A DNA stretch of 64,000 nt from the NCBI RefSeq assembly GCF_005434945.1, contig NZ_SKCH01000004.1:124001-188000 (forward strand), written 5' to 3'. Positions 1 to 64,000 of this stretch are shown here, one piece after another. The position numbers and the translations under genes were made by a program. The stretch is from Prescottella subtropica (GTDB taxonomy: Bacteria > Actinomycetota > Actinomycetes > Mycobacteriales > Mycobacteriaceae). Numbering within the stretch: position 1 is the first letter of the stretch; every line of letters begins with the position of its first letter. The notes under the pieces were generated by a model. It was not told the origin of the DNA, made no database searches, and saw nothing but the letters and a program-made list of their open reading frames with translations.

Positions 1-802
1 CGCCGGCCTTGGTGCCGGGGGCGGGATCGCAGTGCCCGGCACTGATGTTGACGGGGGTGCCGCTGCGGTCGACGGCGTTGAACCCGAACGAGCAGATACC
101 GATGTCGGCGGGATCAGTGGTGCCGATCGCCCCGGGTGCGGTGACGTACGTGTCGCCGCCCATCGTGGTGCGGTCGACCGGGACCTGACCGAACGACGAC
201 AACTGCACCTGCACGTCCGCCAGCCACGTCGGCAGGTTGATCGCACGCCCGGCCGGGCTGTTCGCGATGTCGACGACGAGCCGGTTGTTCAGCAGGTCGA
301 TCGTCGCGGACCCGATCTGCGACGCGATCTGCTGCGGCAGGCTCGTGACCCAGCGGTTGAAGTCGGCGAGCGAATTCTCGAGGCCCGCGAGCGACACCGG
401 CGTCAGCCGGGTGCGGTAGCCGTCGCGGGCCGCGGTCTGCGCGGCCGCCGTCGTGGTCACCGCGACCACCGGATGCCCGTCCTGACCCATCCAGGCGCCC
501 GCGAACTCGTCCGGATGGGACGCCCGGAAGTCGGCCGCGTACGCGTCGAGTTCCTGCGCGCGGGCCGCACGGTCCAGGTACTCCTGCGGACTGATCTTCA
601 GGTCGCGGGTGATCGCCTCCACCAGATCGGCGGGCAGATCCTCGGCCGCCGACTGCCGGACCGAACCTCCGGACGTGTCGGGGGGAGCGGCCTGCGCGGA
701 CGCCGACAGCGGCACCGCGAGCAGCAGCAGGGACGATCCGACAACGGCGACACGCCGGGCCGACGACTGCACGGAGGCGCGTGGCGCCAGCGAGGTACGC
801 AC
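1..802 (-). CDS. Secreted trypsin-like (S1) serine protease, 3' end cut by window edge
   Basis: The reading frame starts at a GTG behind an AAGGA ribosome site and runs off the left edge, so only about 267 residues are seen. The first 37 or so residues form a signal peptide: arginines, then a leucine/valine core, ending in ASAQA. A long proregion of about 170 residues follows, of the kind seen in alpha-lytic-type proteases. The mature domain then begins, with CSFGFNA and the motif ISAGHC, whose His-Cys pair is typical of the catalytic histidine region of S1 proteases. The Asp and Ser of the triad lie outside the window. It follows the LuxR gene by 25 bp on the same strand and may be the last gene of that transcription unit. 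The substrate is unknown. Confidence 0.8.
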   Translation of the reverse strand, partial: MRTSLAPRASVQSSARRVAVVGSSLLLLAVPLSASAQAAPPDTSGGSVRQSAAEDLPADLVEAITRDLKISPQEYLDRAARAQELDAYAADFRASHPDEFAGAWMGQDGHPVVAVTTTAAAQTAARDGYRTRLTPVSLAGLENSLADFNRWVTSLPQQIASQIGSATIDLLNNRLVVDIANSPAGRAINLPTWLADVQVQLSSFGQVPVDRTTMGGDTYVTAPGAIGTTDPADIGICSFGFNAVDRSGTPVNISAGHCDPAPGTKAG

Positions 803-827
803 TTGTGTTCCTTAAGGGGGTTCGGGA

Positions 828-3404
828 TCAGCCACCAACAATAGGGGACGATGCCGGGCCGCGCCGGGAATCGCCCGGGCGGGACTCGCCGTGGCCGAGG
901 GCCCGCAACATCGACATCAACTCCGAGCGGGACCGGGCGCCGAGCCGACGCCGGATCCGCGCCACATGATGCTCGACGGTCTTCGGTGCGATGTACAACC
1001 GGGCCCCGATCTCGCGGTGGGTGAGCCCCAGCAGCAGCAGTCCCGCCACGTCCGCTTCCCGATCGGTGAGTGTGGAACCGCCGGTGTCGGTGGCGGCCGG
1101 ATCGGTGGTCGGCGACGACGCTGCGGCCGTGTCGCGCAGGGACCGCGCCACCTGCAGCAGTGTCGTCGCCCCCTTCGTGTCCGGCACCCGGAGGGCCGCT
1201 TCACCGGCGAGTCGCGCACCGTCCCACGGCAATCCGATGCGGTCGAGTGTTCGGGCCGCGGCCTCCACCTCGGACGCGTCCGCCTCCTCCCGCAGCAGTC
1301 GCAGCCAGACGCGTCCCGCGGCCGCCAGACCGGCGGAGTAGGAACCGACCTCGGCGGCCGCGGCGAGCGCCCGCGCGTGCGGCAGCAGCCGGGCCGGGTT
1401 CTCGCCGAGGATCGCGGCCTGCACGCCGTACCAGTGCAGCGACGACCCCCACAGCGGCGGCTCGCCGAGCCGGGCCAGCAGGTGCTGCGCCTGCTCGACG
1501 AGGTGCGCGATCCGCTGCTCGTCGTCGAGTCGGACCGCCGCCAGCCATAGTTCCCCCAGCGGCAGCAGGCTGAACAGGTCGGCCGAATACCCGGCGACGA
1601 CGGGCTGCGCTGCCGCCCATGCACTCTGGAGTGCACCGATGTCGCCGCTGCGGCGGGCCAGCCCCACCCGCAGCCCGTGCGCGAACAGGGCGTCACGTCC
1701 GGACAGGGGACGGCCGTCGGGAAGCGACGCCAGCGTCGCTGCTGCGGCGGCCGGATCGCCGCCGACCATCGCGGTCCACGCCGACAGCAGGAGATGCCGG
1801 ATGCGCGGGAAACCGGCGTCCGGGTGGGCGTCGAGTGCCCGGCGCAGCACCGAATTCGCGTGCGCGAGTTCACCGGAATGCAGGCACAGCAGTGCGGTGA
1901 CGGCGGTCGCGGTGTCCGGGAGGATCCGCGTGTGCGCGCCCGACCCCAGGAGCGACATCGCCCGGCTCAGCGAGTTCATCGCGAGCCCGCCGTGCCCTTC
2001 CACGGACCGGGCCACACCGTCGGCGAGCAGTGCCGCACCGGCCGTCCCGGACGTGGGCGGACCGGTGTGCCCGGTCGAGGACACGGCCGCCGCCGATTCC
2101 GGCCGGCCCGCCGCGAGCAGGACGGTCGCGGCGATCGCGGAGTCCCCACCTACCCGGTCGGGGCCGAGCCATTCGTAGAGGTCGGCGCTGCGGACGACCG
2201 CGCCGCGCAGGGCGGCGACGGTGGCCGAGACACGGACCGCGGAGACGAGTTCACCGGCGGTGAGGGTGTCGGTGCGGACGAGCAGACCGTCCGCGAGGGC
2301 TTCCGCGGCGTCGAGGTCGCCGTCGAGCAGGCTCGCCTCGGCCCGCCGCAACGCGAGCGTGTCGGCCCCGGCCCCGGCCCGGACCGCGGCATCCAGCAGA
2401 CGTGACGTCCGCCCCGGCGCGGCGGAATCGGTCCCCGCGGAATCCGACCCCGCGGAATCGGCACAGTCGCACAGGAACCGGGCCAGACGCGGATCCTCGA
2501 GCCCGGTGCCGACGAGGGTCAGGGCGGTCGGCTCGTCGAGTGTCGACGATGCGAGCCGGGCCGTGAGCAGTCGCACCTGCAGATCCCGCAGCCGGGTCAC
2601 CCCGATCGCGGCACCGATCAGTGGCCGCAACGCCGGCGATGTGGTGTCCGCGCGGGAGACGAACACGCTCGCCCGCACCCGGTCGGCCACGGTGCGCGCG
2701 GCCTCCGACGGGACATCGAGAACGGCCGCGAGATCACCGGTGTCCACGCCGAACCCGAACGCGCACAACGCCAGGGCCGCCAGCATGTCGGAGTCGAGGT
2801 GACGCAGCGCGTCGTGCCAGTACGCGGTCACCGCCGTCCGGATCGTGGCGCCGTCGGCGCCGGGGGTGACGTGCAGGGAGTCGAGACCGGCGTCGACCGC
2901 GGCGAGCACACCGGCGGTGGTGTCGTGCAGTACGCCGAGACGGTCCGGTGCGAGTGCGAAACCCCGACCGTGGGCCCGTGTCGCGATCTCGCCGGCGGTG
3001 AGGGGACGCAGATCGATCACCGGTCCGCGCGTGTGCAACGCCGTCACGACGTCGGCCAGGGCGCCGCGGTGCGGGCGGGCCTCGACGGCGACGACGACGG
3101 TCCGTTCACCGCCCTGCACGGTTCGCTGCAGTGCCGCGAGCGCGTCGTCCCCGAACGTGTGCGCACCGTCGAGGACCAGCGGTCCGGTGCCGGGGTCGTC
3201 GAGGCTGACGCAGACGTCGCTGCCCGTGGACGCCAACAGGTGCCGGGCGGCACCGAGCAGCAGCGACTTGCCGCTTCCGGCGTCGCCGCGGACCAGGATG
3301 CACCGGGTGGACGCGGTGAGTGCGTCGAGAAACTCGCGTGCCCCCGGCACGCCGACGAGTGTGGCGTCGACGGCAGGGCCGGTTCGGGTGGTCGGCATCG
3401 TCAC
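828..3404 (-). CDS. iniR: Large ATP-binding LuxR-family regulator, IniR-like
   Basis: This 858-residue protein has an N-terminal P-loop ATPase (GDAGSGKS near residue 40), a long helical repeat-rich middle, and a C-terminal LuxR helix-turn-helix from about residue 790 (LTDREADVAGLLLLGLTHRE). That is the LAL architecture. In mycobacteria a LAL protein of similar size next to the ini operon (Rv0339c, IniR) activates iniBAC. Position and size here argue for an orthologue; that is inference from context. Its GTG start overlaps the stop of the Hsp70-like gene (GTGA), so the two are probably translationally coupled; an ATG two codons downstream is an alternative. It likely acts on the divergent region 5096-5351. 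Confidence 0.82.
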   Translation of the reverse strand: MTMPTTRTGPAVDATLVGVPGAREFLDALTASTRCILVRGDAGSGKSLLLGAARHLLASTGSDVCVSLDDPGTGPLVLDGAHTFGDDALAALQRTVQGGERTVVVAVEARPHRGALADVVTALHTRGPVIDLRPLTAGEIATRAHGRGFALAPDRLGVLHDTTAGVLAAVDAGLDSLHVTPGADGATIRTAVTAYWHDALRHLDSDMLAALALCAFGFGVDTGDLAAVLDVPSEAARTVADRVRASVFVSRADTTSPALRPLIGAAIGVTRLRDLQVRLLTARLASSTLDEPTALTLVGTGLEDPRLARFLCDCADSAGSDSAGTDSAAPGRTSRLLDAAVRAGAGADTLALRRAEASLLDGDLDAAEALADGLLVRTDTLTAGELVSAVRVSATVAALRGAVVRSADLYEWLGPDRVGGDSAIAATVLLAAGRPESAAAVSSTGHTGPPTSGTAGAALLADGVARSVEGHGGLAMNSLSRAMSLLGSGAHTRILPDTATAVTALLCLHSGELAHANSVLRRALDAHPDAGFPRIRHLLLSAWTAMVGGDPAAAAATLASLPDGRPLSGRDALFAHGLRVGLARRSGDIGALQSAWAAAQPVVAGYSADLFSLLPLGELWLAAVRLDDEQRIAHLVEQAQHLLARLGEPPLWGSSLHWYGVQAAILGENPARLLPHARALAAAAEVGSYSAGLAAAGRVWLRLLREEADASEVEAAARTLDRIGLPWDGARLAGEAALRVPDTKGATTLLQVARSLRDTAAASSPTTDPAATDTGGSTLTDREADVAGLLLLGLTHREIGARLYIAPKTVEHHVARIRRRLGARSRSELMSMLRALGHGESRPGDSRRGPASSPIVGG

Positions 3405-5095
3405 TGTCCGATCAACAGACCCGTCACCGGGTCCACGACGGCCCCGACCACGCCGCCGAGTCCGTTGACCACCCCACCGAGCCCGTTGCCGATCCCGGTC
3501 ACGACCCCACCCAGGCCGTTGCCGATCCCGGTGGCGGCGTTACCGATTCCGGTGCCGATCTGTCCCGCGTCGGGGCCGGGCGGCGGTGTGTACGCGGGCG
3601 GTGGATCGGCCGGTGCCGCAGGCAGGTTCGGTGCGGCCGGGGGGTCGGGGAGCGCCGGGACTCCGGGGACCTCAGGGGTATCCGGGGTGCCGGGCGCGGG
3701 GACCGATGCGGTGCCGCGTCGTGCAGGCGTCCCCGCCGGGACGGTCCGCCCGGTCGCGGCGTCGACGACCGTCGGCGCCGCCGCACCGCCACGGCCGACG
3801 GTGACCGCCGTCGCGTCACCGCCCGGCCCTGCGGGTGTCCCGTCCCCGGCCGGGGTGGTACCGGCGACGGGGGCGTTCTCGACAGAGGACGGCGACTGGG
3901 CCGGAACGGGATTCGAGGCTGTACCCAGCGCGAGCCCACCCGCCGCGAGCACCGCGACGGCCGCCGCGGCCGAGGTGGCGACCGCCAGCCGGCGCTGCGT
4001 GCTCCATCCGCGGCGGCGTTCGTTCCGTCGGGTCGGGAACCCGGCGGAAACCGGTGCTGCCACCGGGTATTCGGAGGTGGGTAGGTCGTCCACGACCACC
4101 GTCGCCGTCGGTGCGGTGACGGTCGCCCGGTCGCGCGCGAGGTGCGCGGCCCCGAGTGCCGCGGTGAGGACGGGCCGGGGAGCGACCGTGACCGTCGATC
4201 CGAACTCGGCGGCAACGAGTTCGGCGACCAGCGGGATCGCCGCGCCGCCGCCGACGATCAGCACATCACCGACGTCGGACAGCCCGATGTTCGTGGTGTA
4301 CAGGGCCTCCCGGATCAGCCCGAGCGAACGGGACAGTGGTTCCCGGACCAGATCCTCGAACTCGGACCGGACCAGTCGCACACTCGTCTCGAACCCGGGC
4401 AGGGCGACGGCGACGACGGTCTCGGTGTCCGTGGACAGCGACTCCTTCGCGTCCCGGCAGCGGCGGCGCAGGTCCGCCAGCGCGGCCGTGGTCGCCGGAT
4501 CGGACGTGTCGAGTCCGTCGAGTTTGCCGGCGACGGATCCCAGGATGTGTCGCGTCACCAGGTGGTCGATCCGGTCACCGCCGAACTCGTCGCTGTGCAG
4601 GGAGCGGCCGAGGATCGACGGCTCGTCGCCGGTGCGCACCACGGTCACGGTCAGGCCGGACGCGCCCACGTCGTAGACGACCACCGCACCGTCGCCGAGT
4701 GGGCCGTGGACGGCGTCGAGCCACGCCGTGCACGCGAGGGCGTCGGGGATCAGGCTCGTGTGCCCGGGCCCGCGTCGTCCGAGGGCCGCCTCGAGTGCCC
4801 CGGCGGTGTAACTGCTCCACCCGGCGGGATGCGTGACGACGACGGCACCGGCAGGGCCGGACGGTTCGACGGCGGCGACCAGTCCCGCGACGGTGTCCGC
4901 GAACAGGTCCTCGCCCGGGCGGGTCCGGCCGGTGTCGTCGAGTACCCCCACCGGGTCGCCGACCCGATCGAGGAAGCCGGGTCCGTCGGTGGTCCGGACG
5001 GACGTGACCGCCGAATCGGACACCGACCCGTCTTCCGAAATGTACGCTGTGCCCGAATTGGCGGTTCCGACAGCAATTCCGAGCCCAGCAGACAT
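3401..5095 (-). CDS. Hsp70-like actin-fold ATPase with membrane anchor and Gly/Pro-rich tail
   Basis: The 564-residue protein begins with an Hsp70/actin-type nucleotide-binding domain: GIAVGTANSGTAY for phosphate 1, VVVYDVGASGLTVTVV for phosphate 2, and LIVGGGAAIPLV for the adenosine site. It ends near residue 330, where a DnaK-type peptide-binding domain would normally start. Instead there is a short basic linker, one hydrophobic segment at about residues 372-392, and a Pro/Gly-rich tail. The last 50 residues repeat GIGNGLGGVV. The tail would be outside the membrane if the ATPase is cytoplasmic. The start ATG follows GGGAG at good spacing. It is divergent from the iniB-like gene and coupled to the LAL regulator. 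Function is unproven; a role in envelope stress is inferred from the neighbours. Confidence 0.8.
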   Translation of the reverse strand: MSAGLGIAVGTANSGTAYISEDGSVSDSAVTSVRTTDGPGFLDRVGDPVGVLDDTGRTRPGEDLFADTVAGLVAAVEPSGPAGAVVVTHPAGWSSYTAGALEAALGRRGPGHTSLIPDALACTAWLDAVHGPLGDGAVVVYDVGASGLTVTVVRTGDEPSILGRSLHSDEFGGDRIDHLVTRHILGSVAGKLDGLDTSDPATTAALADLRRRCRDAKESLSTDTETVVAVALPGFETSVRLVRSEFEDLVREPLSRSLGLIREALYTTNIGLSDVGDVLIVGGGAAIPLVAELVAAEFGSTVTVAPRPVLTAALGAAHLARDRATVTAPTATVVVDDLPTSEYPVAAPVSAGFPTRRNERRRGWSTQRRLAVATSAAAAVAVLAAGGLALGTASNPVPAQSPSSVENAPVAGTTPAGDGTPAGPGGDATAVTVGRGGAAAPTVVDAATGRTVPAGTPARRGTASVPAPGTPDTPEVPGVPALPDPPAAPNLPAAPADPPPAYTPPPGPDAGQIGTGIGNAATGIGNGLGGVVTGIGNGLGGVVNGLGGVVGAVVDPVTGLLIGQ

Positions 5096-5351
5096 GCGTC
5101 ACTCCCATCCGTTCGGGCGGGTTGCGGAACCGCCGGTGGTATGGCGATTGTCGGCCCCCGACGGGGGTTCGTTACGGAATCCGGCCGCGCCCGGCTCGGG
5201 TACGGGGCTGTCCCCCTAACCGCCGCCGACCCCCTATCCGGGGTGGCGACACGCCCTGGACGACAGTCGGGGAGCGACCCCGTTCCCGAAACCCTCCCGG
5301 ATTCGTAACGTGGACACCACACTCGCCTCCCGAACGTCAGGAGTGATCCCC
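5096..5351. promoter_or_regulatory. Divergent ini-locus control region with four G4/C4 inverted repeats
   Basis: This 256-bp gap separates the Hsp70-like gene from the iniB-like gene. Four short inverted repeats with G-run and C-run arms occur in it: CCCCCGACGGGGG at 5155-5167, GGGG-N4-CCCC at 5204-5215, CCCC-N5-GGGG at 5231-5243, and GGGG-N5-CCCC at 5269-5281. The last lies about 70 bp before the iniB start. They are candidates for binding by the LAL regulator, but G/C runs are common in this genome, so the assignment is tentative. The AGGAG at 5339-5343 is the iniB ribosome site. Confidence 0.45.
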
Positions 5352-6554
5352 ATGGCCGGCAACGCAGTTCTCGATTTCATTCTCCGACTCCTCCGTGACG
5401 AGGATGCGGCCGCCGCATACTGCGCCGACCCGCAGGCGGCACTGGCCGCGGCCGGACTGCCCGACGTGTGCGCCGCCGACATCGCCGCCGTCGCCCCCAC
5501 GGTTGCCGAATCCGGGCTGTTCGGCTCCGGTGCCGCCGACCTCGGCGCGATCCTCACGGCCGGCACCGGGGCAGCCGGCATGCTGGGCGTGGTCGCCGGC
5601 GGTGCCGGTCTCGGCGCGGGTCTCGGCGACGGCCTGGGCCTGGGTGCGGGACTCGGCCTCGGCGGAAATCTCGGTGGTGGCCTGGGCCTCGGGGGGAATG
5701 TGGACGGCGACTTGGCCGGTGGCGTCGACCTCGGTGGGGATCTGGCGGCCGCGCTCGGCGGGGTGCTCGCGGCGGGAGGCGCGATCGGCGCGGGTCTCGG
5801 GGGTGCCCTGGGGGCCGCGCTCGAGGCGGCGTCGGGGCTCGGCGGATCACTCGACCCGGCCGGCGGCGCCGACATCGGCGGCGATCTCGCGGCCGCGCTC
5901 GGCGGCGCACTGAACGTCGACGGCTCACTCGTCACCGATCTCGGGGCGTCGCTGAACGCGGCACTCGGGAACGTGGGCAGTGTCGACCTGGGGGGACTGC
6001 TGTCGAGCGACGGCGCACTGACTGCCGCGCTGGAGAGCGCGTTCGGGGCCGGAGGTGAGCTCGGTGGGGAGCTCGGCACCGCCCTCGGCGGGCTCTTCGA
6101 CGCGGCGCTCGACGCCGGTGCCGGGCTCGGGGGAGGGCTCGGCGCCGGCCTCGAGGGGACGGCGGATCTCGGCGGCAGCCTCGGCACGGCCCTCGGTGGC
6201 GGCCTCGACGTCGGCGGTGATCTGACGACGTCGCTCACCGGCGCGCTCGAGTCGGCGCTGTCGGCCGGTGGCAGTCTCGGCGTCGACGGCAGCATCGGTG
6301 GCGGTCTCGACCTCGGCGCCGCGATCGGCACGGCCGGTCATGTCGCGGACGCCACCAACGCGTGGTCGTCGATCGATACCGACGCGTTCGGGTCGGCGCA
6401 CTCGGATACCGGGTTGTTCGGGGGGATCGATGCGGGACTGCAGGCGGGTCTCGAGGCCGGCCTCCACGGTGGTCTCTCGGCCGGTCTCGATGCGTTCGGG
6501 TCGGCGGCCGTCGACCATCCCCTGCCCGACCTCGGGCAGGATCTGCTGCCGTGA
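5352..6554 (+). CDS. iniB: IniB-like glycine-rich protein
   Basis: The 400-residue protein has a short conserved-looking N-terminal domain (about residues 1-55, beginning MAGNAVLDFILRLLRDEDAA) that resembles the start of mycobacterial IniB. A long low-complexity part follows, built from Gly, Ala, Leu and Asp in imperfect repeats such as GGDLAAALGG and GAGLGGGLG. No signal peptide is visible. In mycobacteria iniB is induced by cell-wall inhibitors; its biochemical role is unknown. The start is the ATG at 5352 behind AGGAG. A more upstream in-frame ATG at 5310 lacks a ribosome site and would lie in the promoter. A GC-rich hairpin separates it from iniA. Confidence 0.8.
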   Translation: MAGNAVLDFILRLLRDEDAAAAYCADPQAALAAAGLPDVCAADIAAVAPTVAESGLFGSGAADLGAILTAGTGAAGMLGVVAGGAGLGAGLGDGLGLGAGLGLGGNLGGGLGLGGNVDGDLAGGVDLGGDLAAALGGVLAAGGAIGAGLGGALGAALEAASGLGGSLDPAGGADIGGDLAAALGGALNVDGSLVTDLGASLNAALGNVGSVDLGGLLSSDGALTAALESAFGAGGELGGELGTALGGLFDAALDAGAGLGGGLGAGLEGTADLGGSLGTALGGGLDVGGDLTTSLTGALESALSAGGSLGVDGSIGGGLDLGAAIGTAGHVADATNAWSSIDTDAFGSAHSDTGLFGGIDAGLQAGLEAGLHGGLSAGLDAFGSAAVDHPLPDLGQDLLP

Positions 6555-6570
6555 TCCGCTCCGCGTGACG

Positions 6571-6606
6571 GCGCGGCGGCTGTAACGGACGGGGCCGCCG
6601 CCGCGC
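6571..6606 (+). terminator. Hairpin between iniB and iniA, possible attenuator
   Basis: A perfect 10-bp stem (GCGCGGCGGC at 6571-6580 with GCCGCCGCGC at 6597-6606) has a 16-nt loop. No T-tract follows. Lying between iniB and iniA, it could reduce read-through or stabilise the iniB message. Confidence 0.45.
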
Positions 6607-6629
6607 TATGTCGGCAGTAGAGGATCGGG

Positions 6630-8459
6630 GTGGCGGATATGAACGATGCGACGGTGGACCTGCTCGATCGGACCGCGCGGATCGCGGACTCGGCCGGGCG
6701 CGGCGACCTGGTGGAGCGGTTGGACGTGGCCCGGACCCGGGTGACCGATCCTCGGTTCCGGGTCGTCGTGGTGGGCAGGTCGGGGCAGGGTAAGAGCCAG
6801 TTCGTGAACTCGCTGCTCGACCTGGCGGTGTGTTCGGTGGGCGACCACGAGACCACCGCCGTCCCCACCGTCGTGCAGTATGCGGATCGTACGTTCGCGG
6901 AGCTGGTACTCGCGGCGTCGTCCGGTCCGCCGATGCGGGTCGACGTTCCCCTGGGCCAGGTGGAGACGATCGGCCCGGGGTCCCCGCTCGCGGCGGGGCG
7001 CGACATTCTCCGGCTCGAGGTGAACGTGCCGAGCCCGCTGCTCGCGGACGGTCTGGTGTTCCTCGACACCCCTGGGGTGGGCGGGCACGGCAGCCCGCAC
7101 GCGGCCGCGACCCTCGGGTTGCTGCCGGCCGCGGACGCGGTCCTGGTGGTGTCCGACGCCAGCCAGGAGTTCACCGAACCCGAGTTGGCGTTCCTGCGTC
7201 AGGTGACGGGCCTGTGTCCGGCGGTCGCCTGCCTGGTCGGCAAGACCGACCTGTATCCGCACTGGCGGCGGATCGTCGACGCCGACCGCGGGCATCTCGA
7301 GCGGGCCGGGCTGGAGGTGCCGTTGCTGCCGATCTCGTCGCTGCTGCGGTCGCACGCGCTGCGTCTCGACGACCCGTCGTTGCACGAGGAATCCGGATTC
7401 GCCGCCCTGTACGACTTCCTGCGGACCCGGGTGGTCGACCATGCGGCCGGCGGTCTGCGGCGCGCCGTGTCCGTCGACGTGTACGGCGTCGTCGAGCATC
7501 TGCAACTGACACTCGTCAGTGAGCTTGCCGCACTGCGTGATCCGGAGAAGGGGTCGGCTGCCGTCGCGGAACTGCGGCGGGCCGGAACCGTCACGGAGGA
7601 CCTGCAGAAGAAGACGGCCCGCTGGCAGCAGACCCTCGCCGACGGTATCGCCGACCTGGCCGCGGACATCGACCACGACCTGCGGGACCGGCTGCGGCAG
7701 GTGACGCGGGAGGCCGAGAAGGCCGTCGACGAGGGGGATCCGGGCCGCGAGTGGACCGAACTGGGGGAGTGGCTCGCCGGGCAGGTCGCACAGTCGGTGG
7801 GCGACAACTTCGTGTGGGCGCACGACCGGGCCCGGTGGCTCGCGGAGGTCGTCGCCGAGCATTTCGCGGCGGCCGGGACGGTGGACCTGCCGCTCCTCGA
7901 CGTCGCCGGCCTCGACGGTGTCCTCGAGCCGGTCGCCGAACTCGGCGATCTCGAGTCCGGCCGGATCGGGCTCACCCAGAAGGTTCTCGTCGGGATGCGC
8001 GGCTCGTACGGTGGTGTGCTGATGTTCGGCCTCGTCACCACCCTGATGGGGATGGCGCTCGTCAACCCGGTGTCGATCGGTGCGGGAGTCCTGTTGGGCA
8101 CCAAGGCGTACCGCGACGACCGGGACGCCCGCGTGGTCCGTCGGCGCGGCGACGCCAAGATCGCGATCCGACGGTTCACCGACGACGTCAGCTTCCAGGT
8201 CGGCAAGGAATCCAAGGACCGGCTGCGGCTGATCCAGCGGCTGCTGCGCGACCACTTCACCGCCGTCGCCGAGCAGACGTTGCGGTCGCTCGCCGACTCG
8301 CTGAAGGCGGCGCAGGAGGCGGCCGGTGTCGCCGCCGGGGAACGGGCCCGCCGCGCCGACGAGGTGGAGAAGCAACTCGCGGTGCTGTCCGGGCTGAAGA
8401 GCCGGGCGGCGCACCTGTTCCCGGTGGACGCGTCGGTGGGCGAGGAGGCGAGCGCGTGA
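6630..8459 (+). CDS. iniA: IniA-like dynamin-family GTPase
   Basis: A 609-residue bacterial dynamin-like protein. The GTPase domain shows the P-loop GRSGQGKS at residues 49-56, a DTPGVGGHG switch region, and a VGKTD nucleotide-specificity motif. Toward the C-terminus a hydrophobic stretch (VLMFGLVTTLMGMALVNPVS) resembles the membrane-inserting paddle of IniA, flanked by helical regions. Mycobacterial IniA binds and remodels membranes and contributes to tolerance of cell-wall drugs. The chosen GTG at 6630 lies behind AGAGGA; an ATG nine bases later is possible. It overlaps iniC by 4 bp, so the two GTPases are probably made together. Confidence 0.85.
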   Translation: MADMNDATVDLLDRTARIADSAGRGDLVERLDVARTRVTDPRFRVVVVGRSGQGKSQFVNSLLDLAVCSVGDHETTAVPTVVQYADRTFAELVLAASSGPPMRVDVPLGQVETIGPGSPLAAGRDILRLEVNVPSPLLADGLVFLDTPGVGGHGSPHAAATLGLLPAADAVLVVSDASQEFTEPELAFLRQVTGLCPAVACLVGKTDLYPHWRRIVDADRGHLERAGLEVPLLPISSLLRSHALRLDDPSLHEESGFAALYDFLRTRVVDHAAGGLRRAVSVDVYGVVEHLQLTLVSELAALRDPEKGSAAVAELRRAGTVTEDLQKKTARWQQTLADGIADLAADIDHDLRDRLRQVTREAEKAVDEGDPGREWTELGEWLAGQVAQSVGDNFVWAHDRARWLAEVVAEHFAAAGTVDLPLLDVAGLDGVLEPVAELGDLESGRIGLTQKVLVGMRGSYGGVLMFGLVTTLMGMALVNPVSIGAGVLLGTKAYRDDRDARVVRRRGDAKIAIRRFTDDVSFQVGKESKDRLRLIQRLLRDHFTAVAEQTLRSLADSLKAAQEAAGVAAGERARRADEVEKQLAVLSGLKSRAAHLFPVDASVGEEASA

Positions 8460-9925
8460 CGGCGTCGCTCGAGCGGGTCCGCCGGCTCGTCGCGTCCGCC
8501 CGGGCGAGCTACCCGACGGACAGCGACGCACGCACCCGGCTCGCCGCGTGCGCGGCCCGGCTCGACGAACCGTTGCGGGTCGCGCTCGCCGGATCGCTCA
8601 AGGCCGGAAAGTCCACGCTGCTCAACGCTTTCGTCGGTCAGGACATCGCCCCCACCGACGCGACCGAATGCACCCGCGTCGTCACCTGGTACCGCAACGC
8701 CGTCACCCCGGCCGTCACCGCCCACTACGACGGGGACCGCTCCGCCCCCGTCACGGTGCAACGCCCCGCCGGGCGCCTCACCTTCGACCTCGGCGCCCTC
8801 ACCGCCGACCGGGTCGACCGGATCGACGTCGACTGGCCGGCCAGCGCGCTGACCCGCACCACGATCATCGACACCCCGGGCACGTCGTCGCTGTCGACGG
8901 ACGTCTCCGCCCGCACCCTCGACATGCTCACCCCGGAGAACGCGGTGTCCGGCGCGGACGCCGTCGTCTACCTGCTGCGCAGCCTCAGCGCGTCCGACGT
9001 GCAGTTCCTCGGCCGGATCGGCGCCCACGTCGGCGGCGAGTCGGGGCCGCTCGGTGTGGTCGGGGTGGTCTCGCGCGCCGACGAGGTCGGGGCCGGGCGG
9101 GCCGATGCGATGCTGTCCGCGAAGGACGTGGCGGCCCGGTTCGCGTCCGAACTCGAGGCGACCGGGCTGTGCCAGGCCGTCGTCCCGGTCGCGGGACTGC
9201 TGGCGCTGGGGGCACGAACGTTGCGGCACAGCGAGTTCGCGGCGTTCGAGGCGCTCGCGGCCGTACCGTCCGAGCAACTGTCCGCGGCGATGCTGTCGGC
9301 GGACCGGTTCGGCCGCGACGACATCGCACTGCCCGTCGACGGTGCGCTGCGCCGGCAGTTGGCCGACCGGTTCGGGCTGTTCGGGATACGTTCGGCGATC
9401 ACCCTGATCCGTCTCGGGGTGCATGATTCCCCTTCGCTCGCAGCAGGATTGGTGCAGCTCAGCGGCCTCGACGGGCTGCGCCAGGTGATCGACATCCAGT
9501 TCGGGCAGCGGGCCGACCAGTTGAAGGCGCACTCGGCGCTCGTCGCCCTCGAACGCGTCCTCGCCGCGTATCCGACGCAGCAGTCCCCCGACCTGCTCGT
9601 CGAGGCTCGGCGCCTGCTCGCCGACGTCCACGGCTTCGCGGAACTCCGTATGCTCGGCCGGCTGCGCACCGGCGACGCCGGCCTGCCGCCCGACGACCTG
9701 ACCGAACTGCACCGCCTCCTCGGCGGATTCGGGATCGGTGCCGCGCAGCGGCTCGGGCTGGCGCCGGACGCGTCCCCCGATTTTCTACGCGTCGGCGCCC
9801 TCGCCGCAGTACGCGCGTGGCGGGCCCGCGCCGACCATCCGCTGCTCGACCCGTTCACCGTCCGCGCCTGCCGGACCGCCGCCCGCAGTGCCGAGGGGGT
9901 ACTCGCCGAACTCGGCGAGCTGTGA
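8456..9925 (+). CDS. iniC: IniC-like dynamin-family GTPase
   Basis: A 489-residue protein, close to the 493 residues of mycobacterial IniC. The GTPase motifs are GSLKAGKS (residues 46-53), IIDTPGTSSL, and VSRADEVGAG at the base-recognition position. It is distantly related to IniA and lacks an obvious membrane paddle. The GTG start overlaps the iniA stop as GTGA. An inverted repeat of 8 bp (AGGATTCC at 9926-9933 with GGAATCCT at 9949-9956) lies just after the stop and may weakly terminate the operon before the M13 peptidase gene. Confidence 0.84.
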   Translation: MTASLERVRRLVASARASYPTDSDARTRLAACAARLDEPLRVALAGSLKAGKSTLLNAFVGQDIAPTDATECTRVVTWYRNAVTPAVTAHYDGDRSAPVTVQRPAGRLTFDLGALTADRVDRIDVDWPASALTRTTIIDTPGTSSLSTDVSARTLDMLTPENAVSGADAVVYLLRSLSASDVQFLGRIGAHVGGESGPLGVVGVVSRADEVGAGRADAMLSAKDVAARFASELEATGLCQAVVPVAGLLALGARTLRHSEFAAFEALAAVPSEQLSAAMLSADRFGRDDIALPVDGALRRQLADRFGLFGIRSAITLIRLGVHDSPSLAAGLVQLSGLDGLRQVIDIQFGQRADQLKAHSALVALERVLAAYPTQQSPDLLVEARRLLADVHGFAELRMLGRLRTGDAGLPPDDLTELHRLLGGFGIGAAQRLGLAPDASPDFLRVGALAAVRAWRARADHPLLDPFTVRACRTAARSAEGVLAELGEL

Positions 9926-10042
9926 AGGATTCCCGTCGGTGGGCGGGCGGAATCCTGCACGGAACGCCGGACACCGGGCTGCATGCCCGGTTACAGTGTC
10001 CGCAAAGTCGGGTTCGGCAATCACAGTCAGGGGTGTGTACCG

Positions 10043-12118
10043 GTGCGGAACAGAACGCGGGTGTGGACGGCGGCGTTGACGGCCGGGGTGGTCGCGGCCG
10101 GCGCCGCGGGATGCTCCACGGGACAGGCGGACCCCGGCGACGCCGCGGTGACCGCCGCGGCGCTCGACGTCACCGAATTCGACAGCGCCGTCGGCGTCTG
10201 CACCGACCTCGACGGCTTCGTCAACGGAAACTGGAAGCGCAGCAACATGATTCCGGCGGACAAGACGCAGATCGGCTCGTTGACGGTGGTGGTGAACCGG
10301 ACCCTCGAGGCGCAGCGTGCCATCGCCGAGAGCGCGGCGAACGACTGGTCGGGGGACGGCGTCCCGTCGTCGGACCGCGACAAGATCGGCGTCCTGTACC
10401 GGGACGCGATGGACGTGGACACGCTCGAGGCGGTGGGGGCGATGCCGCTCGCGCCGCTGCTGGCCCGGATCGACGCGATCGCCACCCGGGACGACATCGT
10501 CCGGTACCTGCGCGACGACGCGGTCGGGGGCGGCGGTGTCCTGTTCGCGACGGGCAGCGACGCCGACCAGCAGGACGCGACCCGCCGGATCGCGGATGTG
10601 AGTCCGACGGGTCTCGGGCTGCCGACGAAGGACTACTACACCGACCCGCAGTACTCCGAGATCGCCGACGCCTACCGCGACTACACGGCCACCGCGCTCG
10701 AACTGGCCGGGGTCGCGGACGCCGCGGGCCAGACCGCTCAGGCGTTCGATGTCGAACGGCAGCTCGCGGCGGTGTCGCTGAGCCCCGAGGAACAGCGCGA
10801 CCCGGAGAACCAGTACCGGATGGTGACCGTCGCCGACGCGAACCGCACCACCCCGTCGTTCGACTGGGGTGCCTACTTCGAGGCGCAGGGCGCGGATGTC
10901 GGTGACGGATTCTCGCTGGCGCAGCCGCAGTACTACGAGAAGGTCGAGGAACTGCTGGTCGGTGCCCCGATCCCGCAGTGGCAGGCGTTCCTGCGGTCGA
11001 GCCTTGTCCACCGCTACGACAACCGCTTGTCGAAGGAGTTCCGCGACAACAACTTCGGCTACGCATCGTTGCTGGGCGGCACGGACGAACCGGCGCCGCG
11101 CTGGCAGTACGCCGTGGCCGCGGTCGACGGCACGATGGAGAACGCGATGGGCCGACTGTACGTCGAGCGGGAGTTCGACGAAGCGGCGAGGGACCGCGCG
11201 GACGATCTGGTGCAGCGGGTGATCGCCGCGATGCGGGTGCGCATCGAGAATCTGGACTGGATGAGCCCGGAGACCAAGAACAAGGCACTCGACAAGCTCG
11301 CGGCGGTGCTGCCGCGGATCGGCTACCCCGACACCTGGGACGACCTGTCGGGCCTGACGATCACCCCCGGGGACTTCTTCGGCAGCCTCGCAGCCGCCGA
11401 GCGGTTCCATCACGCCGACGACATGGCGAAGATCGGTACCCCGACGGACCGCTCCGAGTGGATCACCAGTCCGCAGACCGTCAACGCCTTCTACAGCCCG
11501 TCCGACAACTCGATCAACTTCCCGGCCGCGTTCCTACAGGCCCCGTTCTTCGACCCCGACGCCGACGATGCCGTCAACTACGGCGGGATCGGCGCGGTCA
11601 TCGGCCACGAGATCACCCACGGCTTCGACGACACCGGCAGCCAGTTCGACGCCGCCGGCAATCACACCGACTGGTGGACGGACGCCGACCGCGCCGAATT
11701 CGACGCCCGCACAGATCGACTGGTGGAGCAGTACAGCGCATACGCGCCGATCCCCGGCCGCCCCGACCTCCACGTCAACGGCCGGCTCACCCTGGGGGAG
11801 AACATCGCCGACCTCGGTGGCGTGAACGCCGCATACGACGCGTTGCAGGCCGCGCTCGCCGCCGCCCCGGAGACGGCCGGCACCACGATCGACGGCTACC
11901 GCCCCGACGAACGGTTCTTCCTCAACTACGCGCAGATCTGGCGCATGAACACCCGCGACGAAGAGGCGGTGACCCGACTCGCCACCGACACGCACTCACC
12001 GGGCCGGTACCGGATCAACGGAGTCGTGCCGAACATCCCCGGATTCGCGCAGGCCTTCGGCTGCGGTGCCGGCGACCCGATGGTGCACACCGGGAACGAC
12101 CTGGTGGTGGTGTGGTGA
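10043..12118 (+). CDS. M13-family (neprilysin-like) zinc metallopeptidase lipoprotein
   Basis: The 691-residue protein starts at a GTG behind AGGGG. Its N-terminus is a lipoprotein signal with lipobox AAGC (cysteine near residue 21), so it should be anchored outside the membrane. The catalytic motif HEITH lies at about residues 522-526, and the third zinc ligand is in GENIADLGG near residue 586; both match M13 peptidases. The C-terminus ends in a hydrophobic VVVW, as usual in this family, and the length is typical. Mycobacterial Zmp1 is a family member, but Zmp1 is not recalled as part of an ini locus, so one-to-one orthology is not claimed. It shares its strand with iniBAC across a 117-bp gap. 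Confidence 0.88.
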   Translation: MRNRTRVWTAALTAGVVAAGAAGCSTGQADPGDAAVTAAALDVTEFDSAVGVCTDLDGFVNGNWKRSNMIPADKTQIGSLTVVVNRTLEAQRAIAESAANDWSGDGVPSSDRDKIGVLYRDAMDVDTLEAVGAMPLAPLLARIDAIATRDDIVRYLRDDAVGGGGVLFATGSDADQQDATRRIADVSPTGLGLPTKDYYTDPQYSEIADAYRDYTATALELAGVADAAGQTAQAFDVERQLAAVSLSPEEQRDPENQYRMVTVADANRTTPSFDWGAYFEAQGADVGDGFSLAQPQYYEKVEELLVGAPIPQWQAFLRSSLVHRYDNRLSKEFRDNNFGYASLLGGTDEPAPRWQYAVAAVDGTMENAMGRLYVEREFDEAARDRADDLVQRVIAAMRVRIENLDWMSPETKNKALDKLAAVLPRIGYPDTWDDLSGLTITPGDFFGSLAAAERFHHADDMAKIGTPTDRSEWITSPQTVNAFYSPSDNSINFPAAFLQAPFFDPDADDAVNYGGIGAVIGHEITHGFDDTGSQFDAAGNHTDWWTDADRAEFDARTDRLVEQYSAYAPIPGRPDLHVNGRLTLGENIADLGGVNAAYDALQAALAAAPETAGTTIDGYRPDERFFLNYAQIWRMNTRDEEAVTRLATDTHSPGRYRINGVVPNIPGFAQAFGCGAGDPMVHTGNDLVVVW

Positions 12119-12137
12119 GCTGAGGCCGGTACGGCCG

Positions 12138-13577
12138 TCAGCGTCCGAGGTGCCGCAGTGCAGACCGGGCCGCATGGAATCCGCCCATGCCGTGCACGCC
12201 GCCACCGGGTGGCGTCGACGCCGAACACAGGTAGACGCCGGGGATCCCGGTCGCGTACGGGTCGAGAGCGAGCCTCGGCCGGGCCAGCAGTTGCCACGGA
12301 TCGTTGGCGCCGGACGCGATGTCACCGCCCACGTAGTTCGGGTTGTAGACGGGCATCTCGACCGCCGACCGGGTGAAGGTGCCGACGATCCGCTCCCGCA
12401 CTCCGGGCGCGAACCGTTCGATCTGCCGCAGGATCGCCTCCGACGCGTCACCGGTATATCCGTGCGGCACATGCGCGTACGCCCACACCGGGTGGACGTC
12501 GCCCACCGAACGGGACGGGTCCGCCAGATACTGCTGGCCGATCAGCACGAACGGGCGCTGCGGCATCCGGCCCCGATGCAGACCGAGTTCCGCGGCCGCG
12601 ACCTCCTCGAGCGTCCCACCCAGGTGGACGGTCCCGGCGCGGCGGCACGCGTCGTCCCGCCACGGGATACCGCCGTCCACGGCCAGATCGAACCGGAACG
12701 CGGCCGGCCCGTACCGGTACCGGCGGTAGGCGCGGGCGACCCGGGCGGGCAACAGGTTTCCGGCGAGTTCGAGTGCGCCGGTGGGGGAGACGTCGAGCAT
12801 CGTGATCTCGGTGCGGGGCAGTTCCCCGAGCGAGCGGACCCGGCGTCCGGTCTCGATACGGCCTCCGTGCGCGCGTAGCAGCGACGCCAGCGCATCGGTG
12901 ATCGCCCGTGACCCGCCGCGCGCCACCGGCCACCCGTGCCGGTGCCCCACCGCGATCATGAGCAGTCCCACCGCCGACGTCGTCGGCCGTGTCAACGGCT
13001 GGTAGGCGTGCGCGGCAACCCCCGCGAACAGGGCCCGCGCCTGCGGGGTCCGCCAGCGTCGGGCCGTCCACGCCGCGGGAAGCAGTGCGTCGACACCGAA
13101 GCGCGCCAACGTGATCGGATGCTCCGGGACGTGCACGATCGGGCGCAGCACGTCGTCGGCGAGATCGTCGATCCGGTCGGCGAGCGGCGCGAACAGCCGG
13201 TGCCACGCTCGGCCGTCCGCGCCGAGTCCGGTGGCGGTGGCGTCCAGCGACCGGGTGAGCACGCCGGGCGCCGCGTCGTCGAGAGGATGCGCGAGATCGA
13301 CGTCCGGGGAACGCCATTCGAGTCCGTGCGCGGCCAGGTCGAGGGACCGGAAGAACGGGGACGCCGCCCCCATGGGATGCACCGCCGAACAGTCGTCGTG
13401 CAGCAGTCCCGGCAGGATCCGTTCGCTCGTGCGGGTGCCGCCGCCGATCGTGTCGGAGGCCTCGACGACCGTCACCGACACTCCCTGCCGGGCGAGCGTC
13501 ACCGCCGCCGCCAACCCGTTGGGGCCGGCGCCGACGACGACCGCGTCGGTCACGGGGTGCCCCGGTGATGCAGCCAT
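12138..13577 (-). CDS. FAD-dependent phytoene-desaturase-like oxidoreductase
   Basis: A 479-residue protein with an N-terminal Rossmann FAD motif (VVVGAGPNGLAAAVTLARQG) followed by the conserved E of the first beta-alpha-beta unit and GGGTRTSE. The C-terminal GGVHGMGGFHAARSAL matches the second FAD-contacting motif of the COG1233 phytoene dehydrogenase/carotenoid oxidoreductase group. No carotenoid gene is nearby, so the substrate is unknown. The ATG at 13577 has only a poor ribosome site; a GTG at 13553 begins directly before the FAD motif and is an alternative. The gene converges on the M13 peptidase gene with only 19 bp between stops. Confidence 0.75.
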   Translation of the reverse strand: MAASPGHPVTDAVVVGAGPNGLAAAVTLARQGVSVTVVEASDTIGGGTRTSERILPGLLHDDCSAVHPMGAASPFFRSLDLAAHGLEWRSPDVDLAHPLDDAAPGVLTRSLDATATGLGADGRAWHRLFAPLADRIDDLADDVLRPIVHVPEHPITLARFGVDALLPAAWTARRWRTPQARALFAGVAAHAYQPLTRPTTSAVGLLMIAVGHRHGWPVARGGSRAITDALASLLRAHGGRIETGRRVRSLGELPRTEITMLDVSPTGALELAGNLLPARVARAYRRYRYGPAAFRFDLAVDGGIPWRDDACRRAGTVHLGGTLEEVAAAELGLHRGRMPQRPFVLIGQQYLADPSRSVGDVHPVWAYAHVPHGYTGDASEAILRQIERFAPGVRERIVGTFTRSAVEMPVYNPNYVGGDIASGANDPWQLLARPRLALDPYATGIPGVYLCSASTPPGGGVHGMGGFHAARSALRHLGR

Positions 13578-13743
13578 GCCGACAGCGGCGGACCGGCGTC
13601 GTGCAGGGGGGCGACGACGACGTCCGGGCGCGGAGGCTGTGGTCGGTGCACGGGTCGGTCCACGTACCGGATCGTATCGGTGACCGGCGGGTTCAGGGGG
13701 ACGGGAACAAATTCGTGGAGGGGTCCGTTGAGCCCTACGAGAA

Positions 13744-13764
13744 CCTGAGCGTGGAAGACTCAAG
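13744..13764. promoter_or_regulatory. HAIR operator 1 upstream of dnaK
   Basis: CCTGAGC-N7-ACTCAAG matches the HspR-associated inverted repeat consensus CTTGAGT-N7-ACTCAAG: the right half is perfect, and the left half has two mismatches. It sits just upstream of the -35 of the promoter below. HspR is encoded at the end of the same operon, so this is an autoregulatory operator. Confidence 0.85.
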
Positions 13765-13771
13765 TTTCGGG

Positions 13772-13800
13772 TTGACTTCGATTCGAACCGAATGCAAACT
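13772..13800 (+). promoter_or_regulatory. Probable dnaK operon promoter
   Basis: TTGACT at 13772-13777 and CAAACT at 13795-13800 are spaced by 17 bp, fitting a principal-sigma promoter with a weak -10. It lies between the two HAIR elements, and the second overlaps the -10, so bound HspR would block polymerase. Confidence 0.55.
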
Positions 13801-13819
13801 TGAGCCGGATACGCTCACA
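13799..13819. promoter_or_regulatory. HAIR operator 2 upstream of dnaK
   Basis: CTTGAGC-N7-GCTCACA has a strong left half (one mismatch) and a weaker right half (three mismatches) against the HAIR consensus. It overlaps the proposed -10 and start region. Two HAIR sites 55 bp apart would allow strong HspR repression. Confidence 0.65.
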
Positions 13820-13895
13820 TGGGGTTCATGTACACAGCGTAGATAAGCGAAACCGCAGCTCATGAGGCTGCGCAGAAGGAAAGTGAGGGATCACT

Positions 13896-15733
<1,838 letters not shown>

Positions 15734-15737
<4 letters not shown>

Positions 15738-16300
15738 CCACCGAGCACCCCGAGCGGGAGCCGGTCGTCACCGACGGCGTCGTCGTCGATCCGTTCGACG
15801 AGGCGGTCTCCGAAGAGGCTGCTGAGCCCTCGGACGCTGCCGAGGCTGTCGAGTCTTCGGAGGCTGCCGAGCCGGACGCGCTGACCACGGTCACCGCCGA
15901 GCGGGACCAGTTCGAGACCGAACTGGGCTACGCGAAGGCCGAGATCGCCAACATCCGCCGCAACTCGCTGGCCCGCATCGACCGGGCCATCGAGGACGAA
16001 CGGGTCGCGGTCGTGTCGAAGTTCCTCGACCTCGTCGACGACCTCGACCGCGCCCGCGCCCACGGCGACCTCGAGACCGGGCCACTGAAGGCCCTGTCCG
16101 ACAAGCTGTCCGGCGTCCTCGACGGACTCGGCCTCGCCGCGTTCGGTGAGGAAGGCGACGCCTTCGCCCCCGACCTGCACGAAGCCGTGCAGATGGACGG
16201 CGACGGCGACACCCCCGTCCTCGGCGCGGTCCTGCGCAAGGGCTACCGCCTCGGCGACCGCGTCCTGCGGACCGCCATGGTCACGGTGACGAACAACTAG
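15734..16300 (+). CDS. grpE: Nucleotide exchange factor GrpE
   Basis: A 188-residue GrpE with an acidic, variable N-terminus (about residues 1-55), a coiled-coil region ([20 protein letters not shown]), and the C-terminal beta domain with LHEAVQM and [20 protein letters not shown]. It releases ADP from DnaK. The GTG start overlaps the dnaK stop, indicating translational coupling. A long hairpin (family A) follows the stop, before dnaJ. Confidence 0.95.
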
Positions 16301-16310
16301 GCACTACGTG

Positions 16311-16356
16311 CCTGTGCGCCTTTTTGGTAGTACCCACTACCAAAAAGGCGCACAGG
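16311..16356. repeat. Family A intergenic palindrome, copy 1 (between grpE and dnaJ)
   Basis: A perfect 21-bp stem (16311-16331 with 16336-16356) closes a 4-nt loop. The arm carries GTGCGCCT, then five T, then GGTAGT. The second copy is at 41064-41105 and shares GTGCGCCT and GGTAGT but has a different, still paired, middle. It lies inside an operon, 10 bp after the grpE stop and 33 bp before the dnaJ start, so it may act as attenuator, processing site or stability element. The A/T-rich centre could also give partial termination. Confidence 0.85.
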
Positions 16357-16388
16357 TGCCGTAGGCGCGAGAAAGGAGGAGACGCCCA

Positions 16389-17561
16389 GTGAGTCAGCGG
16401 GAGTGGATCGAAAAGGACTTCTACAAGGATCTGGGTGTCTCGTCCGACGCCTCGTCCGACGACATCAAGAAGGCGTACCGGAAGCTGGCGCGGGAACTGC
16501 ATCCCGACGCCAACCCGGGTGACACCGCGGCCGAGGAGCGGTTCAAGGCCGTCAGCGAAGCCAACGCGGTGCTGTCCGATCCGGCGAAGAAGAAGGAATA
16601 CGACGAGGCCCGCCGCTTGTTCGCGTCCGGCGGATTCGGCCCTCACGCCGGATACCAGTCCGGTGGTGGCGGATTCAACGGCGGCTTCGACATCGGTGAC
16701 CTGTTCGGTGGCGGTGGCGGTGCCGGCGGCGCGGACGGCGGAATCGGCGACATCTTCGGTGGCCTGTTCAACCGGGGCAGCGGTCGGAGCACGACCGGTT
16801 CGCGGCCCCGCCGCGGCAGCGACGTCGAAACCGAGACGACCCTCGAGTTCCGGGAGGCCGCACTCGGCGTCACCGTCCCGCTGCGACTGACCAGCCCGTC
16901 GTCGTGCACCACCTGCCACGGCAGCGGCGCCAAGCCCGGCACCAGCCCGCGGGTGTGCCCGCGCTGCAACGGAACCGGCATCGTCAGCCGCAACCAGGGT
17001 GCGTTCGGATTCAGTGAGCCGTGCGACGACTGCCGCGGCACCGGATCCATCATCGACGACCCCTGCACCGACTGCCACGGCAACGGCATCACCAACCGCA
17101 CCCGCAGCATCACCGTCCGCGTCCCGTCCGGGGTCAGCGACGGCACCAAGATCCGGCTCGCCGGACAGGGTGAGGCGGGACTGCGCGGCGCACCGTCCGG
17201 CGACCTGTTCGTCACCGTGCACGTGCGCCCCGACAAGGTGTTCGGCCGCACCGGCGACGACCTCACCGTCGTCGTCCCCGTCGGCTACGGCGAACTCGTC
17301 CTCGGCACCACCATCTCGGTGCCCACCCTCGAAGGCCGTGTCGGCGTGAAGATCCCGGCCGGAACCGCGGACGGGCGAATACTACGGGTGCGAGGGCGCG
17401 GCGTGCCCAAGCGCGGCGGAGGCGCCGGAGACCTGCTGGTGACCGTCAAGGTCTCCATCCCGCAGAAACTCGACGACCCCGCCACCGAGGCACTCCAGGC
17501 GTACCTGGAAGCGGAGAAGGCCAGCGGATTCGATCCGCGGGCAGGATGGGCCGGCGCCTGA
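16389..17561 (+). CDS. dnaJ: Co-chaperone DnaJ (Hsp40), DnaJ1 type
   Basis: A 390-residue type I J-protein. The J domain (about residues 10-75) has the HPD motif in [10 protein letters not shown]. It is followed by a Gly/Phe-rich region, then four zinc-binding repeats from about residue 175 ([32 protein letters not shown]), and the C-terminal substrate domains. It stimulates DnaK ATPase and delivers substrates. The GTG start at 16389 is preceded by GAAAGGAGGA at ideal spacing. It is the third gene of the heat-shock operon, after the family A hairpin. Confidence 0.96.
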
Positions 17562-17589
17562 CGGCCCGCACCGACCGAACGGGTGAACC

Positions 17590-18000
17590 ATGATGAGCGA
17601 CAAGGACCGCACGACGTCGGACGCCTCACCGGACCCCGACGCCCGAGTGTTCGTCATCTCGGTGGCCGCCGAACTCGCCGGCATGCACGCGCAAACCCTG
17701 CGCAACTACGACCGACTCGGCCTCGTCACCCCGCACCGCACCCGCGGCGGCGGCCGCCGCTACTCGCCCCGCGACGTCGCACTGCTCCGTGAAGTGCAAC
17801 GCCTGTCGCAGAACGAAGGCGTCAACCTCGCCGGCATCAAACGCATCATCGAACTCACCAACCAGGTCGAGGCCCTCCAACACCGCGTCGACGAACTCGC
17901 CACCGAAATCGCCCGCGTCCACGCCAGCTACCGCCGCGACCTCGTCCCTATCACCCGCAGCAACGCGCTCGTCGTGTGGAAACCCCGCAACGAACGCTGA
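17590..18000 (+). CDS. hspR: Heat-shock repressor HspR (MerR family)
   Basis: A 136-residue protein with a MerR-type winged helix at about residues 20-90 (SVAAELAGMHAQTLRNYDRL, then GGGRRYSPRDVALL) and a C-terminal coiled coil (LTNQVEALQHRVDELATEIA). Length and position at the end of the dnaK operon match HspR, which represses dnaK and clpB by binding HAIR sites together with DnaK. Two ATG codons in a row are possible starts. A long terminator hairpin follows. Confidence 0.95.
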   Translation: MMSDKDRTTSDASPDPDARVFVISVAAELAGMHAQTLRNYDRLGLVTPHRTRGGGRRYSPRDVALLREVQRLSQNEGVNLAGIKRIIELTNQVEALQHRVDELATEIARVHASYRRDLVPITRSNALVVWKPRNER

Positions 18001-18006
18001 CACCCA

Positions 18007-18065
18007 CCGAACGGGAACCCAGCGCACGCTTCTCGACAGGAAACGTGCACCGGGTTCCCGTTCGG
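18007..18065 (+). terminator. Terminator of the heat-shock operon
   Basis: CCGAACGGGAACCC (18007-18020) pairs perfectly with GGGTTCCCGTTCGG (18052-18065), with a further inner pairing of GCGCACG with CGTGCAC (one mismatch). CGTTT follows the stem. Confidence 0.7.
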
Positions 18066-18089
18066 CGTTTCCGTGGCACCCCACCTCGT

Positions 18090-18142
18090 CAGCTGAAGGG
18101 TCCCTTTGTTCTCCCCGGGCGTACAAAGGGACCCTTCAGCTG
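18090..18142. repeat. Family B intergenic palindrome, copy 1
   Basis: CAGCTGAAGGGTCCCTTTGT (18090-18109) is perfectly complementary to 18123-18142, with a 13-nt loop. It follows the heat-shock terminator and precedes the ABC importer operon, so it is a second hairpin in the same gap. Copies 2 and 3 are at 23044 and 46951. Confidence 0.85.
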
Positions 18143-18215
18143 CTGTGGGGGTGTACTTCCCACCGAGCGGTGCGTCCGGTTGACGAGACCTGCGTCACAC
18201 CTTAGGCTCCCGATC

Positions 18216-18248
18216 GAGCGGTTGCTTGGTGACCAAGCGGTTGCTTGA
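18216..18248. promoter_or_regulatory. Nested palindrome/direct-repeat operator upstream of the ABC importer
   Basis: AGCGGTTGCTTG occurs at 18217-18228 and again at 18236-18247, 19 bp apart. Between and across them lies the perfect palindrome GCTTGGT-G-ACCAAGC (18224-18238), and the second repeat is itself CAAGC-GGTT-GCTTG. This looks like an operator for a dimeric TetR/GntR-type regulator. No such regulator adjoins it. The rest of 18143-18365 shows only the ribosome site AGGAGGA for the next gene. Confidence 0.5.
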
Positions 18249-18365
18249 AAGGTCGTACCCGGATGTCGAAACCCCTGAGTGTCGGTACCGCGGTGGGCCT
18301 CGTCCGTCCGATCGAGCCATGCGAGTGCCTGGTTCGGTGTGCTTCTGTGTCCTAGGAGGACAGTC

Positions 18366-19580
18366 ATGCGAAATCGGCGTCCAGTTCTCATTGCGGCAGT
18401 CGCGGTGTCGGCCCTGGCCCTCGCCGGGTGCAGCAGTGCGGACTCCACGGAGACCGGCGGTGCGGATCAGCCGTACCGCGTCCTCGTCACCGGCGGAATC
18501 AGTGCCCAGGGTGTGCTCGCCGCCAACGCCGAGACCTCGATCCTCGCGGCGAAAGCCGGTGTGCAGGTGCAGAATGCGGTCGGCGGTATCGGCGGTCGAC
18601 AGATCGAGCTCACCGTCGTCGACGACGCCGGTGATGCGACCATCGCGGTCACCAAGCTGCGCGACGCCATCAACAAGCAGAAGCCCGACCTGGTCCTCAA
18701 CTCCGGGCCGTCGTCGATCGGTGCTGCAACCCTACCGATCCTCAAGCAGAACAAGATCCTCTCGTTCAACGTCTCGCCCACGGAGGACTCGACGAATCCG
18801 GCGAAGTTCCCACTCAACTTCGACCTCGCACCCGGCGCCGCCGACAACGCGCGCGGCATCGTCGGGCACGCGAAGGAGAAGGGCTACACCGACATCGGGG
18901 TCATCCACGGCAGCACCGCCTACGGTGAGCTGTTCGGCAAGGAGATGACGTCGGCGATCGAGAAGGCCGGACTGAAGCAAGTCGGCAACGAGGAGTACGA
19001 GTCCACCGCACTCGACATGACCGCGCAGCTGCAGTCGGTCAAGAACGCCGGTGCCAAGGCGATCGCACTCGACGCGTACGGCGCGCCGCTCGGCTACGTA
19101 CTGCAGAGCATGCAGCGCCTCGGTTGGGACGTGCCGATCATCGGCAACACGTCGGTGTCGAGCACCAACCTCGTCGCGAACGAGCCCCCGAACGGTGTGC
19201 TCGGCACGCCGGAGATGAAGAACCTTGTCTCCCAGGTGTTCACGAGCACCGTCTACGATCCGGACAACGCACTGGTCAACCAGATGGTCGATACCATGGC
19301 ATCGCTGGGCACCATCTCGTCGACGCTGATCATCGCCGACAACTACGATGCGTTCCCGCTCGTTGCTGCTGCCGCAGAGAAGGCCGGCACCACCACCGAC
19401 GCAGAGAAGCTCGCCGCCGCACTGGAAACCGAAGAGGTGCAGAAGAACGCGAAGACGGCGTTCCTGTCGCGCTACAACTTCACCGCCGACAACCACGGCC
19501 CCAACCCGAACCAGGACGAGATGAAGTTCATCGCGCCGACCCGGGTCGTCAACGGCCAGTTCGGAAACCCGGCCGCGTGA
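18366..19580 (+). CDS. ABC importer substrate-binding lipoprotein (branched-chain amino acid type)
   Basis: A 404-residue type I periplasmic-binding-fold protein with a lipoprotein signal ending in ALAGC (cysteine about residue 20). The body has the LivJ/LivK features IGGRQIELTVVDDAGD and repeated open-close domain segments. It is the first gene of a five-domain importer (binding protein, permease, permease-ATPase fusion, ATPase). Ligand cannot be told from sequence: this family also carries amides, urea, aromatic acids and other carboxylates. The start follows AGGAGGA. Nested palindromes about 120-150 bp upstream suggest regulation. Confidence 0.85.
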   Translation: MRNRRPVLIAAVAVSALALAGCSSADSTETGGADQPYRVLVTGGISAQGVLAANAETSILAAKAGVQVQNAVGGIGGRQIELTVVDDAGDATIAVTKLRDAINKQKPDLVLNSGPSSIGAATLPILKQNKILSFNVSPTEDSTNPAKFPLNFDLAPGAADNARGIVGHAKEKGYTDIGVIHGSTAYGELFGKEMTSAIEKAGLKQVGNEEYESTALDMTAQLQSVKNAGAKAIALDAYGAPLGYVLQSMQRLGWDVPIIGNTSVSSTNLVANEPPNGVLGTPEMKNLVSQVFTSTVYDPDNALVNQMVDTMASLGTISSTLIIADNYDAFPLVAAAAEKAGTTTDAEKLAAALETEEVQKNAKTAFLSRYNFTADNHGPNPNQDEMKFIAPTRVVNGQFGNPAA

Positions 19581-19623
19581 CACCGACGACTCCCGAAGAC
19601 CTCACGGAGAGGAGGGAACTGCG

Positions 19624-20481
19624 ATGACGATTCTGTGGTCCGGGCTCGCGCTCGGCGCCGTGTACGTGCTGGTCGCGATCGGATACAACATCGTGTTCGT
19701 CTCGTCGAACACGTTCAACTTCGCTCAGGCCCAGTTGATGATGGTCGGCACGTTCGTCGCCTACACCGGCCTGGTGACGCTGAAACTTCCGGTCCTGGTG
19801 GTGGCGGTCATGGCGACGGTGACCGTGATGATCCTCGCTGCGATCGAGGAACAGATCGCGATCAGACCGGTCGCCGATCACCAGAACCAACTCGTCACCA
19901 CCCTGGGTGTGGCGACACTGCTCAACGGCGCCACCCAATTGATCTGGGGCAGCGAACCGCTCACTGTCCCGTTCTTCGGATCCAGTGATCCGATCACCGT
20001 CCTCGGTGGACGCACCTACCCGTACGAGATCGCGCTGTTGGTGCTGTCGATCGTGCTCGTCGTCGGGCTCGGGCAGCTGAGCAAGAAGACCATGACAGGC
20101 CTGGCGCTCATGGGCGTCTCCGAGGACCGGGAGGCCGCGATGCTCCGCGGCGTCAACGTGCGTCGGATCGCGATGGGCGCGTTCGCGCTCTCCGGTGCGC
20201 TCGCCGGTGTCCTCGGACTGTTCGTCGGCCCCAAGACGTTCGCGGTCGCGACACTCGGAGCGGCATTGGCGCTCAAGGGTTTCGTGGCGCTCGCGATCGG
20301 CGGCTTCGGGTCGCTGCCGGGTGCCCTGATCGGCGGACTCACCGTCGGTCTCGTCGAATCGTTCACCGCACTGTGGGCCGGCAGCCAGTACAGCAACATC
20401 GCGGTGTTCACCGTCCTGATCGTCGTCCTCATGGTCAAGCCGGCCGGACTGTTCGGCACAGTCAAGGAACGGGTGGTGTGA
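19624..20481 (+). CDS. ABC importer permease, LivH type
   Basis: A 285-residue membrane protein with about eight hydrophobic segments. It starts MTILWSGLALGAVYVLVAIG, typical of LivH, and has the cytoplasmic loop GLALMGVSEDREAAMLRGVN that contacts the ATPase. C-terminal GGFGSLPGALIGGLTVGLVE is characteristic. It forms the translocation channel with the LivM domain of the next gene, which begins 3 bp after its stop. Confidence 0.88.
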   Translation: MTILWSGLALGAVYVLVAIGYNIVFVSSNTFNFAQAQLMMVGTFVAYTGLVTLKLPVLVVAVMATVTVMILAAIEEQIAIRPVADHQNQLVTTLGVATLLNGATQLIWGSEPLTVPFFGSSDPITVLGGRTYPYEIALLVLSIVLVVGLGQLSKKTMTGLALMGVSEDREAAMLRGVNVRRIAMGAFALSGALAGVLGLFVGPKTFAVATLGAALALKGFVALAIGGFGSLPGALIGGLTVGLVESFTALWAGSQYSNIAVFTVLIVVLMVKPAGLFGTVKERVV

Positions 20482-20484
20482 CCC

Positions 20485-22308
20485 ATGCAGATCTGGCGAA
20501 CAATCCGCACGATCCCCGGATGGGTCTTCGCACTCGTCTTCGCGGCGGCCGTGTTCTTCGCGCCCATGCTGGGACTCGCAGCGTCCGACACTCGGCAGCT
20601 GCAACTCGCGTGCATCCTGGCGCTCGTCGTCAGCGGCCTGAACCTGAGTCTCGGCTACGCCGGTGAACTCGCACTCGGTCAGGCGGCGATGTACGCGGCC
20701 GGCGCCTACACGGCCGGACTGATGTCGCAGGCCGGGCACACCGAGATCCTGCTGCAGTTGGTGGCGGCGGGGGCGGTCGCGCTCGTCGTCGGCATCGTCA
20801 CCGGCATTCCCGGTCTGCGACTGGGTAGTTGGTCGCTCGCAATGACGTCGTTCTTCCTGGTGCTGCTGGTACCCGACATTCTCGCGATCTTCGGTGGCAA
20901 CACCGGCGGCCGCAACGGACTGTCCGGGATGGAACCGCCGACACTGCTCGGGCAGGACATCGACAAGAACTTCTACTACGTCGTCGTCGCCGTGACGATC
21001 CTGTGGTTCGTGGTGATGCGCAACCTGGTGGTGTCGCGGCACGGCATCGCGTTCCGGACGCTCAAGCAGTCGCCGGTGCTCGCACAGTCGCAGGGCGTGT
21101 CGGTGTATCGGATGAAGTTGCTCGGCTACGCGATCGGTGCACTGCCGGCGGGCCTGGCGGGCGCACTGTTCGCGAACACCGACCTGTTCATCGCCCCCGA
21201 GGCGTTCGGGTTCACGTTCGCGACGGCCGTCCTGGCGGCGTCGATCCTCGGCGGCTCGGCGAGTGTCTACGGTGCCGTGATCGGCGCAGCCATCATGCAG
21301 TTCGGCCCCAACCAGTCCACCGCGTTCCAGGAGTACTCGCTGTTGTTCTACGGCGGATTCCTCATCCTCGGCGGCGTGCTGCTGTCCGGCGGCCTGGTCA
21401 AGGTGTTCCGGGGACTGGCCGCCAGGCTCGACCGCAAGGCCGGCATCGGTGTCGCCGAACGACCGGAACCCCGGGACCCGAACGAGATTCCCGTCGTCGA
21501 CCCGATCGCCGGTGCTGTCCTCGAGGTCGACGGCATCTCCAAGGCGTTCGGCGGCAACCAGGCGTTGAAGGATGCGTCGCTGCGAGCCGAGCCGGGACAG
21601 GTGACGGCGCTCATCGGACCGAACGGATCCGGCAAGACCACGATGCTGAACATGATCTGCGGTTTCTACACCGCGGATGCCGGGCGAATCATCGTCGGCA
21701 GCACCGAGGTTCAGGAGTTGTCGTCGTACCGGGTGGCCCGCGAAGGCGTCGCACGCACCTTCCAGACCCCGAACATCCCCGAGAACGTCACCGTCCTCGA
21801 GGCCGTCGCGTCGGGACGCTACATGACCGATCGGGCGTCGATGCTGTCCGCGGTGCTGCGGCTGCCGAGCTTCCGCAAGGTTGCGGCCGCCGACCTCGCC
21901 GAGGCCGACCGCGTTCTCGACCTCGTCGGAATGTCGCACCTGCGGGGTGAGATCGCGACGTCCCTGCCCCTCGGGATGCGACGCATGCTCGAAGTCGCCC
22001 GCGCCGTCGTCGCGCAGCCGCGGGTGGTGCTGCTCGACGAGATCGCGTCCGGCATGGACGAGGACGAACTCGTGCGCCTGTCGGTGCTCATCCGGGCACT
22101 GCGTGACGCAGGCGCCACGGTCCTACTGGTGGAACACAACTTCCGGCTCGTGCTCTCCCTCGCCGACACCATCGTCGTGCTCGCACAGGGACAAGTCATC
22201 GCCACCGGTACCCCCGCCGAGATCGAACGGCATCCACGGGTCCTCAGCGAATACCTCGGCATCGACCCCGACAGCGACACCGCTGCCGAGCTGGAAAGGG
22301 TGGAGTGA
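20485..22308 (+). CDS. LivM-LivG fusion: ABC permease joined to ATPase
   Basis: At 607 residues this is about twice a normal LivM. Residues 1 to about 320 form a LivM permease (LNLSLGYAGELALGQAAMYA; GGSASVYGAVIGAAIMQFGP). After a charged linker, residues about 345-607 form a complete LivG-type ATPase: Walker A GPNGSGKT, Q-loop in FQTPNI, a signature region reading LPLGMRRMLEVARAV (degenerate relative to LSGGQ), and Walker B VVLLDEIASGMDEDE where the catalytic Glu follows Asp. Such fusions are known in actinobacteria. Adjacent livF starts inside its stop codon. Confidence 0.85.
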   Translation: MQIWRTIRTIPGWVFALVFAAAVFFAPMLGLAASDTRQLQLACILALVVSGLNLSLGYAGELALGQAAMYAAGAYTAGLMSQAGHTEILLQLVAAGAVALVVGIVTGIPGLRLGSWSLAMTSFFLVLLVPDILAIFGGNTGGRNGLSGMEPPTLLGQDIDKNFYYVVVAVTILWFVVMRNLVVSRHGIAFRTLKQSPVLAQSQGVSVYRMKLLGYAIGALPAGLAGALFANTDLFIAPEAFGFTFATAVLAASILGGSASVYGAVIGAAIMQFGPNQSTAFQEYSLLFYGGFLILGGVLLSGGLVKVFRGLAARLDRKAGIGVAERPEPRDPNEIPVVDPIAGAVLEVDGISKAFGGNQALKDASLRAEPGQVTALIGPNGSGKTTMLNMICGFYTADAGRIIVGSTEVQELSSYRVAREGVARTFQTPNIPENVTVLEAVASGRYMTDRASMLSAVLRLPSFRKVAAADLAEADRVLDLVGMSHLRGEIATSLPLGMRRMLEVARAVVAQPRVVLLDEIASGMDEDELVRLSVLIRALRDAGATVLLVEHNFRLVLSLADTIVVLAQGQVIATGTPAEIERHPRVLSEYLGIDPDSDTAAELERVE

Positions 22309-23027
22309 TGGAACCCGTTCTGAGCGTGAAGAACCTGCAGACCGGATACGGCGACCTCAAAGTGGTCTGGGACGTCTCCTTCGACGTCCACCCCGGCAAG
22401 GTGACCGCCCTCCTCGGCCGCAACGGCGCCGGCAAGACCAGCACACTGCGCGCGATCTCGGGCCTGAACAAGGTCCACGGCGGCACCATCGAAATGGACG
22501 GCGACGACATCTCCGGTGTCACCGCCCACCAACGGGTCCGCCGCGGCATGGCGTACGTGCAGGAAGGAAAACGCGTCTTCCACAAGCAGACCGTCGAACA
22601 GAACCTGCTCCTCGGCGGCTACACCCGCCGGCTACGGCGACGGGCACTGCAACCCGACGTCGACCGCATCTACGACATGTTCCCCATCCTCGGCGAGAAA
22701 CGGAACCTGCTGGCCGGCTCCATGTCCGGCGGACAACAACAGATGCTGGCCATCGGCGCCGCCCTCATGTCGAACCCACGACTGCTGCTGCTCGACGAAC
22801 CGTCCGGCGGCCTCGCCCCCGTCATCGTCAACGAAGTCATGGAACGCGTCCAACTCCTCAAGGAGACCGGACTGGCCGTGCTGCTCGTCGAGCAGGCCGT
22901 CGAAGCCGCGATGCGCGTCGCCGACCACGTCACCGTCCTCGACATCGGCAAGGTCGTCATGGATGCGCCGGCATCCGACATCGACGACATGGCGGTACTC
23001 CAGGACGCCTACTTCGGGCGGGTCTGA
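22308..23027 (+). CDS. ABC importer ATPase, LivF type
   Basis: A 239-residue ATPase with Walker A GRNGAGKT, signature MSGGQQQMLAIG, Walker B LLLLDEPSGGLAP and the H-loop replaced by LLVEQAV, as usual in LivF. It pairs with the LivG domain of the preceding gene. The ATG overlaps the upstream stop (TGATG); a GTG three bases earlier is also possible. GAAAGGG upstream is a plausible ribosome site. The operon ends in the family B palindrome. Confidence 0.88.
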   Translation: MEPVLSVKNLQTGYGDLKVVWDVSFDVHPGKVTALLGRNGAGKTSTLRAISGLNKVHGGTIEMDGDDISGVTAHQRVRRGMAYVQEGKRVFHKQTVEQNLLLGGYTRRLRRRALQPDVDRIYDMFPILGEKRNLLAGSMSGGQQQMLAIGAALMSNPRLLLLDEPSGGLAPVIVNEVMERVQLLKETGLAVLLVEQAVEAAMRVADHVTVLDIGKVVMDAPASDIDDMAVLQDAYFGRV

Positions 23028-23043
23028 GGCCTGCCCCCGTGGT

Positions 23044-23096
23044 CAGCTGAAGGGTCCTTTTGTTCGCCTCTGCCGAACAAAAGGACCCTTCAGCTG
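23044..23096. repeat. Family B intergenic palindrome, copy 2
   Basis: A perfect 23-bp stem (23044-23066 with 23074-23096) with a 7-nt loop. The arm begins CAGCTGAAGGGTCC, then four T, then GTTCG. It fills the gap between the convergent livF-type and F420-type genes and could terminate both. With copy 1 it brackets the ABC operon. Confidence 0.88.
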
Positions 23097-23112
23097 TGCC
23101 GGGGGACCACCG

Positions 23113-23979
23113 TCACATGGCGGCGTCGGCGAAGCGGCGGACCGCGTCGAGTCGGGCGGCGGGGTCGGTGGGGTCGGCGTCGTACATTCGTGAGGGGGAG
23201 ACGCGGATGCGGGTGACGCCGAGGTCGGCGAGGCGGCGGTAGCCGTCGATGTCGGTGACGTCGGTGGGGGAGGCGTCGATTTCGAAGGGGAGGTGGTCGC
23301 GGCCGTATTCGGTGCGCAGTTCGTGCAGTCGGGTGATGGCGGTCGTGAGGTCGGCGAGGGTGGCGTTGACGGAGATCCAGCCGTCGGTGCGGCGGGCGGC
23401 GCGGCGCAGTGCCGGTTCGGAGTGCCCGCCGCCGTAGATCGGTACGGGTACGTCGGGTGCGGGGCTGATCATCAGTCGGTCGAAGTCGTAGTGTTTGCCG
23501 TGGTGTTCGACCCATTCCGGTCCGCGGCCGGCGCAGACCATCCGCAGGATGTCGATGGCCTCGTCGGTGCGGGCGCCGCGGGTGCGCATGTCGGTGCCGG
23601 TGAACGTGAATTCTTCGGGGATCCACGACAATCCGATGCCGACGGCGACGCGGTTGCCGGACAGCACTGCCATCGAGGTGAGTTGCTTGGCGGTGAGCAG
23701 CGGGTCGCGCAGCGGTAGTTTCAGCACGTTGGTGTAGAACCGCAACCGTTCGGTGACGGCGGCGAGTGCGGTCATCGCGATGAACGGGTCCGGCATCGGG
23801 GTGTCCGGTGACCACATGCGTTTGCCGTCGGGGGAGTACGGGTAGCCGGCGGAGATGTGTTCGGGATAGAATACGGAGTCCGGTAGGGCGATTGCGTCGT
23901 AGCCGTAGTTGTCGGCGACGCGCGCCAGGTCGATCAGTTCGGGGGTCGCGATCATCGCGCCCGACAGTGCCCACTTCAT
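23113..23979 (-). CDS. LLM-class F420-dependent oxidoreductase
   Basis: A 288-residue luciferase-like TIM-barrel protein. It begins MKWALSGAMIATPELIDLAR and contains VAVGIGLSWIPEEFTFTG and PVPIYGGGHSEPALRRAAR, patterns found in F420-using members of the bacterial luciferase family in actinobacteria. It probably transfers hydride with F420H2, but the substrate cannot be inferred. The gene stands alone and converges on the ABC operon. The start ATG lies 38 bp downstream of the terminator hairpin of the next gene. Confidence 0.78.
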   Translation of the reverse strand: MKWALSGAMIATPELIDLARVADNYGYDAIALPDSVFYPEHISAGYPYSPDGKRMWSPDTPMPDPFIAMTALAAVTERLRFYTNVLKLPLRDPLLTAKQLTSMAVLSGNRVAVGIGLSWIPEEFTFTGTDMRTRGARTDEAIDILRMVCAGRGPEWVEHHGKHYDFDRLMISPAPDVPVPIYGGGHSEPALRRAARRTDGWISVNATLADLTTAITRLHELRTEYGRDHLPFEIDASPTDVTDIDGYRRLADLGVTRIRVSPSRMYDADPTDPAARLDAVRRFADAAM

Positions 23980-24016
23980 GACTCGACCGTAGGTCGACGA
24001 AAGCCGGTGTGGTGGT

Positions 24017-24041
24017 GTAGGTCCCGAGGGTCGGGACCTAC
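24017..24041 (-). terminator. Terminator of the 83-residue gene
   Basis: GTAGGTCCCGA (24017-24027) pairs perfectly with TCGGGACCTAC (24031-24041) around a 3-nt loop, just past the stop codon at 24049 of the minus-strand gene. Confidence 0.65.
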
Positions 24042-24048
24042 GGGGGTG

Positions 24049-24300
24049 TCACTCCAGGCGGCCGGGAACGGGATAGCTGCGCAGCGACAGTCCGAGTTGC
24101 CCGGACATGGTGAGGTCGTCGATGGATTCCTGCAGCTTCGGGCAGGTGGGGACGAACACGCGGCCATCCTTGGTCCGCGACTCCTCGAACTCGGGGCACA
24201 CGGTCGAGGCGTCCTCGAGCCATTGGATGCTGGTGTGGGCGTCGCTGTACTTCTCGACGAGGACACGATTTCCGCAACTGGTGCAGTTGAGGCTTTCCAT
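24049..24300 (-). CDS. Small zinc-ribbon-like protein, unknown function
   Basis: An 83-residue soluble protein. Four cysteines are paired in the manner of a small metal-binding fold: CTSC near the N-terminus (residues 6 and 9), VCPEF near 35, and TCPKL near 53. No known catalytic motif is seen. The ATG follows AGGAGG at good spacing. It is divergent from the PadR gene and ends in its own terminator, so it is likely expressed by itself. A redox or electron-carrier role is possible, but nothing here proves it. Confidence 0.65.
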   Translation of the reverse strand: MESLNCTSCGNRVLVEKYSDAHTSIQWLEDASTVCPEFEESRTKDGRVFVPTCPKLQESIDDLTMSGQLGLSLRSYPVPGRLE

Positions 24301-24406
24301 GACGAACCTCCTGGCGTTCGCCTACGACGGTAGCCACCGGGTGGCCCTGCCGTCTGCCGTGCTCCCACGCAGCGGGAGATTCGTTCCCGCTCGGCGGGTC
24401 GAGGTT

Positions 24407-24423
24407 ACTGACGTGTAATCAGT
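24407..24423. promoter_or_regulatory. Palindrome ACTGA-N7-TCAGT before padR
   Basis: A perfect 5+5 bp inverted repeat lies 29 bp before the PadR start, in the divergent gap with the 83-residue gene. It may be the PadR operator, though it does not match the usual ATGT-N8-ACAT form. Confidence 0.35.
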
Positions 24424-24451
24424 CGTCTACCTGGGCTGTTACGCTTTCCTC

Positions 24452-25147
24452 ATGTCCGAGACCGAGCCTGCCGACGACGTCGGATACCCGCAGTTGCCCG
24501 CCACGAGCTGGGCGGTTCTGGGGATGCTCACCCTGGGTGAGGGCCTCACGGGTTACGACCTGAAGAAGTGGGCGGACTGGAGTTTCGGTTACTTCTACTG
24601 GAGTCCGTCGACCAGTCAGGTGTACGGCGAACTGAAGAAACTCGAAGCGGCCGGCCTGGTGTCGTCGGAGCAGGTGTGCGAGCCGGGGGAGCGGGGACGG
24701 CGCGTCTACCGGATCACCGGGCCCGGGACGCGGGCGGTGCGGAACTGGTCGCGGGACGCGCCCGTCGAGCAGCCGGTGCTCAAGCACGGCCTGCTGCTGC
24801 GGATGTGGATGGGCCACCTCAACGAGCCGGAACATCTCAAGGAACTCGTCCGGGCACACATCGAGAACATGGAGACGCTGCGCGAGCGGGCCGCGATGCA
24901 CGCCGCCAACGCGACCCGGGAACCGTCGTGGGCGTACTCGAAGATGAGCCTGAAGTGGGCGGAACGCTACTACCGTGCGGAGATCGACCTGGCTCGGCAG
25001 ATGCTCGACGACATCGACGAGGCGGCCACGGAGTTCGCGGGTGTGCACGAGCACGACGAATTGGGAAATCCGCTGCCGGAGGTGGCCGGATCATGGCGTG
25101 AGGTGGAGGATTTCGTCGCAGGGTTCGAGGCGGACGGTCGGTCCTGA
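24452..25147 (+). CDS. PadR-family transcriptional regulator
   Basis: A 231-residue regulator. The N-terminal winged helix of PadR type spans about residues 17-95 (LPATSWAVLGMLTLGEGLTGYDLKK), with the tyrosine/tryptophan-rich WSFGYFYWSPSTSQVYGELK helix and a GRRVYRIT wing. The C-terminal half (about 110-200) is the long helical Vir-type dimerisation domain. It is divergent from the 83-residue gene and convergent with the hydrolase. Target and ligand are unknown. Many PadR proteins sense phenolics, which would fit the aromatic-ring enzymes nearby; that is only inference. Confidence 0.85.
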   Translation: MSETEPADDVGYPQLPATSWAVLGMLTLGEGLTGYDLKKWADWSFGYFYWSPSTSQVYGELKKLEAAGLVSSEQVCEPGERGRRVYRITGPGTRAVRNWSRDAPVEQPVLKHGLLLRMWMGHLNEPEHLKELVRAHIENMETLRERAAMHAANATREPSWAYSKMSLKWAERYYRAEIDLARQMLDDIDEAATEFAGVHEHDELGNPLPEVAGSWREVEDFVAGFEADGRS

Positions 25148-25188
25148 CCGCCCACTCCGGGCCCGGAACGTCGGCGCGGTCCCGAACG

Positions 25189-26121
25189 TCAGTTCGGTGA
25201 AGCGAGGACCGATCGCAGGTCCTCCCACAGCTGCTTGCGTGCGATCTGTGTGATCGACAGCACGGGGATCGTGAGGAACCCGTGGAACAGCCCGTCGTAG
25301 ACGCGGTGGACGGTGGGGACGCCGTCGGCGGCCAGGCGCGTGGCGTACGCGTCGCCTTCCGAGGACAGCGGATCGCGGCTTGCGGTGACGACGACGGCCG
25401 GCGCGACCCCGGACAGGGTGTCGGCGCGTTGCGGGGAGACCAGGGTGCTGTCGGCGCCGCCCGGCGCGTACTGCTGCCAGTACCACTGCATGGCGGCGCG
25501 CGTGTTGAAGTGTCCCGTGGAATAGGTTCGGTACGAGTCGGTTTCGAAGTCGTCGTCGATCACCGGATACAGCAGGACCTGTGCGGCGACATCCGGTCCG
25601 CGGCGGTCCCGGGCGGCGAGGGCGACGGTGGCGGCCAGGTTGCCGCCCGCACTGTCACCGGCGACGACGAGCCGCTGCGGATCACCGTCGAGATCGGCGC
25701 AGTGCACGGCCGCCCACTCGAGCGCGGCGTAGACGTCGTCGAATGCGGTGGGGGCCGGATGTTCCGGGGCGAGCCGGTAGTCCACGGAGACGACGACGGC
25801 GCCGACCCCGTTCGCCATCGCCCGGCACAGTCCGTCGTGGGTGTCGAGGTCGCAGAAGACGAATCCGCCGCCGTGCGCGAACACGACCACCGGCAGCGGG
25901 GTCGACCCGGACTCCGCGGGGCGGTAGATCCGCACCGGGATCGGACCGTGCGGTCCGTCGATCTCGCGGTCCTGCACGGACGCAACCGGTTCCGGGTCCG
26001 GGTTCGGCTGGTAGCGGGACCGGACGACGGCGCGGGCCTCGGCACCCGTCATGGTCTCGACGCGGGGGAATCCGGCGTCGAGCACGTCGAGCATGGACTG
26101 GACCTCGGGATCGATCGGCAT
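25189..26121 (-). CDS. Alpha/beta hydrolase of the hormone-sensitive-lipase family
   Basis: A 310-residue esterase. The oxyanion motif HGGGFVF, the nucleophile elbow GDSAGGN, and a C-terminal Asp/His pair (DPLSSEGDAYATRL and GLFHGF) complete the expected catalytic triad. Members hydrolyse short-chain or bulky esters. It lies 16 bp downstream of the iclR stop on the same strand and may be co-transcribed with it. The close link to the steroid-type cluster suggests a side-chain or lactone ester substrate, but this is inference. Confidence 0.85.
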   Translation of the reverse strand: MPIDPEVQSMLDVLDAGFPRVETMTGAEARAVVRSRYQPNPDPEPVASVQDREIDGPHGPIPVRIYRPAESGSTPLPVVVFAHGGGFVFCDLDTHDGLCRAMANGVGAVVVSVDYRLAPEHPAPTAFDDVYAALEWAAVHCADLDGDPQRLVVAGDSAGGNLAATVALAARDRRGPDVAAQVLLYPVIDDDFETDSYRTYSTGHFNTRAAMQWYWQQYAPGGADSTLVSPQRADTLSGVAPAVVVTASRDPLSSEGDAYATRLAADGVPTVHRVYDGLFHGFLTIPVLSITQIARKQLWEDLRSVLASPN

Positions 26122-26137
26122 GGTGCTCCTGGGGGTG

Positions 26138-26929
26138 TCAGGCGTACTGGAGGTGGGCGCGACCGGCGACGGTCGGCATGCTCTGGAGCCGGTTGCGGTG
26201 TGTGATCGGGGCGGTGCCGTGTCCGCGTCCGGTCAGGGACTGCAGGATCGAGTTGGCTGCCATCCGGACCGGTGCCGCGTGTCGGTGGTCGAATTTCAGG
26301 TGCCCGGTCGGACCGCAGATCGACAGGGCCGCAGTCGCATCGCCCACCGTGCCGATCGGGACGGCGATGACGCCGATGCCGCCGGAGATCTGGCTGACCT
26401 CGTACGAGACACCCATCTCGCGGACCTTGTGCAGTTCCGGGGTGAACTGGACCAGGTTGTCCCCGGTGCTCGGCGCGTAGGCGAGCAGCGCCTTGCCGAT
26501 CGCCGAGCTGTGCGCCGGGTAGCGGCTGCCGACGCGGGTGGGCAGTTCGGCCGCGAGCCGGCCGCCGATCTTGTCGAGGTAGAGGACGTCGGAGCCGTCG
26601 AGTACGCCGAAGTGGACGACGTATCCGGTGACCCGGTGCAACTCCTGCAGGATCGGGGCAGCCGCGGCGTGCAGTCGGTTCTGGTGGACGGCGATCGACC
26701 CGAGTTCCATCAGCCGGGTGCCGAGTTCGTAGTTGCGGCCCTCACGGCGCAGCCATCGCATGTCGACGAGGCGTTCGAGCATCCGGTGCGCCGACGACCG
26801 CGGCAGTCCCGTGCGCTTGACGACCTGGGCGAGTGTGAGACGACCGGGGCCGTCGAACGCGTCCAGGACGAGCGACACCCGCTCGAGAATGGCGGTCGGG
26901 GCTCCGTCGGCGGTTACGGATGCAGTCAT
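26138..26929 (-). CDS. IclR-family transcriptional regulator
   Basis: A 263-residue IclR protein. The N-terminal winged helix spans about residues 12-75 (RLTLAQVVKRTGLPRSSAHR), followed by the IclR effector domain with LYLDKIGG, ARVGSRYPAHSSAIGKALLA-type sequence and ISGGIGVIAVPI. The start ATG at 26929 has GGGAG 7 bp upstream; an upstream frame extension to 27034 crosses promoter palindromes and is rejected. It lies downstream of the kshA-hsaA-hsaC set, beyond a terminator, and is the best candidate for its regulator because TGGAAC-type sites occur in both promoter regions of the cluster. Confidence 0.86.
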   Translation of the reverse strand: MTASVTADGAPTAILERVSLVLDAFDGPGRLTLAQVVKRTGLPRSSAHRMLERLVDMRWLRREGRNYELGTRLMELGSIAVHQNRLHAAAAPILQELHRVTGYVVHFGVLDGSDVLYLDKIGGRLAAELPTRVGSRYPAHSSAIGKALLAYAPSTGDNLVQFTPELHKVREMGVSYEVSQISGGIGVIAVPIGTVGDATAALSICGPTGHLKFDHRHAAPVRMAANSILQSLTGRGHGTAPITHRNRLQSMPTVAGRAHLQYA

Positions 26930-26939
26930 GGATGTCTCC

Positions 26940-27015
26940 CTCACTTCTGTCGAGCGCAGCAGCAAGACCCATCTGACATGGGTGTTTCGATTAGGAATAA
27001 TGACACAGAAGTGAG
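26940..27015. promoter_or_regulatory. iclR promoter region with two inverted repeats
   Basis: CTCACTTCTGT (26940-26950) is perfectly repeated in inverse at 27005-27015 with 54 bp between the arms. Inside lies ACCCAT-N5-ATGGGT (26967-26983). Both precede the iclR start and suggest regulation of iclR, perhaps by itself. The long spacing would fit looping or two separate dimers. Confidence 0.45.
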
Positions 27016-27049
27016 CGTTTGTGAAGCAGGTCACTCTGATGGTAAACGC

Positions 27050-27083
27050 GTCGAGGGGGAATCCGGTCGGATTCCCCCTCGAC
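27050..27083 (-). terminator. Terminator of the kshA-hsaA-hsaC unit
   Basis: GTCGAGGGGGAATCCG (27050-27065) pairs perfectly over 16 bp with 27068-27083. It is 20 bp past the hsaC stop, and separates the unit from iclR. Confidence 0.75.
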
Positions 27084-27103
27084 GAACGTTCGTTCGGTTG
27101 CGG

Positions 27104-28036
27104 CTACATCGCGGCGAGCGGTTCGCTGCCCGACCAGTCGTGGCCCCAGTAGCTGTCCGCGGTGATCTCCTCGGACGAGTAGTACTTCTCGTCGACCTTC
27201 GTGCCCTCGGTGCCGAACTCGATGTCCCAGCCGCCCGGAGCACGGACGTAGAACGACACCATCTTGTCGTTCGTGTGCCGGCCCAGCGTCGACGACACCG
27301 AGAAGCCGTCCGCGACAACACGATCGAGTGCCTGTCCGACGGCGTCGAGGGTGTCGACCTCGACCATGATGTGGACGAGCCCGGGTGCGCCGCCGTGCGG
27401 GGCGGGGCACAGCGCGAGGCTGTGGTGACGCTCGTTGACACCCATGAAACGCACCCGCATCGGACCGAACTCCGGCGGTGCCGGGATCCGGAATGCGCCG
27501 CGCGGCAGGAACCCGAGCACGTCGGTGTAGAACGAGAACGAGCCGTTCGGATCCATCGTCGGCAGCACGACGTGACCGAGTCCCTGCGCGCCCGTGACGA
27601 ACTTGGCGCCGAACGGGGTGACGACGGGGCTGTGGTCGAGGACCGCACCGTGGAAGATCTCGAGCGTCGCGCCACACGGGTCGACGAACGTCACGACTTC
27701 CTCGACCCGGCGGGCGTCGGCCTCTTCGAGCGACAGCGGCTTGACCGCGATACCGGCCTTCTCCACGGCCTCGGTGACCCGGACCAGCGCGTCGTGGTCC
27801 CGGACCTCCCAGCCGATGGTGACGACCTCGTCGGTCTCACCGGGGACGATGATGATGCGGGCGGCCCGCTCGTCCATACGCAGGTAGAGGGCGTTCTCGT
27901 CGGGGCCGGTGCCCTTCGCGAAGCCGAGCACGTCGAACGCGAAGGTGCGCCAGCGCTCCATGTCGTTCGTCTGGACCTTCACGTAGCCCAGACCGCGGAT
28001 GTCGGTACCGAAGCCGCCGACATTGCTGTTGGTCAT
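27104..28036 (-). CDS. hsaC: Extradiol ring-cleavage dioxygenase, HsaC-like
   Basis: A 310-residue two-domain vicinal-oxygen-chelate enzyme. The C-terminal catalytic domain supplies the Fe(II) ligands His155 (GHVVLPT), His222 (LVHIMVEV) and Glu273 (DIEFG), with His204/His205 in the active site. Sequence resembles mycobacterial HsaC throughout, including WGHDW near the end. HsaC cleaves the catechol 3,4-DHSA meta to its hydroxyls during steroid ring A breakdown; biphenyl-type catechols are the alternative. The kshA and hsaA neighbours favour a steroid catechol. It follows hsaA by 43 bp and ends before a strong terminator. No hsaD hydrolase for the product is in the window. Confidence 0.82.
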   Translation of the reverse strand: MTNSNVGGFGTDIRGLGYVKVQTNDMERWRTFAFDVLGFAKGTGPDENALYLRMDERAARIIIVPGETDEVVTIGWEVRDHDALVRVTEAVEKAGIAVKPLSLEEADARRVEEVVTFVDPCGATLEIFHGAVLDHSPVVTPFGAKFVTGAQGLGHVVLPTMDPNGSFSFYTDVLGFLPRGAFRIPAPPEFGPMRVRFMGVNERHHSLALCPAPHGGAPGLVHIMVEVDTLDAVGQALDRVVADGFSVSSTLGRHTNDKMVSFYVRAPGGWDIEFGTEGTKVDEKYYSSEEITADSYWGHDWSGSEPLAAM

Positions 28037-28079
28037 ACCTTTGTCTCCGTTGATAATTCGAAACTGTGGATTCGGGGGA

Positions 28080-29261
28080 TCAGATCATCGCGCGGAGCGG
28101 ACCCTGCGGGTCCACACCGAGACCGCTGAGCGTCGCCGCGTGGTACACGGTGCCGGGCACGTGGATCGCGTGGTGCAGGCCGGCGTGGGCGTCACGCCAG
28201 AACCGCTGCATCGGCTTGTCCATGCGCAGTGCGTTGCCGCCGCAACGGGCGTACACCTGATCGACCGCCATCACTGCTTGCCAGGCCGCGTTGACCTGCG
28301 TCTCGCGGCCCAGAGCACGCTGCTCGAACGTCGGGGTCTTGCCGGCGTCGACCAGATCCCACATGCGATCGACGTTGGCCAGCAGTGAATCCCGAGCCGC
28401 ACGCAGCTTCGCGGTGGCTTCACCGATCGCGAACATCGTGTACGGGTCGTCCTTGATCGCGGTGCCCTGCGGGTTGATGCGCTCACGCTGGTACTCGTTC
28501 GCGTGGTGCAGCATGCCCTCGCAGATGCCGACGGTGGCCGACGTGATGCCGAGCGGGAACATGTTGGACCACGGCATCAGGTACAGCGTTTCGGTGCGGC
28601 CGTACTTGCGGACAGCGGTGCCGTCGATGACCTCGTCGCAGTCCATGACGCGGTAGTCCGGCACGAACGCGTCCTTGACGACGACGTCCTTGGAACCGGT
28701 GCCGCGCAGGCCCACGACGTCCCACGAGTCGTCGATGATCTCGTAGTCGGAACGCGGGATGATCACGTGCAGCATGCGGGGAGGCATCTCCATGCTGCCG
28801 TCCGGGTTGCACGCCATCGCGCCGAGGAAAGCCCAGTCGCAGTGGTCGGTTCCGGAGGAGAACGACCACTTGCCGGAGAACGTGTAGCCGCCGTCGACCG
28901 GAACACACATGCCGCCCGGCATGTACGGCGACGCCATCCACGTGCTCTGGTCCTCGCCCCAGACTTCCTGCTGCACCTTGGGGTCGGCGAACGCCAACTG
29001 CCACGGATGCACACCGACGATGCCGTGGACCCAGCCGGCCGACGGGTTGATCGACGCGGTCCGCATGACGGTCTCGGCGAACTCGCGCGGGTGCGCCTCC
29101 ATACCGCCGTGCTCCTTGGGCTGGAGCATGCGGATGGAGCCGAACTCCTTCATCTTCTTGGCCGTGGCATCGGCGACCTTACCGATCCGCTCCGCCTCCT
29201 CGCCCTCGATGAAGAGTTCGTCGGCAGCAGCCTCGACAGCGGCCAGGACTTCGTAGCTCAT
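28080..29261 (-). CDS. hsaA: HsaA-like flavin-dependent monooxygenase, oxygenase component
   Basis: A 393-residue member of the acyl-CoA-dehydrogenase-fold (group D) flavin monooxygenases. It resembles HsaA in VGVHPWQLAFADPKVQQEVW, the FSSGTDHCDWAFLGA segment, DVVGLRGTGSKDVVVKDAFV and MQRFWRDAHAG. HsaA hydroxylates 3-HSA to the catechol 3,4-DHSA using reduced flavin from the reductase HsaB, which is not seen in this window. The divergence from classical HsaA suggests a related substrate. Its ATG overlaps the kshA stop (ATGA), so the two are translationally coupled. Confidence 0.78.
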   Translation of the reverse strand: MSYEVLAAVEAAADELFIEGEEAERIGKVADATAKKMKEFGSIRMLQPKEHGGMEAHPREFAETVMRTASINPSAGWVHGIVGVHPWQLAFADPKVQQEVWGEDQSTWMASPYMPGGMCVPVDGGYTFSGKWSFSSGTDHCDWAFLGAMACNPDGSMEMPPRMLHVIIPRSDYEIIDDSWDVVGLRGTGSKDVVVKDAFVPDYRVMDCDEVIDGTAVRKYGRTETLYLMPWSNMFPLGITSATVGICEGMLHHANEYQRERINPQGTAIKDDPYTMFAIGEATAKLRAARDSLLANVDRMWDLVDAGKTPTFEQRALGRETQVNAAWQAVMAVDQVYARCGGNALRMDKPMQRFWRDAHAGLHHAIHVPGTVYHAATLSGLGVDPQGPLRAMI

Positions 29262-30439
29262 GCGGTGGGTTCCTTCTCTTCGTCGGCCTGCCGGGCCAGG
29301 TTCTCGGCGACTTCCTGCTTCCAGCTCGCGACCGCACGGGTGGTGTCGATCTCGAACTCGAAACGCTTGGTCATGTCCTCGGTGACGTTCTCGACGTCGG
29401 TGTAGAACTGCTGGTACCAGCGGCGCAGCTGGTAGACCGGGCCGTCCTCCTCGGACAGCAGCGGGTTGTCGATGGGGGCCTTGTTCTTCCAGATCTCGAC
29501 ATCCTGCTCGAAGCCCAGCTGCACGCCCTCGGCGAACTGGGCGCCCATCGCCGAGGACTCCTCGCTCGACATGCCGGGCAGCTTCTTGACGATCGCGCCG
29601 TACTGGAGCACGAACTCGTCGTTGCTCACCGGGTAGTGGCAGTTGATGAGCACCGTCTTGACGGTCTGGCCGTTGGCGTCGGTCTCGAGCCAGTCGATCA
29701 TGTACGACGGACCGAAGTACGACGCCTCGGAACGCAGTTCGGCGTCCGGGTCGTCGTAGTTGGTGCCGGTGATGATGTCCTCGCGACCGGTCGAGTTCAT
29801 GTACTGGGTCGCGATGTGACCCTCGAAGACGTTCTTGAAGTAGCGCGGGAACGAGTAGTGGATGTAGAAGAAGTGCGCCATGTCGACGACGTTGTCGACG
29901 ATCTCACGGCAGTGGGAGCCCTTGATGCGCAGGCTCTTCCACTCCCAGTCGGTCCACTCGTCGGTGCCGTAGCCCTCGATCTCGGGGATCGTGACGTCGG
30001 CCGGCGGCGGGTTGCCCTGCGGATCGTGCCAGACGAACAGCTGGCCGTTGCGCTCGAGGGTCGTCCACGCACGGGTCTTCGCGAGCGGGGGCACTCGGCG
30101 GGCGTAGGGGATGTCGGTGCACTTGCCGTTGCCGCCCCAGCGCCAGTCGTGGAACGGGCAGGCGATCGAGTCGCCCTTGATCTGGCCCTGGCTCAGGTCG
30201 CCGCCCATGTGCCGGCAGTACGCGTCGAGAACCTTGAGATCGCCCTTGCTGTCGGCGAACACGACGAGCTTGGTGCCGAACGCCTCGATCGAGTGGGGCT
30301 TGCCGTCCTTGAAGTCGCGGAGCAGGCCGATCAGGTGCCAGCCGCGGGCGAACCGAGTGGGTGCGGCCGCGGCTTCGATCTCGCGGACCTCGGCCTCGTC
30401 GGTGGTCGTATCGGGGGTGGTAGCAGTGTCGAGAGACAT
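29258..30439 (-). CDS. kshA: 3-ketosteroid 9-alpha-hydroxylase oxygenase, KshA
   Basis: A 393-residue Rieske oxygenase. The Rieske cluster ligands are Cys75-x-His77 and Cys94-x-x-His97; the mononuclear iron ligands are His189, His194 and Asp313 (QDVEIW). Flanking sequence such as FVWHDPQGNPP, SEASYFGPS and QLRRWYQQFY matches KshA. With reductase KshB it hydroxylates C9 of 3-ketosteroids, opening ring B. No kshB is present here. Rhodococci often carry several kshA copies with different steroid preference, and this is probably one of these paralogues. The ATG at 30439 follows GGAGG. The gene is first of the kshA-hsaA-hsaC unit and divergent from the SDR genes. Confidence 0.88.
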   Translation of the reverse strand: MSLDTATTPDTTTDEAEVREIEAAAAPTRFARGWHLIGLLRDFKDGKPHSIEAFGTKLVVFADSKGDLKVLDAYCRHMGGDLSQGQIKGDSIACPFHDWRWGGNGKCTDIPYARRVPPLAKTRAWTTLERNGQLFVWHDPQGNPPPADVTIPEIEGYGTDEWTDWEWKSLRIKGSHCREIVDNVVDMAHFFYIHYSFPRYFKNVFEGHIATQYMNSTGREDIITGTNYDDPDAELRSEASYFGPSYMIDWLETDANGQTVKTVLINCHYPVSNDEFVLQYGAIVKKLPGMSSEESSAMGAQFAEGVQLGFEQDVEIWKNKAPIDNPLLSEEDGPVYQLRRWYQQFYTDVENVTEDMTKRFEFEIDTTRAVASWKQEVAENLARQADEEKEPTA

Positions 30440-30594
30440 GGGATCCTCCGTGCCGTCAGGGGGCTGTCCTGTGATGAGTCTCATGGAACTCTGCGGCGTG
30501 TTCCGTGCGACAGAGGGTTTCCCGCTGGATGGAACGCCCCCTCCCCGGTGCTGTGACGTGCTCGTTAGCGTCGGAGTGCGACGAAAGGAAGACC
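30440..30594. promoter_or_regulatory. Divergent kshA/SDR control region
   Basis: This gap of 155 bp holds ATGAG-T-CTCAT at 30474-30484, TGGAAC at 30484-30489, an inverse GTTCC at 30500-30504, and a second TGGAAC at 30530-30535. TGGAAC is also the half of the palindrome at 33169. These are candidate binding sites of the IclR regulator. AAAGGA before 30595 is the SDR ribosome site. No KstR-type box (TnnAACnnGTTnnA) was found. Confidence 0.45.
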
Positions 30595-31404
30595 ATGGCG
30601 CGGATGACCGGCAAGGTAGTGCTCATCACCGGAGCGGGTGGGGGGATCGGACGAGCATGCGCGGTCCGGCTCGCCGAGGAGGGCGCCGACATCGTCGCGC
30701 TGGATCTACCCGGCGACCACGGTCAGGCGGCTCTGGCCGAAACTGCCCGCGCCGCGCGGGAGCACGGCGCCCGTGTGGTCACTGCCGGTGTCGACACCCG
30801 TGACTTCGACGCAGTCACCGCCGCGGTGCGCGCGGGTGTGCAGGAACTGGGCCCGCTCGACACGATCGTTGCCAACGCCGGTATCTCCGACAATCCCGGG
30901 CCGTCGTGGGAGATCGACGACGAGGTCTGGAACCGGTCGATCGACGTGAACGTCACCGGAACCTGGCACACGATCAAAGCCGGTGTGGCGGAGATGAGCC
31001 CGAACGGTGGATCGGTCGTGATCACGAGTTCGACGGCCGCGATCAAGGCGGTGCCCGGCGCGTCGCACTATTCGGCGGCCAAGACGGCGGTCACCGGGCT
31101 CGCCAAGACGCTCGCGAACGAACTCGGCGCCCGCTCCATCCGGGTGAACACCGTCCATCCCGGCGCCGTCGGCACACCCATGACGCTCAACCCGGCGACG
31201 TTCGCCCGGCTGTGCCCCGACATCGAGAACCCCACCGCCGCAGACGCGGCCGAGGTGCTGTCGCGCCGGATGCTGCTGCCGGTGCCGTGGGTGGAACCCG
31301 TCGACGTGAGCAATGCGGTGCTGTTCCTGACATCGGACGAATCCCGGTACGTCACCGGCCTGCAGATGGTCGTCGACGCCGGACAGACCCAGAAGGTGGC
31401 GTGA
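30595..31404 (+). CDS. Short-chain dehydrogenase/reductase (SDR) 1
   Basis: A 269-residue classical SDR: TGAGGGIG cofactor motif, NAGIS, catalytic Ser-Tyr-Lys (SSTAAIKAVPGASHYSAAK), and a C-terminal segment LFLTSDESRYVTGLQMVVDA. Asp after the second beta strand (VALDL) indicates NAD(H) preference. The long substrate loop (MTLNPATFARLCPDIENPT) is shared with the next gene, so the two are paralogues. It opens the plus-strand SDR-SDR-SDR-ligase block facing kshA. A hydroxysteroid or related alcohol is a reasonable substrate by context only. Confidence 0.82.
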   Translation: MARMTGKVVLITGAGGGIGRACAVRLAEEGADIVALDLPGDHGQAALAETARAAREHGARVVTAGVDTRDFDAVTAAVRAGVQELGPLDTIVANAGISDNPGPSWEIDDEVWNRSIDVNVTGTWHTIKAGVAEMSPNGGSVVITSSTAAIKAVPGASHYSAAKTAVTGLAKTLANELGARSIRVNTVHPGAVGTPMTLNPATFARLCPDIENPTAADAAEVLSRRMLLPVPWVEPVDVSNAVLFLTSDESRYVTGLQMVVDAGQTQKVA

Positions 31405-32237
31405 TGGCAGGACGTCTCGACGGCAAGGTTGCCCTGGTCACCGGTACCGCCCGCGGCATGGGACGCGCGCAGGCGGTCCGGTTCGCGGAGGAGGGTGCCG
31501 ACGTGATCGCCGTCGACCTCTGCGCACCCGTCGACCATTCGACGACGCCCGGTGCGACGCCGGAGGATCTCGCGGAGACGGTCCGCCAGGTGGAGTCCCT
31601 CGGCCGGAAGATCTGTGCGTTCGAGGCGGATGTGCGTGACCAGCAGGCGCTCTCGGCTGCGGTCGCGGCGGGTGTGGAGGCGCTCGGGCGGCTCGACGTG
31701 GTGTGCGCGACCGCCGGCATCAGCTCGTCCGGTGCGACGGTCGAGATGGAGTCCGAGCAGTGGCAGGCCATGCTCGACGTCAACCTCACCGGCGTGTGGC
31801 GCACCTGCAAGGCCGCGATCCCGCACATCCTCGACGGCGGACGCGGCGGCTCGATCGTGTTGATCAGTTCCATCGCCGGGCTGCGTGGCCTGGTCAGCGT
31901 CGGCCACTACACCGCAGCCAAGCACGGCATCGTCGGATTGATGCGTTCACTGGCGAAGGAACTTGCTCCGCACCGGGTCCGCGTCAACACGATCCATCCG
32001 GCGAACACCCGTACCGCGATGATCCAGAATCCGGGCACGATGCGCTCGTTCTGCCCCGGCGTCGACCATCCCACGCAGGAACAGTTCGAGGCCGGCACGC
32101 AGACGATGCACCTGCTGCCCGTCCCGCTCATCGAACCCGAGGACATCGCCAATGCGAGCCTGTTCCTGGCCTCGGACGAATCCCGCTACATCACCGGCGT
32201 CACCCTGCCGGTCGATGCGGGCCACTGCGTGAAATAG
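31404..32237 (+). CDS. SDR 2, mycofactocin-associated type
   Basis: A 277-residue SDR with TGTARGMG, the Ser-Tyr-Lys set (SSIAGLRGLVSVGHYTAAK) and an extra stretch after the second beta strand (VDLCAPVDHSTTPGATPEDL). That insert is typical of the mycofactocin-coupled SDR family (carveol-dehydrogenase-like), whose members hold NAD(H) tightly and need mycofactocin as external electron acceptor. No mycofactocin genes are in the window. Its ATG overlaps the previous stop (TGATG). The close likeness to SDR 1 in the substrate loop suggests a duplication. Confidence 0.82.
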   Translation: MAGRLDGKVALVTGTARGMGRAQAVRFAEEGADVIAVDLCAPVDHSTTPGATPEDLAETVRQVESLGRKICAFEADVRDQQALSAAVAAGVEALGRLDVVCATAGISSSGATVEMESEQWQAMLDVNLTGVWRTCKAAIPHILDGGRGGSIVLISSIAGLRGLVSVGHYTAAKHGIVGLMRSLAKELAPHRVRVNTIHPANTRTAMIQNPGTMRSFCPGVDHPTQEQFEAGTQTMHLLPVPLIEPEDIANASLFLASDESRYITGVTLPVDAGHCVK

Positions 32238-32248
32238 GAGGGAACGTC

Positions 32249-33067
32249 GTGAAACTCGACGATCTCGCCGGCGGAACCGCCGTCGTCACCGGGGCCGGCA
32301 GCGGTATCGGTGCGGCCGCGGCCCGCCGCGCCGCCGCGCTCGGCATGAACGTCGTACTCGCCGACATCTCCGCCGACCGGATCGCAGCCGTCACCGCCGA
32401 ACTGGCCGGCGTGAAGGTGCTCTCGGTTCCCACCGATGTGCGGGACCCGTCGGCCGTCGACGACCTGGCCGACGCCGCATACGACGAATTCGGTTCGGTC
32501 ACACTGTTGCTCAACAATGCAGGACTCGAGTCGCTCGGGTACACGTGGGAGATTCCGGCCGACGAGTGGCGGCGGGTGATGGACGTGAACCTGTCGGGCG
32601 TCTTCCACGGAGTCCGGTCGTTCGTGCCGCGGATGGGTGCCGACCCGCGGCCGTCGCACATCGTCAACACGTGCTCGGTGGCGGGCGTCGCGATCACCCC
32701 GCGGATGATGGCGTACGCGGCGTCGAAGCACGGCGTGCAGGCCCTCACCGAGGGGCTCTATCTCGAGTGCGCCGAAGCGTTCCCGCAGATCACGGTGTCG
32801 GTGTTCAACCCGGCGCAGGTCGCGACCCGCATCTTCGAGGACACACCGGTGCACGACGCGACGACCGCCGACGCCGGCTACTGGCGCGAGGAGATCCGGG
32901 CCGGCATGACCGCCGACGACGCCGCGGCGCGACTGTTCGACGGCATCGCCCGCGACGACTTCTGGATCCTCACCCATCCCGAGTCGTTCGAGCGTCTCGC
33001 GTCCAAGCGCGCCCGGCTGCTCGGCGAGAAGCTGCGCCCCGACGACCTCTTCGACGGCCGCAACTGA
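32249..33067 (+). CDS. Short-chain dehydrogenase/reductase (SDR) 3
   Basis: A 272-residue classical SDR: TGAGSGIG, NNAGLES, and SVAGVAITPRMMAYAASK as the catalytic Ser-Tyr-Lys segment. It differs from SDR 1 and 2 in lacking their substrate loop and in a C-terminal tail ending in LGEKLRPDDLFDGRN, and may act on a different intermediate. The GTG start at 32249 lies behind AGGAGGGA. A family C palindrome follows the stop and separates it from the acyl-CoA synthetase gene. Confidence 0.8.
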   Translation: MKLDDLAGGTAVVTGAGSGIGAAAARRAAALGMNVVLADISADRIAAVTAELAGVKVLSVPTDVRDPSAVDDLADAAYDEFGSVTLLLNNAGLESLGYTWEIPADEWRRVMDVNLSGVFHGVRSFVPRMGADPRPSHIVNTCSVAGVAITPRMMAYAASKHGVQALTEGLYLECAEAFPQITVSVFNPAQVATRIFEDTPVHDATTADAGYWREEIRAGMTADDAAARLFDGIARDDFWILTHPESFERLASKRARLLGEKLRPDDLFDGRN

Positions 33068-33076
33068 CGCTTCCAT

Positions 33077-33150
33077 CCCCTCGCGTTTCGCGCACTTGTT
33101 GCGGGTTTTCGACCCCGGATCGGCGCGACAAGTGCGCAAAACGCAAGGGG
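33077..33150. repeat. Family C intergenic palindrome, copy 1
   Basis: Arms of 27 nt (33077-33103 and 33124-33150) pair with three mismatches, all of G-T type so still pairable as RNA. The shared core is close to GCGTTTCGCGCACTTGTCGC. It lies between co-directional SDR 3 and the acyl-CoA synthetase gene. Other copies: 49954, 51792 and 60005. Confidence 0.85.
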
Positions 33151-33168
33151 GAGGACTGCACGAGCAGG

Positions 33169-33182
33169 TGGAACAGGTTCCA
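33169..33182. promoter_or_regulatory. IclR-type palindrome upstream of the acyl-CoA synthetase
   Basis: TGGAAC-AG-GTTCCA is a perfect 14-bp palindrome of the shape bound by IclR-family proteins. Its half-site TGGAAC recurs in the kshA/SDR divergent region. It is 113 bp before the synthetase start. Confidence 0.55.
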
Positions 33183-33294
33183 GTTTTGCGGGAATGGGGT
33201 TATCGTGACGGTGACCCGGACCACATACCGGCCGACTGTGGTGCGGCGGGCGCACTGCGAGCCGTCGCGGCACGAGTACGCAGAAGGAACGCAC

Positions 33295-34872
33295 ATGACC
33301 GACGAGCTCGCCGACGTCCTCCACCGCCCCCGTTACCTGGCGGACCTGCTGATCACCGCCCTCGACCGCAACGCTGACCGGCCCGCGCTCTACCTCGGTG
33401 ACGTCGTGCTCACCGGCGGTCAGATGCGCGACCAGATCAGCTCGTTCGGTCAGGCACTCGCAGCGCTGGGGATCGGCAAGGGGTCGACGGTGGCGATGCT
33501 GTCGAAGAATCGGCCCGAGGTGCTCATCAGTGTCGGCGCGCAGATGGTGCTCGGCTGCCGCAACACCGCGCTCGCCCCGATGGGGTCGGTCGACGACCAC
33601 GGCTACATCCTCGGTGACGCTGAGATCGAGACCCTCATCTTCGACCCGACGGCGTTCGAGGGGCGCGCCGCCGAACTGCAGGCCGCCGTCCCGACCCTGA
33701 AGAACCTGTTCTCGCTGGGCCCGTCGGAGGTGGGCGTCGACATCCTCGCGCTCGCAACGACGTTCGCGCCGCAGAAGCTGGTGGCCGCGGACGTCGACGG
33801 CAGTGATCCGTCGAGCATGGTGTACACCGGCGGCACCACCGGCAAGCCGAAGGGCGTCGTCAACACCTTCGCGTCCGGGGTGACGCTGCCGCAGATCCAG
33901 ATGGCCGAATGGCAGTTCCCCGACGAGATGCGCTTCCTCGCGTGCACGCCGCTCTCGCACGCCGGTATGGCGTTCTTCGTGCCGACGCTGCTGCGCGGCG
34001 GTTCGCTCGTGGTGCTGCCGGCGTTCGAGCCGGGCGCCGTGCTCGAGGCGATCGAGAAGTACCGCATCACTGCAACAATGCTGGTGCCCACCATGATCTA
34101 CATGCTGCTCGACCACCCGGACCTGAAGACCCGCGACGTCTCGAGCCTGCAGACCCTGTTCTACGGCGCCGCCGCGATGTCGCCGACGCGGCTGCAGGAG
34201 GGCATCGCGAAGTTCGGGCAGATCTTCTTCCAGTACTTCGGGCAGAGCGAGTGCGGCATGACGATCACCGTCATGCGCAAGGAAGAGCACGACCCCGAGA
34301 ATCCCGAACGGCTCGCGTCGTGCGGGCGTCCCGTCCCGTGGCTCGACGTGCGCCTGCTCGACGACGATCTCAGCGAGGTGGCCCAGGGGGAGCTCGGCGA
34401 GATCTGCGTCCGCGGCCCGCTCGTGATGAAGGAGTACTGGAACAAGCCCGCCGAGACCGCGGACGCGTTGCGCGGTGGTTGGCTGCACACCGGTGACATC
34501 GCCCGCGCCGATGCCGACGGCTTCCTCTACATCGTCGACCGCAAGAAGGACATGATCGTCACCGGCGGCTTCAACGTGTTCCCCCGGGAGATCGAGGACG
34601 TCATCTCCGCGCACCCCGCCGTCGCATCCGTCGCGGTCGTCGGTGTGCCCGACGAGAAGTGGGGCGAGGCCGTCAAGGCGTGCGTCGTGCTGCGTGACGG
34701 GCAGGCCGTCGACGCCGCCGACCTCGTCGAACGGGTCCGTGCCGCAAAGGGTTCGGTGCACGCGCCGAAGTCGCTGGACTTCGTCGACTCGCTGCCGCTC
34801 ACCCCCATCGGCAAGCTGGACAAGAAGGCCCTGCGCGCCCAGTTCTGGGCGGGTGCCGCGCGCTCGGTATAG
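33295..34872 (+). CDS. Acyl-CoA synthetase (AMP-forming), FadD-type
   Basis: A 525-residue ANL-superfamily ligase. The P-loop YTGGTTGKPKG lies near residue 180, the YFGQSE motif in the middle, GWLHTGDIA with the hinge in the last third, and the catalytic lysine in LTPIGKLDKKALR near the C-terminus. It activates a carboxylic acid to acyl-AMP and then acyl-CoA. By context the acid may be a steroid side chain or ring remnant, as for FadD3-type enzymes; a general fatty acid is the alternative. The ATG at 33295 follows AGAAGGAA. The frame stays open far upstream, but that part overlaps SDR 3 and is not coding. Confidence 0.85.
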   Translation: MTDELADVLHRPRYLADLLITALDRNADRPALYLGDVVLTGGQMRDQISSFGQALAALGIGKGSTVAMLSKNRPEVLISVGAQMVLGCRNTALAPMGSVDDHGYILGDAEIETLIFDPTAFEGRAAELQAAVPTLKNLFSLGPSEVGVDILALATTFAPQKLVAADVDGSDPSSMVYTGGTTGKPKGVVNTFASGVTLPQIQMAEWQFPDEMRFLACTPLSHAGMAFFVPTLLRGGSLVVLPAFEPGAVLEAIEKYRITATMLVPTMIYMLLDHPDLKTRDVSSLQTLFYGAAAMSPTRLQEGIAKFGQIFFQYFGQSECGMTITVMRKEEHDPENPERLASCGRPVPWLDVRLLDDDLSEVAQGELGEICVRGPLVMKEYWNKPAETADALRGGWLHTGDIARADADGFLYIVDRKKDMIVTGGFNVFPREIEDVISAHPAVASVAVVGVPDEKWGEAVKACVVLRDGQAVDAADLVERVRAAKGSVHAPKSLDFVDSLPLTPIGKLDKKALRAQFWAGAARSV

Positions 34873-34883
34873 ACGCACACGAC

Positions 34884-34919
34884 AACGCCCGGCCGACGAG
34901 GATTCGTCGGCCGGGCGTT
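34884..34919. terminator. Bidirectional terminator
   Basis: AACGCCCGGCCGACGA (34884-34899) pairs perfectly with 34904-34919 over a 4-nt loop; it ends in TTT on the plus strand and has an A-rich flank on the other side. It lies between the convergent synthetase and secreted-protein genes. Confidence 0.85.
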
Positions 34920-34933
34920 TCCGGTTTCGAAGG

Positions 34934-35662
34934 TCAGCTGCCCATCGCGCCGCCGATGATCTTCCCGAAGTCGATGCCGTTGATGACGTCGGTGATCGAG
35001 CCGGTCGGGTTGGTCAGCGAACCGAACATCGACGTGCTGGCGGTGTTCATCGAGCCGAGGCCGCTGGAATCGAGGCTGCCGGTGACGGTTTCGACGGGGT
35101 TCTTGTCGCGCACCGTGACGCAGGCACCCTCCGTCGGCCACTCCTGGCTGTTCCAGTCGCCGGGCTTGGCCTGCACGCCGCTGACGAGCTGGGTACCGGG
35201 CTTCGCGTCCTCGGACACCGTGTAGGTCATCTCGAGGGCAGCGTACTTGCCGCCGGCCATAGCCCAGCCGTTGTTGGTGCGCTCCCAGTACAGGTTCTTG
35301 GCGGCGTCGTTGGTGAGGTGCGTTTCGCCCCACTTCTGGCCACCGGCAGCCCACGAGACGTTCAGTCGGGAGTCTTTCAGGGTCAGGGCCGGATCATGGA
35401 ACTGGCCGATCTCCTTGAGCATCCAGGCGCCGCTCTCACGGCTCACCTTGGTCGTGTAGGTGATCGTGCCGCCCGGCGCGACCTCGGCCTTGTCGGCGGT
35501 CTGCTCGAGGATGATGCCGTCGGCCTTGAAGTTCCGGGTCGGCTGGCAGGTGGATTCGGCGGCGGCGGCGGTTCCGGCACCGACCGCGACGGTCAGGCCG
35601 GTGGCGAGCATGGCGGCACCGGCGCCTGCGGCGGCAACGCGTCGAAGTGTCGTGTGGTTCAC
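34934..35662 (-). CDS. Secreted protein of unknown function
   Basis: The 242-residue protein begins at a GTG behind GGAG. A signal peptide of about 35 residues ends in GTAAAAE. The mature part has a beta-rich domain of about 120 residues (VAPGGTITYTTKVSRESGAWML; LEMTYTVSEDAKPGTQLVSG) that resembles bacterial surface or adhesin-type immunoglobulin-like folds, with a single Cys pair. A Ser/Gly-rich tail follows (NTASTSMFGSLTNPTGS). No enzymatic motif is visible. The function is unknown. Confidence 0.7.
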   Translation of the reverse strand: MNHTTLRRVAAAGAGAAMLATGLTVAVGAGTAAAAESTCQPTRNFKADGIILEQTADKAEVAPGGTITYTTKVSRESGAWMLKEIGQFHDPALTLKDSRLNVSWAAGGQKWGETHLTNDAAKNLYWERTNNGWAMAGGKYAALEMTYTVSEDAKPGTQLVSGVQAKPGDWNSQEWPTEGACVTVRDKNPVETVTGSLDSSGLGSMNTASTSMFGSLTNPTGSITDVINGIDFGKIIGGAMGS

Positions 35663-35765
35663 GGAAGAGCTCCATTCAGTCGAAAGGCGTCGGCTGCGGT
35701 AGCCGGTCGGACGCACACGACACCGCATCTCCCCGTGCCGTGTCCCCGAAACACGTCCACGCAGG

Positions 35766-35787
35766 ACTATATGGACGTCCGTCTAGT
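35766..35787. promoter_or_regulatory. TetR-type palindrome upstream of the secreted-protein gene
   Basis: ACTATATGGAC followed directly by GTCCGTCTAGT pairs at 9 of 11 positions about the centre. Operators with a GGACGTCC centre are typical of TetR regulators. No TetR gene adjoins; the site is 104 bp before the secreted-protein start. Confidence 0.4.
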
Positions 35788-35834
35788 TCTGCAGCGGATT
35801 CGCGCGATTCGCCCGCATCGGGTCGTGGGAACTG

Positions 35835-36593
35835 CTAATGGATCGGATCGGACACGATCGCCTCCACCGGCGTGCCGCCCGCCACCAACCGCTCCCGGGT
35901 GGCGGCCACCATGCCCGGCGACCCGCACACCAGCACCTGATGGTCGGTGAACGGACCGTGGTCGGCAACGACGTCCGCGAGGGTTCCCTCCAGCAGGTCG
36001 TCCTCGTGGAAGCTCACCGGACCGACCTGCTCGACGATCCGGTCGTACCACTCGTCGGGGGCGCCCGGATCGGTCACGGACTCGACGACGGGCACCGTCG
36101 TGAGCCACGGCAACTGCTGCGTCAGCAGCCACAGCATGTCCGACGCGTACAGGTCGCGGCCGGTCCGCCCGCCGACGAACAGGTACACCGGCGGCGGACT
36201 GTCCACCAGTGTCAGATCGAGGATCAGCGACCGCATCGGTGCCAAACCCGTTCCGCCCGCGACCATCACGATCGCCGGACCGTCCACGTCGACGCTCATC
36301 TCACCGCGCGGCGCCGACATCGTCCACACATCACCGGGTGCCGTCTCGGACACGATCGCCCCGCTCACCCACCCGCCCGGAACACTCCGCACATGGAACT
36401 CGAGCTTCCCGTCCCGGGACGGCGGCAACGACGGAGACAACCGGCGCGGCAACCGCGGAAACTGGGGAACGGTCACGTCGACGTACTGACCGGACCGGAA
36501 CGGCACCGGATCACCGATCAACCGCACCACCGCCACATCCTCACGAAGACGATGATGTTCGACGACGGTCGCGGTCCAAGACTCCTGCTGCAT
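35835..36593 (-). CDS. Stand-alone ferredoxin-NADP reductase-like flavoprotein
   Basis: A 252-residue FAD/NAD(P) reductase. The FAD-binding RLSPSLP segment, the NAD(P) motif GGTGLAPMRSL and the C-terminal VLVCGSPGMV are present. There is no globin or 2Fe-2S domain. It is clearly related to the reductase half of the flavohemoglobin gene at 37093, sharing FHVRSVPGGWVS, FVGG and GTPVEAI. It may serve as reductase for a separate oxygenase or globin. The ATG at 36593 is the first in the conserved frame. It is transcribed after the membrane-protein gene and flavohemoglobin in one direction. Confidence 0.78.
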   Translation of the reverse strand: MQQESWTATVVEHHRLREDVAVVRLIGDPVPFRSGQYVDVTVPQFPRLPRRLSPSLPPSRDGKLEFHVRSVPGGWVSGAIVSETAPGDVWTMSAPRGEMSVDVDGPAIVMVAGGTGLAPMRSLILDLTLVDSPPPVYLFVGGRTGRDLYASDMLWLLTQQLPWLTTVPVVESVTDPGAPDEWYDRIVEQVGPVSFHEDDLLEGTLADVVADHGPFTDHQVLVCGSPGMVAATRERLVAGGTPVEAIVSDPIH

Positions 36594-36639
36594 GGTCTCT
36601 ATTGTCCGGGTCCACACGCGATGCGCGCGCCGGCGGGTG

Positions 36640-37074
36640 TCAGGCCGTCGCGAGACGCCGATTGTGCAGGGCCAGGGCCGTGTACAGCACGGCGATCAGC
36701 AGGCCGCAGACGGCGAGCGGGGTCCAGCCGGGCAGGGCGTCGACGCTGCGGGCGGTGACGACCGGCCCGTAGAAGGCCATCGGGGAACCGGTGCCCGTCA
36801 ACAGATCCCACTGCCGTGGCCGAACCGGTGGGGAGCCCCGCCACGGCACCCGATGGCCCCGGTTCTCCCGCAGGACCCGCGCGGTTCCGGCCGCAGCCGA
36901 TCCGGCCCCGACGACCGTCACCACCACCCCGGCGACCGCCGTGGTCGTCGACGGAGGAGTAAGAGTCAACAGCATCGCCACGATCACGATCGCCGTGATC
37001 GAGAGAGCGGCGAGCCAGGGGCGGTTGCGGGGCTCGGGAGAACTGGAAGCCGATCGCATGCCGTCCACGGACAT
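36640..37074 (-). CDS. Small membrane protein, unknown function
   Basis: A 144-residue protein with about three hydrophobic segments: near residues 21-40 (LAALSITAIVIVAMLLTL), 45-65, and 117-137 (LAVCGLLIAVLYTALALH). The loop between the second and third is basic and proline-rich. No family is recognised. The ATG follows AAAGGA and lies 18 bp past the flavohemoglobin stop, so they probably share a transcript with the reductase gene downstream. Confidence 0.65.
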   Translation of the reverse strand: MSVDGMRSASSSPEPRNRPWLAALSITAIVIVAMLLTLTPPSTTTAVAGVVVTVVGAGSAAAGTARVLRENRGHRVPWRGSPPVRPRQWDLLTGTGSPMAFYGPVVTARSVDALPGWTPLAVCGLLIAVLYTALALHNRRLATA

Positions 37075-37092
37075 CCTTTCAGGGAAAGCTGC

Positions 37093-38256
37093 TCAGCGCA
37101 GCGGATCGTAGGCGATCGCCTCGACCGGCGTCCCGGCGCGTTGCAGGGCGTAGGCGGTGGTCTTGACCATGGCCGGGGAGCCGCAGATCTGGATCTGTCG
37201 GTCGGACCAGGTGCCGAAGCTGCTGACGACGGAGCCGATGGGGCCGCGTAGCCGTTGGTGCAGTCCGTGTGGGGGTTCGAGGACGGGATACGGATGCCAC
37301 CACGGGTTTTCGTCTTCCTCGGTGACGGGGACGATCGTGAGCCACGGGTTGCTCAGCGACAGGTGCCACAGGGTTTCGATGTCGTACAGGTCGCACGGGT
37401 AGGCGCCGCCGACGAACAGGTGGACGCGCGGGTTGATGCCGCGGTGCGCCATGTCCATCACCTGGGCGCGCAGCGGTGCCAGGCCGGTGCCGCCGGCGAT
37501 CATGAGGACGTCCTTGCCGCAGTCCGGGTCGACGTGCAGGCCGCCGAGGGGGGAGCTGATCTGCCAGCGGTCCCCGACGGCGGTCTCGTTCACCATGGCC
37601 GGGCTCACCCAGCCGCCGGAGACCCGTCGGACATGGAATTCGAGCTGGCCGAACGGGTTCGACGGGATCGCCGGCGACAGGTATCGCCACATCTGTGGTC
37701 GCTGCGGGATCTGCACGCTCACGTACTGGCCGGGCGCGTAGGGGACGGGGGAGTCGCATTCGAGGCGGACGACGGCGAGGTCGCGCAGCACCCGTTCGTG
37801 GCTGACGACCGTCGCCTCCCACAGTGCCGGACAGTCGTCGGCGTCGGCGGCGTCGGACATCGTGGTGGTGACGAGCGCGATCAGTTCCCGCCACGCGGTA
37901 TCGGCGGCCGGGGTCCACGGCGCGCTCGAGTCGACCTCGCGGATCGCGTCGAGCAGGGCATTACCGGCGGCCGCATAGTGCTCGCGGTCGACGCCGTACT
38001 TGCGGTGGTCGCGGCCCAACTGGGCGAGGAACGGCAGCATCCGCGCGGTGTCGTCGGCCCCGTTCACGATGTACTCGAGCGCGGAGACGATCTTGGTGCG
38101 CTGGCTGTCCATGCCCGCCGGGAACAGTGACCGCGTCAGCGGGAGCCGTCCGAAGAACTGGGTGTAGAACGTGCGGGCAAACCGGTCACGTCGCTCCGGG
38201 GAGGCCGTCACGGCAGCAAAATGTGTGCGGATGAGCCCGACTGCAGCCGTGTCCAC
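37093..38256 (-). CDS. Flavohemoglobin (globin joined to FAD/NAD(P) reductase)
   Basis: The 387-residue protein has an N-terminal globin (about 1-140) with the proximal-histidine segment LGRDHRKYGVDREHYAAAGN, then a FAD domain (RYLSPAIPSNP) and an NAD(P) domain (IAGGTGLAPLRAQV; ICGSPAMV). Length and its position divergent from clpB match M. tuberculosis Rv0385 (about 390 residues), a type II flavohemoglobin that differs from classical NO dioxygenases. Electron donor and substrate are not settled by sequence. The GTG at 38256 lies 6 bp after GGGAGG. The frame is open beyond, but the extension overlaps clpB and is rejected. Confidence 0.86.
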   Translation of the reverse strand: MDTAAVGLIRTHFAAVTASPERRDRFARTFYTQFFGRLPLTRSLFPAGMDSQRTKIVSALEYIVNGADDTARMLPFLAQLGRDHRKYGVDREHYAAAGNALLDAIREVDSSAPWTPAADTAWRELIALVTTTMSDAADADDCPALWEATVVSHERVLRDLAVVRLECDSPVPYAPGQYVSVQIPQRPQMWRYLSPAIPSNPFGQLEFHVRRVSGGWVSPAMVNETAVGDRWQISSPLGGLHVDPDCGKDVLMIAGGTGLAPLRAQVMDMAHRGINPRVHLFVGGAYPCDLYDIETLWHLSLSNPWLTIVPVTEEDENPWWHPYPVLEPPHGLHQRLRGPIGSVVSSFGTWSDRQIQICGSPAMVKTTAYALQRAGTPVEAIAYDPLR

Positions 38257-38394
38257 GGTGTCCTCCCTCGCCTGTTCCCGGCGCCCCGAACCGCACGATC
38301 GCGTATCGGTGCCGTAACAAGTGTGCACCGTCGGGGGCGGTGCGTGAACGGTGCCTGCGCGGACCGTGGGACAGATCTCGGCAAACTCGTTAAA

Positions 38395-38415
38395 GTTGAG
38401 CGGAACAGACTCAAC
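38395..38415. promoter_or_regulatory. HAIR operator upstream of clpB
   Basis: GTTGAGC-N7-ACTCAAC fits the HAIR form with two mismatches in the left half and one in the right. A further half-site, GTTGAGC, lies at 38424-38430. This places clpB under HspR. Confidence 0.82.
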
Positions 38416-38503
38416 CTTTCGTGCGTTGAGCAGAACGACAGGCCGGGTGGAACGCTTCACCCAGGCACAATGATCTTGTTCGTCGTTTCGAGGAAGGTGA
38501 CCA

Positions 38504-41056
<2,553 letters not shown>

Positions 41057-41063
41057 AACGCGC

Positions 41064-41105
41064 GGTGCGCCTGCCCGGTAGTGACCACTACCGGACAGGC
41101 GCACC
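41064..41105. repeat. Family A intergenic palindrome, copy 2
   Basis: 20-nt arms (41064-41083 and 41086-41105) pair with one mismatch around a 2-nt loop. Ends GGTGCGCCT and inner GGTAGT are as in copy 1 at 16311; the four to five middle bases differ but remain largely paired. It lies between the convergent clpB and DUF1707-type genes. Confidence 0.8.
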
Positions 41106-41110
41106 ACACG

Positions 41111-41695
41111 TCAGGACTCGAGTTCCTTGATCCGCTCGGCGGCCTGACGCAGCCGCTGCTTGCGGTCCGCGTCCTCGGATTCCTTGAGTTCCTCGTAGAT
41201 CTCCTCGTCGGAATCACTGAATCCCAGGATCATCCGGGGCAGACCGAGCGTGACGATCAGGCTCGGCCACACCACCCACGCGTAGTCCCAGTCGACGACG
41301 TTGTTCAACACCAGGAACGACACCAGCGTGAGACCGAGGATCAGCCAGTCGAGCGACTCGATCCACTTGCCGCGCCGCAGCAGCGATGCGAGTTCGGACT
41401 CGGTGCTCTTCGACGGAACCGGTGCGGCGGCGGCGATGCCGGCGGTGTCGCCGACGGTGAACGGCACCTTGTCGATCGCGCCACCGGACGCACGCAACGG
41501 CACCCCGCCGGGCAGATCCCGGAACGACGGCTGCACGACGTCCAGCGTGCGGGCCGATGCGATGCTGCCGGTGCGTTCGTAGAACTCGTCGACGTCCAAC
41601 CGCCCTGCCGCATAGTGCTCGCTGATTGAGTTCAGCGCATGCAGGCGTTCGTCGTCGCTCAGTCTCAGTTCACCGTCGCCGGATGTGCCGGTCAC
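41111..41695 (-). CDS. DUF1707-type membrane protein
   Basis: A 194-residue protein. Residues about 10-65 look like the DUF1707 (SHOCT-like) domain (LSDDERLHALNSISEHYAAG; LDVDEFYERTGSI). A linker follows, then two hydrophobic segments near 117-133 and 137-156, and a charged helical C-terminus (EIYEELKESEDADRKQRLRQ). The GTG start has GGGGAGG upstream at good spacing. It probably sits in the membrane with both ends inside. The function is unknown. Confidence 0.75.
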   Translation of the reverse strand: MTGTSGDGELRLSDDERLHALNSISEHYAAGRLDVDEFYERTGSIASARTLDVVQPSFRDLPGGVPLRASGGAIDKVPFTVGDTAGIAAAAPVPSKSTESELASLLRRGKWIESLDWLILGLTLVSFLVLNNVVDWDYAWVVWPSLIVTLGLPRMILGFSDSDEEIYEELKESEDADRKQRLRQAAERIKELES

Positions 41696-41764
41696 TGTCG
41701 TCGCCTCCCCGTCGGGCCCGGATCGTGTGCGTACCGATCGTAGGCGTGCCGACGGGGCGGGCGC

Positions 41765-43375
41765 CTACTCGATCGTGAACCCCTTGTACCCGACCTCGGC
41801 GACCTCGGCGATGATCGCGCTGTAGGCAGCGAGGCCGCCGATGAACGGCATGAACACGCGCGGCCGGCCGGGAATGTTGGCGCCGAGATACCACGAGTTC
41901 GCGGTGTTGAGCAGTGTCGTCTCGGCGCGGGTGCGGCATTCGTCGACCCAGTCGGCGACGGCGTCGGGAGTGCCTTCGATGCTGGTGGCGCCGCGGTCGT
42001 CGAGGTAGGCGATGGCGTCGGCCACCCAGTTCACGTGCAGTTCGGAGTGCAGCACCATGTTCGCGAGCACGGACGGGCTGCCGGGGCCGGTGAGGTTGAA
42101 GAAGTTCGGGAAGCCGTCGATGCCGAGCCCGAGATAGGTGCGCGGGCCCGCGGCCCACACGTCCTGCAGGGGGCGGCCACCGCGGCCGACGATGTCGAGT
42201 TTCTCGAGCGAGCCGGTCATGGCGTCGAATCCGGTGGCCAGCACGATCGCGTCGAGAGCGTAGTGCGCGTCGGTGGTGTTCAAGCCGTCCCCGTCGATCG
42301 AGACGATGGGCGCCGCCTTCAGATCGACCAACTCCACGTTGTCCCGGTTGTACGTCTCGTAGTAGCCGCTGTCGGTGACGATGCGCTTGGCGCCGATCGC
42401 ATGATCGGTGGGGATCAGCAGGTCGGCGATCGCCGGGTCGTCGACGACGGCCCGGATCTTCTCCTCCCAGAACACGCGTGCGGGTTCGTTGGCGGCCCGG
42501 TCGGTCAGTTGGTCGGGGAACGTCTTGGAGTACAGGACGCCGCCGAGCTGCCAGCGCTGCTCGTACGCGGCGCGACGCTCGTCCTCGGACACGTCGAGCG
42601 TGTTCGACGGGTGCGGTCGGTGCGGGGAGCCACCGCCGGACGCCCACGACAGGCGTCGCCGCTCCGGGTAGTCCGCCTTCTGCTCGGCACGCGCCGCGTC
42701 GTCGAGGGGCGTGTTGCCGGCCGGGATGCTGTAGTTCGCGGACCGCTGGAAGACGAACAGCTTCTCGGCCTGCTCGGCGATGTGCGGAATCGACTGGATC
42801 CCCGACGACCCGGTGCCGATCACCCCCACCTTCTGCCCGGTGAAGTCGACACCCTCGTGCGGCCAGTGCGCGGTGTGAAAGACGTTGCCGGAGAACGTAT
42901 CCAGGCCGTCGAAGGCCGGCGTGTTCGCGTTCGACAGCGGCCCGGCAGCAACCACGAAGAACCGTGCCGAGACGGCGTCGCCGCGGTCGGTGCGGACCGT
43001 CCACCGCAGCGTGTCCTCGTCGAGCGTCGCGGACGTGACCCGGGTGTCGAACGTGATGTCACGACGCAGGTCGAAGCGGTCGGTGACGTGCTCGAGATAC
43101 CGCAGGATCTCCGGCTGCGTCGCGTACTTCTCGCTCCAGTCCCACTCCTGCTCGAGTTCGGGGGAGAACGAGTACGAGTAGTCGACGGATTCGACGTCGC
43201 AGCGGGCACCCGGGTAGCGGTTCCAGTACCAGACACCCCCCACCCCGGACGCCGCCTCGAAGGCGCGGACAGTCAGGCCCTGTTGCCGAAACCGGTGCAG
43301 CGCATACAGTCCGGCGATACCGGCGCCGACCACCACGACGTCGTACGACGCGTCCACCGACAGTTGTTCGTTCAC
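41765..43375 (-). CDS. Baeyer-Villiger-type flavin monooxygenase
   Basis: A 536-residue type I flavoprotein monooxygenase. FAD motif GAGIAG is at residues 17-22, the NADPH motif GTGSSG at 187-192, and the fingerprint FSGNVFHTAHWP at 161-172 fits FxGxxxHxxxW, the mark of Baeyer-Villiger monooxygenases. It would insert oxygen next to a ketone with NADPH and O2. The substrate is unknown; cyclic or steroid ketones are possible. A GTG at 43375 behind GGAAGGAC is preferred over an ATG at 43444 that has no ribosome site; that extension does not look conserved. Confidence 0.87.
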   Translation of the reverse strand: MNEQLSVDASYDVVVVGAGIAGLYALHRFRQQGLTVRAFEAASGVGGVWYWNRYPGARCDVESVDYSYSFSPELEQEWDWSEKYATQPEILRYLEHVTDRFDLRRDITFDTRVTSATLDEDTLRWTVRTDRGDAVSARFFVVAAGPLSNANTPAFDGLDTFSGNVFHTAHWPHEGVDFTGQKVGVIGTGSSGIQSIPHIAEQAEKLFVFQRSANYSIPAGNTPLDDAARAEQKADYPERRRLSWASGGGSPHRPHPSNTLDVSEDERRAAYEQRWQLGGVLYSKTFPDQLTDRAANEPARVFWEEKIRAVVDDPAIADLLIPTDHAIGAKRIVTDSGYYETYNRDNVELVDLKAAPIVSIDGDGLNTTDAHYALDAIVLATGFDAMTGSLEKLDIVGRGGRPLQDVWAAGPRTYLGLGIDGFPNFFNLTGPGSPSVLANMVLHSELHVNWVADAIAYLDDRGATSIEGTPDAVADWVDECRTRAETTLLNTANSWYLGANIPGRPRVFMPFIGGLAAYSAIIAEVAEVGYKGFTIE

Positions 43376-43542
43376 GAGAAAGTCCTTCCACGAGCGCGGG
43401 CCGACAAGACCCGGAAACCTCACCCCTCGGGCGTCGAATTTCACGCTATGGCGGTGCGAACGGCCCCGGCACCGGGCCGTCCCGCCCAGCGGGTCGTTTC
43501 CCTTCGGCGGGGACGTTCGTCCCGGTCGGTAGCCTGGTCGAC

Positions 43543-43920
43543 GTGACCACTTCGACCTCCGAGAGCGCGCGCGTCGACAGCTGGATGTGGGCGGTGCGCC
43601 TGTTCAAGACCCGTTCGCAGTCCGCGTCCGCGTGCCGGTCCGGACACGTTCGTGTCAACGGTGCCACCGCGAAGGCGTCCACCACGATCGGTCCGGGCGA
43701 CGAGGTGCGGGTGCGCGCGGCAGGCGTCGAACGGATCGTCGTGGTGGTCCGGCCGATCGCCAAGCGGGTGGGCCCGCCGGTCGCGGCGCAGTGCCTGATC
43801 GACAACAGCCCGCCTGCGCCGACGCCGGAACTGGTGGCGTCGATCCCGCGACGCGACCGCGGGGCCGGCCGGCCCACCAAACGGGAGCGTCGCGACATGG
43901 AGAAGTTCCGCAGCCAGTAG
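43543..43920 (+). CDS. S4-domain RNA-binding protein, Hsp15-like
   Basis: A 125-residue protein. The S4 RNA-binding fold occupies about residues 10-60 (RVDSWMWAVRLFKTRSQSAS; GHVRVNGATAKASTTIGPGD). A basic C-terminus rich in Arg and Lys (RRDRGAGRPTKRERRDMEKF) follows. This arrangement matches Hsp15/HslR, which binds stalled 50S subunits in E. coli; role in actinobacteria is less clear. A GTG start is used. It is divergent from the monooxygenase gene. Confidence 0.82.
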   Translation: MTTSTSESARVDSWMWAVRLFKTRSQSASACRSGHVRVNGATAKASTTIGPGDEVRVRAAGVERIVVVVRPIAKRVGPPVAAQCLIDNSPPAPTPELVASIPRRDRGAGRPTKRERRDMEKFRSQ

Positions 43921-44010
43921 ACGCCCGAGGCTTCAGACGGCTCTCAGAGTCCGGCTCTACGCTGTGGTTTCGGCCGGAAGGTCGCAGCAGTCGACGAATG
44001 GGAGCCCGTC

Positions 44011-44865
44011 ATGACGAACCCCGACGATCCGCGCACCCCGCAGGAACGCGCCTACGACCCGGCCGAGCAGACACCGGAGGCGACCGTGCAGTGGGCGCGC
44101 CCGGAGGACGACGCGACCCGGCAGATCGGGGCCGTAGGCGCACCCGAACAGCCGACGGTGCAGTACTCCACGCCCGACCCCTACCAGGCGTACGGCGCGC
44201 AGGCACCCAATCCGACGCAGACCAATCCGACGCAGACCTACCCGACGTACGATCCGCGGCTCGACCCGCAGGCAGCCCCGCCGAACCCGACCCAGGCGTA
44301 CCCCACCTACTACGGCACCGGCGGCTATCCGCCGCCCGGGCAGCAGCCTGCCTTCGACCCCGCCCCCGGCCCGAAGTCGGGGCACAAGGTGGGACTGTGG
44401 GCGGCCGTCGGTGCCGGCGTCGTGCTGCTGGCGCTCGGGCTGATCGTTGGCCTGCTGGTCTCCGGCGGCGGCTCCGAGGACACCCCGACCGCAGCCGCCC
44501 CCACGACGGGCCGGCTCGCGCCGCCGCAGCCCACCACGAAAGCTCCGGGTCAGACGACCGCGCCGGACACGACGTCCCCGTTCGAGGGCGTCCCCGGTGG
44601 TGTCGGCGAACTGATCGGCAAGGCCGGCACCGCGATGGGCACCATCACCGCGAACGACGGCGGCACCCTCACTCTCGACGGACTCGGCGGTTCGCAGGTC
44701 ACCGTCCGCACCACCGCCGACACCACGCTCATCTCGTTGACCGCCCGCTCGGTGGCGGATCTGAAGCCGGGGGAGTCCGTCCTGGTGCAGGGCGACACAG
44801 TGGAGAACGGGACCCTCACGGCAAAACTGATCATCGGGACGACGCTTCCCGACTTCGGGAACTGA
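44011..44865 (+). CDS. Single-pass membrane protein with Pro/Thr-rich N-terminus
   Basis: A 284-residue protein. The first 125 residues are rich in Pro, Gln, Thr and Tyr, with short repeats such as NPTQT and YPTY. One hydrophobic segment lies near residues 133-153 (LWAAVGAGVVLLALGLIVGL). The outer C-terminal part (about 195-284) is a small beta-rich domain (MGTITANDGGTLTLDGLGGS; TVRTTADTTLISL), similar to DUF5666-type domains. The ATG follows GGGAG. The function is unknown. Confidence 0.7.
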   Translation: MTNPDDPRTPQERAYDPAEQTPEATVQWARPEDDATRQIGAVGAPEQPTVQYSTPDPYQAYGAQAPNPTQTNPTQTYPTYDPRLDPQAAPPNPTQAYPTYYGTGGYPPPGQQPAFDPAPGPKSGHKVGLWAAVGAGVVLLALGLIVGLLVSGGGSEDTPTAAAPTTGRLAPPQPTTKAPGQTTAPDTTSPFEGVPGGVGELIGKAGTAMGTITANDGGTLTLDGLGGSQVTVRTTADTTLISLTARSVADLKPGESVLVQGDTVENGTLTAKLIIGTTLPDFGN

Positions 44866-44918
44866 CGCGCGGCACCGGATACCCGGATCGGGCCGTCGAG
44901 TGGCTAGGCTGACCACCG

Positions 44919-45614
44919 ATGACGGCTATGTGGTTCGGATTGGCAGCGATAGCGCTCCTGGGTGCTGTGGCACTGCTCTATGTCGATCGCACGCGACGCG
45001 ACCAGACCGGTCGCGTCCGGGAGATCTGGGCGAAGGCGCAGGGCTACACGTACGTCACCGCCGACGAGGAGCTGCCGTCACGGTGGCATCGCGCGGCGCT
45101 CGCCAAGCAGGAGTACCTCGGTGCGGTCGACGTCGTGCGCGGTACCCGGCGGGGTGATTCCTTCGTCCTGTTCGACCTCGGGGACTCGGCGACGATCGTC
45201 GCCGTGCACCGCAGCGTCGGCTCCGACGTCGACATCGACCTGCGCCTCAAGTCGACGCCGCCGCCGCGGGACACCGACCTCAATCTCCTCGGTGCGATCG
45301 GCCCCCGTGTCGTCTTCGCGACCGACCTCGAGATCGCTCGCCGCGTGTGTGACCAGCGGATGGTGTCGTTCACCGAGACGGTGCCGCCGCAGCTGCAGAT
45401 GCTGTGGAGCGAGGGTGAGTGGACGCTCGGCTCGCTGCCGATCGGCAGTTCGGGCCGCGACTGGGACGCCGCCATCGAGACCGTCGCACGCCTGTCCGGA
45501 ATGCTGCGGGTCCTGCCGCCGGCCACGATGCCGTCGCCGACCGCGACCGTCCACGACCCGGGCCGTCCGGTGGCACACGAGTCGTTCGACGACGAGCACG
45601 AGTCGGCCACCTGA
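44919..45614 (+). CDS. Membrane-anchored protein, Rv0383c-like
   Basis: A 231-residue protein with one N-terminal hydrophobic segment (about residues 3-20, MWFGLAAIALLGAVALLY) followed by a soluble domain of about 180 residues with no catalytic motif I can name. It resembles the conserved protein Rv0383c, which sits beside clpB and pyrE in M. tuberculosis; the identification rests on context and general likeness. The function is unknown. Confidence 0.65.
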   Translation: MTAMWFGLAAIALLGAVALLYVDRTRRDQTGRVREIWAKAQGYTYVTADEELPSRWHRAALAKQEYLGAVDVVRGTRRGDSFVLFDLGDSATIVAVHRSVGSDVDIDLRLKSTPPPRDTDLNLLGAIGPRVVFATDLEIARRVCDQRMVSFTETVPPQLQMLWSEGEWTLGSLPIGSSGRDWDAAIETVARLSGMLRVLPPATMPSPTATVHDPGRPVAHESFDDEHESAT

Positions 45615-45662
45615 CCGGTCCGGGATAGCACCGGGCGCGTCGTCTTAGTAGATTCCGCTGCT

Positions 45663-46319
45663 GTGGTTGTTGTGTCTCTTGTTGTCCTTGTTTTCGTTGT
45701 GGCCTGCGTGGCCTGCGTGGCGTGGGTGGTGGCACGCCTGCACCGGTTACGGCGCGATGCGTCGAACGTCGACACCTCCCTCCGACTCGTCCACACCGAA
45801 CTCGACCGGCGCTACGAATACATTCCGGGGCTGATCCTCGCCGCCGCCGACACCGTCGGCCGCGACTTCGTCGCCCCCGTCACCGGTGCCCGCGCCCTCG
45901 CCATGCGCATCCGCGAAGAAGACCTCGACCCGGGTCGGCAGGCGGGCGCCGAGAAAGCCCTCACCGACGCCCTGCAGTCCGTCCTCGCGACCGCACGACG
46001 TTACCCGCAGCTCACCAACGACTGGGCGTTCGTCCGTCCCGCCCACGAACTCGACCTCACCGAACAGCGGCTCGCCGGCGCCGTCCGCGTCTACAACGAC
46101 CAGGCCCGCAGCCTCAACCGGGCACTGACCACCTTCCCCGCCAACCTCCTCGGGAAACACGCCGGCATCGGCGAGGCCCCGCTGTTCGAGGCCACCCTCC
46201 TCGCGGTCCCACCGGTGGGCGCCACGGAATCGGATGTCACGGGATCGGATGTCACGGGATCGGACGCCACCCACATCGGCGAGCGGTTCGACGACCCGGC
46301 CGACGAGACCGCCGCATGA
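45663..46319 (+). CDS. LemA-like membrane protein
   Basis: A 218-residue protein with an N-terminal anchor (VVSLVVLVFVVACVACVAWV) and a helical domain with LemA features: VDTSLRLVHTELDRRYEYIP, and QRLAGAVRVYNDQARSLNRA followed by FPANLLGK. LemA proteins form a membrane-tethered helical bundle of unknown role. The start codon is the GTG at 45663; no clear ribosome site precedes it, so the mRNA may be leaderless. Near the C-terminus a 15-bp unit is repeated in tandem, giving SDVTGSDVTGSDAT. Confidence 0.78.
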   Translation: MVVVSLVVLVFVVACVACVAWVVARLHRLRRDASNVDTSLRLVHTELDRRYEYIPGLILAAADTVGRDFVAPVTGARALAMRIREEDLDPGRQAGAEKALTDALQSVLATARRYPQLTNDWAFVRPAHELDLTEQRLAGAVRVYNDQARSLNRALTTFPANLLGKHAGIGEAPLFEATLLAVPPVGATESDVTGSDVTGSDATHIGERFDDPADETAA

Positions 46320-46403
46320 GGGCCGAAAGCACTGTGACGTGGCTTCCTCGCTAGGCTTTGGCACGACCAAGAACTGCCCGACACGGTGATGGGAGAACGG
46401 CAG

Positions 46404-46937
46404 ATGACCGATCGCGACGAGCTCGCTGCGCTGGTACGCGAGCTGGCGGTGGTGCACGGAAAGGTGACCCTGTCGTCCGGCAAGGAAGCCGACTACTACG
46501 TCGACCTGCGCCGCGCCACCCTCCACCACCGCGCCGCCCCCCTCATCGGCTCCCTCCTGCGTGAACTGGTCGCCGACTGGGACTTCGACGCCGTCGGCGG
46601 ACTCACCATGGGCGCCGACCCCGTCGCCATGGCCGTCATGCACGCCGAAGGCCGCCCCATCGACGCCTTCGTCGTCCGCAAGGCCGCCAAAGCCCACGGC
46701 ATGCAGCGTCAGATCGAAGGCCCCGACATCGTCGGCAAACGTGTCCTCGTCGTCGAAGACACCACCACCACCGGCAACTCGCCGCTCACCGCCGTCCAGG
46801 CCCTCCGTGACGCCGGCGCCACCGTCGTCGGCGTCGCCACCGTCGTCGACCGCGCCACCGGCGCCGACGCCGTCATCGCCGCCGAAGGCCTCGAATACCG
46901 CTCGCTCCTCGGACTCGGGGACCTCGGGCTGAACTGA
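46404..46937 (+). CDS. pyrE: Orotate phosphoribosyltransferase
   Basis: A 177-residue PyrE. The PRPP-binding motif VLVVEDTTTTGNSP is near residues 118-131; the orotate-side VTLSSGKEADYYVDLRRATL and the catalytic-loop region RKAAKAHGMQRQIEG are intact. It joins orotate and PRPP to OMP in UMP synthesis. The ATG at 46404 lies behind GGGAG; an earlier ATG at 46386 lacks a site. In M. tuberculosis pyrE also lies close to clpB. Confidence 0.94.
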   Translation: MTDRDELAALVRELAVVHGKVTLSSGKEADYYVDLRRATLHHRAAPLIGSLLRELVADWDFDAVGGLTMGADPVAMAVMHAEGRPIDAFVVRKAAKAHGMQRQIEGPDIVGKRVLVVEDTTTTGNSPLTAVQALRDAGATVVGVATVVDRATGADAVIAAEGLEYRSLLGLGDLGLN

Positions 46938-46950
46938 GCTTCGCCTTTGC

Positions 46951-47001
46951 AGCTGAAGGGACCCGTTGTGCGCTCCTGGCGAACAAAGGGTCCCTTCAGC
47001 T
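46951..47001. repeat. Family B intergenic palindrome, copy 3
   Basis: 22-nt arms (46951-46972 and 46980-47001) pair with two mismatches. The core AGCTGAAGGGACCC is inverted in its central base relative to copies 1 and 2. It lies between the convergent pyrE and secreted-protein genes. Confidence 0.82.
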
Positions 47002-47015
47002 CGTGAGGTGGGTGG

Positions 47016-47525
47016 TCAGGGGGCGAGGTAGTACCCCTGGACGGGCACGGACATCTGCGGGCGGAGTTGGAACCACGGGTTGATCCAACCTGCTACAACG
47101 GTGAGTGATTGAACACCGGGTCCCGGGTAGATCTCGGTGCGGACGGTCGGCCCGGGAGCTTCCCCTGAGAGGATCTCGACCTCACGGAGTTCGCGACCGA
47201 AGAGTCCCTGGCTGGACACGATCGAGACCTGCACGCGGCACGTTCGGTTCTGTTCCCACCCCGGACCGACGCCGTGCATGCCGCGCGGTGTCAGTGCGAT
47301 GGTGGCCACGCCGGGGCGCGCGGGGTCGGTTTCGACGGCAGTGTCGATGATGCCGGTGCAGAAGTCGTTCTGCCCGAGAGTGGGCATTGTCGGACCGTTG
47401 AGGCTCAGATGCACGAGCGGCGCCGGCGCCGGTGCGGCCGACGCGGTTCCGGCGATGCCGGTGACGGCGACAGTGGTGACGGCCGCGGCGCCGAGTGCGC
47501 GCACGGCAAGGTTGCGAAGTTTCAT
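47016..47525 (-). CDS. Small secreted protein, unknown function
   Basis: A 169-residue protein with a signal peptide of about 33 residues (MKLRNLAVRALGAAAVTTVA, ending TASAAPA). The mature domain is beta-rich with two cysteines (FCTGIID and RTCRVQVSI) that could form a disulphide. It resembles small exported proteins of mycolata but matches no family I recognise. The ATG follows GGGGGA. It is divergent from galT. Confidence 0.7.
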   Translation of the reverse strand: MKLRNLAVRALGAAAVTTVAVTGIAGTASAAPAPAPLVHLSLNGPTMPTLGQNDFCTGIIDTAVETDPARPGVATIALTPRGMHGVGPGWEQNRTCRVQVSIVSSQGLFGRELREVEILSGEAPGPTVRTEIYPGPGVQSLTVVAGWINPWFQLRPQMSVPVQGYYLAP

Positions 47526-47652
47526 GTGTATCCCCCGTGGTGGTGCATTCCCCCGGCTATCTGTAACCGAGGGTGTCGGAAAAATAGCCGTGTGCATGGT
47601 GGCACAGCCACGGAGGCGTCATCGAACCCGGGGGTCCGCTTATCGTGGGTTC

Positions 47653-48753
47653 ATGCCGATCCGCACCACCCGCACCCGTCTGTCCGACGGGCGCGAGTTG
47701 ATCTACTTCGACGACACGGCACCGTTACCGGCCCGCGACGTCTCCGACGGCCGGGCGCTCGATCCGGTACGGGTGGCGTCGACCATGCGGTACGACGTGT
47801 TGACCGGCGAGTGGGTGACGACGGCGGCCCACCGGATGACTCGCACGTTCCTGCCGAGCGACGACGAGTGCCCGCTGTGTCCGACGCGGCCGGGACGCCC
47901 GGCGACGGAGATCCCGGCCGCCGACTACGACGTCGTCGTATTCGAGAACCGTTTCCCTGCACTGGGATCCGATCTTCCGGTCGCGGAATGTGTCGACGGG
48001 GAGAGCCTCTGGCCACAGCGGCCGGCCGCGGGTCGCTGCGAGGTGGTGAGTTTCACGAGCGACCACGACCGCAGTGTCGCGCAGTTGACGCCGGGCCGCG
48101 TGCGCACGGTGCTCGAGGCGCTGCGCGACCGGACCTGCGAGCTGTCGGCGAGGCCGGACGTCGCCCAGGTGTACTGCTTCGAGAACCGGGGCACCGAGAT
48201 CGGGGTGACGCTGACGCACCCGCACGGCCAGATCTACGCCTACCCCGAGCTGCCGCCGCGCACGACGACACTGCTGCGACAGGCGGCGCAGCATCGAAAT
48301 TGTACGGGGCGCAACTTGTTACGTGACATGCTCGACGCCGAACGTCGCGCCGGCACCCGCATCGTGGTCGACGGTGAGCACTGGACCGCGTACGTGCCGG
48401 CGGCCGCGCGCTGGCCCGTCGACCTGCACGTCGCGCCCCGCCGGGACGTCGCCGATCTCACCGAACTGCACGACGCCGAACTCGAGGAACTGTCACACGT
48501 CTATCTCGATGTCCTCGGGCGGCTCGACCGATTCTTCGACGGCGTCGACCGGCTGCCGTACATCGCCGGCTGGCACCAGGCGCCCGTCGGAGCGGGGCGC
48601 GATCTCGGTCGGCTGTACCTGCACGTGTTCTCCCTCATGCGATCCCCGCACCGGATGAAGTACCTCGCCGCCTCCGAGTCGGGGATGGGCGCGTGGATCT
48701 CCGACACCACCCCCGAGACCATCGCGCAGCGATTCCGGGAGGTCGCGCCGTGA
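47653..48753 (+). CDS. galT: Galactose-1-phosphate uridylyltransferase
   Basis: A 366-residue GalT. The zinc-site CPLCP lies near residue 75; the active-site HPHGQIY, whose central His is uridylylated, lies near residue 195. It exchanges UDP between UDP-glucose and galactose-1-phosphate (Leloir pathway). The galK start overlaps its stop, so they form a two-gene operon. No galE is in the window. Confidence 0.93.
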   Translation: MPIRTTRTRLSDGRELIYFDDTAPLPARDVSDGRALDPVRVASTMRYDVLTGEWVTTAAHRMTRTFLPSDDECPLCPTRPGRPATEIPAADYDVVVFENRFPALGSDLPVAECVDGESLWPQRPAAGRCEVVSFTSDHDRSVAQLTPGRVRTVLEALRDRTCELSARPDVAQVYCFENRGTEIGVTLTHPHGQIYAYPELPPRTTTLLRQAAQHRNCTGRNLLRDMLDAERRAGTRIVVDGEHWTAYVPAAARWPVDLHVAPRRDVADLTELHDAELEELSHVYLDVLGRLDRFFDGVDRLPYIAGWHQAPVGAGRDLGRLYLHVFSLMRSPHRMKYLAASESGMGAWISDTTPETIAQRFREVAP

Positions 48754-49910
48754 CCATGTGGTTCCGCCCGATTTCCGACAGTGAACTCTGTTCGGCCGCA
48801 ACAGAGTTGTTCATGCGTGAGTTCGGTGCGGAGCCGGAGTTCGTGTGGGCCGCGCCGGGCCGGGTGAACCTCATCGGCGAGCACGTCGACTATGCGGGCG
48901 GGCTGTGCCTGCCGATCGCGTTGCCGCACAGCACCGTCGTCGCCGTCGCACCCCGCACCGACGGAGTGATCCGGTTGCGGTCGACGGCCGGGCAGTCGTG
49001 GGACGGGCGTATCGACGCCGTCGGTCCGGGGTGCCCGGCCGGGTGGGCGGCATATCCGGCGGGGGTGCTGTGGGCGCTCGGCCAGCGGGGCGGGGTGGAT
49101 GCAGTCTTCGTGTCGAGCGTGCCGATCGGGGCGGGGCTGTCGAGTTCCGCGGCCCTGGAATGCAGCCTCGCCGCGGCCGTGTCGTCGGACACGGACCGGA
49201 CGGTGCTCGCCGCGGCCTGCGTGCGCGCCGAGAACGAGATCGCTCTCGCACCGACCGGCGGCATGGACCAGGCGGCGTCGCTGCTGACCGTGGAAGGCCA
49301 TGCACTGCTGGTGGATTCCGCGTCCGGGCAGACGCGACACGTGCCGTTCGATCCGTCCGCGCACGGGCTCGAACTGCTCGTGATCGACACCCGAACCCCG
49401 CACCGGCTCGTCGACGGACAGTACGCGAACCGTCGATCCGCGGTGGAGCGGGCGGCCCGACGCCTCGGTGTCGCATCGCTGCGGGAGCTCGCGGACCGGG
49501 GCCACGACGGCGCAGACGCGGTGCGGTCGCTGAAGGACGACGTCCTGCGGCGTCGAGCATGGCATGTGATCAGTGGGATCGACCGCGTCCGGCTCGCCGT
49601 GACGGCCCTCGAGGCAACGGATTTCGCGGAGTTCGGACGGCTGCTGACCGCATCGCACCTGTCGTTGCGCCACGACTTCGCGGTGTCGTGCCCCGAACTC
49701 GACACCGCCGTCGGAGCGGCCATGGCAGCGGGCGCGCTCGGTGCCCGCATGACCGGCGGCGGCTTCGGTGGCTCCGCGATCGCCCTCGTCCCCGCCGATC
49801 GGACCGCCGACGTCGTCGAGCATGCGCGACGACTCGCGGCGGAGCGGCATCACCCGGACCCGGCCTTCGCGACGGTCACGGCGTCGGCGCCGGCGCGTCG
49901 ACTGTCCTGA
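48750..49910 (+). CDS. galK: Galactokinase
   Basis: A 386-residue GHMP kinase with all three family motifs: GRVNLIGEHVDY near residue 30, the ATP loop VPIGAGLSSSAALECSL near residue 125, and MTGGGFGGSAIAL near residue 335. The GTG at 48750 has GGGAGG at ideal spacing and overlaps the galT stop (GTGA); an ATG two codons later is too far from the ribosome site. It phosphorylates galactose at C1. Confidence 0.93.
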   Translation: MTMWFRPISDSELCSAATELFMREFGAEPEFVWAAPGRVNLIGEHVDYAGGLCLPIALPHSTVVAVAPRTDGVIRLRSTAGQSWDGRIDAVGPGCPAGWAAYPAGVLWALGQRGGVDAVFVSSVPIGAGLSSSAALECSLAAAVSSDTDRTVLAAACVRAENEIALAPTGGMDQAASLLTVEGHALLVDSASGQTRHVPFDPSAHGLELLVIDTRTPHRLVDGQYANRRSAVERAARRLGVASLRELADRGHDGADAVRSLKDDVLRRRAWHVISGIDRVRLAVTALEATDFAEFGRLLTASHLSLRHDFAVSCPELDTAVGAAMAAGALGARMTGGGFGGSAIALVPADRTADVVEHARRLAAERHHPDPAFATVTASAPARRLS

Positions 49911-49953
49911 CCCGACCAACCACCCGCCCAATGCTGCCCGCCTTGCCCCTCGA

Positions 49954-50016
49954 CGCGTTTCGCGCACTTGTCGCGCCTCGGAAGGCCGGAAATCCACGAC
50001 AAGTGCGCGAAACGCG
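49954..50016. repeat. Family C intergenic palindrome, copy 2
   Basis: CGCGTTTCGCGCACTTGTCG (49954-49973) pairs perfectly with 49997-50016; the loop of 23 nt can form an inner CCGGAAATCC-type fold. It lies between convergent galK and the exporter gene. Confidence 0.88.
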
Positions 50017-50035
50017 GGGGAGCGGGACTCGAATG

Positions 50036-51286
50036 TCAGTCGGCGTCGCCGACGGTGACGGCGGTGGCCTCCTCGATGCTGTGCGGGGCCGGATCGTGGT
50101 CGTCGACGTGGGTGAGGACTCTGCGCCCGGACATGAGCACGGCGATGCCGGCGACGGTGCAGATCGCGCCCACCCAGAACGGCATGTGAACGTTGTGCTC
50201 GCCGAGTTTGCCGGCGACGTACGGGGCGGCGGCACCGCCGACGAAGCGGACGAAGCTGTAGGCGGCCGACGCGGTGGAACGTTCGACGGGCGCGGAGATC
50301 ATCACGGTCTCGGTGATGAGGGTGTTGTTGACGCCGAGGAACAGGCCGGCGAGGACGACACACATGATCAGGACCGGCTTGGATTCGGTGAACAGCGCCA
50401 TCGCGGCGAGGTCGAGTGCGAACAGGCTCAGGGCGGCGACCATCACCGGCAGGGTGCCGAAGCGGCGCTGCAGTCGCGGCGCCAGGAACACCGAGGCCAC
50501 GGCGAGCGCCAGGCCCCAGCCGAAGAAGATGAAACCGATTGCGTACGTGCCCATGTCGAGGGGGAACGGGGTGTACGCGAGCAGGGTGAAGAAGCCGTAG
50601 TTGTACAGCAGTGCGGTGATCGCGACGGTGAGCAGGCCACGGTGGCGCAGTGCCTGGAACGGGGCGGCCAGCGATGTCTTGTGCTGCGGCTTCGGGGCCG
50701 TCGGCAGCATGACGACGATGAGGATGAACGCGATCGCCATGAGGGTGGCGACACCGAAGAACGGTGCGCGCCAACTGATGTTGCCGAGGACGCCGCCGAC
50801 GAGGGGGCCGACGGCGATACCGATACCGAGCGCCGCCTCGTACAGGATGATCGCGCGAGCCACGCCGCCGCTCGCGGCACCGACGATCGCGGCCAGCGCG
50901 GTCGCGATGAACAGGGCGTTGCCCAGACCCCAGCCGGCCCGGAATCCGACGATCTGGTCGATCGTGCTCGACGCGCCGGCGAGGGTCGCGAAGACGACGA
51001 TGATCGCCAGACCCCACAGCAGGGTCTTCTTGGCGCCGATGCGGCTCGAGATCATGCCGGTGAACAGCATTGCGACACCCGTGACCAGCATGTAGCTGGT
51101 GAACAGCAGCGACACCTGCGACGGGGTGGCGTCGAGCTGTTCGGCGATCGGCTTGAGGATCGGGTCCACCAGGCCGATGCCCATGAAAGCGATCACGGAC
51201 GCGAAGGCGACGGCCCACACGGATTTCGGCTGCTGCAGGATGCTGGGTTTGGGGCTCGCGGCGGTGGGCGCGGTCGTGGTGCTCAC
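50036..51286 (-). CDS. Major facilitator superfamily transporter, drug-exporter type
   Basis: A 416-residue protein with about twelve hydrophobic segments. The loop between helices 2 and 3 reads GMISSRIGAKKTLLWG, the MFS motif A in a relaxed form, and motif C-like GPLVGGVLG follows in helix 5. This points to a proton-linked exporter, though the substrate is unknown. The GTG start overlaps the marR-type stop (GTGA), forming a regulator-exporter operon as commonly seen for drug or phenolic efflux. Confidence 0.85.
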   Translation of the reverse strand: MSTTTAPTAASPKPSILQQPKSVWAVAFASVIAFMGIGLVDPILKPIAEQLDATPSQVSLLFTSYMLVTGVAMLFTGMISSRIGAKKTLLWGLAIIVVFATLAGASSTIDQIVGFRAGWGLGNALFIATALAAIVGAASGGVARAIILYEAALGIGIAVGPLVGGVLGNISWRAPFFGVATLMAIAFILIVVMLPTAPKPQHKTSLAAPFQALRHRGLLTVAITALLYNYGFFTLLAYTPFPLDMGTYAIGFIFFGWGLALAVASVFLAPRLQRRFGTLPVMVAALSLFALDLAAMALFTESKPVLIMCVVLAGLFLGVNNTLITETVMISAPVERSTASAAYSFVRFVGGAAAPYVAGKLGEHNVHMPFWVGAICTVAGIAVLMSGRRVLTHVDDHDPAPHSIEEATAVTVGDAD

Positions 51287-51771
51287 GTATCCCTCCTCGG
51301 GTGTGTCGTGCGGTCCACGGCGGCGGACCGGATGATGGTGCGGAGTTCTCCGAGTCCCTCGGTGAGCAGTGCGATCTGTGCGGGTTCGAGGTGCGCGAAG
51401 TACGGAGTCAGATCGTCGGCGATGGCGTGCCGGCCTTCGACGAGCCAGCGTCGGCCCGCGTCGGAGATGTCGACGAGAACCGCACGACAGTCGTCGGGGT
51501 CGGGGTGCCGGGACACGAGGCCTTCCTCGCCGAGCCGCTTGAGCAGCGCGGTCGCGGACGGCTGCGACGAACTGTCGAGCCGCGCGAACGTGCTGATCCG
51601 CAGCGGTCCCTGCTCCTCGAGCAGGGACAGTGCCCGCATCCAGGGTCGGGGCCGGTCGTCGTGGGCGACGGCGGATGCCAGCCGGGTGAAGCGATGGGCG
51701 TTGCTCACCAGCTGCACTAACAGGTCTCGGAACGCGGGGTCGGCGGAACTCACGGATACGAATAATTGCAT
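51283..51771 (-). CDS. MarR-family regulator
   Basis: A 162-residue MarR protein. The winged helix spans about residues 48-115 (GPLRISTFARLDSSSQPSAT, then LVSRHPDPDDCRAVLVDISD, with the DxRxxxV wing signature). It is the first gene of the operon with the MFS exporter and probably represses it. A 25-bp imperfect palindrome overlaps its start codon (51766-51790). Confidence 0.88.
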   Translation of the reverse strand: MQLFVSVSSADPAFRDLLVQLVSNAHRFTRLASAVAHDDRPRPWMRALSLLEEQGPLRISTFARLDSSSQPSATALLKRLGEEGLVSRHPDPDDCRAVLVDISDAGRRWLVEGRHAIADDLTPYFAHLEPAQIALLTEGLGELRTIIRSAAVDRTTHPRRDT

Positions 51772-51790
51772 ACGCTAACTATCTATGTAA
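51766..51790. promoter_or_regulatory. Candidate MarR operator over the marR start
   Basis: TTGCATA-N11-TATGTAA pairs at 6 of 7 positions and covers the ATG of the MarR gene, as many autorepressors do. Confidence 0.45.
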
Positions 51791-51791
51791 A

Positions 51792-51862
51792 CCCCTGCGT
51801 TTCGCGCACCTATCGCGACCGGCGGGCCGGAAAACCCGCGTCAAGTGCGCGAAACGCGGGGG
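51792..51862. repeat. Family C intergenic palindrome, copy 3 (divergent gap)
   Basis: Arms of 26 nt (51792-51817 and 51837-51862) pair except for five positions near the loop and one near the base. GCGTTTCGCGCAC and its complement are exact. It is the most decayed copy and lies between divergent genes, where no terminator is expected. Confidence 0.8.
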
Positions 51863-51927
51863 AAGCAGCCACCGGCCCGGTACGTTCGTGACGAACAGGA
51901 CACGAGGGTGCGGACGAGGGAGTGGGC

Positions 51928-52671
51928 ATGGCATTCGGGCGGATCGGAACGTGGCTTCTCGACCATGCGGAACACTTCGTCTTCGCCGGTGCGGCGGCCG
52001 CGACGGTGTACGGCGGCGTCGCCGGCAGCGAACGTGTCCAGCAGGTGGCCAAGCCGCTCATCGCGCCGGCGCTCGCGGCCCGGGTGCTGCGTCGCCGCGC
52101 CGATCTCGGAACCTCCGACACCGTGCTGCTCGTCACCGGACTGGCCGCCGCGACCGTCGGCGACGTCTTCATGATCGACCCGGACGACGACACCCGTCTG
52201 CGCCGCGGTGCGACGTCGTTCGCGGTGATGCAGTCCGCCTACTCGGCGCTGCTCGCCACGCACGGTGCCCGCCCGCGCCGGGGGACCGCGGCACCGAGGC
52301 TGGCCGCGTGGGCGACGGCGTCGGGCCTGTTGGCGGCGAAGGCGCCGGCGGTGGCGCCGACCCTCACCGGCTACGGGGCGCTGCTCGGGACCACCGCGAC
52401 CCTCGCCGCCGATCCGGCGCTCGCACCCGATGCCGCCGCCGTCGTCGGACTGCCGGTGCCGAACCGGCGGGACCGGCGCAGCTGGCTCGGCCTGGGCGGA
52501 CTGCTGTTCACCGGGTCGGACGGGCTGATCGTGGTACGCAAACTGTTTCTGCGCCAGGAGAAGTCGCGTGTGGTCGCCGAGGGTGCGGTGCTGGCGTCGT
52601 ACGCGGCCGCGCAGGTGCTGCTCGTCGAGGGCATGATCGCGCTCGGCATCGTCCGGACACGAAACCGTTAG
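51928..52671 (+). CDS. Lysoplasmalogenase-like (YhhN/TMEM86) membrane protein
   Basis: A 247-residue protein with about eight weakly hydrophobic segments. GDVFMIDPDDDTRLRRGATS resembles the conserved GD-containing helix, and TGSDGLIVVRKLFLRQEKSR the later S-D motif, of YhhN proteins. Human TMEM86B hydrolyses lysoplasmalogen; the bacterial role is unsettled. The ATG at 51928 follows GAGGGAG; a GTG six bases earlier is possible. Its stop overlaps that of the converging gene. Confidence 0.72.
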   Translation: MAFGRIGTWLLDHAEHFVFAGAAAATVYGGVAGSERVQQVAKPLIAPALAARVLRRRADLGTSDTVLLVTGLAAATVGDVFMIDPDDDTRLRRGATSFAVMQSAYSALLATHGARPRRGTAAPRLAAWATASGLLAAKAPAVAPTLTGYGALLGTTATLAADPALAPDAAAVVGLPVPNRRDRRSWLGLGGLLFTGSDGLIVVRKLFLRQEKSRVVAEGAVLASYAAAQVLLVEGMIALGIVRTRNR

Positions 52672-53123
52672 GGCAGAATCATGATCCGGTCCCGGTCGCG
52701 GGGATCGACGCGGATCGGGACGATCCCGCCGACGACGAACCGGTCCCGGTCCTCCGGGAAGACCTCGTACCGCACCCGGCCGCGATAGGGGTCCGACCCC
52801 GGGACGGTGAGGTCGAGGTCGAGTTCGGTGACCACGGCGTCGGCGATGCTGTTGCCGGTCCTCCGAATCTGTTGGGCGCGAGTGATCGTCGCCCATCCTT
52901 CGAGTCCGTGCCGCGCGAGCCGGCGATCCGAGCGGGTGGGACTCCCGGCCCACATCATGCCCAGCCCCAGCGCCGATCCGTAGGCGGCGAGCAGGCCGCC
53001 GATCTGGTAGGGGATCGTCCCCTCGGGGGTGTGCTCGACGAGTCGGCCCAGCCAGATCGCCAGCACGATCACGTAGCTGACGGTGATGACGCAGACGGTG
53101 CGGACGATGCGGGGATGGTTCAT
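52668..53123 (-). CDS. Small membrane protein, unknown function
   Basis: A 151-residue protein with two N-terminal hydrophobic segments (about residues 7-26 and 41-60) and a soluble C-terminal half of about 90 residues. The latter has a beta-barrel-like pattern (ADAVVTELDLDLTVPGSDPY; VGGIVPIRVDPRDRDRIMIL) similar to DUF3592-type or SHIRT-type small domains. No catalytic motif is seen. The 3' end overlaps the lysoplasmalogenase-like gene by 4 bp. Confidence 0.65.
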   Translation of the reverse strand: MNHPRIVRTVCVITVSYVIVLAIWLGRLVEHTPEGTIPYQIGGLLAAYGSALGLGMMWAGSPTRSDRRLARHGLEGWATITRAQQIRRTGNSIADAVVTELDLDLTVPGSDPYRGRVRYEVFPEDRDRFVVGGIVPIRVDPRDRDRIMILP

Positions 53124-53148
53124 GGCCTTCTTCTCGTTCGCCCCCAGC

Positions 53149-53769
53149 CTAGCCGCCCGGATCGGACCCGTATCCGGGCTGCGCCACGATCGCCGGGGCC
53201 AGCCATCGTCGTAGGTAGCGACGCAGGTCGTCGTCGGATCGTGGGGGTGTGCCGGGGGAGACGAAGAACGACTGCATGGTCCGCAGCAGGTGCTCGACGA
53301 GTTCGAGCAGTGCCGCGTCGTCGTAGCCGTGGCGCTCCCAGTCGACGTCGAAGCGTCGGATCATCGTCGTGCCGAACATGCGGGCCTCGTCCGACGTGAT
53401 CCCGGGGGTGTTCGAGTGCGCGCCCGACAGCATGATGCCCAGGTGTGGGGTGCGCCGGACGTCGTCGAGTGTGAAGACGACGCCCTCGACGACCGCCTCG
53501 GTCGGATCGTGCAGTCCGTGCACGCGGGCGGTCAACCGGTCGAGGAATGCGTCGACCGACGCGATCGCGGTCGCCCGCATGAGTGCGTCGGCGCTGGGGA
53601 AGTAGCGGTACACCGTCTGCCGGATGACGCCGAGTGCGTCGGCGACCTCGGCGATGCCGACCGCCGACCCGGTGCGGGAGATCGCCTCGACGGCCACCTC
53701 GACGATGCGCCGCGCGGCCTCCGCGTCATCGACCGGGGGTCGGCCGCCCCATCCTCGTCTGCGTGCCAC
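53149..53769 (-). CDS. TetR-family regulator
   Basis: A 206-residue TetR protein. The helix-turn-helix (about residues 17-63) reads ISRTGSAVGIAEVADALGVI then RQTVYRYFPSADAL. The rest is the helical ligand domain. A GTG at 53769 is the best start; the ribosome site is weak, and the frame continues upstream into the divergent promoter. It probably controls the facing hydrolase and membrane-protein genes and itself through the palindrome at 53833-53862. Confidence 0.85.
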   Translation of the reverse strand: MARRRGWGGRPPVDDAEAARRIVEVAVEAISRTGSAVGIAEVADALGVIRQTVYRYFPSADALMRATAIASVDAFLDRLTARVHGLHDPTEAVVEGVVFTLDDVRRTPHLGIMLSGAHSNTPGITSDEARMFGTTMIRRFDVDWERHGYDDAALLELVEHLLRTMQSFFVSPGTPPRSDDDLRRYLRRWLAPAIVAQPGYGSDPGG

Positions 53770-53832
53770 GGGCGGACGGTACCAGCATCGAGGCCCGTCC
53801 AGGCGCAGGCCACGGCGATTTCGACGAAAGTC

Positions 53833-53862
53833 ATCATACAAACCATCCGTCATTCGTATGAT
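53833..53862. promoter_or_regulatory. Candidate TetR operator in the divergent gap
   Basis: ATCATAC at 53833-53839 is repeated in inverse as GTATGAT at 53856-53862, with 16 bp between. It lies between the TetR gene and the metal-dependent hydrolase gene. Confidence 0.5.
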
Positions 53863-53902
53863 CGCGACGGCAGCCGAACGAACGACGAACGAGGTAGCGC
53901 GC

Positions 53903-54832
53903 ATGACGGATCTCAAACCCCGGAAGATGGACTTCGGGTTCGACGACGGGGACGTCCCGTTCCTGTGGAATCCCGAGAACCCGGCGTGGTCGAGCATGTC
54001 GAACGCGGTCTCGTTCCTCGCCGTCGGCTTCGAGAAGATGATCGTGAAGCTGATCCTGCAGGCCAAGCCGCTCATGACCGATCCCACGGTCGCCGAGGAG
54101 GCGGTTGCATTCATGCGGCAGGAGGGTCACCACTCGACCGCGCACCGGCAGCACGTGGCCGCCCTGATCCGGCGCTACCCGGGACTGCAGAACACCCTGG
54201 ACGCGGTGATCGGCGAGTTCGACCTCCTCACCGAGGCGACGTCGATCAACTATCGGCTCGCGTACACCGCCGACCTCGAGGCCACGTTCACGCCGGTGTT
54301 CAAGCTCATGCTCGACAACGAGGAGACGCTGTTCCGGCGCGGTGACGACCGGGTCGCGTCCCTGTTCCTGTGGCACTTCGTCGAGGAGGTGGAGCACCGC
54401 AGCTCCGCGCTGATCCTCTACAAGGCGGTCGTCGGCAGCGAGCTGTACCGGATGCGGATGGCGCCGTCGGTGTTCGCGCACGTGCTCAAGGTGATCCGGA
54501 TCGCGTGCGCCGGCTTCAACCAGCACGTGCCGCTCAGCGAACGCAAGGTCGACTCGCTGTCGATGTTCGCCCGGCACCGCGCCAAGCAGAAGGTGCTCAC
54601 GTTCTTCGCGCCGTACCTGAGCAAGGGGCCGATGCCGCGTGCGTTCGACGGGTTGCCGATCGGTGAACAGCTCACCGCGCTCAAGGGTGCCGCCCTCAGT
54701 CAGACCCCCGGGCACGATCCGGCGCACGAGAACCTGCCGGTCCTCGCCGATGCATGGTTCACCCGCTACGACGACGGCTACGACTGCACCCGCTGGTACA
54801 CGTCCGAGCCGGCCGCGTCGGGGGCGAACTGA
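53903..54832 (+). CDS. Predicted metal-dependent hydrolase (PF10118 type)
   Basis: A 309-residue helical protein. Two histidine/glutamate motifs, EEAVAFMRQEGHHSTAHRQH and WHFVEEVEHRSSAL, are arranged as in the PF10118 predicted metal-dependent hydrolases, also found in ferritin-like di-iron proteins; either an oxidase or hydrolase activity is possible. The ATG at 53903 is preceded by GAGG. The membrane-protein gene starts within its stop codon, so the two form an operon, probably TetR-controlled. Confidence 0.75.
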   Translation: MTDLKPRKMDFGFDDGDVPFLWNPENPAWSSMSNAVSFLAVGFEKMIVKLILQAKPLMTDPTVAEEAVAFMRQEGHHSTAHRQHVAALIRRYPGLQNTLDAVIGEFDLLTEATSINYRLAYTADLEATFTPVFKLMLDNEETLFRRGDDRVASLFLWHFVEEVEHRSSALILYKAVVGSELYRMRMAPSVFAHVLKVIRIACAGFNQHVPLSERKVDSLSMFARHRAKQKVLTFFAPYLSKGPMPRAFDGLPIGEQLTALKGAALSQTPGHDPAHENLPVLADAWFTRYDDGYDCTRWYTSEPAASGAN

Positions 54833-55989
54833 TGGCGGCCGGATGCTCGCCCACGTTCGCGGATCTCGCGGAGCGCCTGGGCTTCTCGTGCGAGGAGGCC
54901 GGTGGGCTCGTCGAGTTCCGTAATCCGGCGGCCCTGGAGAACTGGACGCTGCCGGTGCTCGAGGCGATGATCGTGCTCGGGGCGGTCCTCGCCCTGGTGT
55001 ACGCGATCCTGCGGCTGCGCCGGCACGGTGATCCCACCAACCTGGTGCTGTGGTTCGGTGCCACCGCGTTCCTGTTCGTCATCGAACCGCCCATCTACTT
55101 CCCGGCCACGTTCGGCACCGAGGAATATCTCGGAACGATGTTCGCGCACAACGTGTTCACGGTGGACTTCCTGTGGGGCCGGCTCCCGCTGTACATCGTC
55201 GCGATCTACCCGTTGATGGCGACGATGGCGTTCGAGCTCGTCCGCATGCTCGGCGTGTTCCGCCGCTACGGGGTGTTCCTCGGCGCGGTGTGCGTGGGCT
55301 TCGTCCACCACGCGTTCTACGAGATCTTCGACCAGCTCGGCCCGCAACTGCGCTGGTGGGAGTGGACGCTCGACAACAAGGTCAATCTGCCGTTCTTCGA
55401 TGCGGTTCCGCTGCCGAGCGTCGTGGTGTTCGCGGCGCTGTGGCCGATGTCGTTGGCACTGTGCGTGCAGTTCTTCGTCGGCCGGCACGTGGATGAAGGA
55501 CGCAGTTTCGGGGGCCTCGAACTGGTGTGGCGCACCGTCGTGATCGGTCTGGTCGCGTCCGTCGGCGTCTTCGTGTTGCCGTTGCCGGCGACCGTGGGCG
55601 GGCTGGGCAGCGACACCGTCCGCGGCGTCCTGTACGCGGCCGAACTCGTCGCCGTCACCGTCGTCGCGATCCCGCTGCTGGTCGCCCAGTGGTCGCGTCT
55701 GCGACGCGGCACTGCCACCACCCCGGCGTATTCGAACGACTTCGTCCGCGTCTACGCGACCGTGTACATCGTGGTGATGGGTGTGCTGTGGGCGAGCGCG
55801 CTGCCCGACTTCTTCGCCGCCGAGAACGGCGTCACCGACAGCGGCGATCCGATCGGCAACCTCTGGTACACGATCGCGTGCTTCGTCGTCGCGATCGCGG
55901 CGGTGGCGGCGACGTGCACTGTTCCCCGCGGCTCCACGCCGACCGCCGACCCGGCCCCGGACCAGCGGGCGGTGACGCAGGCGGGTTGA
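54832..55989 (+). CDS. Multi-pass membrane protein, unknown function
   Basis: A 385-residue protein with about nine hydrophobic segments. A short polar N-terminus with Cys residues precedes the first segment (MIVLGAVLALVYAIL). Conserved-looking polar residues lie in VHHAFYEIFDQLGPQLRWWE. The ATG overlaps the previous stop (TGATG). The family is not recognised; coupling to the di-metal protein suggests that it processes or exports its product or substrate, which is inference. Confidence 0.7.
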   Translation: MAAGCSPTFADLAERLGFSCEEAGGLVEFRNPAALENWTLPVLEAMIVLGAVLALVYAILRLRRHGDPTNLVLWFGATAFLFVIEPPIYFPATFGTEEYLGTMFAHNVFTVDFLWGRLPLYIVAIYPLMATMAFELVRMLGVFRRYGVFLGAVCVGFVHHAFYEIFDQLGPQLRWWEWTLDNKVNLPFFDAVPLPSVVVFAALWPMSLALCVQFFVGRHVDEGRSFGGLELVWRTVVIGLVASVGVFVLPLPATVGGLGSDTVRGVLYAAELVAVTVVAIPLLVAQWSRLRRGTATTPAYSNDFVRVYATVYIVVMGVLWASALPDFFAAENGVTDSGDPIGNLWYTIACFVVAIAAVAATCTVPRGSTPTADPAPDQRAVTQAG

Positions 55990-56057
55990 ACGCGCGGCGG
56001 CCGCGACAACCGTGCGGACTACAGTTCGAGGGACTTCCCCGATCCGAACGAGATGTT

Positions 56058-56801
56058 GTGAGCAGCTACCCGAACACCGGCGAACCGAACACCGACGAAC
56101 CGCGCATCGACGAACCGAAGATGCACGCCGCGGCCGGCGACGACGCCGACACACCCGGCCCCACCGAGTGGGGTGAGCACCCGCACGGCGTCGGGTCCTG
56201 GGAACTCGAACACGACGCGCCGATCCCCGACGACCCGCACTACGATCCGCAGTTGCTGGCCGACGGGGATCGGCGCAACGTCGTCGACGCCTACCGCTAC
56301 TGGACGCGGGAGGCGATCGTCGCCGACATCGACAGCCGACGCCATCCGCTGCACGTCGCGATCGAGAACTTCGGGCACGACTCGAACATCGGCACCGTCG
56401 TGCGGACCGCGAACGCGTTCGCGGCGGCCGCCGTGCACATCGTCGGCCGGCGCCGCTGGAACCGGCGCGGCGCGATGGTCACCGACCGCTACCAGCATCT
56501 GGTGCACCACCCGGACCTGGACGGGGTCGCCGCGTTCGCACGGGAGCACGGGCTGACGGTCGTCGCCGTCGACAACACCCCCGGATCGGTGCCGATCGAG
56601 ACCGTCGACCTGCCCCGTGACTGCCTGCTGCTGTTCGGGCAGGAGGGGCCCGGGGTCACCGACCAGGGACATGCGGCGGCCGCGATGACGGTGTCGATCG
56701 CCCAGTTCGGGTCCACCCGCAGCATCAACGCCGGTGTCGCGGCGGGCGTCGCGATGCACGCCTGGATCCGGCAGCACGCCGATCTCGGCCGCGCCTGGTA
56801 G
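56058..56801 (+). CDS. TrmH/SpoU-family RNA 2'-O-methyltransferase
   Basis: A 247-residue SpoU-family enzyme. The three family motifs are present: NIGTVVRTANAFAAAAVHIV, LLLFGQEGPGVT and STRSINAGVAAGVAMHAWI, which form the AdoMet trefoil knot. It methylates a ribose in tRNA or rRNA; the exact site is unknown. The N-terminus has an acidic stretch with short EPNTDEP-like repeats, absent from the core family. The GTG at 56058 is preferred, but an ATG at 56121 would remove these repeats. It resembles M. tuberculosis Rv0380c in context. Confidence 0.85.
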   Translation: MSSYPNTGEPNTDEPRIDEPKMHAAAGDDADTPGPTEWGEHPHGVGSWELEHDAPIPDDPHYDPQLLADGDRRNVVDAYRYWTREAIVADIDSRRHPLHVAIENFGHDSNIGTVVRTANAFAAAAVHIVGRRRWNRRGAMVTDRYQHLVHHPDLDGVAAFAREHGLTVVAVDNTPGSVPIETVDLPRDCLLLFGQEGPGVTDQGHAAAAMTVSIAQFGSTRSINAGVAAGVAMHAWIRQHADLGRAW

Positions 56802-56835
56802 CGGAAGCGCCGTCCCCCAGGCAAGATCGATAGTC

Positions 56836-57957
56836 ATGCAGCGCGAATGGTCTGCTCGGGCGGACGCGGCGGAGACCGCGGTGACCACCCGGCACATTCG
56901 CCGTGTCTGGGGGATGCCCGGTACGGCGTTGGCGGTTGTGGCGTGGCCCGCGGTGACCCGCGAGTGAATGTTCGTCAACTGGCACTACTGGTGGCAGGCG
57001 CACCTCATCAGTTGCGCCGTCGACGCCGCGGAACGCCAGCCCAGCGCCCGCCGCCGCCGTCGGCTGCAACGACTCATCCGCGGGCACCGCGTCCGGAACG
57101 TCACCGGCTGGACCAACAGCTACTACGACGACATGGCGTGGCTCGGTCTGGCGCTCGAGCGGGCGCAGCGGATGCAGCTGATCGACAACCGCAAACCCCT
57201 CGCCGGCCTCGAACGGCAACTGTTCGACGCGTGGTCCCCGGACGCCGGCGGCGGGATTCCGTGGCGTCGCCACTCCGATTTCTTCAACACCCCCGCCAAC
57301 GGGCCCGCCGCTCTGATGCTCGCCCGCACCGGTCGGTTGTGGCGGGCGCAGGCGATGGCGGACTGGATCGACGAGACACTGCGCGACCCGGACACTGGTC
57401 TGATCTTCGACGGTATCCGACGTGACGGCACCCTCGAACGCAACATCTACACGTACTGCCAGGGTTCGGTGCTGAGCCTCGAGACGGAACTGGCGGTCCG
57501 GATCGGCGATCCGCGGCACCGGCTGCGGGTCCACCGGCTCGTCGACGCGGTCGACGAGCGGCTCGCGAACGGCGGCGTGATCCGTGGCGGGGGCGGCGGT
57601 GACGGCGGACTGTTCAACGGACTGCTCGCCCGGTATCTCACGCTCGTCGCGCTGATGCTGCCCGGTGACGCGCCCGCCGACGTGCGCGCCCGGCAGATCG
57701 CCGCGCAACTCGTCCTCGGTTCGGCGGAGGCGGCGTGGGAGAACCGGCTGCAGGTCGAGGAACTGCCGCTGTTCGGGAAGGACTGGAGCCTGCCCGCACA
57801 ACTCCCGGGACTCGGCGGCGACATCGCCACGTATTCGGGGGGATCGGTGAACCCGTCCGACATCGCCGAACGGGACCTGTCGGTGCAGCTCGGCGGCTGG
57901 ATGCTGATGGAATCCGCGTATCTGGTGTCGGCGGCGGGCTATCCGAAACGCCGGTGA
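56836..57957 (+). pseudogene. GH76-like glycoside hydrolase (Rv0365c-like) with in-frame TGA at 56965
   Basis: The frame from the ATG at 56836 encodes 43 residues (MQREWSARADAAETAV...), then TGA at 56965-56967, then continues in the same frame for 329 residues starting MFVNWHYWWQAHLI. Joined, the 373 residues match in length the M. tuberculosis homologue (about 376), whose N-terminus reads through this point as I recall it. The downstream part has the (alpha/alpha)6-barrel features of GH76: TNSYYDDMAWLGLAL with its Asp pair, and YCQGSVL. A CGA-to-TGA change or a sequencing error would explain it. Alternatively translation restarts at the ATG at 56968, giving a protein lacking its first helix. 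Family GH76 acts on mannan-type glycans. Confidence 0.75.
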
Positions 57958-57979
57958 CCGGGAGGCCCGGTCACCGGCG
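57949..57979. terminator. Terminator shared by the GH76-like and dedA genes
   Basis: CGCCGGTGACCGGG (57949-57962) pairs perfectly over 14 bp with 57966-57979. It contains the GH76-like stop codon and faces the converging dedA stop at 58000. Confidence 0.8.
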
Positions 57980-57999
57980 TCGGTGGGTGTGTCGGACGG

Positions 58000-58743
58000 T
58001 CAGACCGTCGGATCGTTCTGCGGGGCGACCTGCTCGGTGGTTGCCGGTGCGGTGGCGGCGCCGGACTTGCGGCCGGCGAGGACACGCTTGCCGACCTCGA
58101 CGATGATCGGGACGACCGACACCAGGACGATGAGGATGAAGATCAGGTCGACGTTGTCGGCGATGAACTGGATCTGGCCGAGGAAGTAGCCGAGCAGTGT
58201 GACACCGGCACCCCACACGATCGCGCCGATGACGTTGTAGGTGAGGAACACCGGGTACTTCATCTTCGACGCACCCGCGACGAGCGGCGCGAACGTGCGG
58301 ACGATCGGCACGAACCGCGCCAGGAAGATCGTGATCGGACCGTGCTTCTCGAAGAACGCGTGCGCCTCGTCGATGTAGCTCTTCCGGAAGAACTTCGCGT
58401 CGTCGGACTTGAAGAGGGCCGCGCCGCCCTTCGCGCCGATCCAGTATCCGACCTGGTCGCCGAGGAACGCGGCGATCGGAATGGTCACCATCAGCACCCA
58501 CAGCGGCGCGAACGGTTCCACGTCGGCGGACTTCGATGCCGCGATCAGGCCGGCTGTGAACAGTAGCGAGTCGCCCGGCAGCAGCGGGAACAGCAGACCC
58601 GATTCGATGAACACCACCAGCAGCAGGCCGATCAGCATCCACGTGCCGAACGAATTGAGCAGATTCACCGGATCGAGGAATCCCGGCAGCAATGCCAGAT
58701 TGGTGGTCACGGTCTCCGAAGCTGCCAGCACAGTCACACGCAC
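58000..58743 (-). CDS. DedA-family membrane protein
   Basis: A 247-residue SNARE-associated/DedA protein with about five hydrophobic segments. FIESGLLFPLLPGDSLLFTA and the later ARFVPIVRTFAPLVAG segment carry the acidic and arginine residues conserved in DedA proteins. These act in membrane homeostasis and lipid-carrier recycling. Start is uncertain: the GTG at 58743 has no ribosome site but follows a TACGCT -10-like motif by about 7 bp, suggesting a leaderless mRNA; GTG 58737 and the distal 58842 are alternatives. It resembles Rv0364, also next to fba. Confidence 0.83.
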   Translation of the reverse strand: MRVTVLAASETVTTNLALLPGFLDPVNLLNSFGTWMLIGLLLVVFIESGLLFPLLPGDSLLFTAGLIAASKSADVEPFAPLWVLMVTIPIAAFLGDQVGYWIGAKGGAALFKSDDAKFFRKSYIDEAHAFFEKHGPITIFLARFVPIVRTFAPLVAGASKMKYPVFLTYNVIGAIVWGAGVTLLGYFLGQIQFIADNVDLIFILIVLVSVVPIIVEVGKRVLAGRKSGAATAPATTEQVAPQNDPTV

Positions 58744-58928
58744 CAGCGTACCGGCGGGAACTGAGAACCGGCTGAGCCGATACAACCGGTACACATCGAC
58801 CGTCGTCGCCGGCACCCGCGCGGGCACCGGGGAGGCATTCACGCGCGCGGGTTGCCATACTGCATAGACACACCGGTGCGCCGTCAGTCGGTCGCGCCCC
58901 CCGATTCGTCACATGGAGGACAGCCGCC

Positions 58929-59963
58929 GTGCCTATCGCAACTCCCGAGGTCTACGCCGAGATGATCGCCCGGGCCAAGGACAACTCCTTCGCGTTCCCG
59001 GCCATCAACTGCACCTCGTCCGAGACGATCAACGCGGCCATCAAGGGCTTCGCGGACGCCGGCAGTGACGGCATCATCCAGTTCTCGACCGGTGGCGCCG
59101 AGTTCGGTTCGGGCCTGGGTGTCAAGGACATGGTCACCGGTTCCGTCGCACTCGCCGAGTTCGCGCACGTGATCGCCGCCAAGTACGACGTCACGATCGC
59201 ACTGCACACCGACCACTGCCCCAAGGACAAGCTGGACGGCTTCGTCCGCCCGCTGCTCGCGATCTCGCAGGAGCGCGTGAACGCCGGACGCAACCCGCTG
59301 TTCCAGTCGCACATGTGGGACGGCTCGGCCATCCACATCGACGAGAACCTCGAGATCGCGCAGGACCTGCTGAAGCTGAGCAAGGCCGCGAACATCATCC
59401 TCGAGGTCGAGATCGGTGTCGTCGGCGGCGAAGAGGACGGCGTCGAGGCCGAGATCAACGACAAGCTGTACACGTCGGTCGAGGACTTCGAGAAGACCGT
59501 CGACGCCCTCGGTGTCGGCGAGAACGGCAAGTACCTGCTGGCCGCGACGTTCGGCAACGTGCACGGCGTGTACAAGCCGGGCAACGTCGTCCTCAAGCCG
59601 GAGGTGCTGGCGCAGGGCCAGGCCGCGGCCGCCGCGAAGCTGGGCCTGGCAGCCGGCTCGCAGCCGTTCGACTTCGTCTTCCACGGCGGCTCGGGCTCGC
59701 TGAAGTCGGAGATCGAGGAGTCGCTGAAGAACGGCGTCGTGAAGATGAACGTCGACACCGACACCCAGTACGCGTTCTCGCGTCCCATCGCCGGTCACTT
59801 CTTCACCAACTACGACGGCGTCCTCAAGGTCGACGGCGAGGTCGGCAACAAGAAGGTCTACGACCCGCGCAGCTACCTGAAGAAGGCCGAGGCGGCCATG
59901 ACCGCCCGCGTCATCGAGGCCTGCAACGACCTGCACTCCGCGGGCCGCTCGGTCTCCGCCTGA
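58929..59963 (+). CDS. fba: Class II fructose-bisphosphate aldolase
   Basis: A 344-residue zinc aldolase. The zinc ligand and catalytic region ALHTDHCPKDKLDGF lies near residue 98, ILEVEIGVVGGEEDGVE in the middle, and VFHGGSGSLKSEI with the phosphate-binding Gly-Ser loop and NVDTDTQYAF near the C-terminus. It cleaves fructose-1,6-bisphosphate in glycolysis and builds it in gluconeogenesis. The GTG start follows GGAGGA. It is divergent from dedA, and a family C palindrome follows the stop. Confidence 0.96.
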   Translation: MPIATPEVYAEMIARAKDNSFAFPAINCTSSETINAAIKGFADAGSDGIIQFSTGGAEFGSGLGVKDMVTGSVALAEFAHVIAAKYDVTIALHTDHCPKDKLDGFVRPLLAISQERVNAGRNPLFQSHMWDGSAIHIDENLEIAQDLLKLSKAANIILEVEIGVVGGEEDGVEAEINDKLYTSVEDFEKTVDALGVGENGKYLLAATFGNVHGVYKPGNVVLKPEVLAQGQAAAAAKLGLAAGSQPFDFVFHGGSGSLKSEIEESLKNGVVKMNVDTDTQYAFSRPIAGHFFTNYDGVLKVDGEVGNKKVYDPRSYLKKAEAAMTARVIEACNDLHSAGRSVSA

Positions 59964-60004
59964 CGGTAGGCGCCGCTCACCGGATGCGGTGAGCTCTGTT
60001 TCCC

Positions 60005-60067
60005 CGCGTTTCGCGCACTTGTCGCCGGTTTCCCCATTCGGGGACCGCGACAAGTGCGCGAAACGCG
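60005..60067. repeat. Family C intergenic palindrome, copy 4
   Basis: A perfect 21-bp stem (60005-60025 with 60047-60067). The loop holds a second small hairpin, CCCC-N4-GGGG (60032-60043). It lies between the convergent fba and membrane-protein genes. Confidence 0.88.
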
Positions 60068-60091
60068 TTTCGGGGGAGGGTCGGCCGCGAC

Positions 60092-60625
60092 TCAGGCCGG
60101 GTCGCAGACCTTCCAGGAACCGTCGACGCGCTGGAGATCGAACGTCCGCGGTGAGGCGACGGCGTCGGCGCGGGTGTACGCGGTGACCTGGATGCGCGCG
60201 GTGTCCTCGGTGACCTGCACGGTGTCGATGCTCGTGACGACGGGGACACTGCCGTGGGTGACGGCGTCGTGGTGGACGCCGGCGAACTCGGTGGGCGGGA
60301 CGTCGCGGTAGAAGTCGGCGAGGGCGCCGCACGTCGACGCCTGCAGCGCCGGCAGATCCCCCGAACCGAGGGCGTCCACGAACTCCTCGACGGTGTCGCG
60401 TACCCGGTTCTCGGTGGCGTCCCCGCCGCGCACCACGACGAAGCCGGTGACACCGATCGCGGCGACGACCCCGGCCACCGCGATCGTGGAGGCGACGACC
60501 CAGCCGCGACGGCCGCCGGATGCGCGCTTCTTCGATACCGCGGTGCCGGAGACCGATGTGGCCGGGGCGATACGTGTCGGGCCGACGCCCGTGGCGGGGG
60601 CGGGGATGTCGTCGTTGTCGGGCAC
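60092..60625 (-). CDS. Membrane-anchored protein, Rv0361-like
   Basis: A 177-residue protein. A cytoplasmic Pro/Thr-rich stretch (1-40) precedes one hydrophobic segment at about residues 43-65 (VVASTIAVAGVVAAIGVTGFVVV). The outer domain of about 100 residues has two cysteines (STCGALADF and VCDPA at the end) and an NTF2/DUF4878-like pattern (VRDTVEEFVDALGSGDLPAL). The GTG at 60625 has GAGAGG upstream. Function unknown. In M. tuberculosis a similar gene (Rv0361) lies close to fba and the DUF3151 gene, as here. Confidence 0.7.
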   Translation of the reverse strand: MPDNDDIPAPATGVGPTRIAPATSVSGTAVSKKRASGGRRGWVVASTIAVAGVVAAIGVTGFVVVRGGDATENRVRDTVEEFVDALGSGDLPALQASTCGALADFYRDVPPTEFAGVHHDAVTHGSVPVVTSIDTVQVTEDTARIQVTAYTRADAVASPRTFDLQRVDGSWKVCDPA

Positions 60626-60716
60626 GTGATGCCTCTCGGGGTGGGAGCGGATCAACCGACGGGCAGCCTATCGGCCCGCCGTCACGAACGGGCACAGTGG
60701 ACGTAACCTGGACGCC

Positions 60717-61133
60717 ATGACATCTTTCGGTGATCTTCTCGGCCCGCAGCCCACGCTTCTTCCCGGTGACGACGACGCGGAGTCGGAACTGCTCAACCAT
60801 GCCGACCCGGAGAAGGTCGCCGCCGACCACCCCACCGCTTCGATCGCGTGGGCGTACCTCGCGGAGGCCGCGCTCGCGGACGGCCGCACCATCACCGCGT
60901 ACGCGTACGCGCGGACCGGCTACCACCGCGGCCTCGACCAGTTGCGCCGCAACGGGTGGAAGGGCTTCGGCGCGGTGCCGTACAGCCACGAACCGAACCG
61001 CGGTTTCCTGCGGTGCGTCGCGGTGCTCGCGAAGGCCGCACAGGCCATCGGGGAGAACGACGAGTACGCCCGCTGCCTGGATCTGCTCGAGGACAGCGAC
61101 CCGCGGGCGGCCGAAGCACTTGGTCTCGGCTAG
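60717..61133 (+). CDS. DUF3151 protein, Rv0360c-like
   Basis: A 138-residue helical protein. The segment TASIAWAYLAEAALADGRTI with AYARTGYHRGLDQLRRNGWK resembles a tetratricopeptide-like fold; GFLRCVAVLAKAAQAIGE follows. This is the conserved DUF3151 pattern of actinobacteria. The function is unknown. No clear ribosome site precedes the ATG. Its last codons overlap the probable start of the FUSC-type gene. Confidence 0.82.
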   Translation: MTSFGDLLGPQPTLLPGDDDAESELLNHADPEKVAADHPTASIAWAYLAEAALADGRTITAYAYARTGYHRGLDQLRRNGWKGFGAVPYSHEPNRGFLRCVAVLAKAAQAIGENDEYARCLDLLEDSDPRAAEALGLG

Positions 61134-62265
61134 CCGTTTCGTTCCACGTCCGGCAGCGGGCCGGGCCCGGGCGGCGGCGTCGATCCGTCGCCTGAAGGTC
61201 TCGGCGCTGCCGATCCTCCAGTGTGCGCTGGCGGCAGGTATCGCCTGGTTCGTGGCGACGACGGTCATCGGGCATCCGCGACCGTTCTTCGCGCCGATCG
61301 CGGCGGTGGTGTCGCTCGGGTTGTCGCTGGGCGCCCGGATGCGGCGTTCGGTGGAACTGGTGTGCGGCGTGACCGTCGGCATCGGTGTCGGGGACCTGCT
61401 GATCTCGGTGATCGGTACCGGCCCGTGGCAGATCACTCTGGTGGTCGCGCTTGCGATGGGGTCCGCGGTGCTGATCGGGTCCGGCCCGATCTTCTCGATG
61501 CAGGCCGGCACGTCGGCGGTGCTGGTGGCGACGTTGCTGCCGCCGGGGGACGCGGCCGGGATCGAGCGGATGGTCGACGCGCTCGTCGGTGGTGTCGTCG
61601 GCATCCTGGTGGTCGCGGTGGTGCCGACGCATCCGGTGCGGCGGGCCCGGCGGGACGCGGCGGGGATCCTGGCGACCGCGTCGGAGGTGCTGCAACTGGT
61701 CGCGGACGGGTTGATCGCGAACGATCCGAAGCCGATCGAGGCGGCGCTGCGCCGGGCCCGGGACACGCAGGCGGCGATCGATTCGCTGCGAGGCAACCTG
61801 TCCGGCGGCCGGGAGGTCAGTCGGGTGTCGCCGATGTACTGGGGCAGTCGGGCGCGGCTCGAGCGGCTGACCGCGACCGCGGACCCGATCGACAATGCGA
61901 TGCGCAACATCCGGGTGCTGGCCCGGCGGTCGCTGTCGCTGGTCCGGGACGACGAGATCCTCGATCCGCGGCTGGTCGATCAGATCGAGAAGCTGTCGCA
62001 TGCCGTCGGGGTGTTGCGGCAGATGATCCTCACCGAACCGGGGGAGCAACCGGATCGTGCGGAGGCGGCGCGGGTGCTGCGGACGGTGTCGTCGGGCATG
62101 AAACCCGGACTGGTGGAGAACGCGGGACTGTCGGCGACCGTCGTGTTCGCGCAGATCCGTTCGCTGCTGGTGGATCTGCTGCAGGTGGCTGGACTGGGCC
62201 GGATCTCGGCGATCGCGACGTTGCCGCCGACGGTCCCACAGCCCGCGTACCGGCCGGAGCCCTGA
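61120..62265 (+). CDS. FUSC/ArAE-type membrane protein (aromatic acid exporter family)
   Basis: A protein of about 381 residues with about six N-terminal hydrophobic segments (CALAAGIAWFVATTVIG; FFAPIAAVVSLGLSLGARMR; ATLLPPGD) and a C-terminal soluble helical half of about 200 residues. This fits the fusaric-acid-resistance/aromatic acid exporter group, including its arginine-rich GARMRR loop. Start is not certain: no ATG or GTG precedes the first membrane segment in frame. The TTG at 61120, which overlaps the DUF3151 stop, is the best choice; the GTG at about 61249 would remove part of the first segment. Confidence 0.72.
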   Translation: MVSASRFVPRPAAGRARAAASIRRLKVSALPILQCALAAGIAWFVATTVIGHPRPFFAPIAAVVSLGLSLGARMRRSVELVCGVTVGIGVGDLLISVIGTGPWQITLVVALAMGSAVLIGSGPIFSMQAGTSAVLVATLLPPGDAAGIERMVDALVGGVVGILVVAVVPTHPVRRARRDAAGILATASEVLQLVADGLIANDPKPIEAALRRARDTQAAIDSLRGNLSGGREVSRVSPMYWGSRARLERLTATADPIDNAMRNIRVLARRSLSLVRDDEILDPRLVDQIEKLSHAVGVLRQMILTEPGEQPDRAEAARVLRTVSSGMKPGLVENAGLSATVVFAQIRSLLVDLLQVAGLGRISAIATLPPTVPQPAYRPEP

Positions 62266-62276
62266 CGCCTTTCCAT

Positions 62277-62296
62277 ATATGCGAATGTATGCATAT
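62277..62296. promoter_or_regulatory. AT-rich palindrome upstream of the CDF exporter
   Basis: ATATGC-N8-GCATAT is a perfect palindrome 29 bp before the start. Its AT content is far above its surroundings. Such sites are bound by ArsR/SmtB-type metal sensors, but no such gene is visible. Confidence 0.5.
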
Positions 62297-62324
62297 GATG
62301 GGCCGTCCGACGAGGAGGTCGATC

Positions 62325-63260
62325 ATGGGTGCAGGTCACGGGCACAGTCACGGCAACACCGCGAGCGCCGGGGGCGCCGGTCCGACGCCGACACGTATTC
62401 GCAAGATGGTGTTCGCGCTCGTCATCCTGATCGGGTTCCTCGTCCTCGAAGTCGTCGTCGCGTTGGCGACCGGATCCCTCGCGCTGCTCGCCGACGCCGG
62501 CCACATGCTCACCGACGTCGTCGGACTGTCGATGGGACTCGCCGCGCTGCTGCTGGCTCGGCAGGGCTCCACGGTTGCGGCCCGCACGTTCGGCTGGCAT
62601 CGCGCCGAGGTGCTCACCGCGATGGCCAACGCCGTCCTGCTGCTCGGTGTCGCCGCGTTCGTCATGTACGAGGCGATCGGCCGGATCGGGGACGCCCCCG
62701 ACATCCCCGGTGTCCCGATGATGCTCACCGCGGCCGCCGGCCTGGCCGCCAACATCGTCGTCATGCTGATGCTGCGCGCCGACGCCAAGGACTCGATCGC
62801 GGTCCGCGGCGCCTACCTCGAGGTCCTCGCCGACACCGTCGGCAGCGTCGGAGTCCTCCTCGCCGGTGCCGCACTGGTGCTGTTCGACTGGACGTACGCC
62901 GACATCGTCGTCGGTGTCCTCATCTCGCTGTGGGTGGTGCCGCGCGCCCTCACCCTCGCCGGTGCGGCGCTGCGGATCCTCACCCAGGCGTCCCCCGCGC
63001 ACATCGACGTCGACGCCGTCCGCGGCGACCTGCACGCGCTGCCCGGTGTCGCGGACGTCCACGACCTGCACGTGTGGACGCTCACCACCGGCATGGACGT
63101 CGCCACCGTCCACCTCACGATGGCGCCCGACACCGCCGACTCGCAGCGGGTGCTGGCCGCAGCCAAGACTGTGCTCGACGGGCACGGACTCGGTCACGCC
63201 ACCGTGCAGGTGGAGTCCGGCGCCGAGGGTTCCCGCTGCCAGGAGGACCTCACCTGGTGA
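62325..63260 (+). CDS. Cation diffusion facilitator (CDF) metal exporter
   Basis: A 311-residue transporter with six membrane segments and a C-terminal cytoplasmic domain. The N-terminus is histidine-rich (GHGHSHG). The metal site follows the HxxxD plan: ADAGHMLTD in helix 2 and EVLADTVGS in helix 5, which points to Zn(II)/Cd(II)-type exporters. The ATG follows GAGGAGG. The upstream palindrome suggests metal induction. Its end overlaps the converging PPOX-fold gene by 11 bp. Confidence 0.9.
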   Translation: MGAGHGHSHGNTASAGGAGPTPTRIRKMVFALVILIGFLVLEVVVALATGSLALLADAGHMLTDVVGLSMGLAALLLARQGSTVAARTFGWHRAEVLTAMANAVLLLGVAAFVMYEAIGRIGDAPDIPGVPMMLTAAAGLAANIVVMLMLRADAKDSIAVRGAYLEVLADTVGSVGVLLAGAALVLFDWTYADIVVGVLISLWVVPRALTLAGAALRILTQASPAHIDVDAVRGDLHALPGVADVHDLHVWTLTTGMDVATVHLTMAPDTADSQRVLAAAKTVLDGHGLGHATVQVESGAEGSRCQEDLTW

Positions 63261-63711
63261 ACCGGGTGACCTCGCGGCCGGGACGCCACAGGTCGATGTG
63301 CATCCGGTTCTCGGCCACCGTCGTGAGGACCACCTCGTCGATGTCGAGGGTGAACACGTCGGCCGCGCCGATCTCCTCCGGGTAGGTGTCGGTGATCGCC
63401 CGCTTCTCGGCGCCGGTGAGCTCGCGGGCCCGCCCGGAGATCTTGGCGTCGCCGCCGACCATGTCGTGGTGGCCGGGATTGCTGTGCAGCGCGTACCGCG
63501 GGTCGAGCCGCAGGTCGAGCACCTTGCGGGCGCCGGGCATCGACCCGAGGACCAGTGCGCCGTCGTGCCGGTCGACCTCGGTGCCGCTCACCCGCGGGGA
63601 GCCGTCGGCCCGCAGCGTCGCGAGGACGTGATGCCGGTGCGCGGTCAGTCGCGCGTGGACGGCCTCGGCCAGTGCCGGGGCCGCGTCGGTGAATTCCTGC
63701 CAGGTTGCCAT
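63250..63711 (-). CDS. Pyridoxamine 5'-phosphate oxidase-fold protein
   Basis: A 153-residue split beta-barrel protein. It starts with HHVLATLRADGSPRVSGTEV, continues with GSMPGARKVLDLRLDPRYAL, and ends in HIDLWRPGREV. This pattern suits the actinobacterial PPOX/F420-binding group; cofactor may be FMN, F420 or heme. The substrate is unknown. It converges on the CDF gene with overlapping ends. Confidence 0.75.
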   Translation of the reverse strand: MATWQEFTDAAPALAEAVHARLTAHRHHVLATLRADGSPRVSGTEVDRHDGALVLGSMPGARKVLDLRLDPRYALHSNPGHHDMVGGDAKISGRARELTGAEKRAITDTYPEEIGAADVFTLDIDEVVLTTVAENRMHIDLWRPGREVTRFTR

Positions 63712-63754
63712 GCGCCCAGTGTGCAGGCCGCCACCGACAGCGCGCGCCCGGACG

Positions 63755-64000
63755 TCACAGCATGCGACGCCGGTGGTCCAGGGCGCGGGCGCGGCGCACC
63801 GACACCCGCGACCACACCTTCTGCTGGATCGCGAGTGTCACCCACCCGGCGAGCGCCATCCCGACCAGGTTGAGGACCAGTTGCAGCGTGCTGCCCCAGA
63901 TCTCGTGTCCCGCGCCGAATGCGATACCGAGGGCGATGTTGCCGGCGGCGGGCACTGTGGTCACCGAGATGAACACCCCGGACAGGCCGCCGAGTTTCGA
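63755..64000 (-). CDS. DUF389-type membrane protein, C-terminal part only
   Basis: The frame enters from the right edge, so only the last 81 residues are seen. It reads [20 protein letters not shown], then a membrane segment ([20 protein letters not shown]) and an arginine-rich tail. The [15 protein letters not shown] motif is typical of the DUF389 family. Function unknown; the start lies beyond the window. Confidence 0.75.

Follow-up and report, generated by a model that had tools for sequence, protein, structure and literature searches.

The four long palindromes in a 64,000-nt stretch of the Prescottella subtropica genome (GCF_005434945.1, NZ_SKCH01000004.1, forward strand, 124,001-188,000; hereafter the window) belong to a family of oriented repeats in which 20-bp arms follow one another at a period of 41 or 42 bp, in inverted and direct pairs alike. 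We regard it as about an even call that these arrays are DNA-level docking sites for a putative sequence-specific protein with a chromosome-scale role. The arm word is GCGTTTYGCGCACTTRTCGC, almost always preceded by C, and its arrays in the window are as follows:

Array 1, 33083-33144: plus-strand arm at 33083-33102, 22-nt spacer, minus-strand arm at 33125-33144; tandem gap, where a short-chain dehydrogenase gene has its stop codon 15 nt before the array and an AMP-binding enzyme gene follows 150 nt after it.
Array 2, 49955-50015: plus-strand arm at 49955-49974, 21-nt spacer, minus-strand arm at 49996-50015; convergent gap, flanked by a gene of galactokinase type and one for an MFS transporter.
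Array 3, 51797-51857: plus-strand arm at 51797-51816, 21-nt spacer, minus-strand arm at 51838-51857; divergent gap, flanked by genes of the MarR and YhhN families.
Array 4, 60006-60066: plus-strand arm at 60006-60025, 21-nt spacer, minus-strand arm at 60047-60066, arms perfect; convergent gap, flanked by the gene for a class-II fructose-bisphosphate aldolase and by a 177-aa gene that has no Pfam match.

All four palindromes were present, and their intergenic placement was confirmed with predicted genes from a simple, purpose-made gene finder. An earlier sequence-only reading had counted three G-T mismatches in copy 1; on the plus strand, its 20-nt arms contain two non-Watson-Crick positions, one C.A and one T.G. 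Array 2 has one such position (C.A), array 3 has three (C.A, A.C and T.T) and array 4 has none. The same reading held that the loops differ fully, but spacer length is almost constant (22, 21, 21 and 21 nt) and the spacers of the family have a common A/T pattern, with some of them similar beyond chance. Likewise, the term palindrome fits the four window copies but not the family as a whole, which also includes three-arm, five-arm and direct-repeat arrays with equal spacing.

The suggestion of a genome-wide element was borne out, and a search of the genome and its relatives with the arm did not end in only four copies without conservation. The P. subtropica genome (4,404,788 bp) contains 48 arrays with 104 arms, and the 20-mer with up to three mismatches had 99 matches genome-wide versus none for a reversed-pattern control; a chance origin of the repeat family is excluded. 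Arms were present in 12 of 14 Prescottella genomes, at up to about a hundred copies per genome; with up to one mismatch allowed, genomes G012 and G013 had none and G003 a single arm. A sample of 287 genomes from elsewhere in the family had no arms. The two-arm core pattern had no match among 396 further genomes from the order, a sample that lists no other Prescottella member and is therefore silent on the genus, for which the figure of 12 comes from a separate search. A contig scan returned at least 103 stretches, and the 80 listed were all Prescottella, Rhodococcus hoagii or Rhodococcus sp. OK519. A phage or plasmid origin was rejected, as one 81-bp array query had no match among 72,556 plasmid or 50,697 phage records and the exact arm was absent from the viral contigs searched. 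No description of the repeat was found in the literature searched, including the available portion of the R. equi genome paper (PMC2947987).

Arm-start intervals in the P. subtropica genome were 41 or 42 bp in 53 of 56 cases, the other three being 40, 44 and 50 bp; these arrays were located by the arm alone, and only this result is free of gap selection because loci from the multi-genome contig scan were preselected for a 19-24-nt gap. Among 185 distinct pooled arrays (arms with up to five mismatches, grouped if less than 75 bp apart; thresholds of our own choosing), the interval was 41 bp in 105 and 42 bp in 55 of the 162 inverted '+-' pairs, and 41 bp in 39 of the 50 direct pairs. The repeats are thus not all in direct orientation, as those of a CRISPR array would be. 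Arrays contain two to five arms, and direct-only arrays are kept at one gap in four genomes. Because inverted and direct pairs share the period, the layout is not accounted for by hairpin formation. A scan of A/T power between 8 and 14 bp peaked at 10.5 bp, where the left arm, spacer and right arm had phases of -132, -127 and -126 degrees, respectively.

Under the docking-site explanation, each 20-bp arm would be one protein site read as double-stranded DNA, and two to five such sites, 41-42 bp or four helical turns apart, would therefore all face one side of the helix, with the DNA between them predicted to bend in phase with the arms. The putative protein may bind the arrays as a phased oligomer, and its role would be chromosome-scale, such as organising the nucleoid, coordinating division with segregation or insulating transcription at gene ends, rather than regulation of one gene set. 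Among the readings offered earlier, a binding site is the best backed, by the 41/42-bp period in all orientations, the helical A/T phase and the higher conservation of arms than of spacers, although binding itself is what we infer. Arm and spacer identities were 93.5% and 57.4% in orthologous pairs (n = 60, 15 groups), with spacer length retained, and 90.6% and 39.7% in non-orthologous pairs (n = 1021); the orthologous groups were hand-picked, the comparison was restricted to two-arm arrays with a length of 61, 62 or 64 bp, and arm conservation is inflated because the arms were found through arm similarity. Gaps inspected free of the arm-similarity condition had altered or decayed arms in genomes G003, G006, G008 and G010. 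The shared A/T pattern may partly reflect ancestry rather than constraint, given that similar spacers are over-represented: within P. subtropica, 18 of 820 spacer pairs were at least 70% identical, versus 3.8 (range 0-9) after column shuffling, and the best pair reached an identity of 0.90 with unrelated flanks.

We also compared orthologous positions. Stretches of 13 other genomes syntenic with the window contained 31 arrays (called with arms of up to six mismatches), of which 29 occupied the four gaps known from the window and two were extra copies beside one of these gaps. Several orthologous gaps were without an array in some genomes, so none of the arrays is indispensable by itself. Two-flank placement failed for G009, G012 and G013 at most gaps and for G002 at the copy-1 gap, and contig or insertion breaks prevented it in the comparison of the copy-2 gap. 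Spacers were inverted between species at three or more loci (scored over 115 of 189 ortholog pairs with two simple arrays each, in which pairs from one gap are not independent), and the array 4 spacer has the inverted orientation in two other genomes. These inversions, like the similarity between arms of one array, may be side effects of template switching or of recombination that joins inverted arms.

A mobile palindrome or REP-like repeat had also been proposed, and part of that proposal stands. The corresponding scenario, in which a REPIN-like non-autonomous element spread extragenically in the genus ancestor, its transposase was lost or belonged to another family, and the copies slowly decayed in place, is in our view possible but rather doubtful. 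The macro-architecture is alike: as far as the accessible part of PMC3116915 describes them, REPINs and REP sequences of Pseudomonas and E. coli also pair short inverted extragenic words at a class-typical distance around a less conserved spacer, one class having invariant inverted 16-mers with 71 bp between their first residues. The extragenic sites of the 48 arrays, the excess of similar, copied-looking spacers, the spacer inversions, the gaps cleanly lacking an array and the confinement to one genus among the genomes searched point the same way. The transposase fits less well, as PF01797 (Y1/RAYT-type) had no match in the P. subtropica genome and matched 4 of the 14 genus genomes, one of them without elements; 5 of 14 control genomes matched in this search, E. 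coli among them, and a Y1/RAYT link was rejected because PF01797 presence did not correlate with arrays across the 14 genomes. Also against mobility are the recurrence of arrays at the same four gaps, the plasmid, phage and viral searches, the retained length of diverged spacers and the period shared by direct arrays, which, with the conserved positions, distinguishes this family from REPINs. REP words fall into GTAG and CGTC tag classes, according to the portion of PMC3733652 available, and neither tag was seen in the arm word by reading. Unlike REP units, single arms (those of copy 4) fold no better than shuffles (-2.9 and -2.6 kcal/mol; z -0.2 and 0.3). The BIME clusters of E. coli are bound by gyrase, IHF and Pol I. 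Like these clusters, which PMC3733652 mentions by name, the arrays are clustered, oriented extragenic units that may permit protein docking, but the unit sequence and the fixed helical period differ.

Most arrays lie about 20 nt downstream of a stop codon, with a median distance from the upstream stop of 22 nt in tandem gaps, where 69 of 81 are closer to the 3' end, and of 17 nt in convergent gaps. This position would suit a 3'-end RNA hairpin that terminates transcription in both directions or stabilises the mRNA, an explanation that we nevertheless consider improbable. RNA folds of the four copies are stable (-48.5 to -54.7 kcal/mol; z -6.1 to -9.3 versus shuffles), arms within one inverted array resemble each other beyond chance, and arm positions 5, 6, 13, 16 and 19 are correlated between arms of one array; position 15 (A/G) has no significant arm-to-arm correlation, and any covariation of the spacer halves is weak and at the edges, with no pairing beyond column chance except for the outermost pairs (z 2.0-2.4) and one inner pair (z -2.5). 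At the copy-4 gap, matched changes preserve the pairing in some genomes: both arms of G003 and of G006 lack one T, probably through one shared event, and the G008 stem is changed yet perfect with a 3-nt loop, whereas at the copy-3 gap the arms of G006 and G003 have decayed without matched changes. G.U exceeded A.C in tandem gaps (30:20 overall, P = 0.20; 12:4 at position 15, P = 0.08), but the ratio was reversed at position 6 (4:7). Pairing was equal across gap types (433/460 cells in divergent, 982/1060 in tandem and 685/720 in convergent gaps), the loop is fixed at 21-22 nt though a 20-bp stem should accept other lengths, direct-repeat arrays cannot form the stem, and a known RNA family was rejected since the 64-kb window had zero matches at Rfam gathering thresholds. 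Intrinsic terminators also have a long GC-rich stem, often shortly after stop codons; the arrays differ from them in lacking a T run (the flanks are C/G-rich), in their near-constant loop and in occurring as direct arrays. Some results lean toward pairing, but a clear sign of selection on it was not found. An ordinary operator, through which one transcription factor would control the adjacent genes, is very improbable. The conserved, sequence-specific word and the place of copy 3 in a divergent gap beside a MarR gene, with a conserved upstream element, agree with it, but arrays sit mostly at 3' ends and few are in divergent gaps (4 of 43 classified P. subtropica arrays, versus 42 of 139 gaps of at least 70 bp in the same stretches, array gaps included). 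No functional theme was apparent in 28 neighbouring proteins scanned (8 in the window and 20 of 34 candidate neighbours), and a regulon of related genes was rejected for this mixture.

The docking-site explanation extends to the distribution of arrays along the chromosome. In five near-complete genomes of shared ancestry, 1 of 110 arrays lay in the terminus region (beyond 0.8 of the origin-terminus half-circle, a cut-off set after looking), a count from positions transcribed manually from array listings and exclusive of 18 unpaired 3-mismatch matches, all at 0.76 or closer to the origin. The widest array-free gap was centred at 0.99, 0.98, 0.99, 0.99 and 0.92. This pattern is confounded by poor synteny near the terminus, as a 14-kb terminus sample of G008 had patchy synteny in other genomes, and a second repeat family used as a control was mildly depleted there too (7/69, P = 0.02). 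Noc and SlmA sites are likewise sequence-specific chromosomal sites, sparse or missing near the terminus as the present arrays may be, and the Noc site is a 14-bp palindrome, according to the part of PMC4726725 available to us; in the same source Noc sites are not phased arrays, and further abstracts also describe a scatter round the chromosome. That the arrays are the cis-acting part of an undescribed chromosome-organising or nucleoid-occlusion-like system of the genus, in which a putative protein would oligomerise on four-turn-phased, terminus-excluded sites and mark unsegregated DNA or shape the nucleoid, seems to us unlikely.

The repeat offers a bait of 20 bp, strictly repeated every four turns, which should capture the partner protein, if one exists. 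A genuine terminus exclusion could prompt the question of how division is coupled with chromosome segregation in these bacteria, since Actinobacteria have no recognisable Min or Noc homologues according to a review (PMC3989709, available portion). If the arrays are instead REPINs without the usual transposase, they would represent a new lineage of such repeats. In addition, the spacer inversions provide natural data on the effect of 20-bp inverted repeats on the intervening DNA.

The four long palindromes proposed by the sequence-only reading were all confirmed in the window. Their suggested membership of a genome-wide element also held, as the 20-bp arm word GCGTTTCGCGCACTTGTCGC gave 99 matches at ≤3 mismatches in the Prescottella subtropica genome versus 0 for a reversed-pattern control. 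We refer to one to five arms in plus or minus orientation as an array, and to the DNA between neighbouring arms as a spacer. In the window and 40 stretches around arm matches outside it, our own thresholds yielded 48 arrays with 104 arms (32 '+-', 5 '+--', 3 '++-', one each of '++++-', '++', '--' and '-+-', and 4 single arms). The palindromic features of the window are as follows.

33083-33144, array of GCGTTTCGCGCACTTGTCGC arms, copy 1
49955-50015, array, copy 2
51797-51857, array, copy 3
60006-60066, array, copy 4
18078-18154, 23035-23105 and 46951-47001, second palindrome family AGCTGAAGGGWCCCTTTGTTCG, two inverted units around a short loop
16311-16356, perfect 21-bp inverted repeat, 4-nt loop, with an A/T run

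The second family recurs in the genus (2 to 53 matches per genome in the five genomes searched), and the inverted repeat at 16311-16356 looks like an ordinary terminator-type hairpin. In the draft assembly, six of some 47 arrays sat no more than 300 bp from the end of a contig (C4:133, C31:208, C34:140, C34:261621, C66:150 and C67:149903; expected ~0.4), and from this excess we read that the assembly breaks at array repeats.

Arm spacing was nearly fixed. Of the 56 own-genome intervals between arm starts, 53 measured 41 or 42 bp (the remaining three being 40, 44 and 50), a period common to inverted and direct neighbours. In a pooled set of 185 distinct arrays from the own and other genomes, the interval was 41 in 105 and 42 in 55 of 162 '+-' pairs, and 41 in 39 of 50 direct pairs; the '-+' order was seen once, and thus plus arms nearly always stand ahead of minus arms. 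Spacers were mostly 21-22 nt long, with G usual at position 1, a GC-rich centre and A/T peaks at about positions 3-5 and 15-17, and 96% of plus arms had C directly 5'. When periods of 8 to 14 bp were scanned along 61-bp arrays, the strongest A/T period was 10.5 bp, at which the phases of the left arm, spacer and right arm (-132, -127 and -126 degrees) agreed within 6 degrees; comparable A/T peaks were absent from the outer flanks.

The 48 own arrays occupied 23 tandem, 16 convergent and 4 divergent gaps, with 4 at contig edges and 1 overlapping a predicted gene; the corresponding tandem, convergent and divergent counts for all gaps ≥70 bp in the same stretches, array gaps included, were 73, 24 and 42. 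In the 185-array set, divergent gaps held 27 arrays, and the median distance from stop codon to array was 17 nt in convergent gaps and 22 nt from the upstream stop codon in tandem gaps, where 69 of 81 arrays were closer to the 3' end. Neighbouring genes were of mixed function (28 proteins, including dehydrogenases, transporters, a tRNA synthetase, aminotransferases and an aldolase). Conserved non-array motifs adjoin or sit inside some arrays (ATATATCAC..GTGTGATG and GCTAACTATCTATGTAAACCC; position 2942 of the fetched stretch L049 with its orthologs, and window 51770-51797), and are perhaps candidate operators of the neighbouring genes.

Within Prescottella (the Rhodococcus equi/hoagii clade), 12 of 14 genomes carried arms (1 to 94 matches each at ≤1 mismatch), which were found in 0 of 287 family-sample genomes outside the genus, so that all 12 positives among 301 belong to it. 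The two-arm core was absent from all 396 other genomes of an order sample that includes no other genus member. An exact arm did not occur in viral contigs, and one array used as query had no match among plasmid or phage records. The arm word drifts by species: G008 and G006 arms frequently end in CGG and carry GCGATTT, and G003 retains a single arm at ≤1 mismatch, its arms being altered at the gaps examined. This drift looks as if a putative partner changed or was lost in these three genomes.

The sequence-only reading had called for a search of related genomes and a tabulation at orthologous gaps. Syntenic DNA for two window parts from 13 other genomes held 31 arrays (arms at ≤6 mismatches), of which 29 occupied the four gaps known from the window and the other 2 lay next to the copy-2 gap. 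Arrays were present in 4, 8, 8 and 9 of the 13 genomes at the gaps of copies 1 to 4, respectively, some remaining gaps being unplaceable on both flanks. For example, the copy-1 gap was cleanly without an array in G003, G004, G006, G008 and G010, and arms at the copy-3 gap had decayed in G003 and G006. Of five own arrays checked in the nearest relative, G011, two were absent though found in other genomes, two were present and one was unplaceable. Arrays sometimes border one gene on each side (window 49955-51857; fetched stretches L061:2800-3478, L067:2977-3467 and, from G004, L223 14789-15895), and own array-to-array intervals of ≤2.5 kb numbered 5 versus 1.2 expected. A gene of 150 aa predicted in L061 is missing in G011, where one array alone is left, and the copy-2 gap of G004 carries ~1 kb of additional DNA between two arrays. 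Arrays may contribute to gene gain and loss.

Identity was 93.5% for arms and 57.4% for spacers between orthologous arrays (60 pairs from 15 hand-picked groups), and 90.6% and 39.7% between non-orthologous ones (1021 pairs). Forward spacer identity reached ≥0.62 in 54 of the 115 ortholog pairs in which both arrays were simple. A further criterion, inverted identity ≥0.62 that exceeded the forward value by 0.1 (99th percentile of the null, 0.71), picked out 16 pairs, non-independent and from a few loci, as fitting better with the spacer inverted; several of them scored 0.76-0.90 inverted versus 0.19-0.48 forward. Clear inversions occurred at copy 4 (two genomes versus three), L055 and L050, with flank orientation unchanged, and are read as template switching or recombination between inverted arms. 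In the own genome, inverted arm pairs of one array differed by 1.60 mismatches versus 2.17 for random pairs, and in other genomes by 1.11 versus 1.40; direct pairs were also alike in the own genome (1.54 versus 2.24; 13 pairs), whereas their likeness was not clear elsewhere (2.05 versus 2.20, sd 0.14). Template switching or recombination between inverted arms would also fit this within-array likeness.

With dnaA placed via PF08299 in five near-complete genomes, the widest array-free gap spanned 0.88-1.58 Mb and was centred at 0.99, 0.98, 0.99, 0.99 and 0.92 of the path from origin to antipode. Beyond 0.8 of that path lay 1 of 110 arrays versus 7 of 69 copies of a second intergenic repeat family (Fisher P 0.006, with a cut-off picked post hoc). 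However, several results speak against simple exclusion of arrays from the terminus: the whole distributions of the two families did not differ significantly (KS P 0.53), the control family was itself somewhat depleted there, arrays departed significantly from uniformity in three of five genomes (KS P 0.14, 0.03, 0.0009, 0.03 and 0.11), and a 14-kb G008 terminus sample was just patchily syntenic in other genomes. Gap shortage was rejected as a cause, with 53 gaps ≥70 bp per 120 kb sampled at the G008 terminus versus 41 elsewhere.

Arrays could act as RNA hairpins at 3' ends, as mobile REPIN-like elements, or as docking sites for a putative DNA-binding protein. As RNA, copies 1-4 have predicted folds of -48.5 to -54.7 kcal/mol, and a hairpin is favoured by matched changes at the copy-4 gap, by G.U outnumbering A.C in tandem gaps (30:20, P 0.20) and, within the own genome, by correlation between arms at positions 6, 16 and 19; but position 15 showed no significant correlation between arms, direct arrays occur, loop length is kept, and pairing in divergent gaps equals that at gene ends. 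Spacer pairs are alike beyond a column-shuffled null (18 of 820 versus 3.8), the best-matching of them with unrelated flanks, a pattern suggestive of past copying. A Y1 transposase match was not found in the own genome. Ancient spread followed by retention as putative protein sites would fit all the mobile and docking evidence, and the two readings are thus not mutually exclusive. We favour docking as the present function of the arrays, at about even odds.
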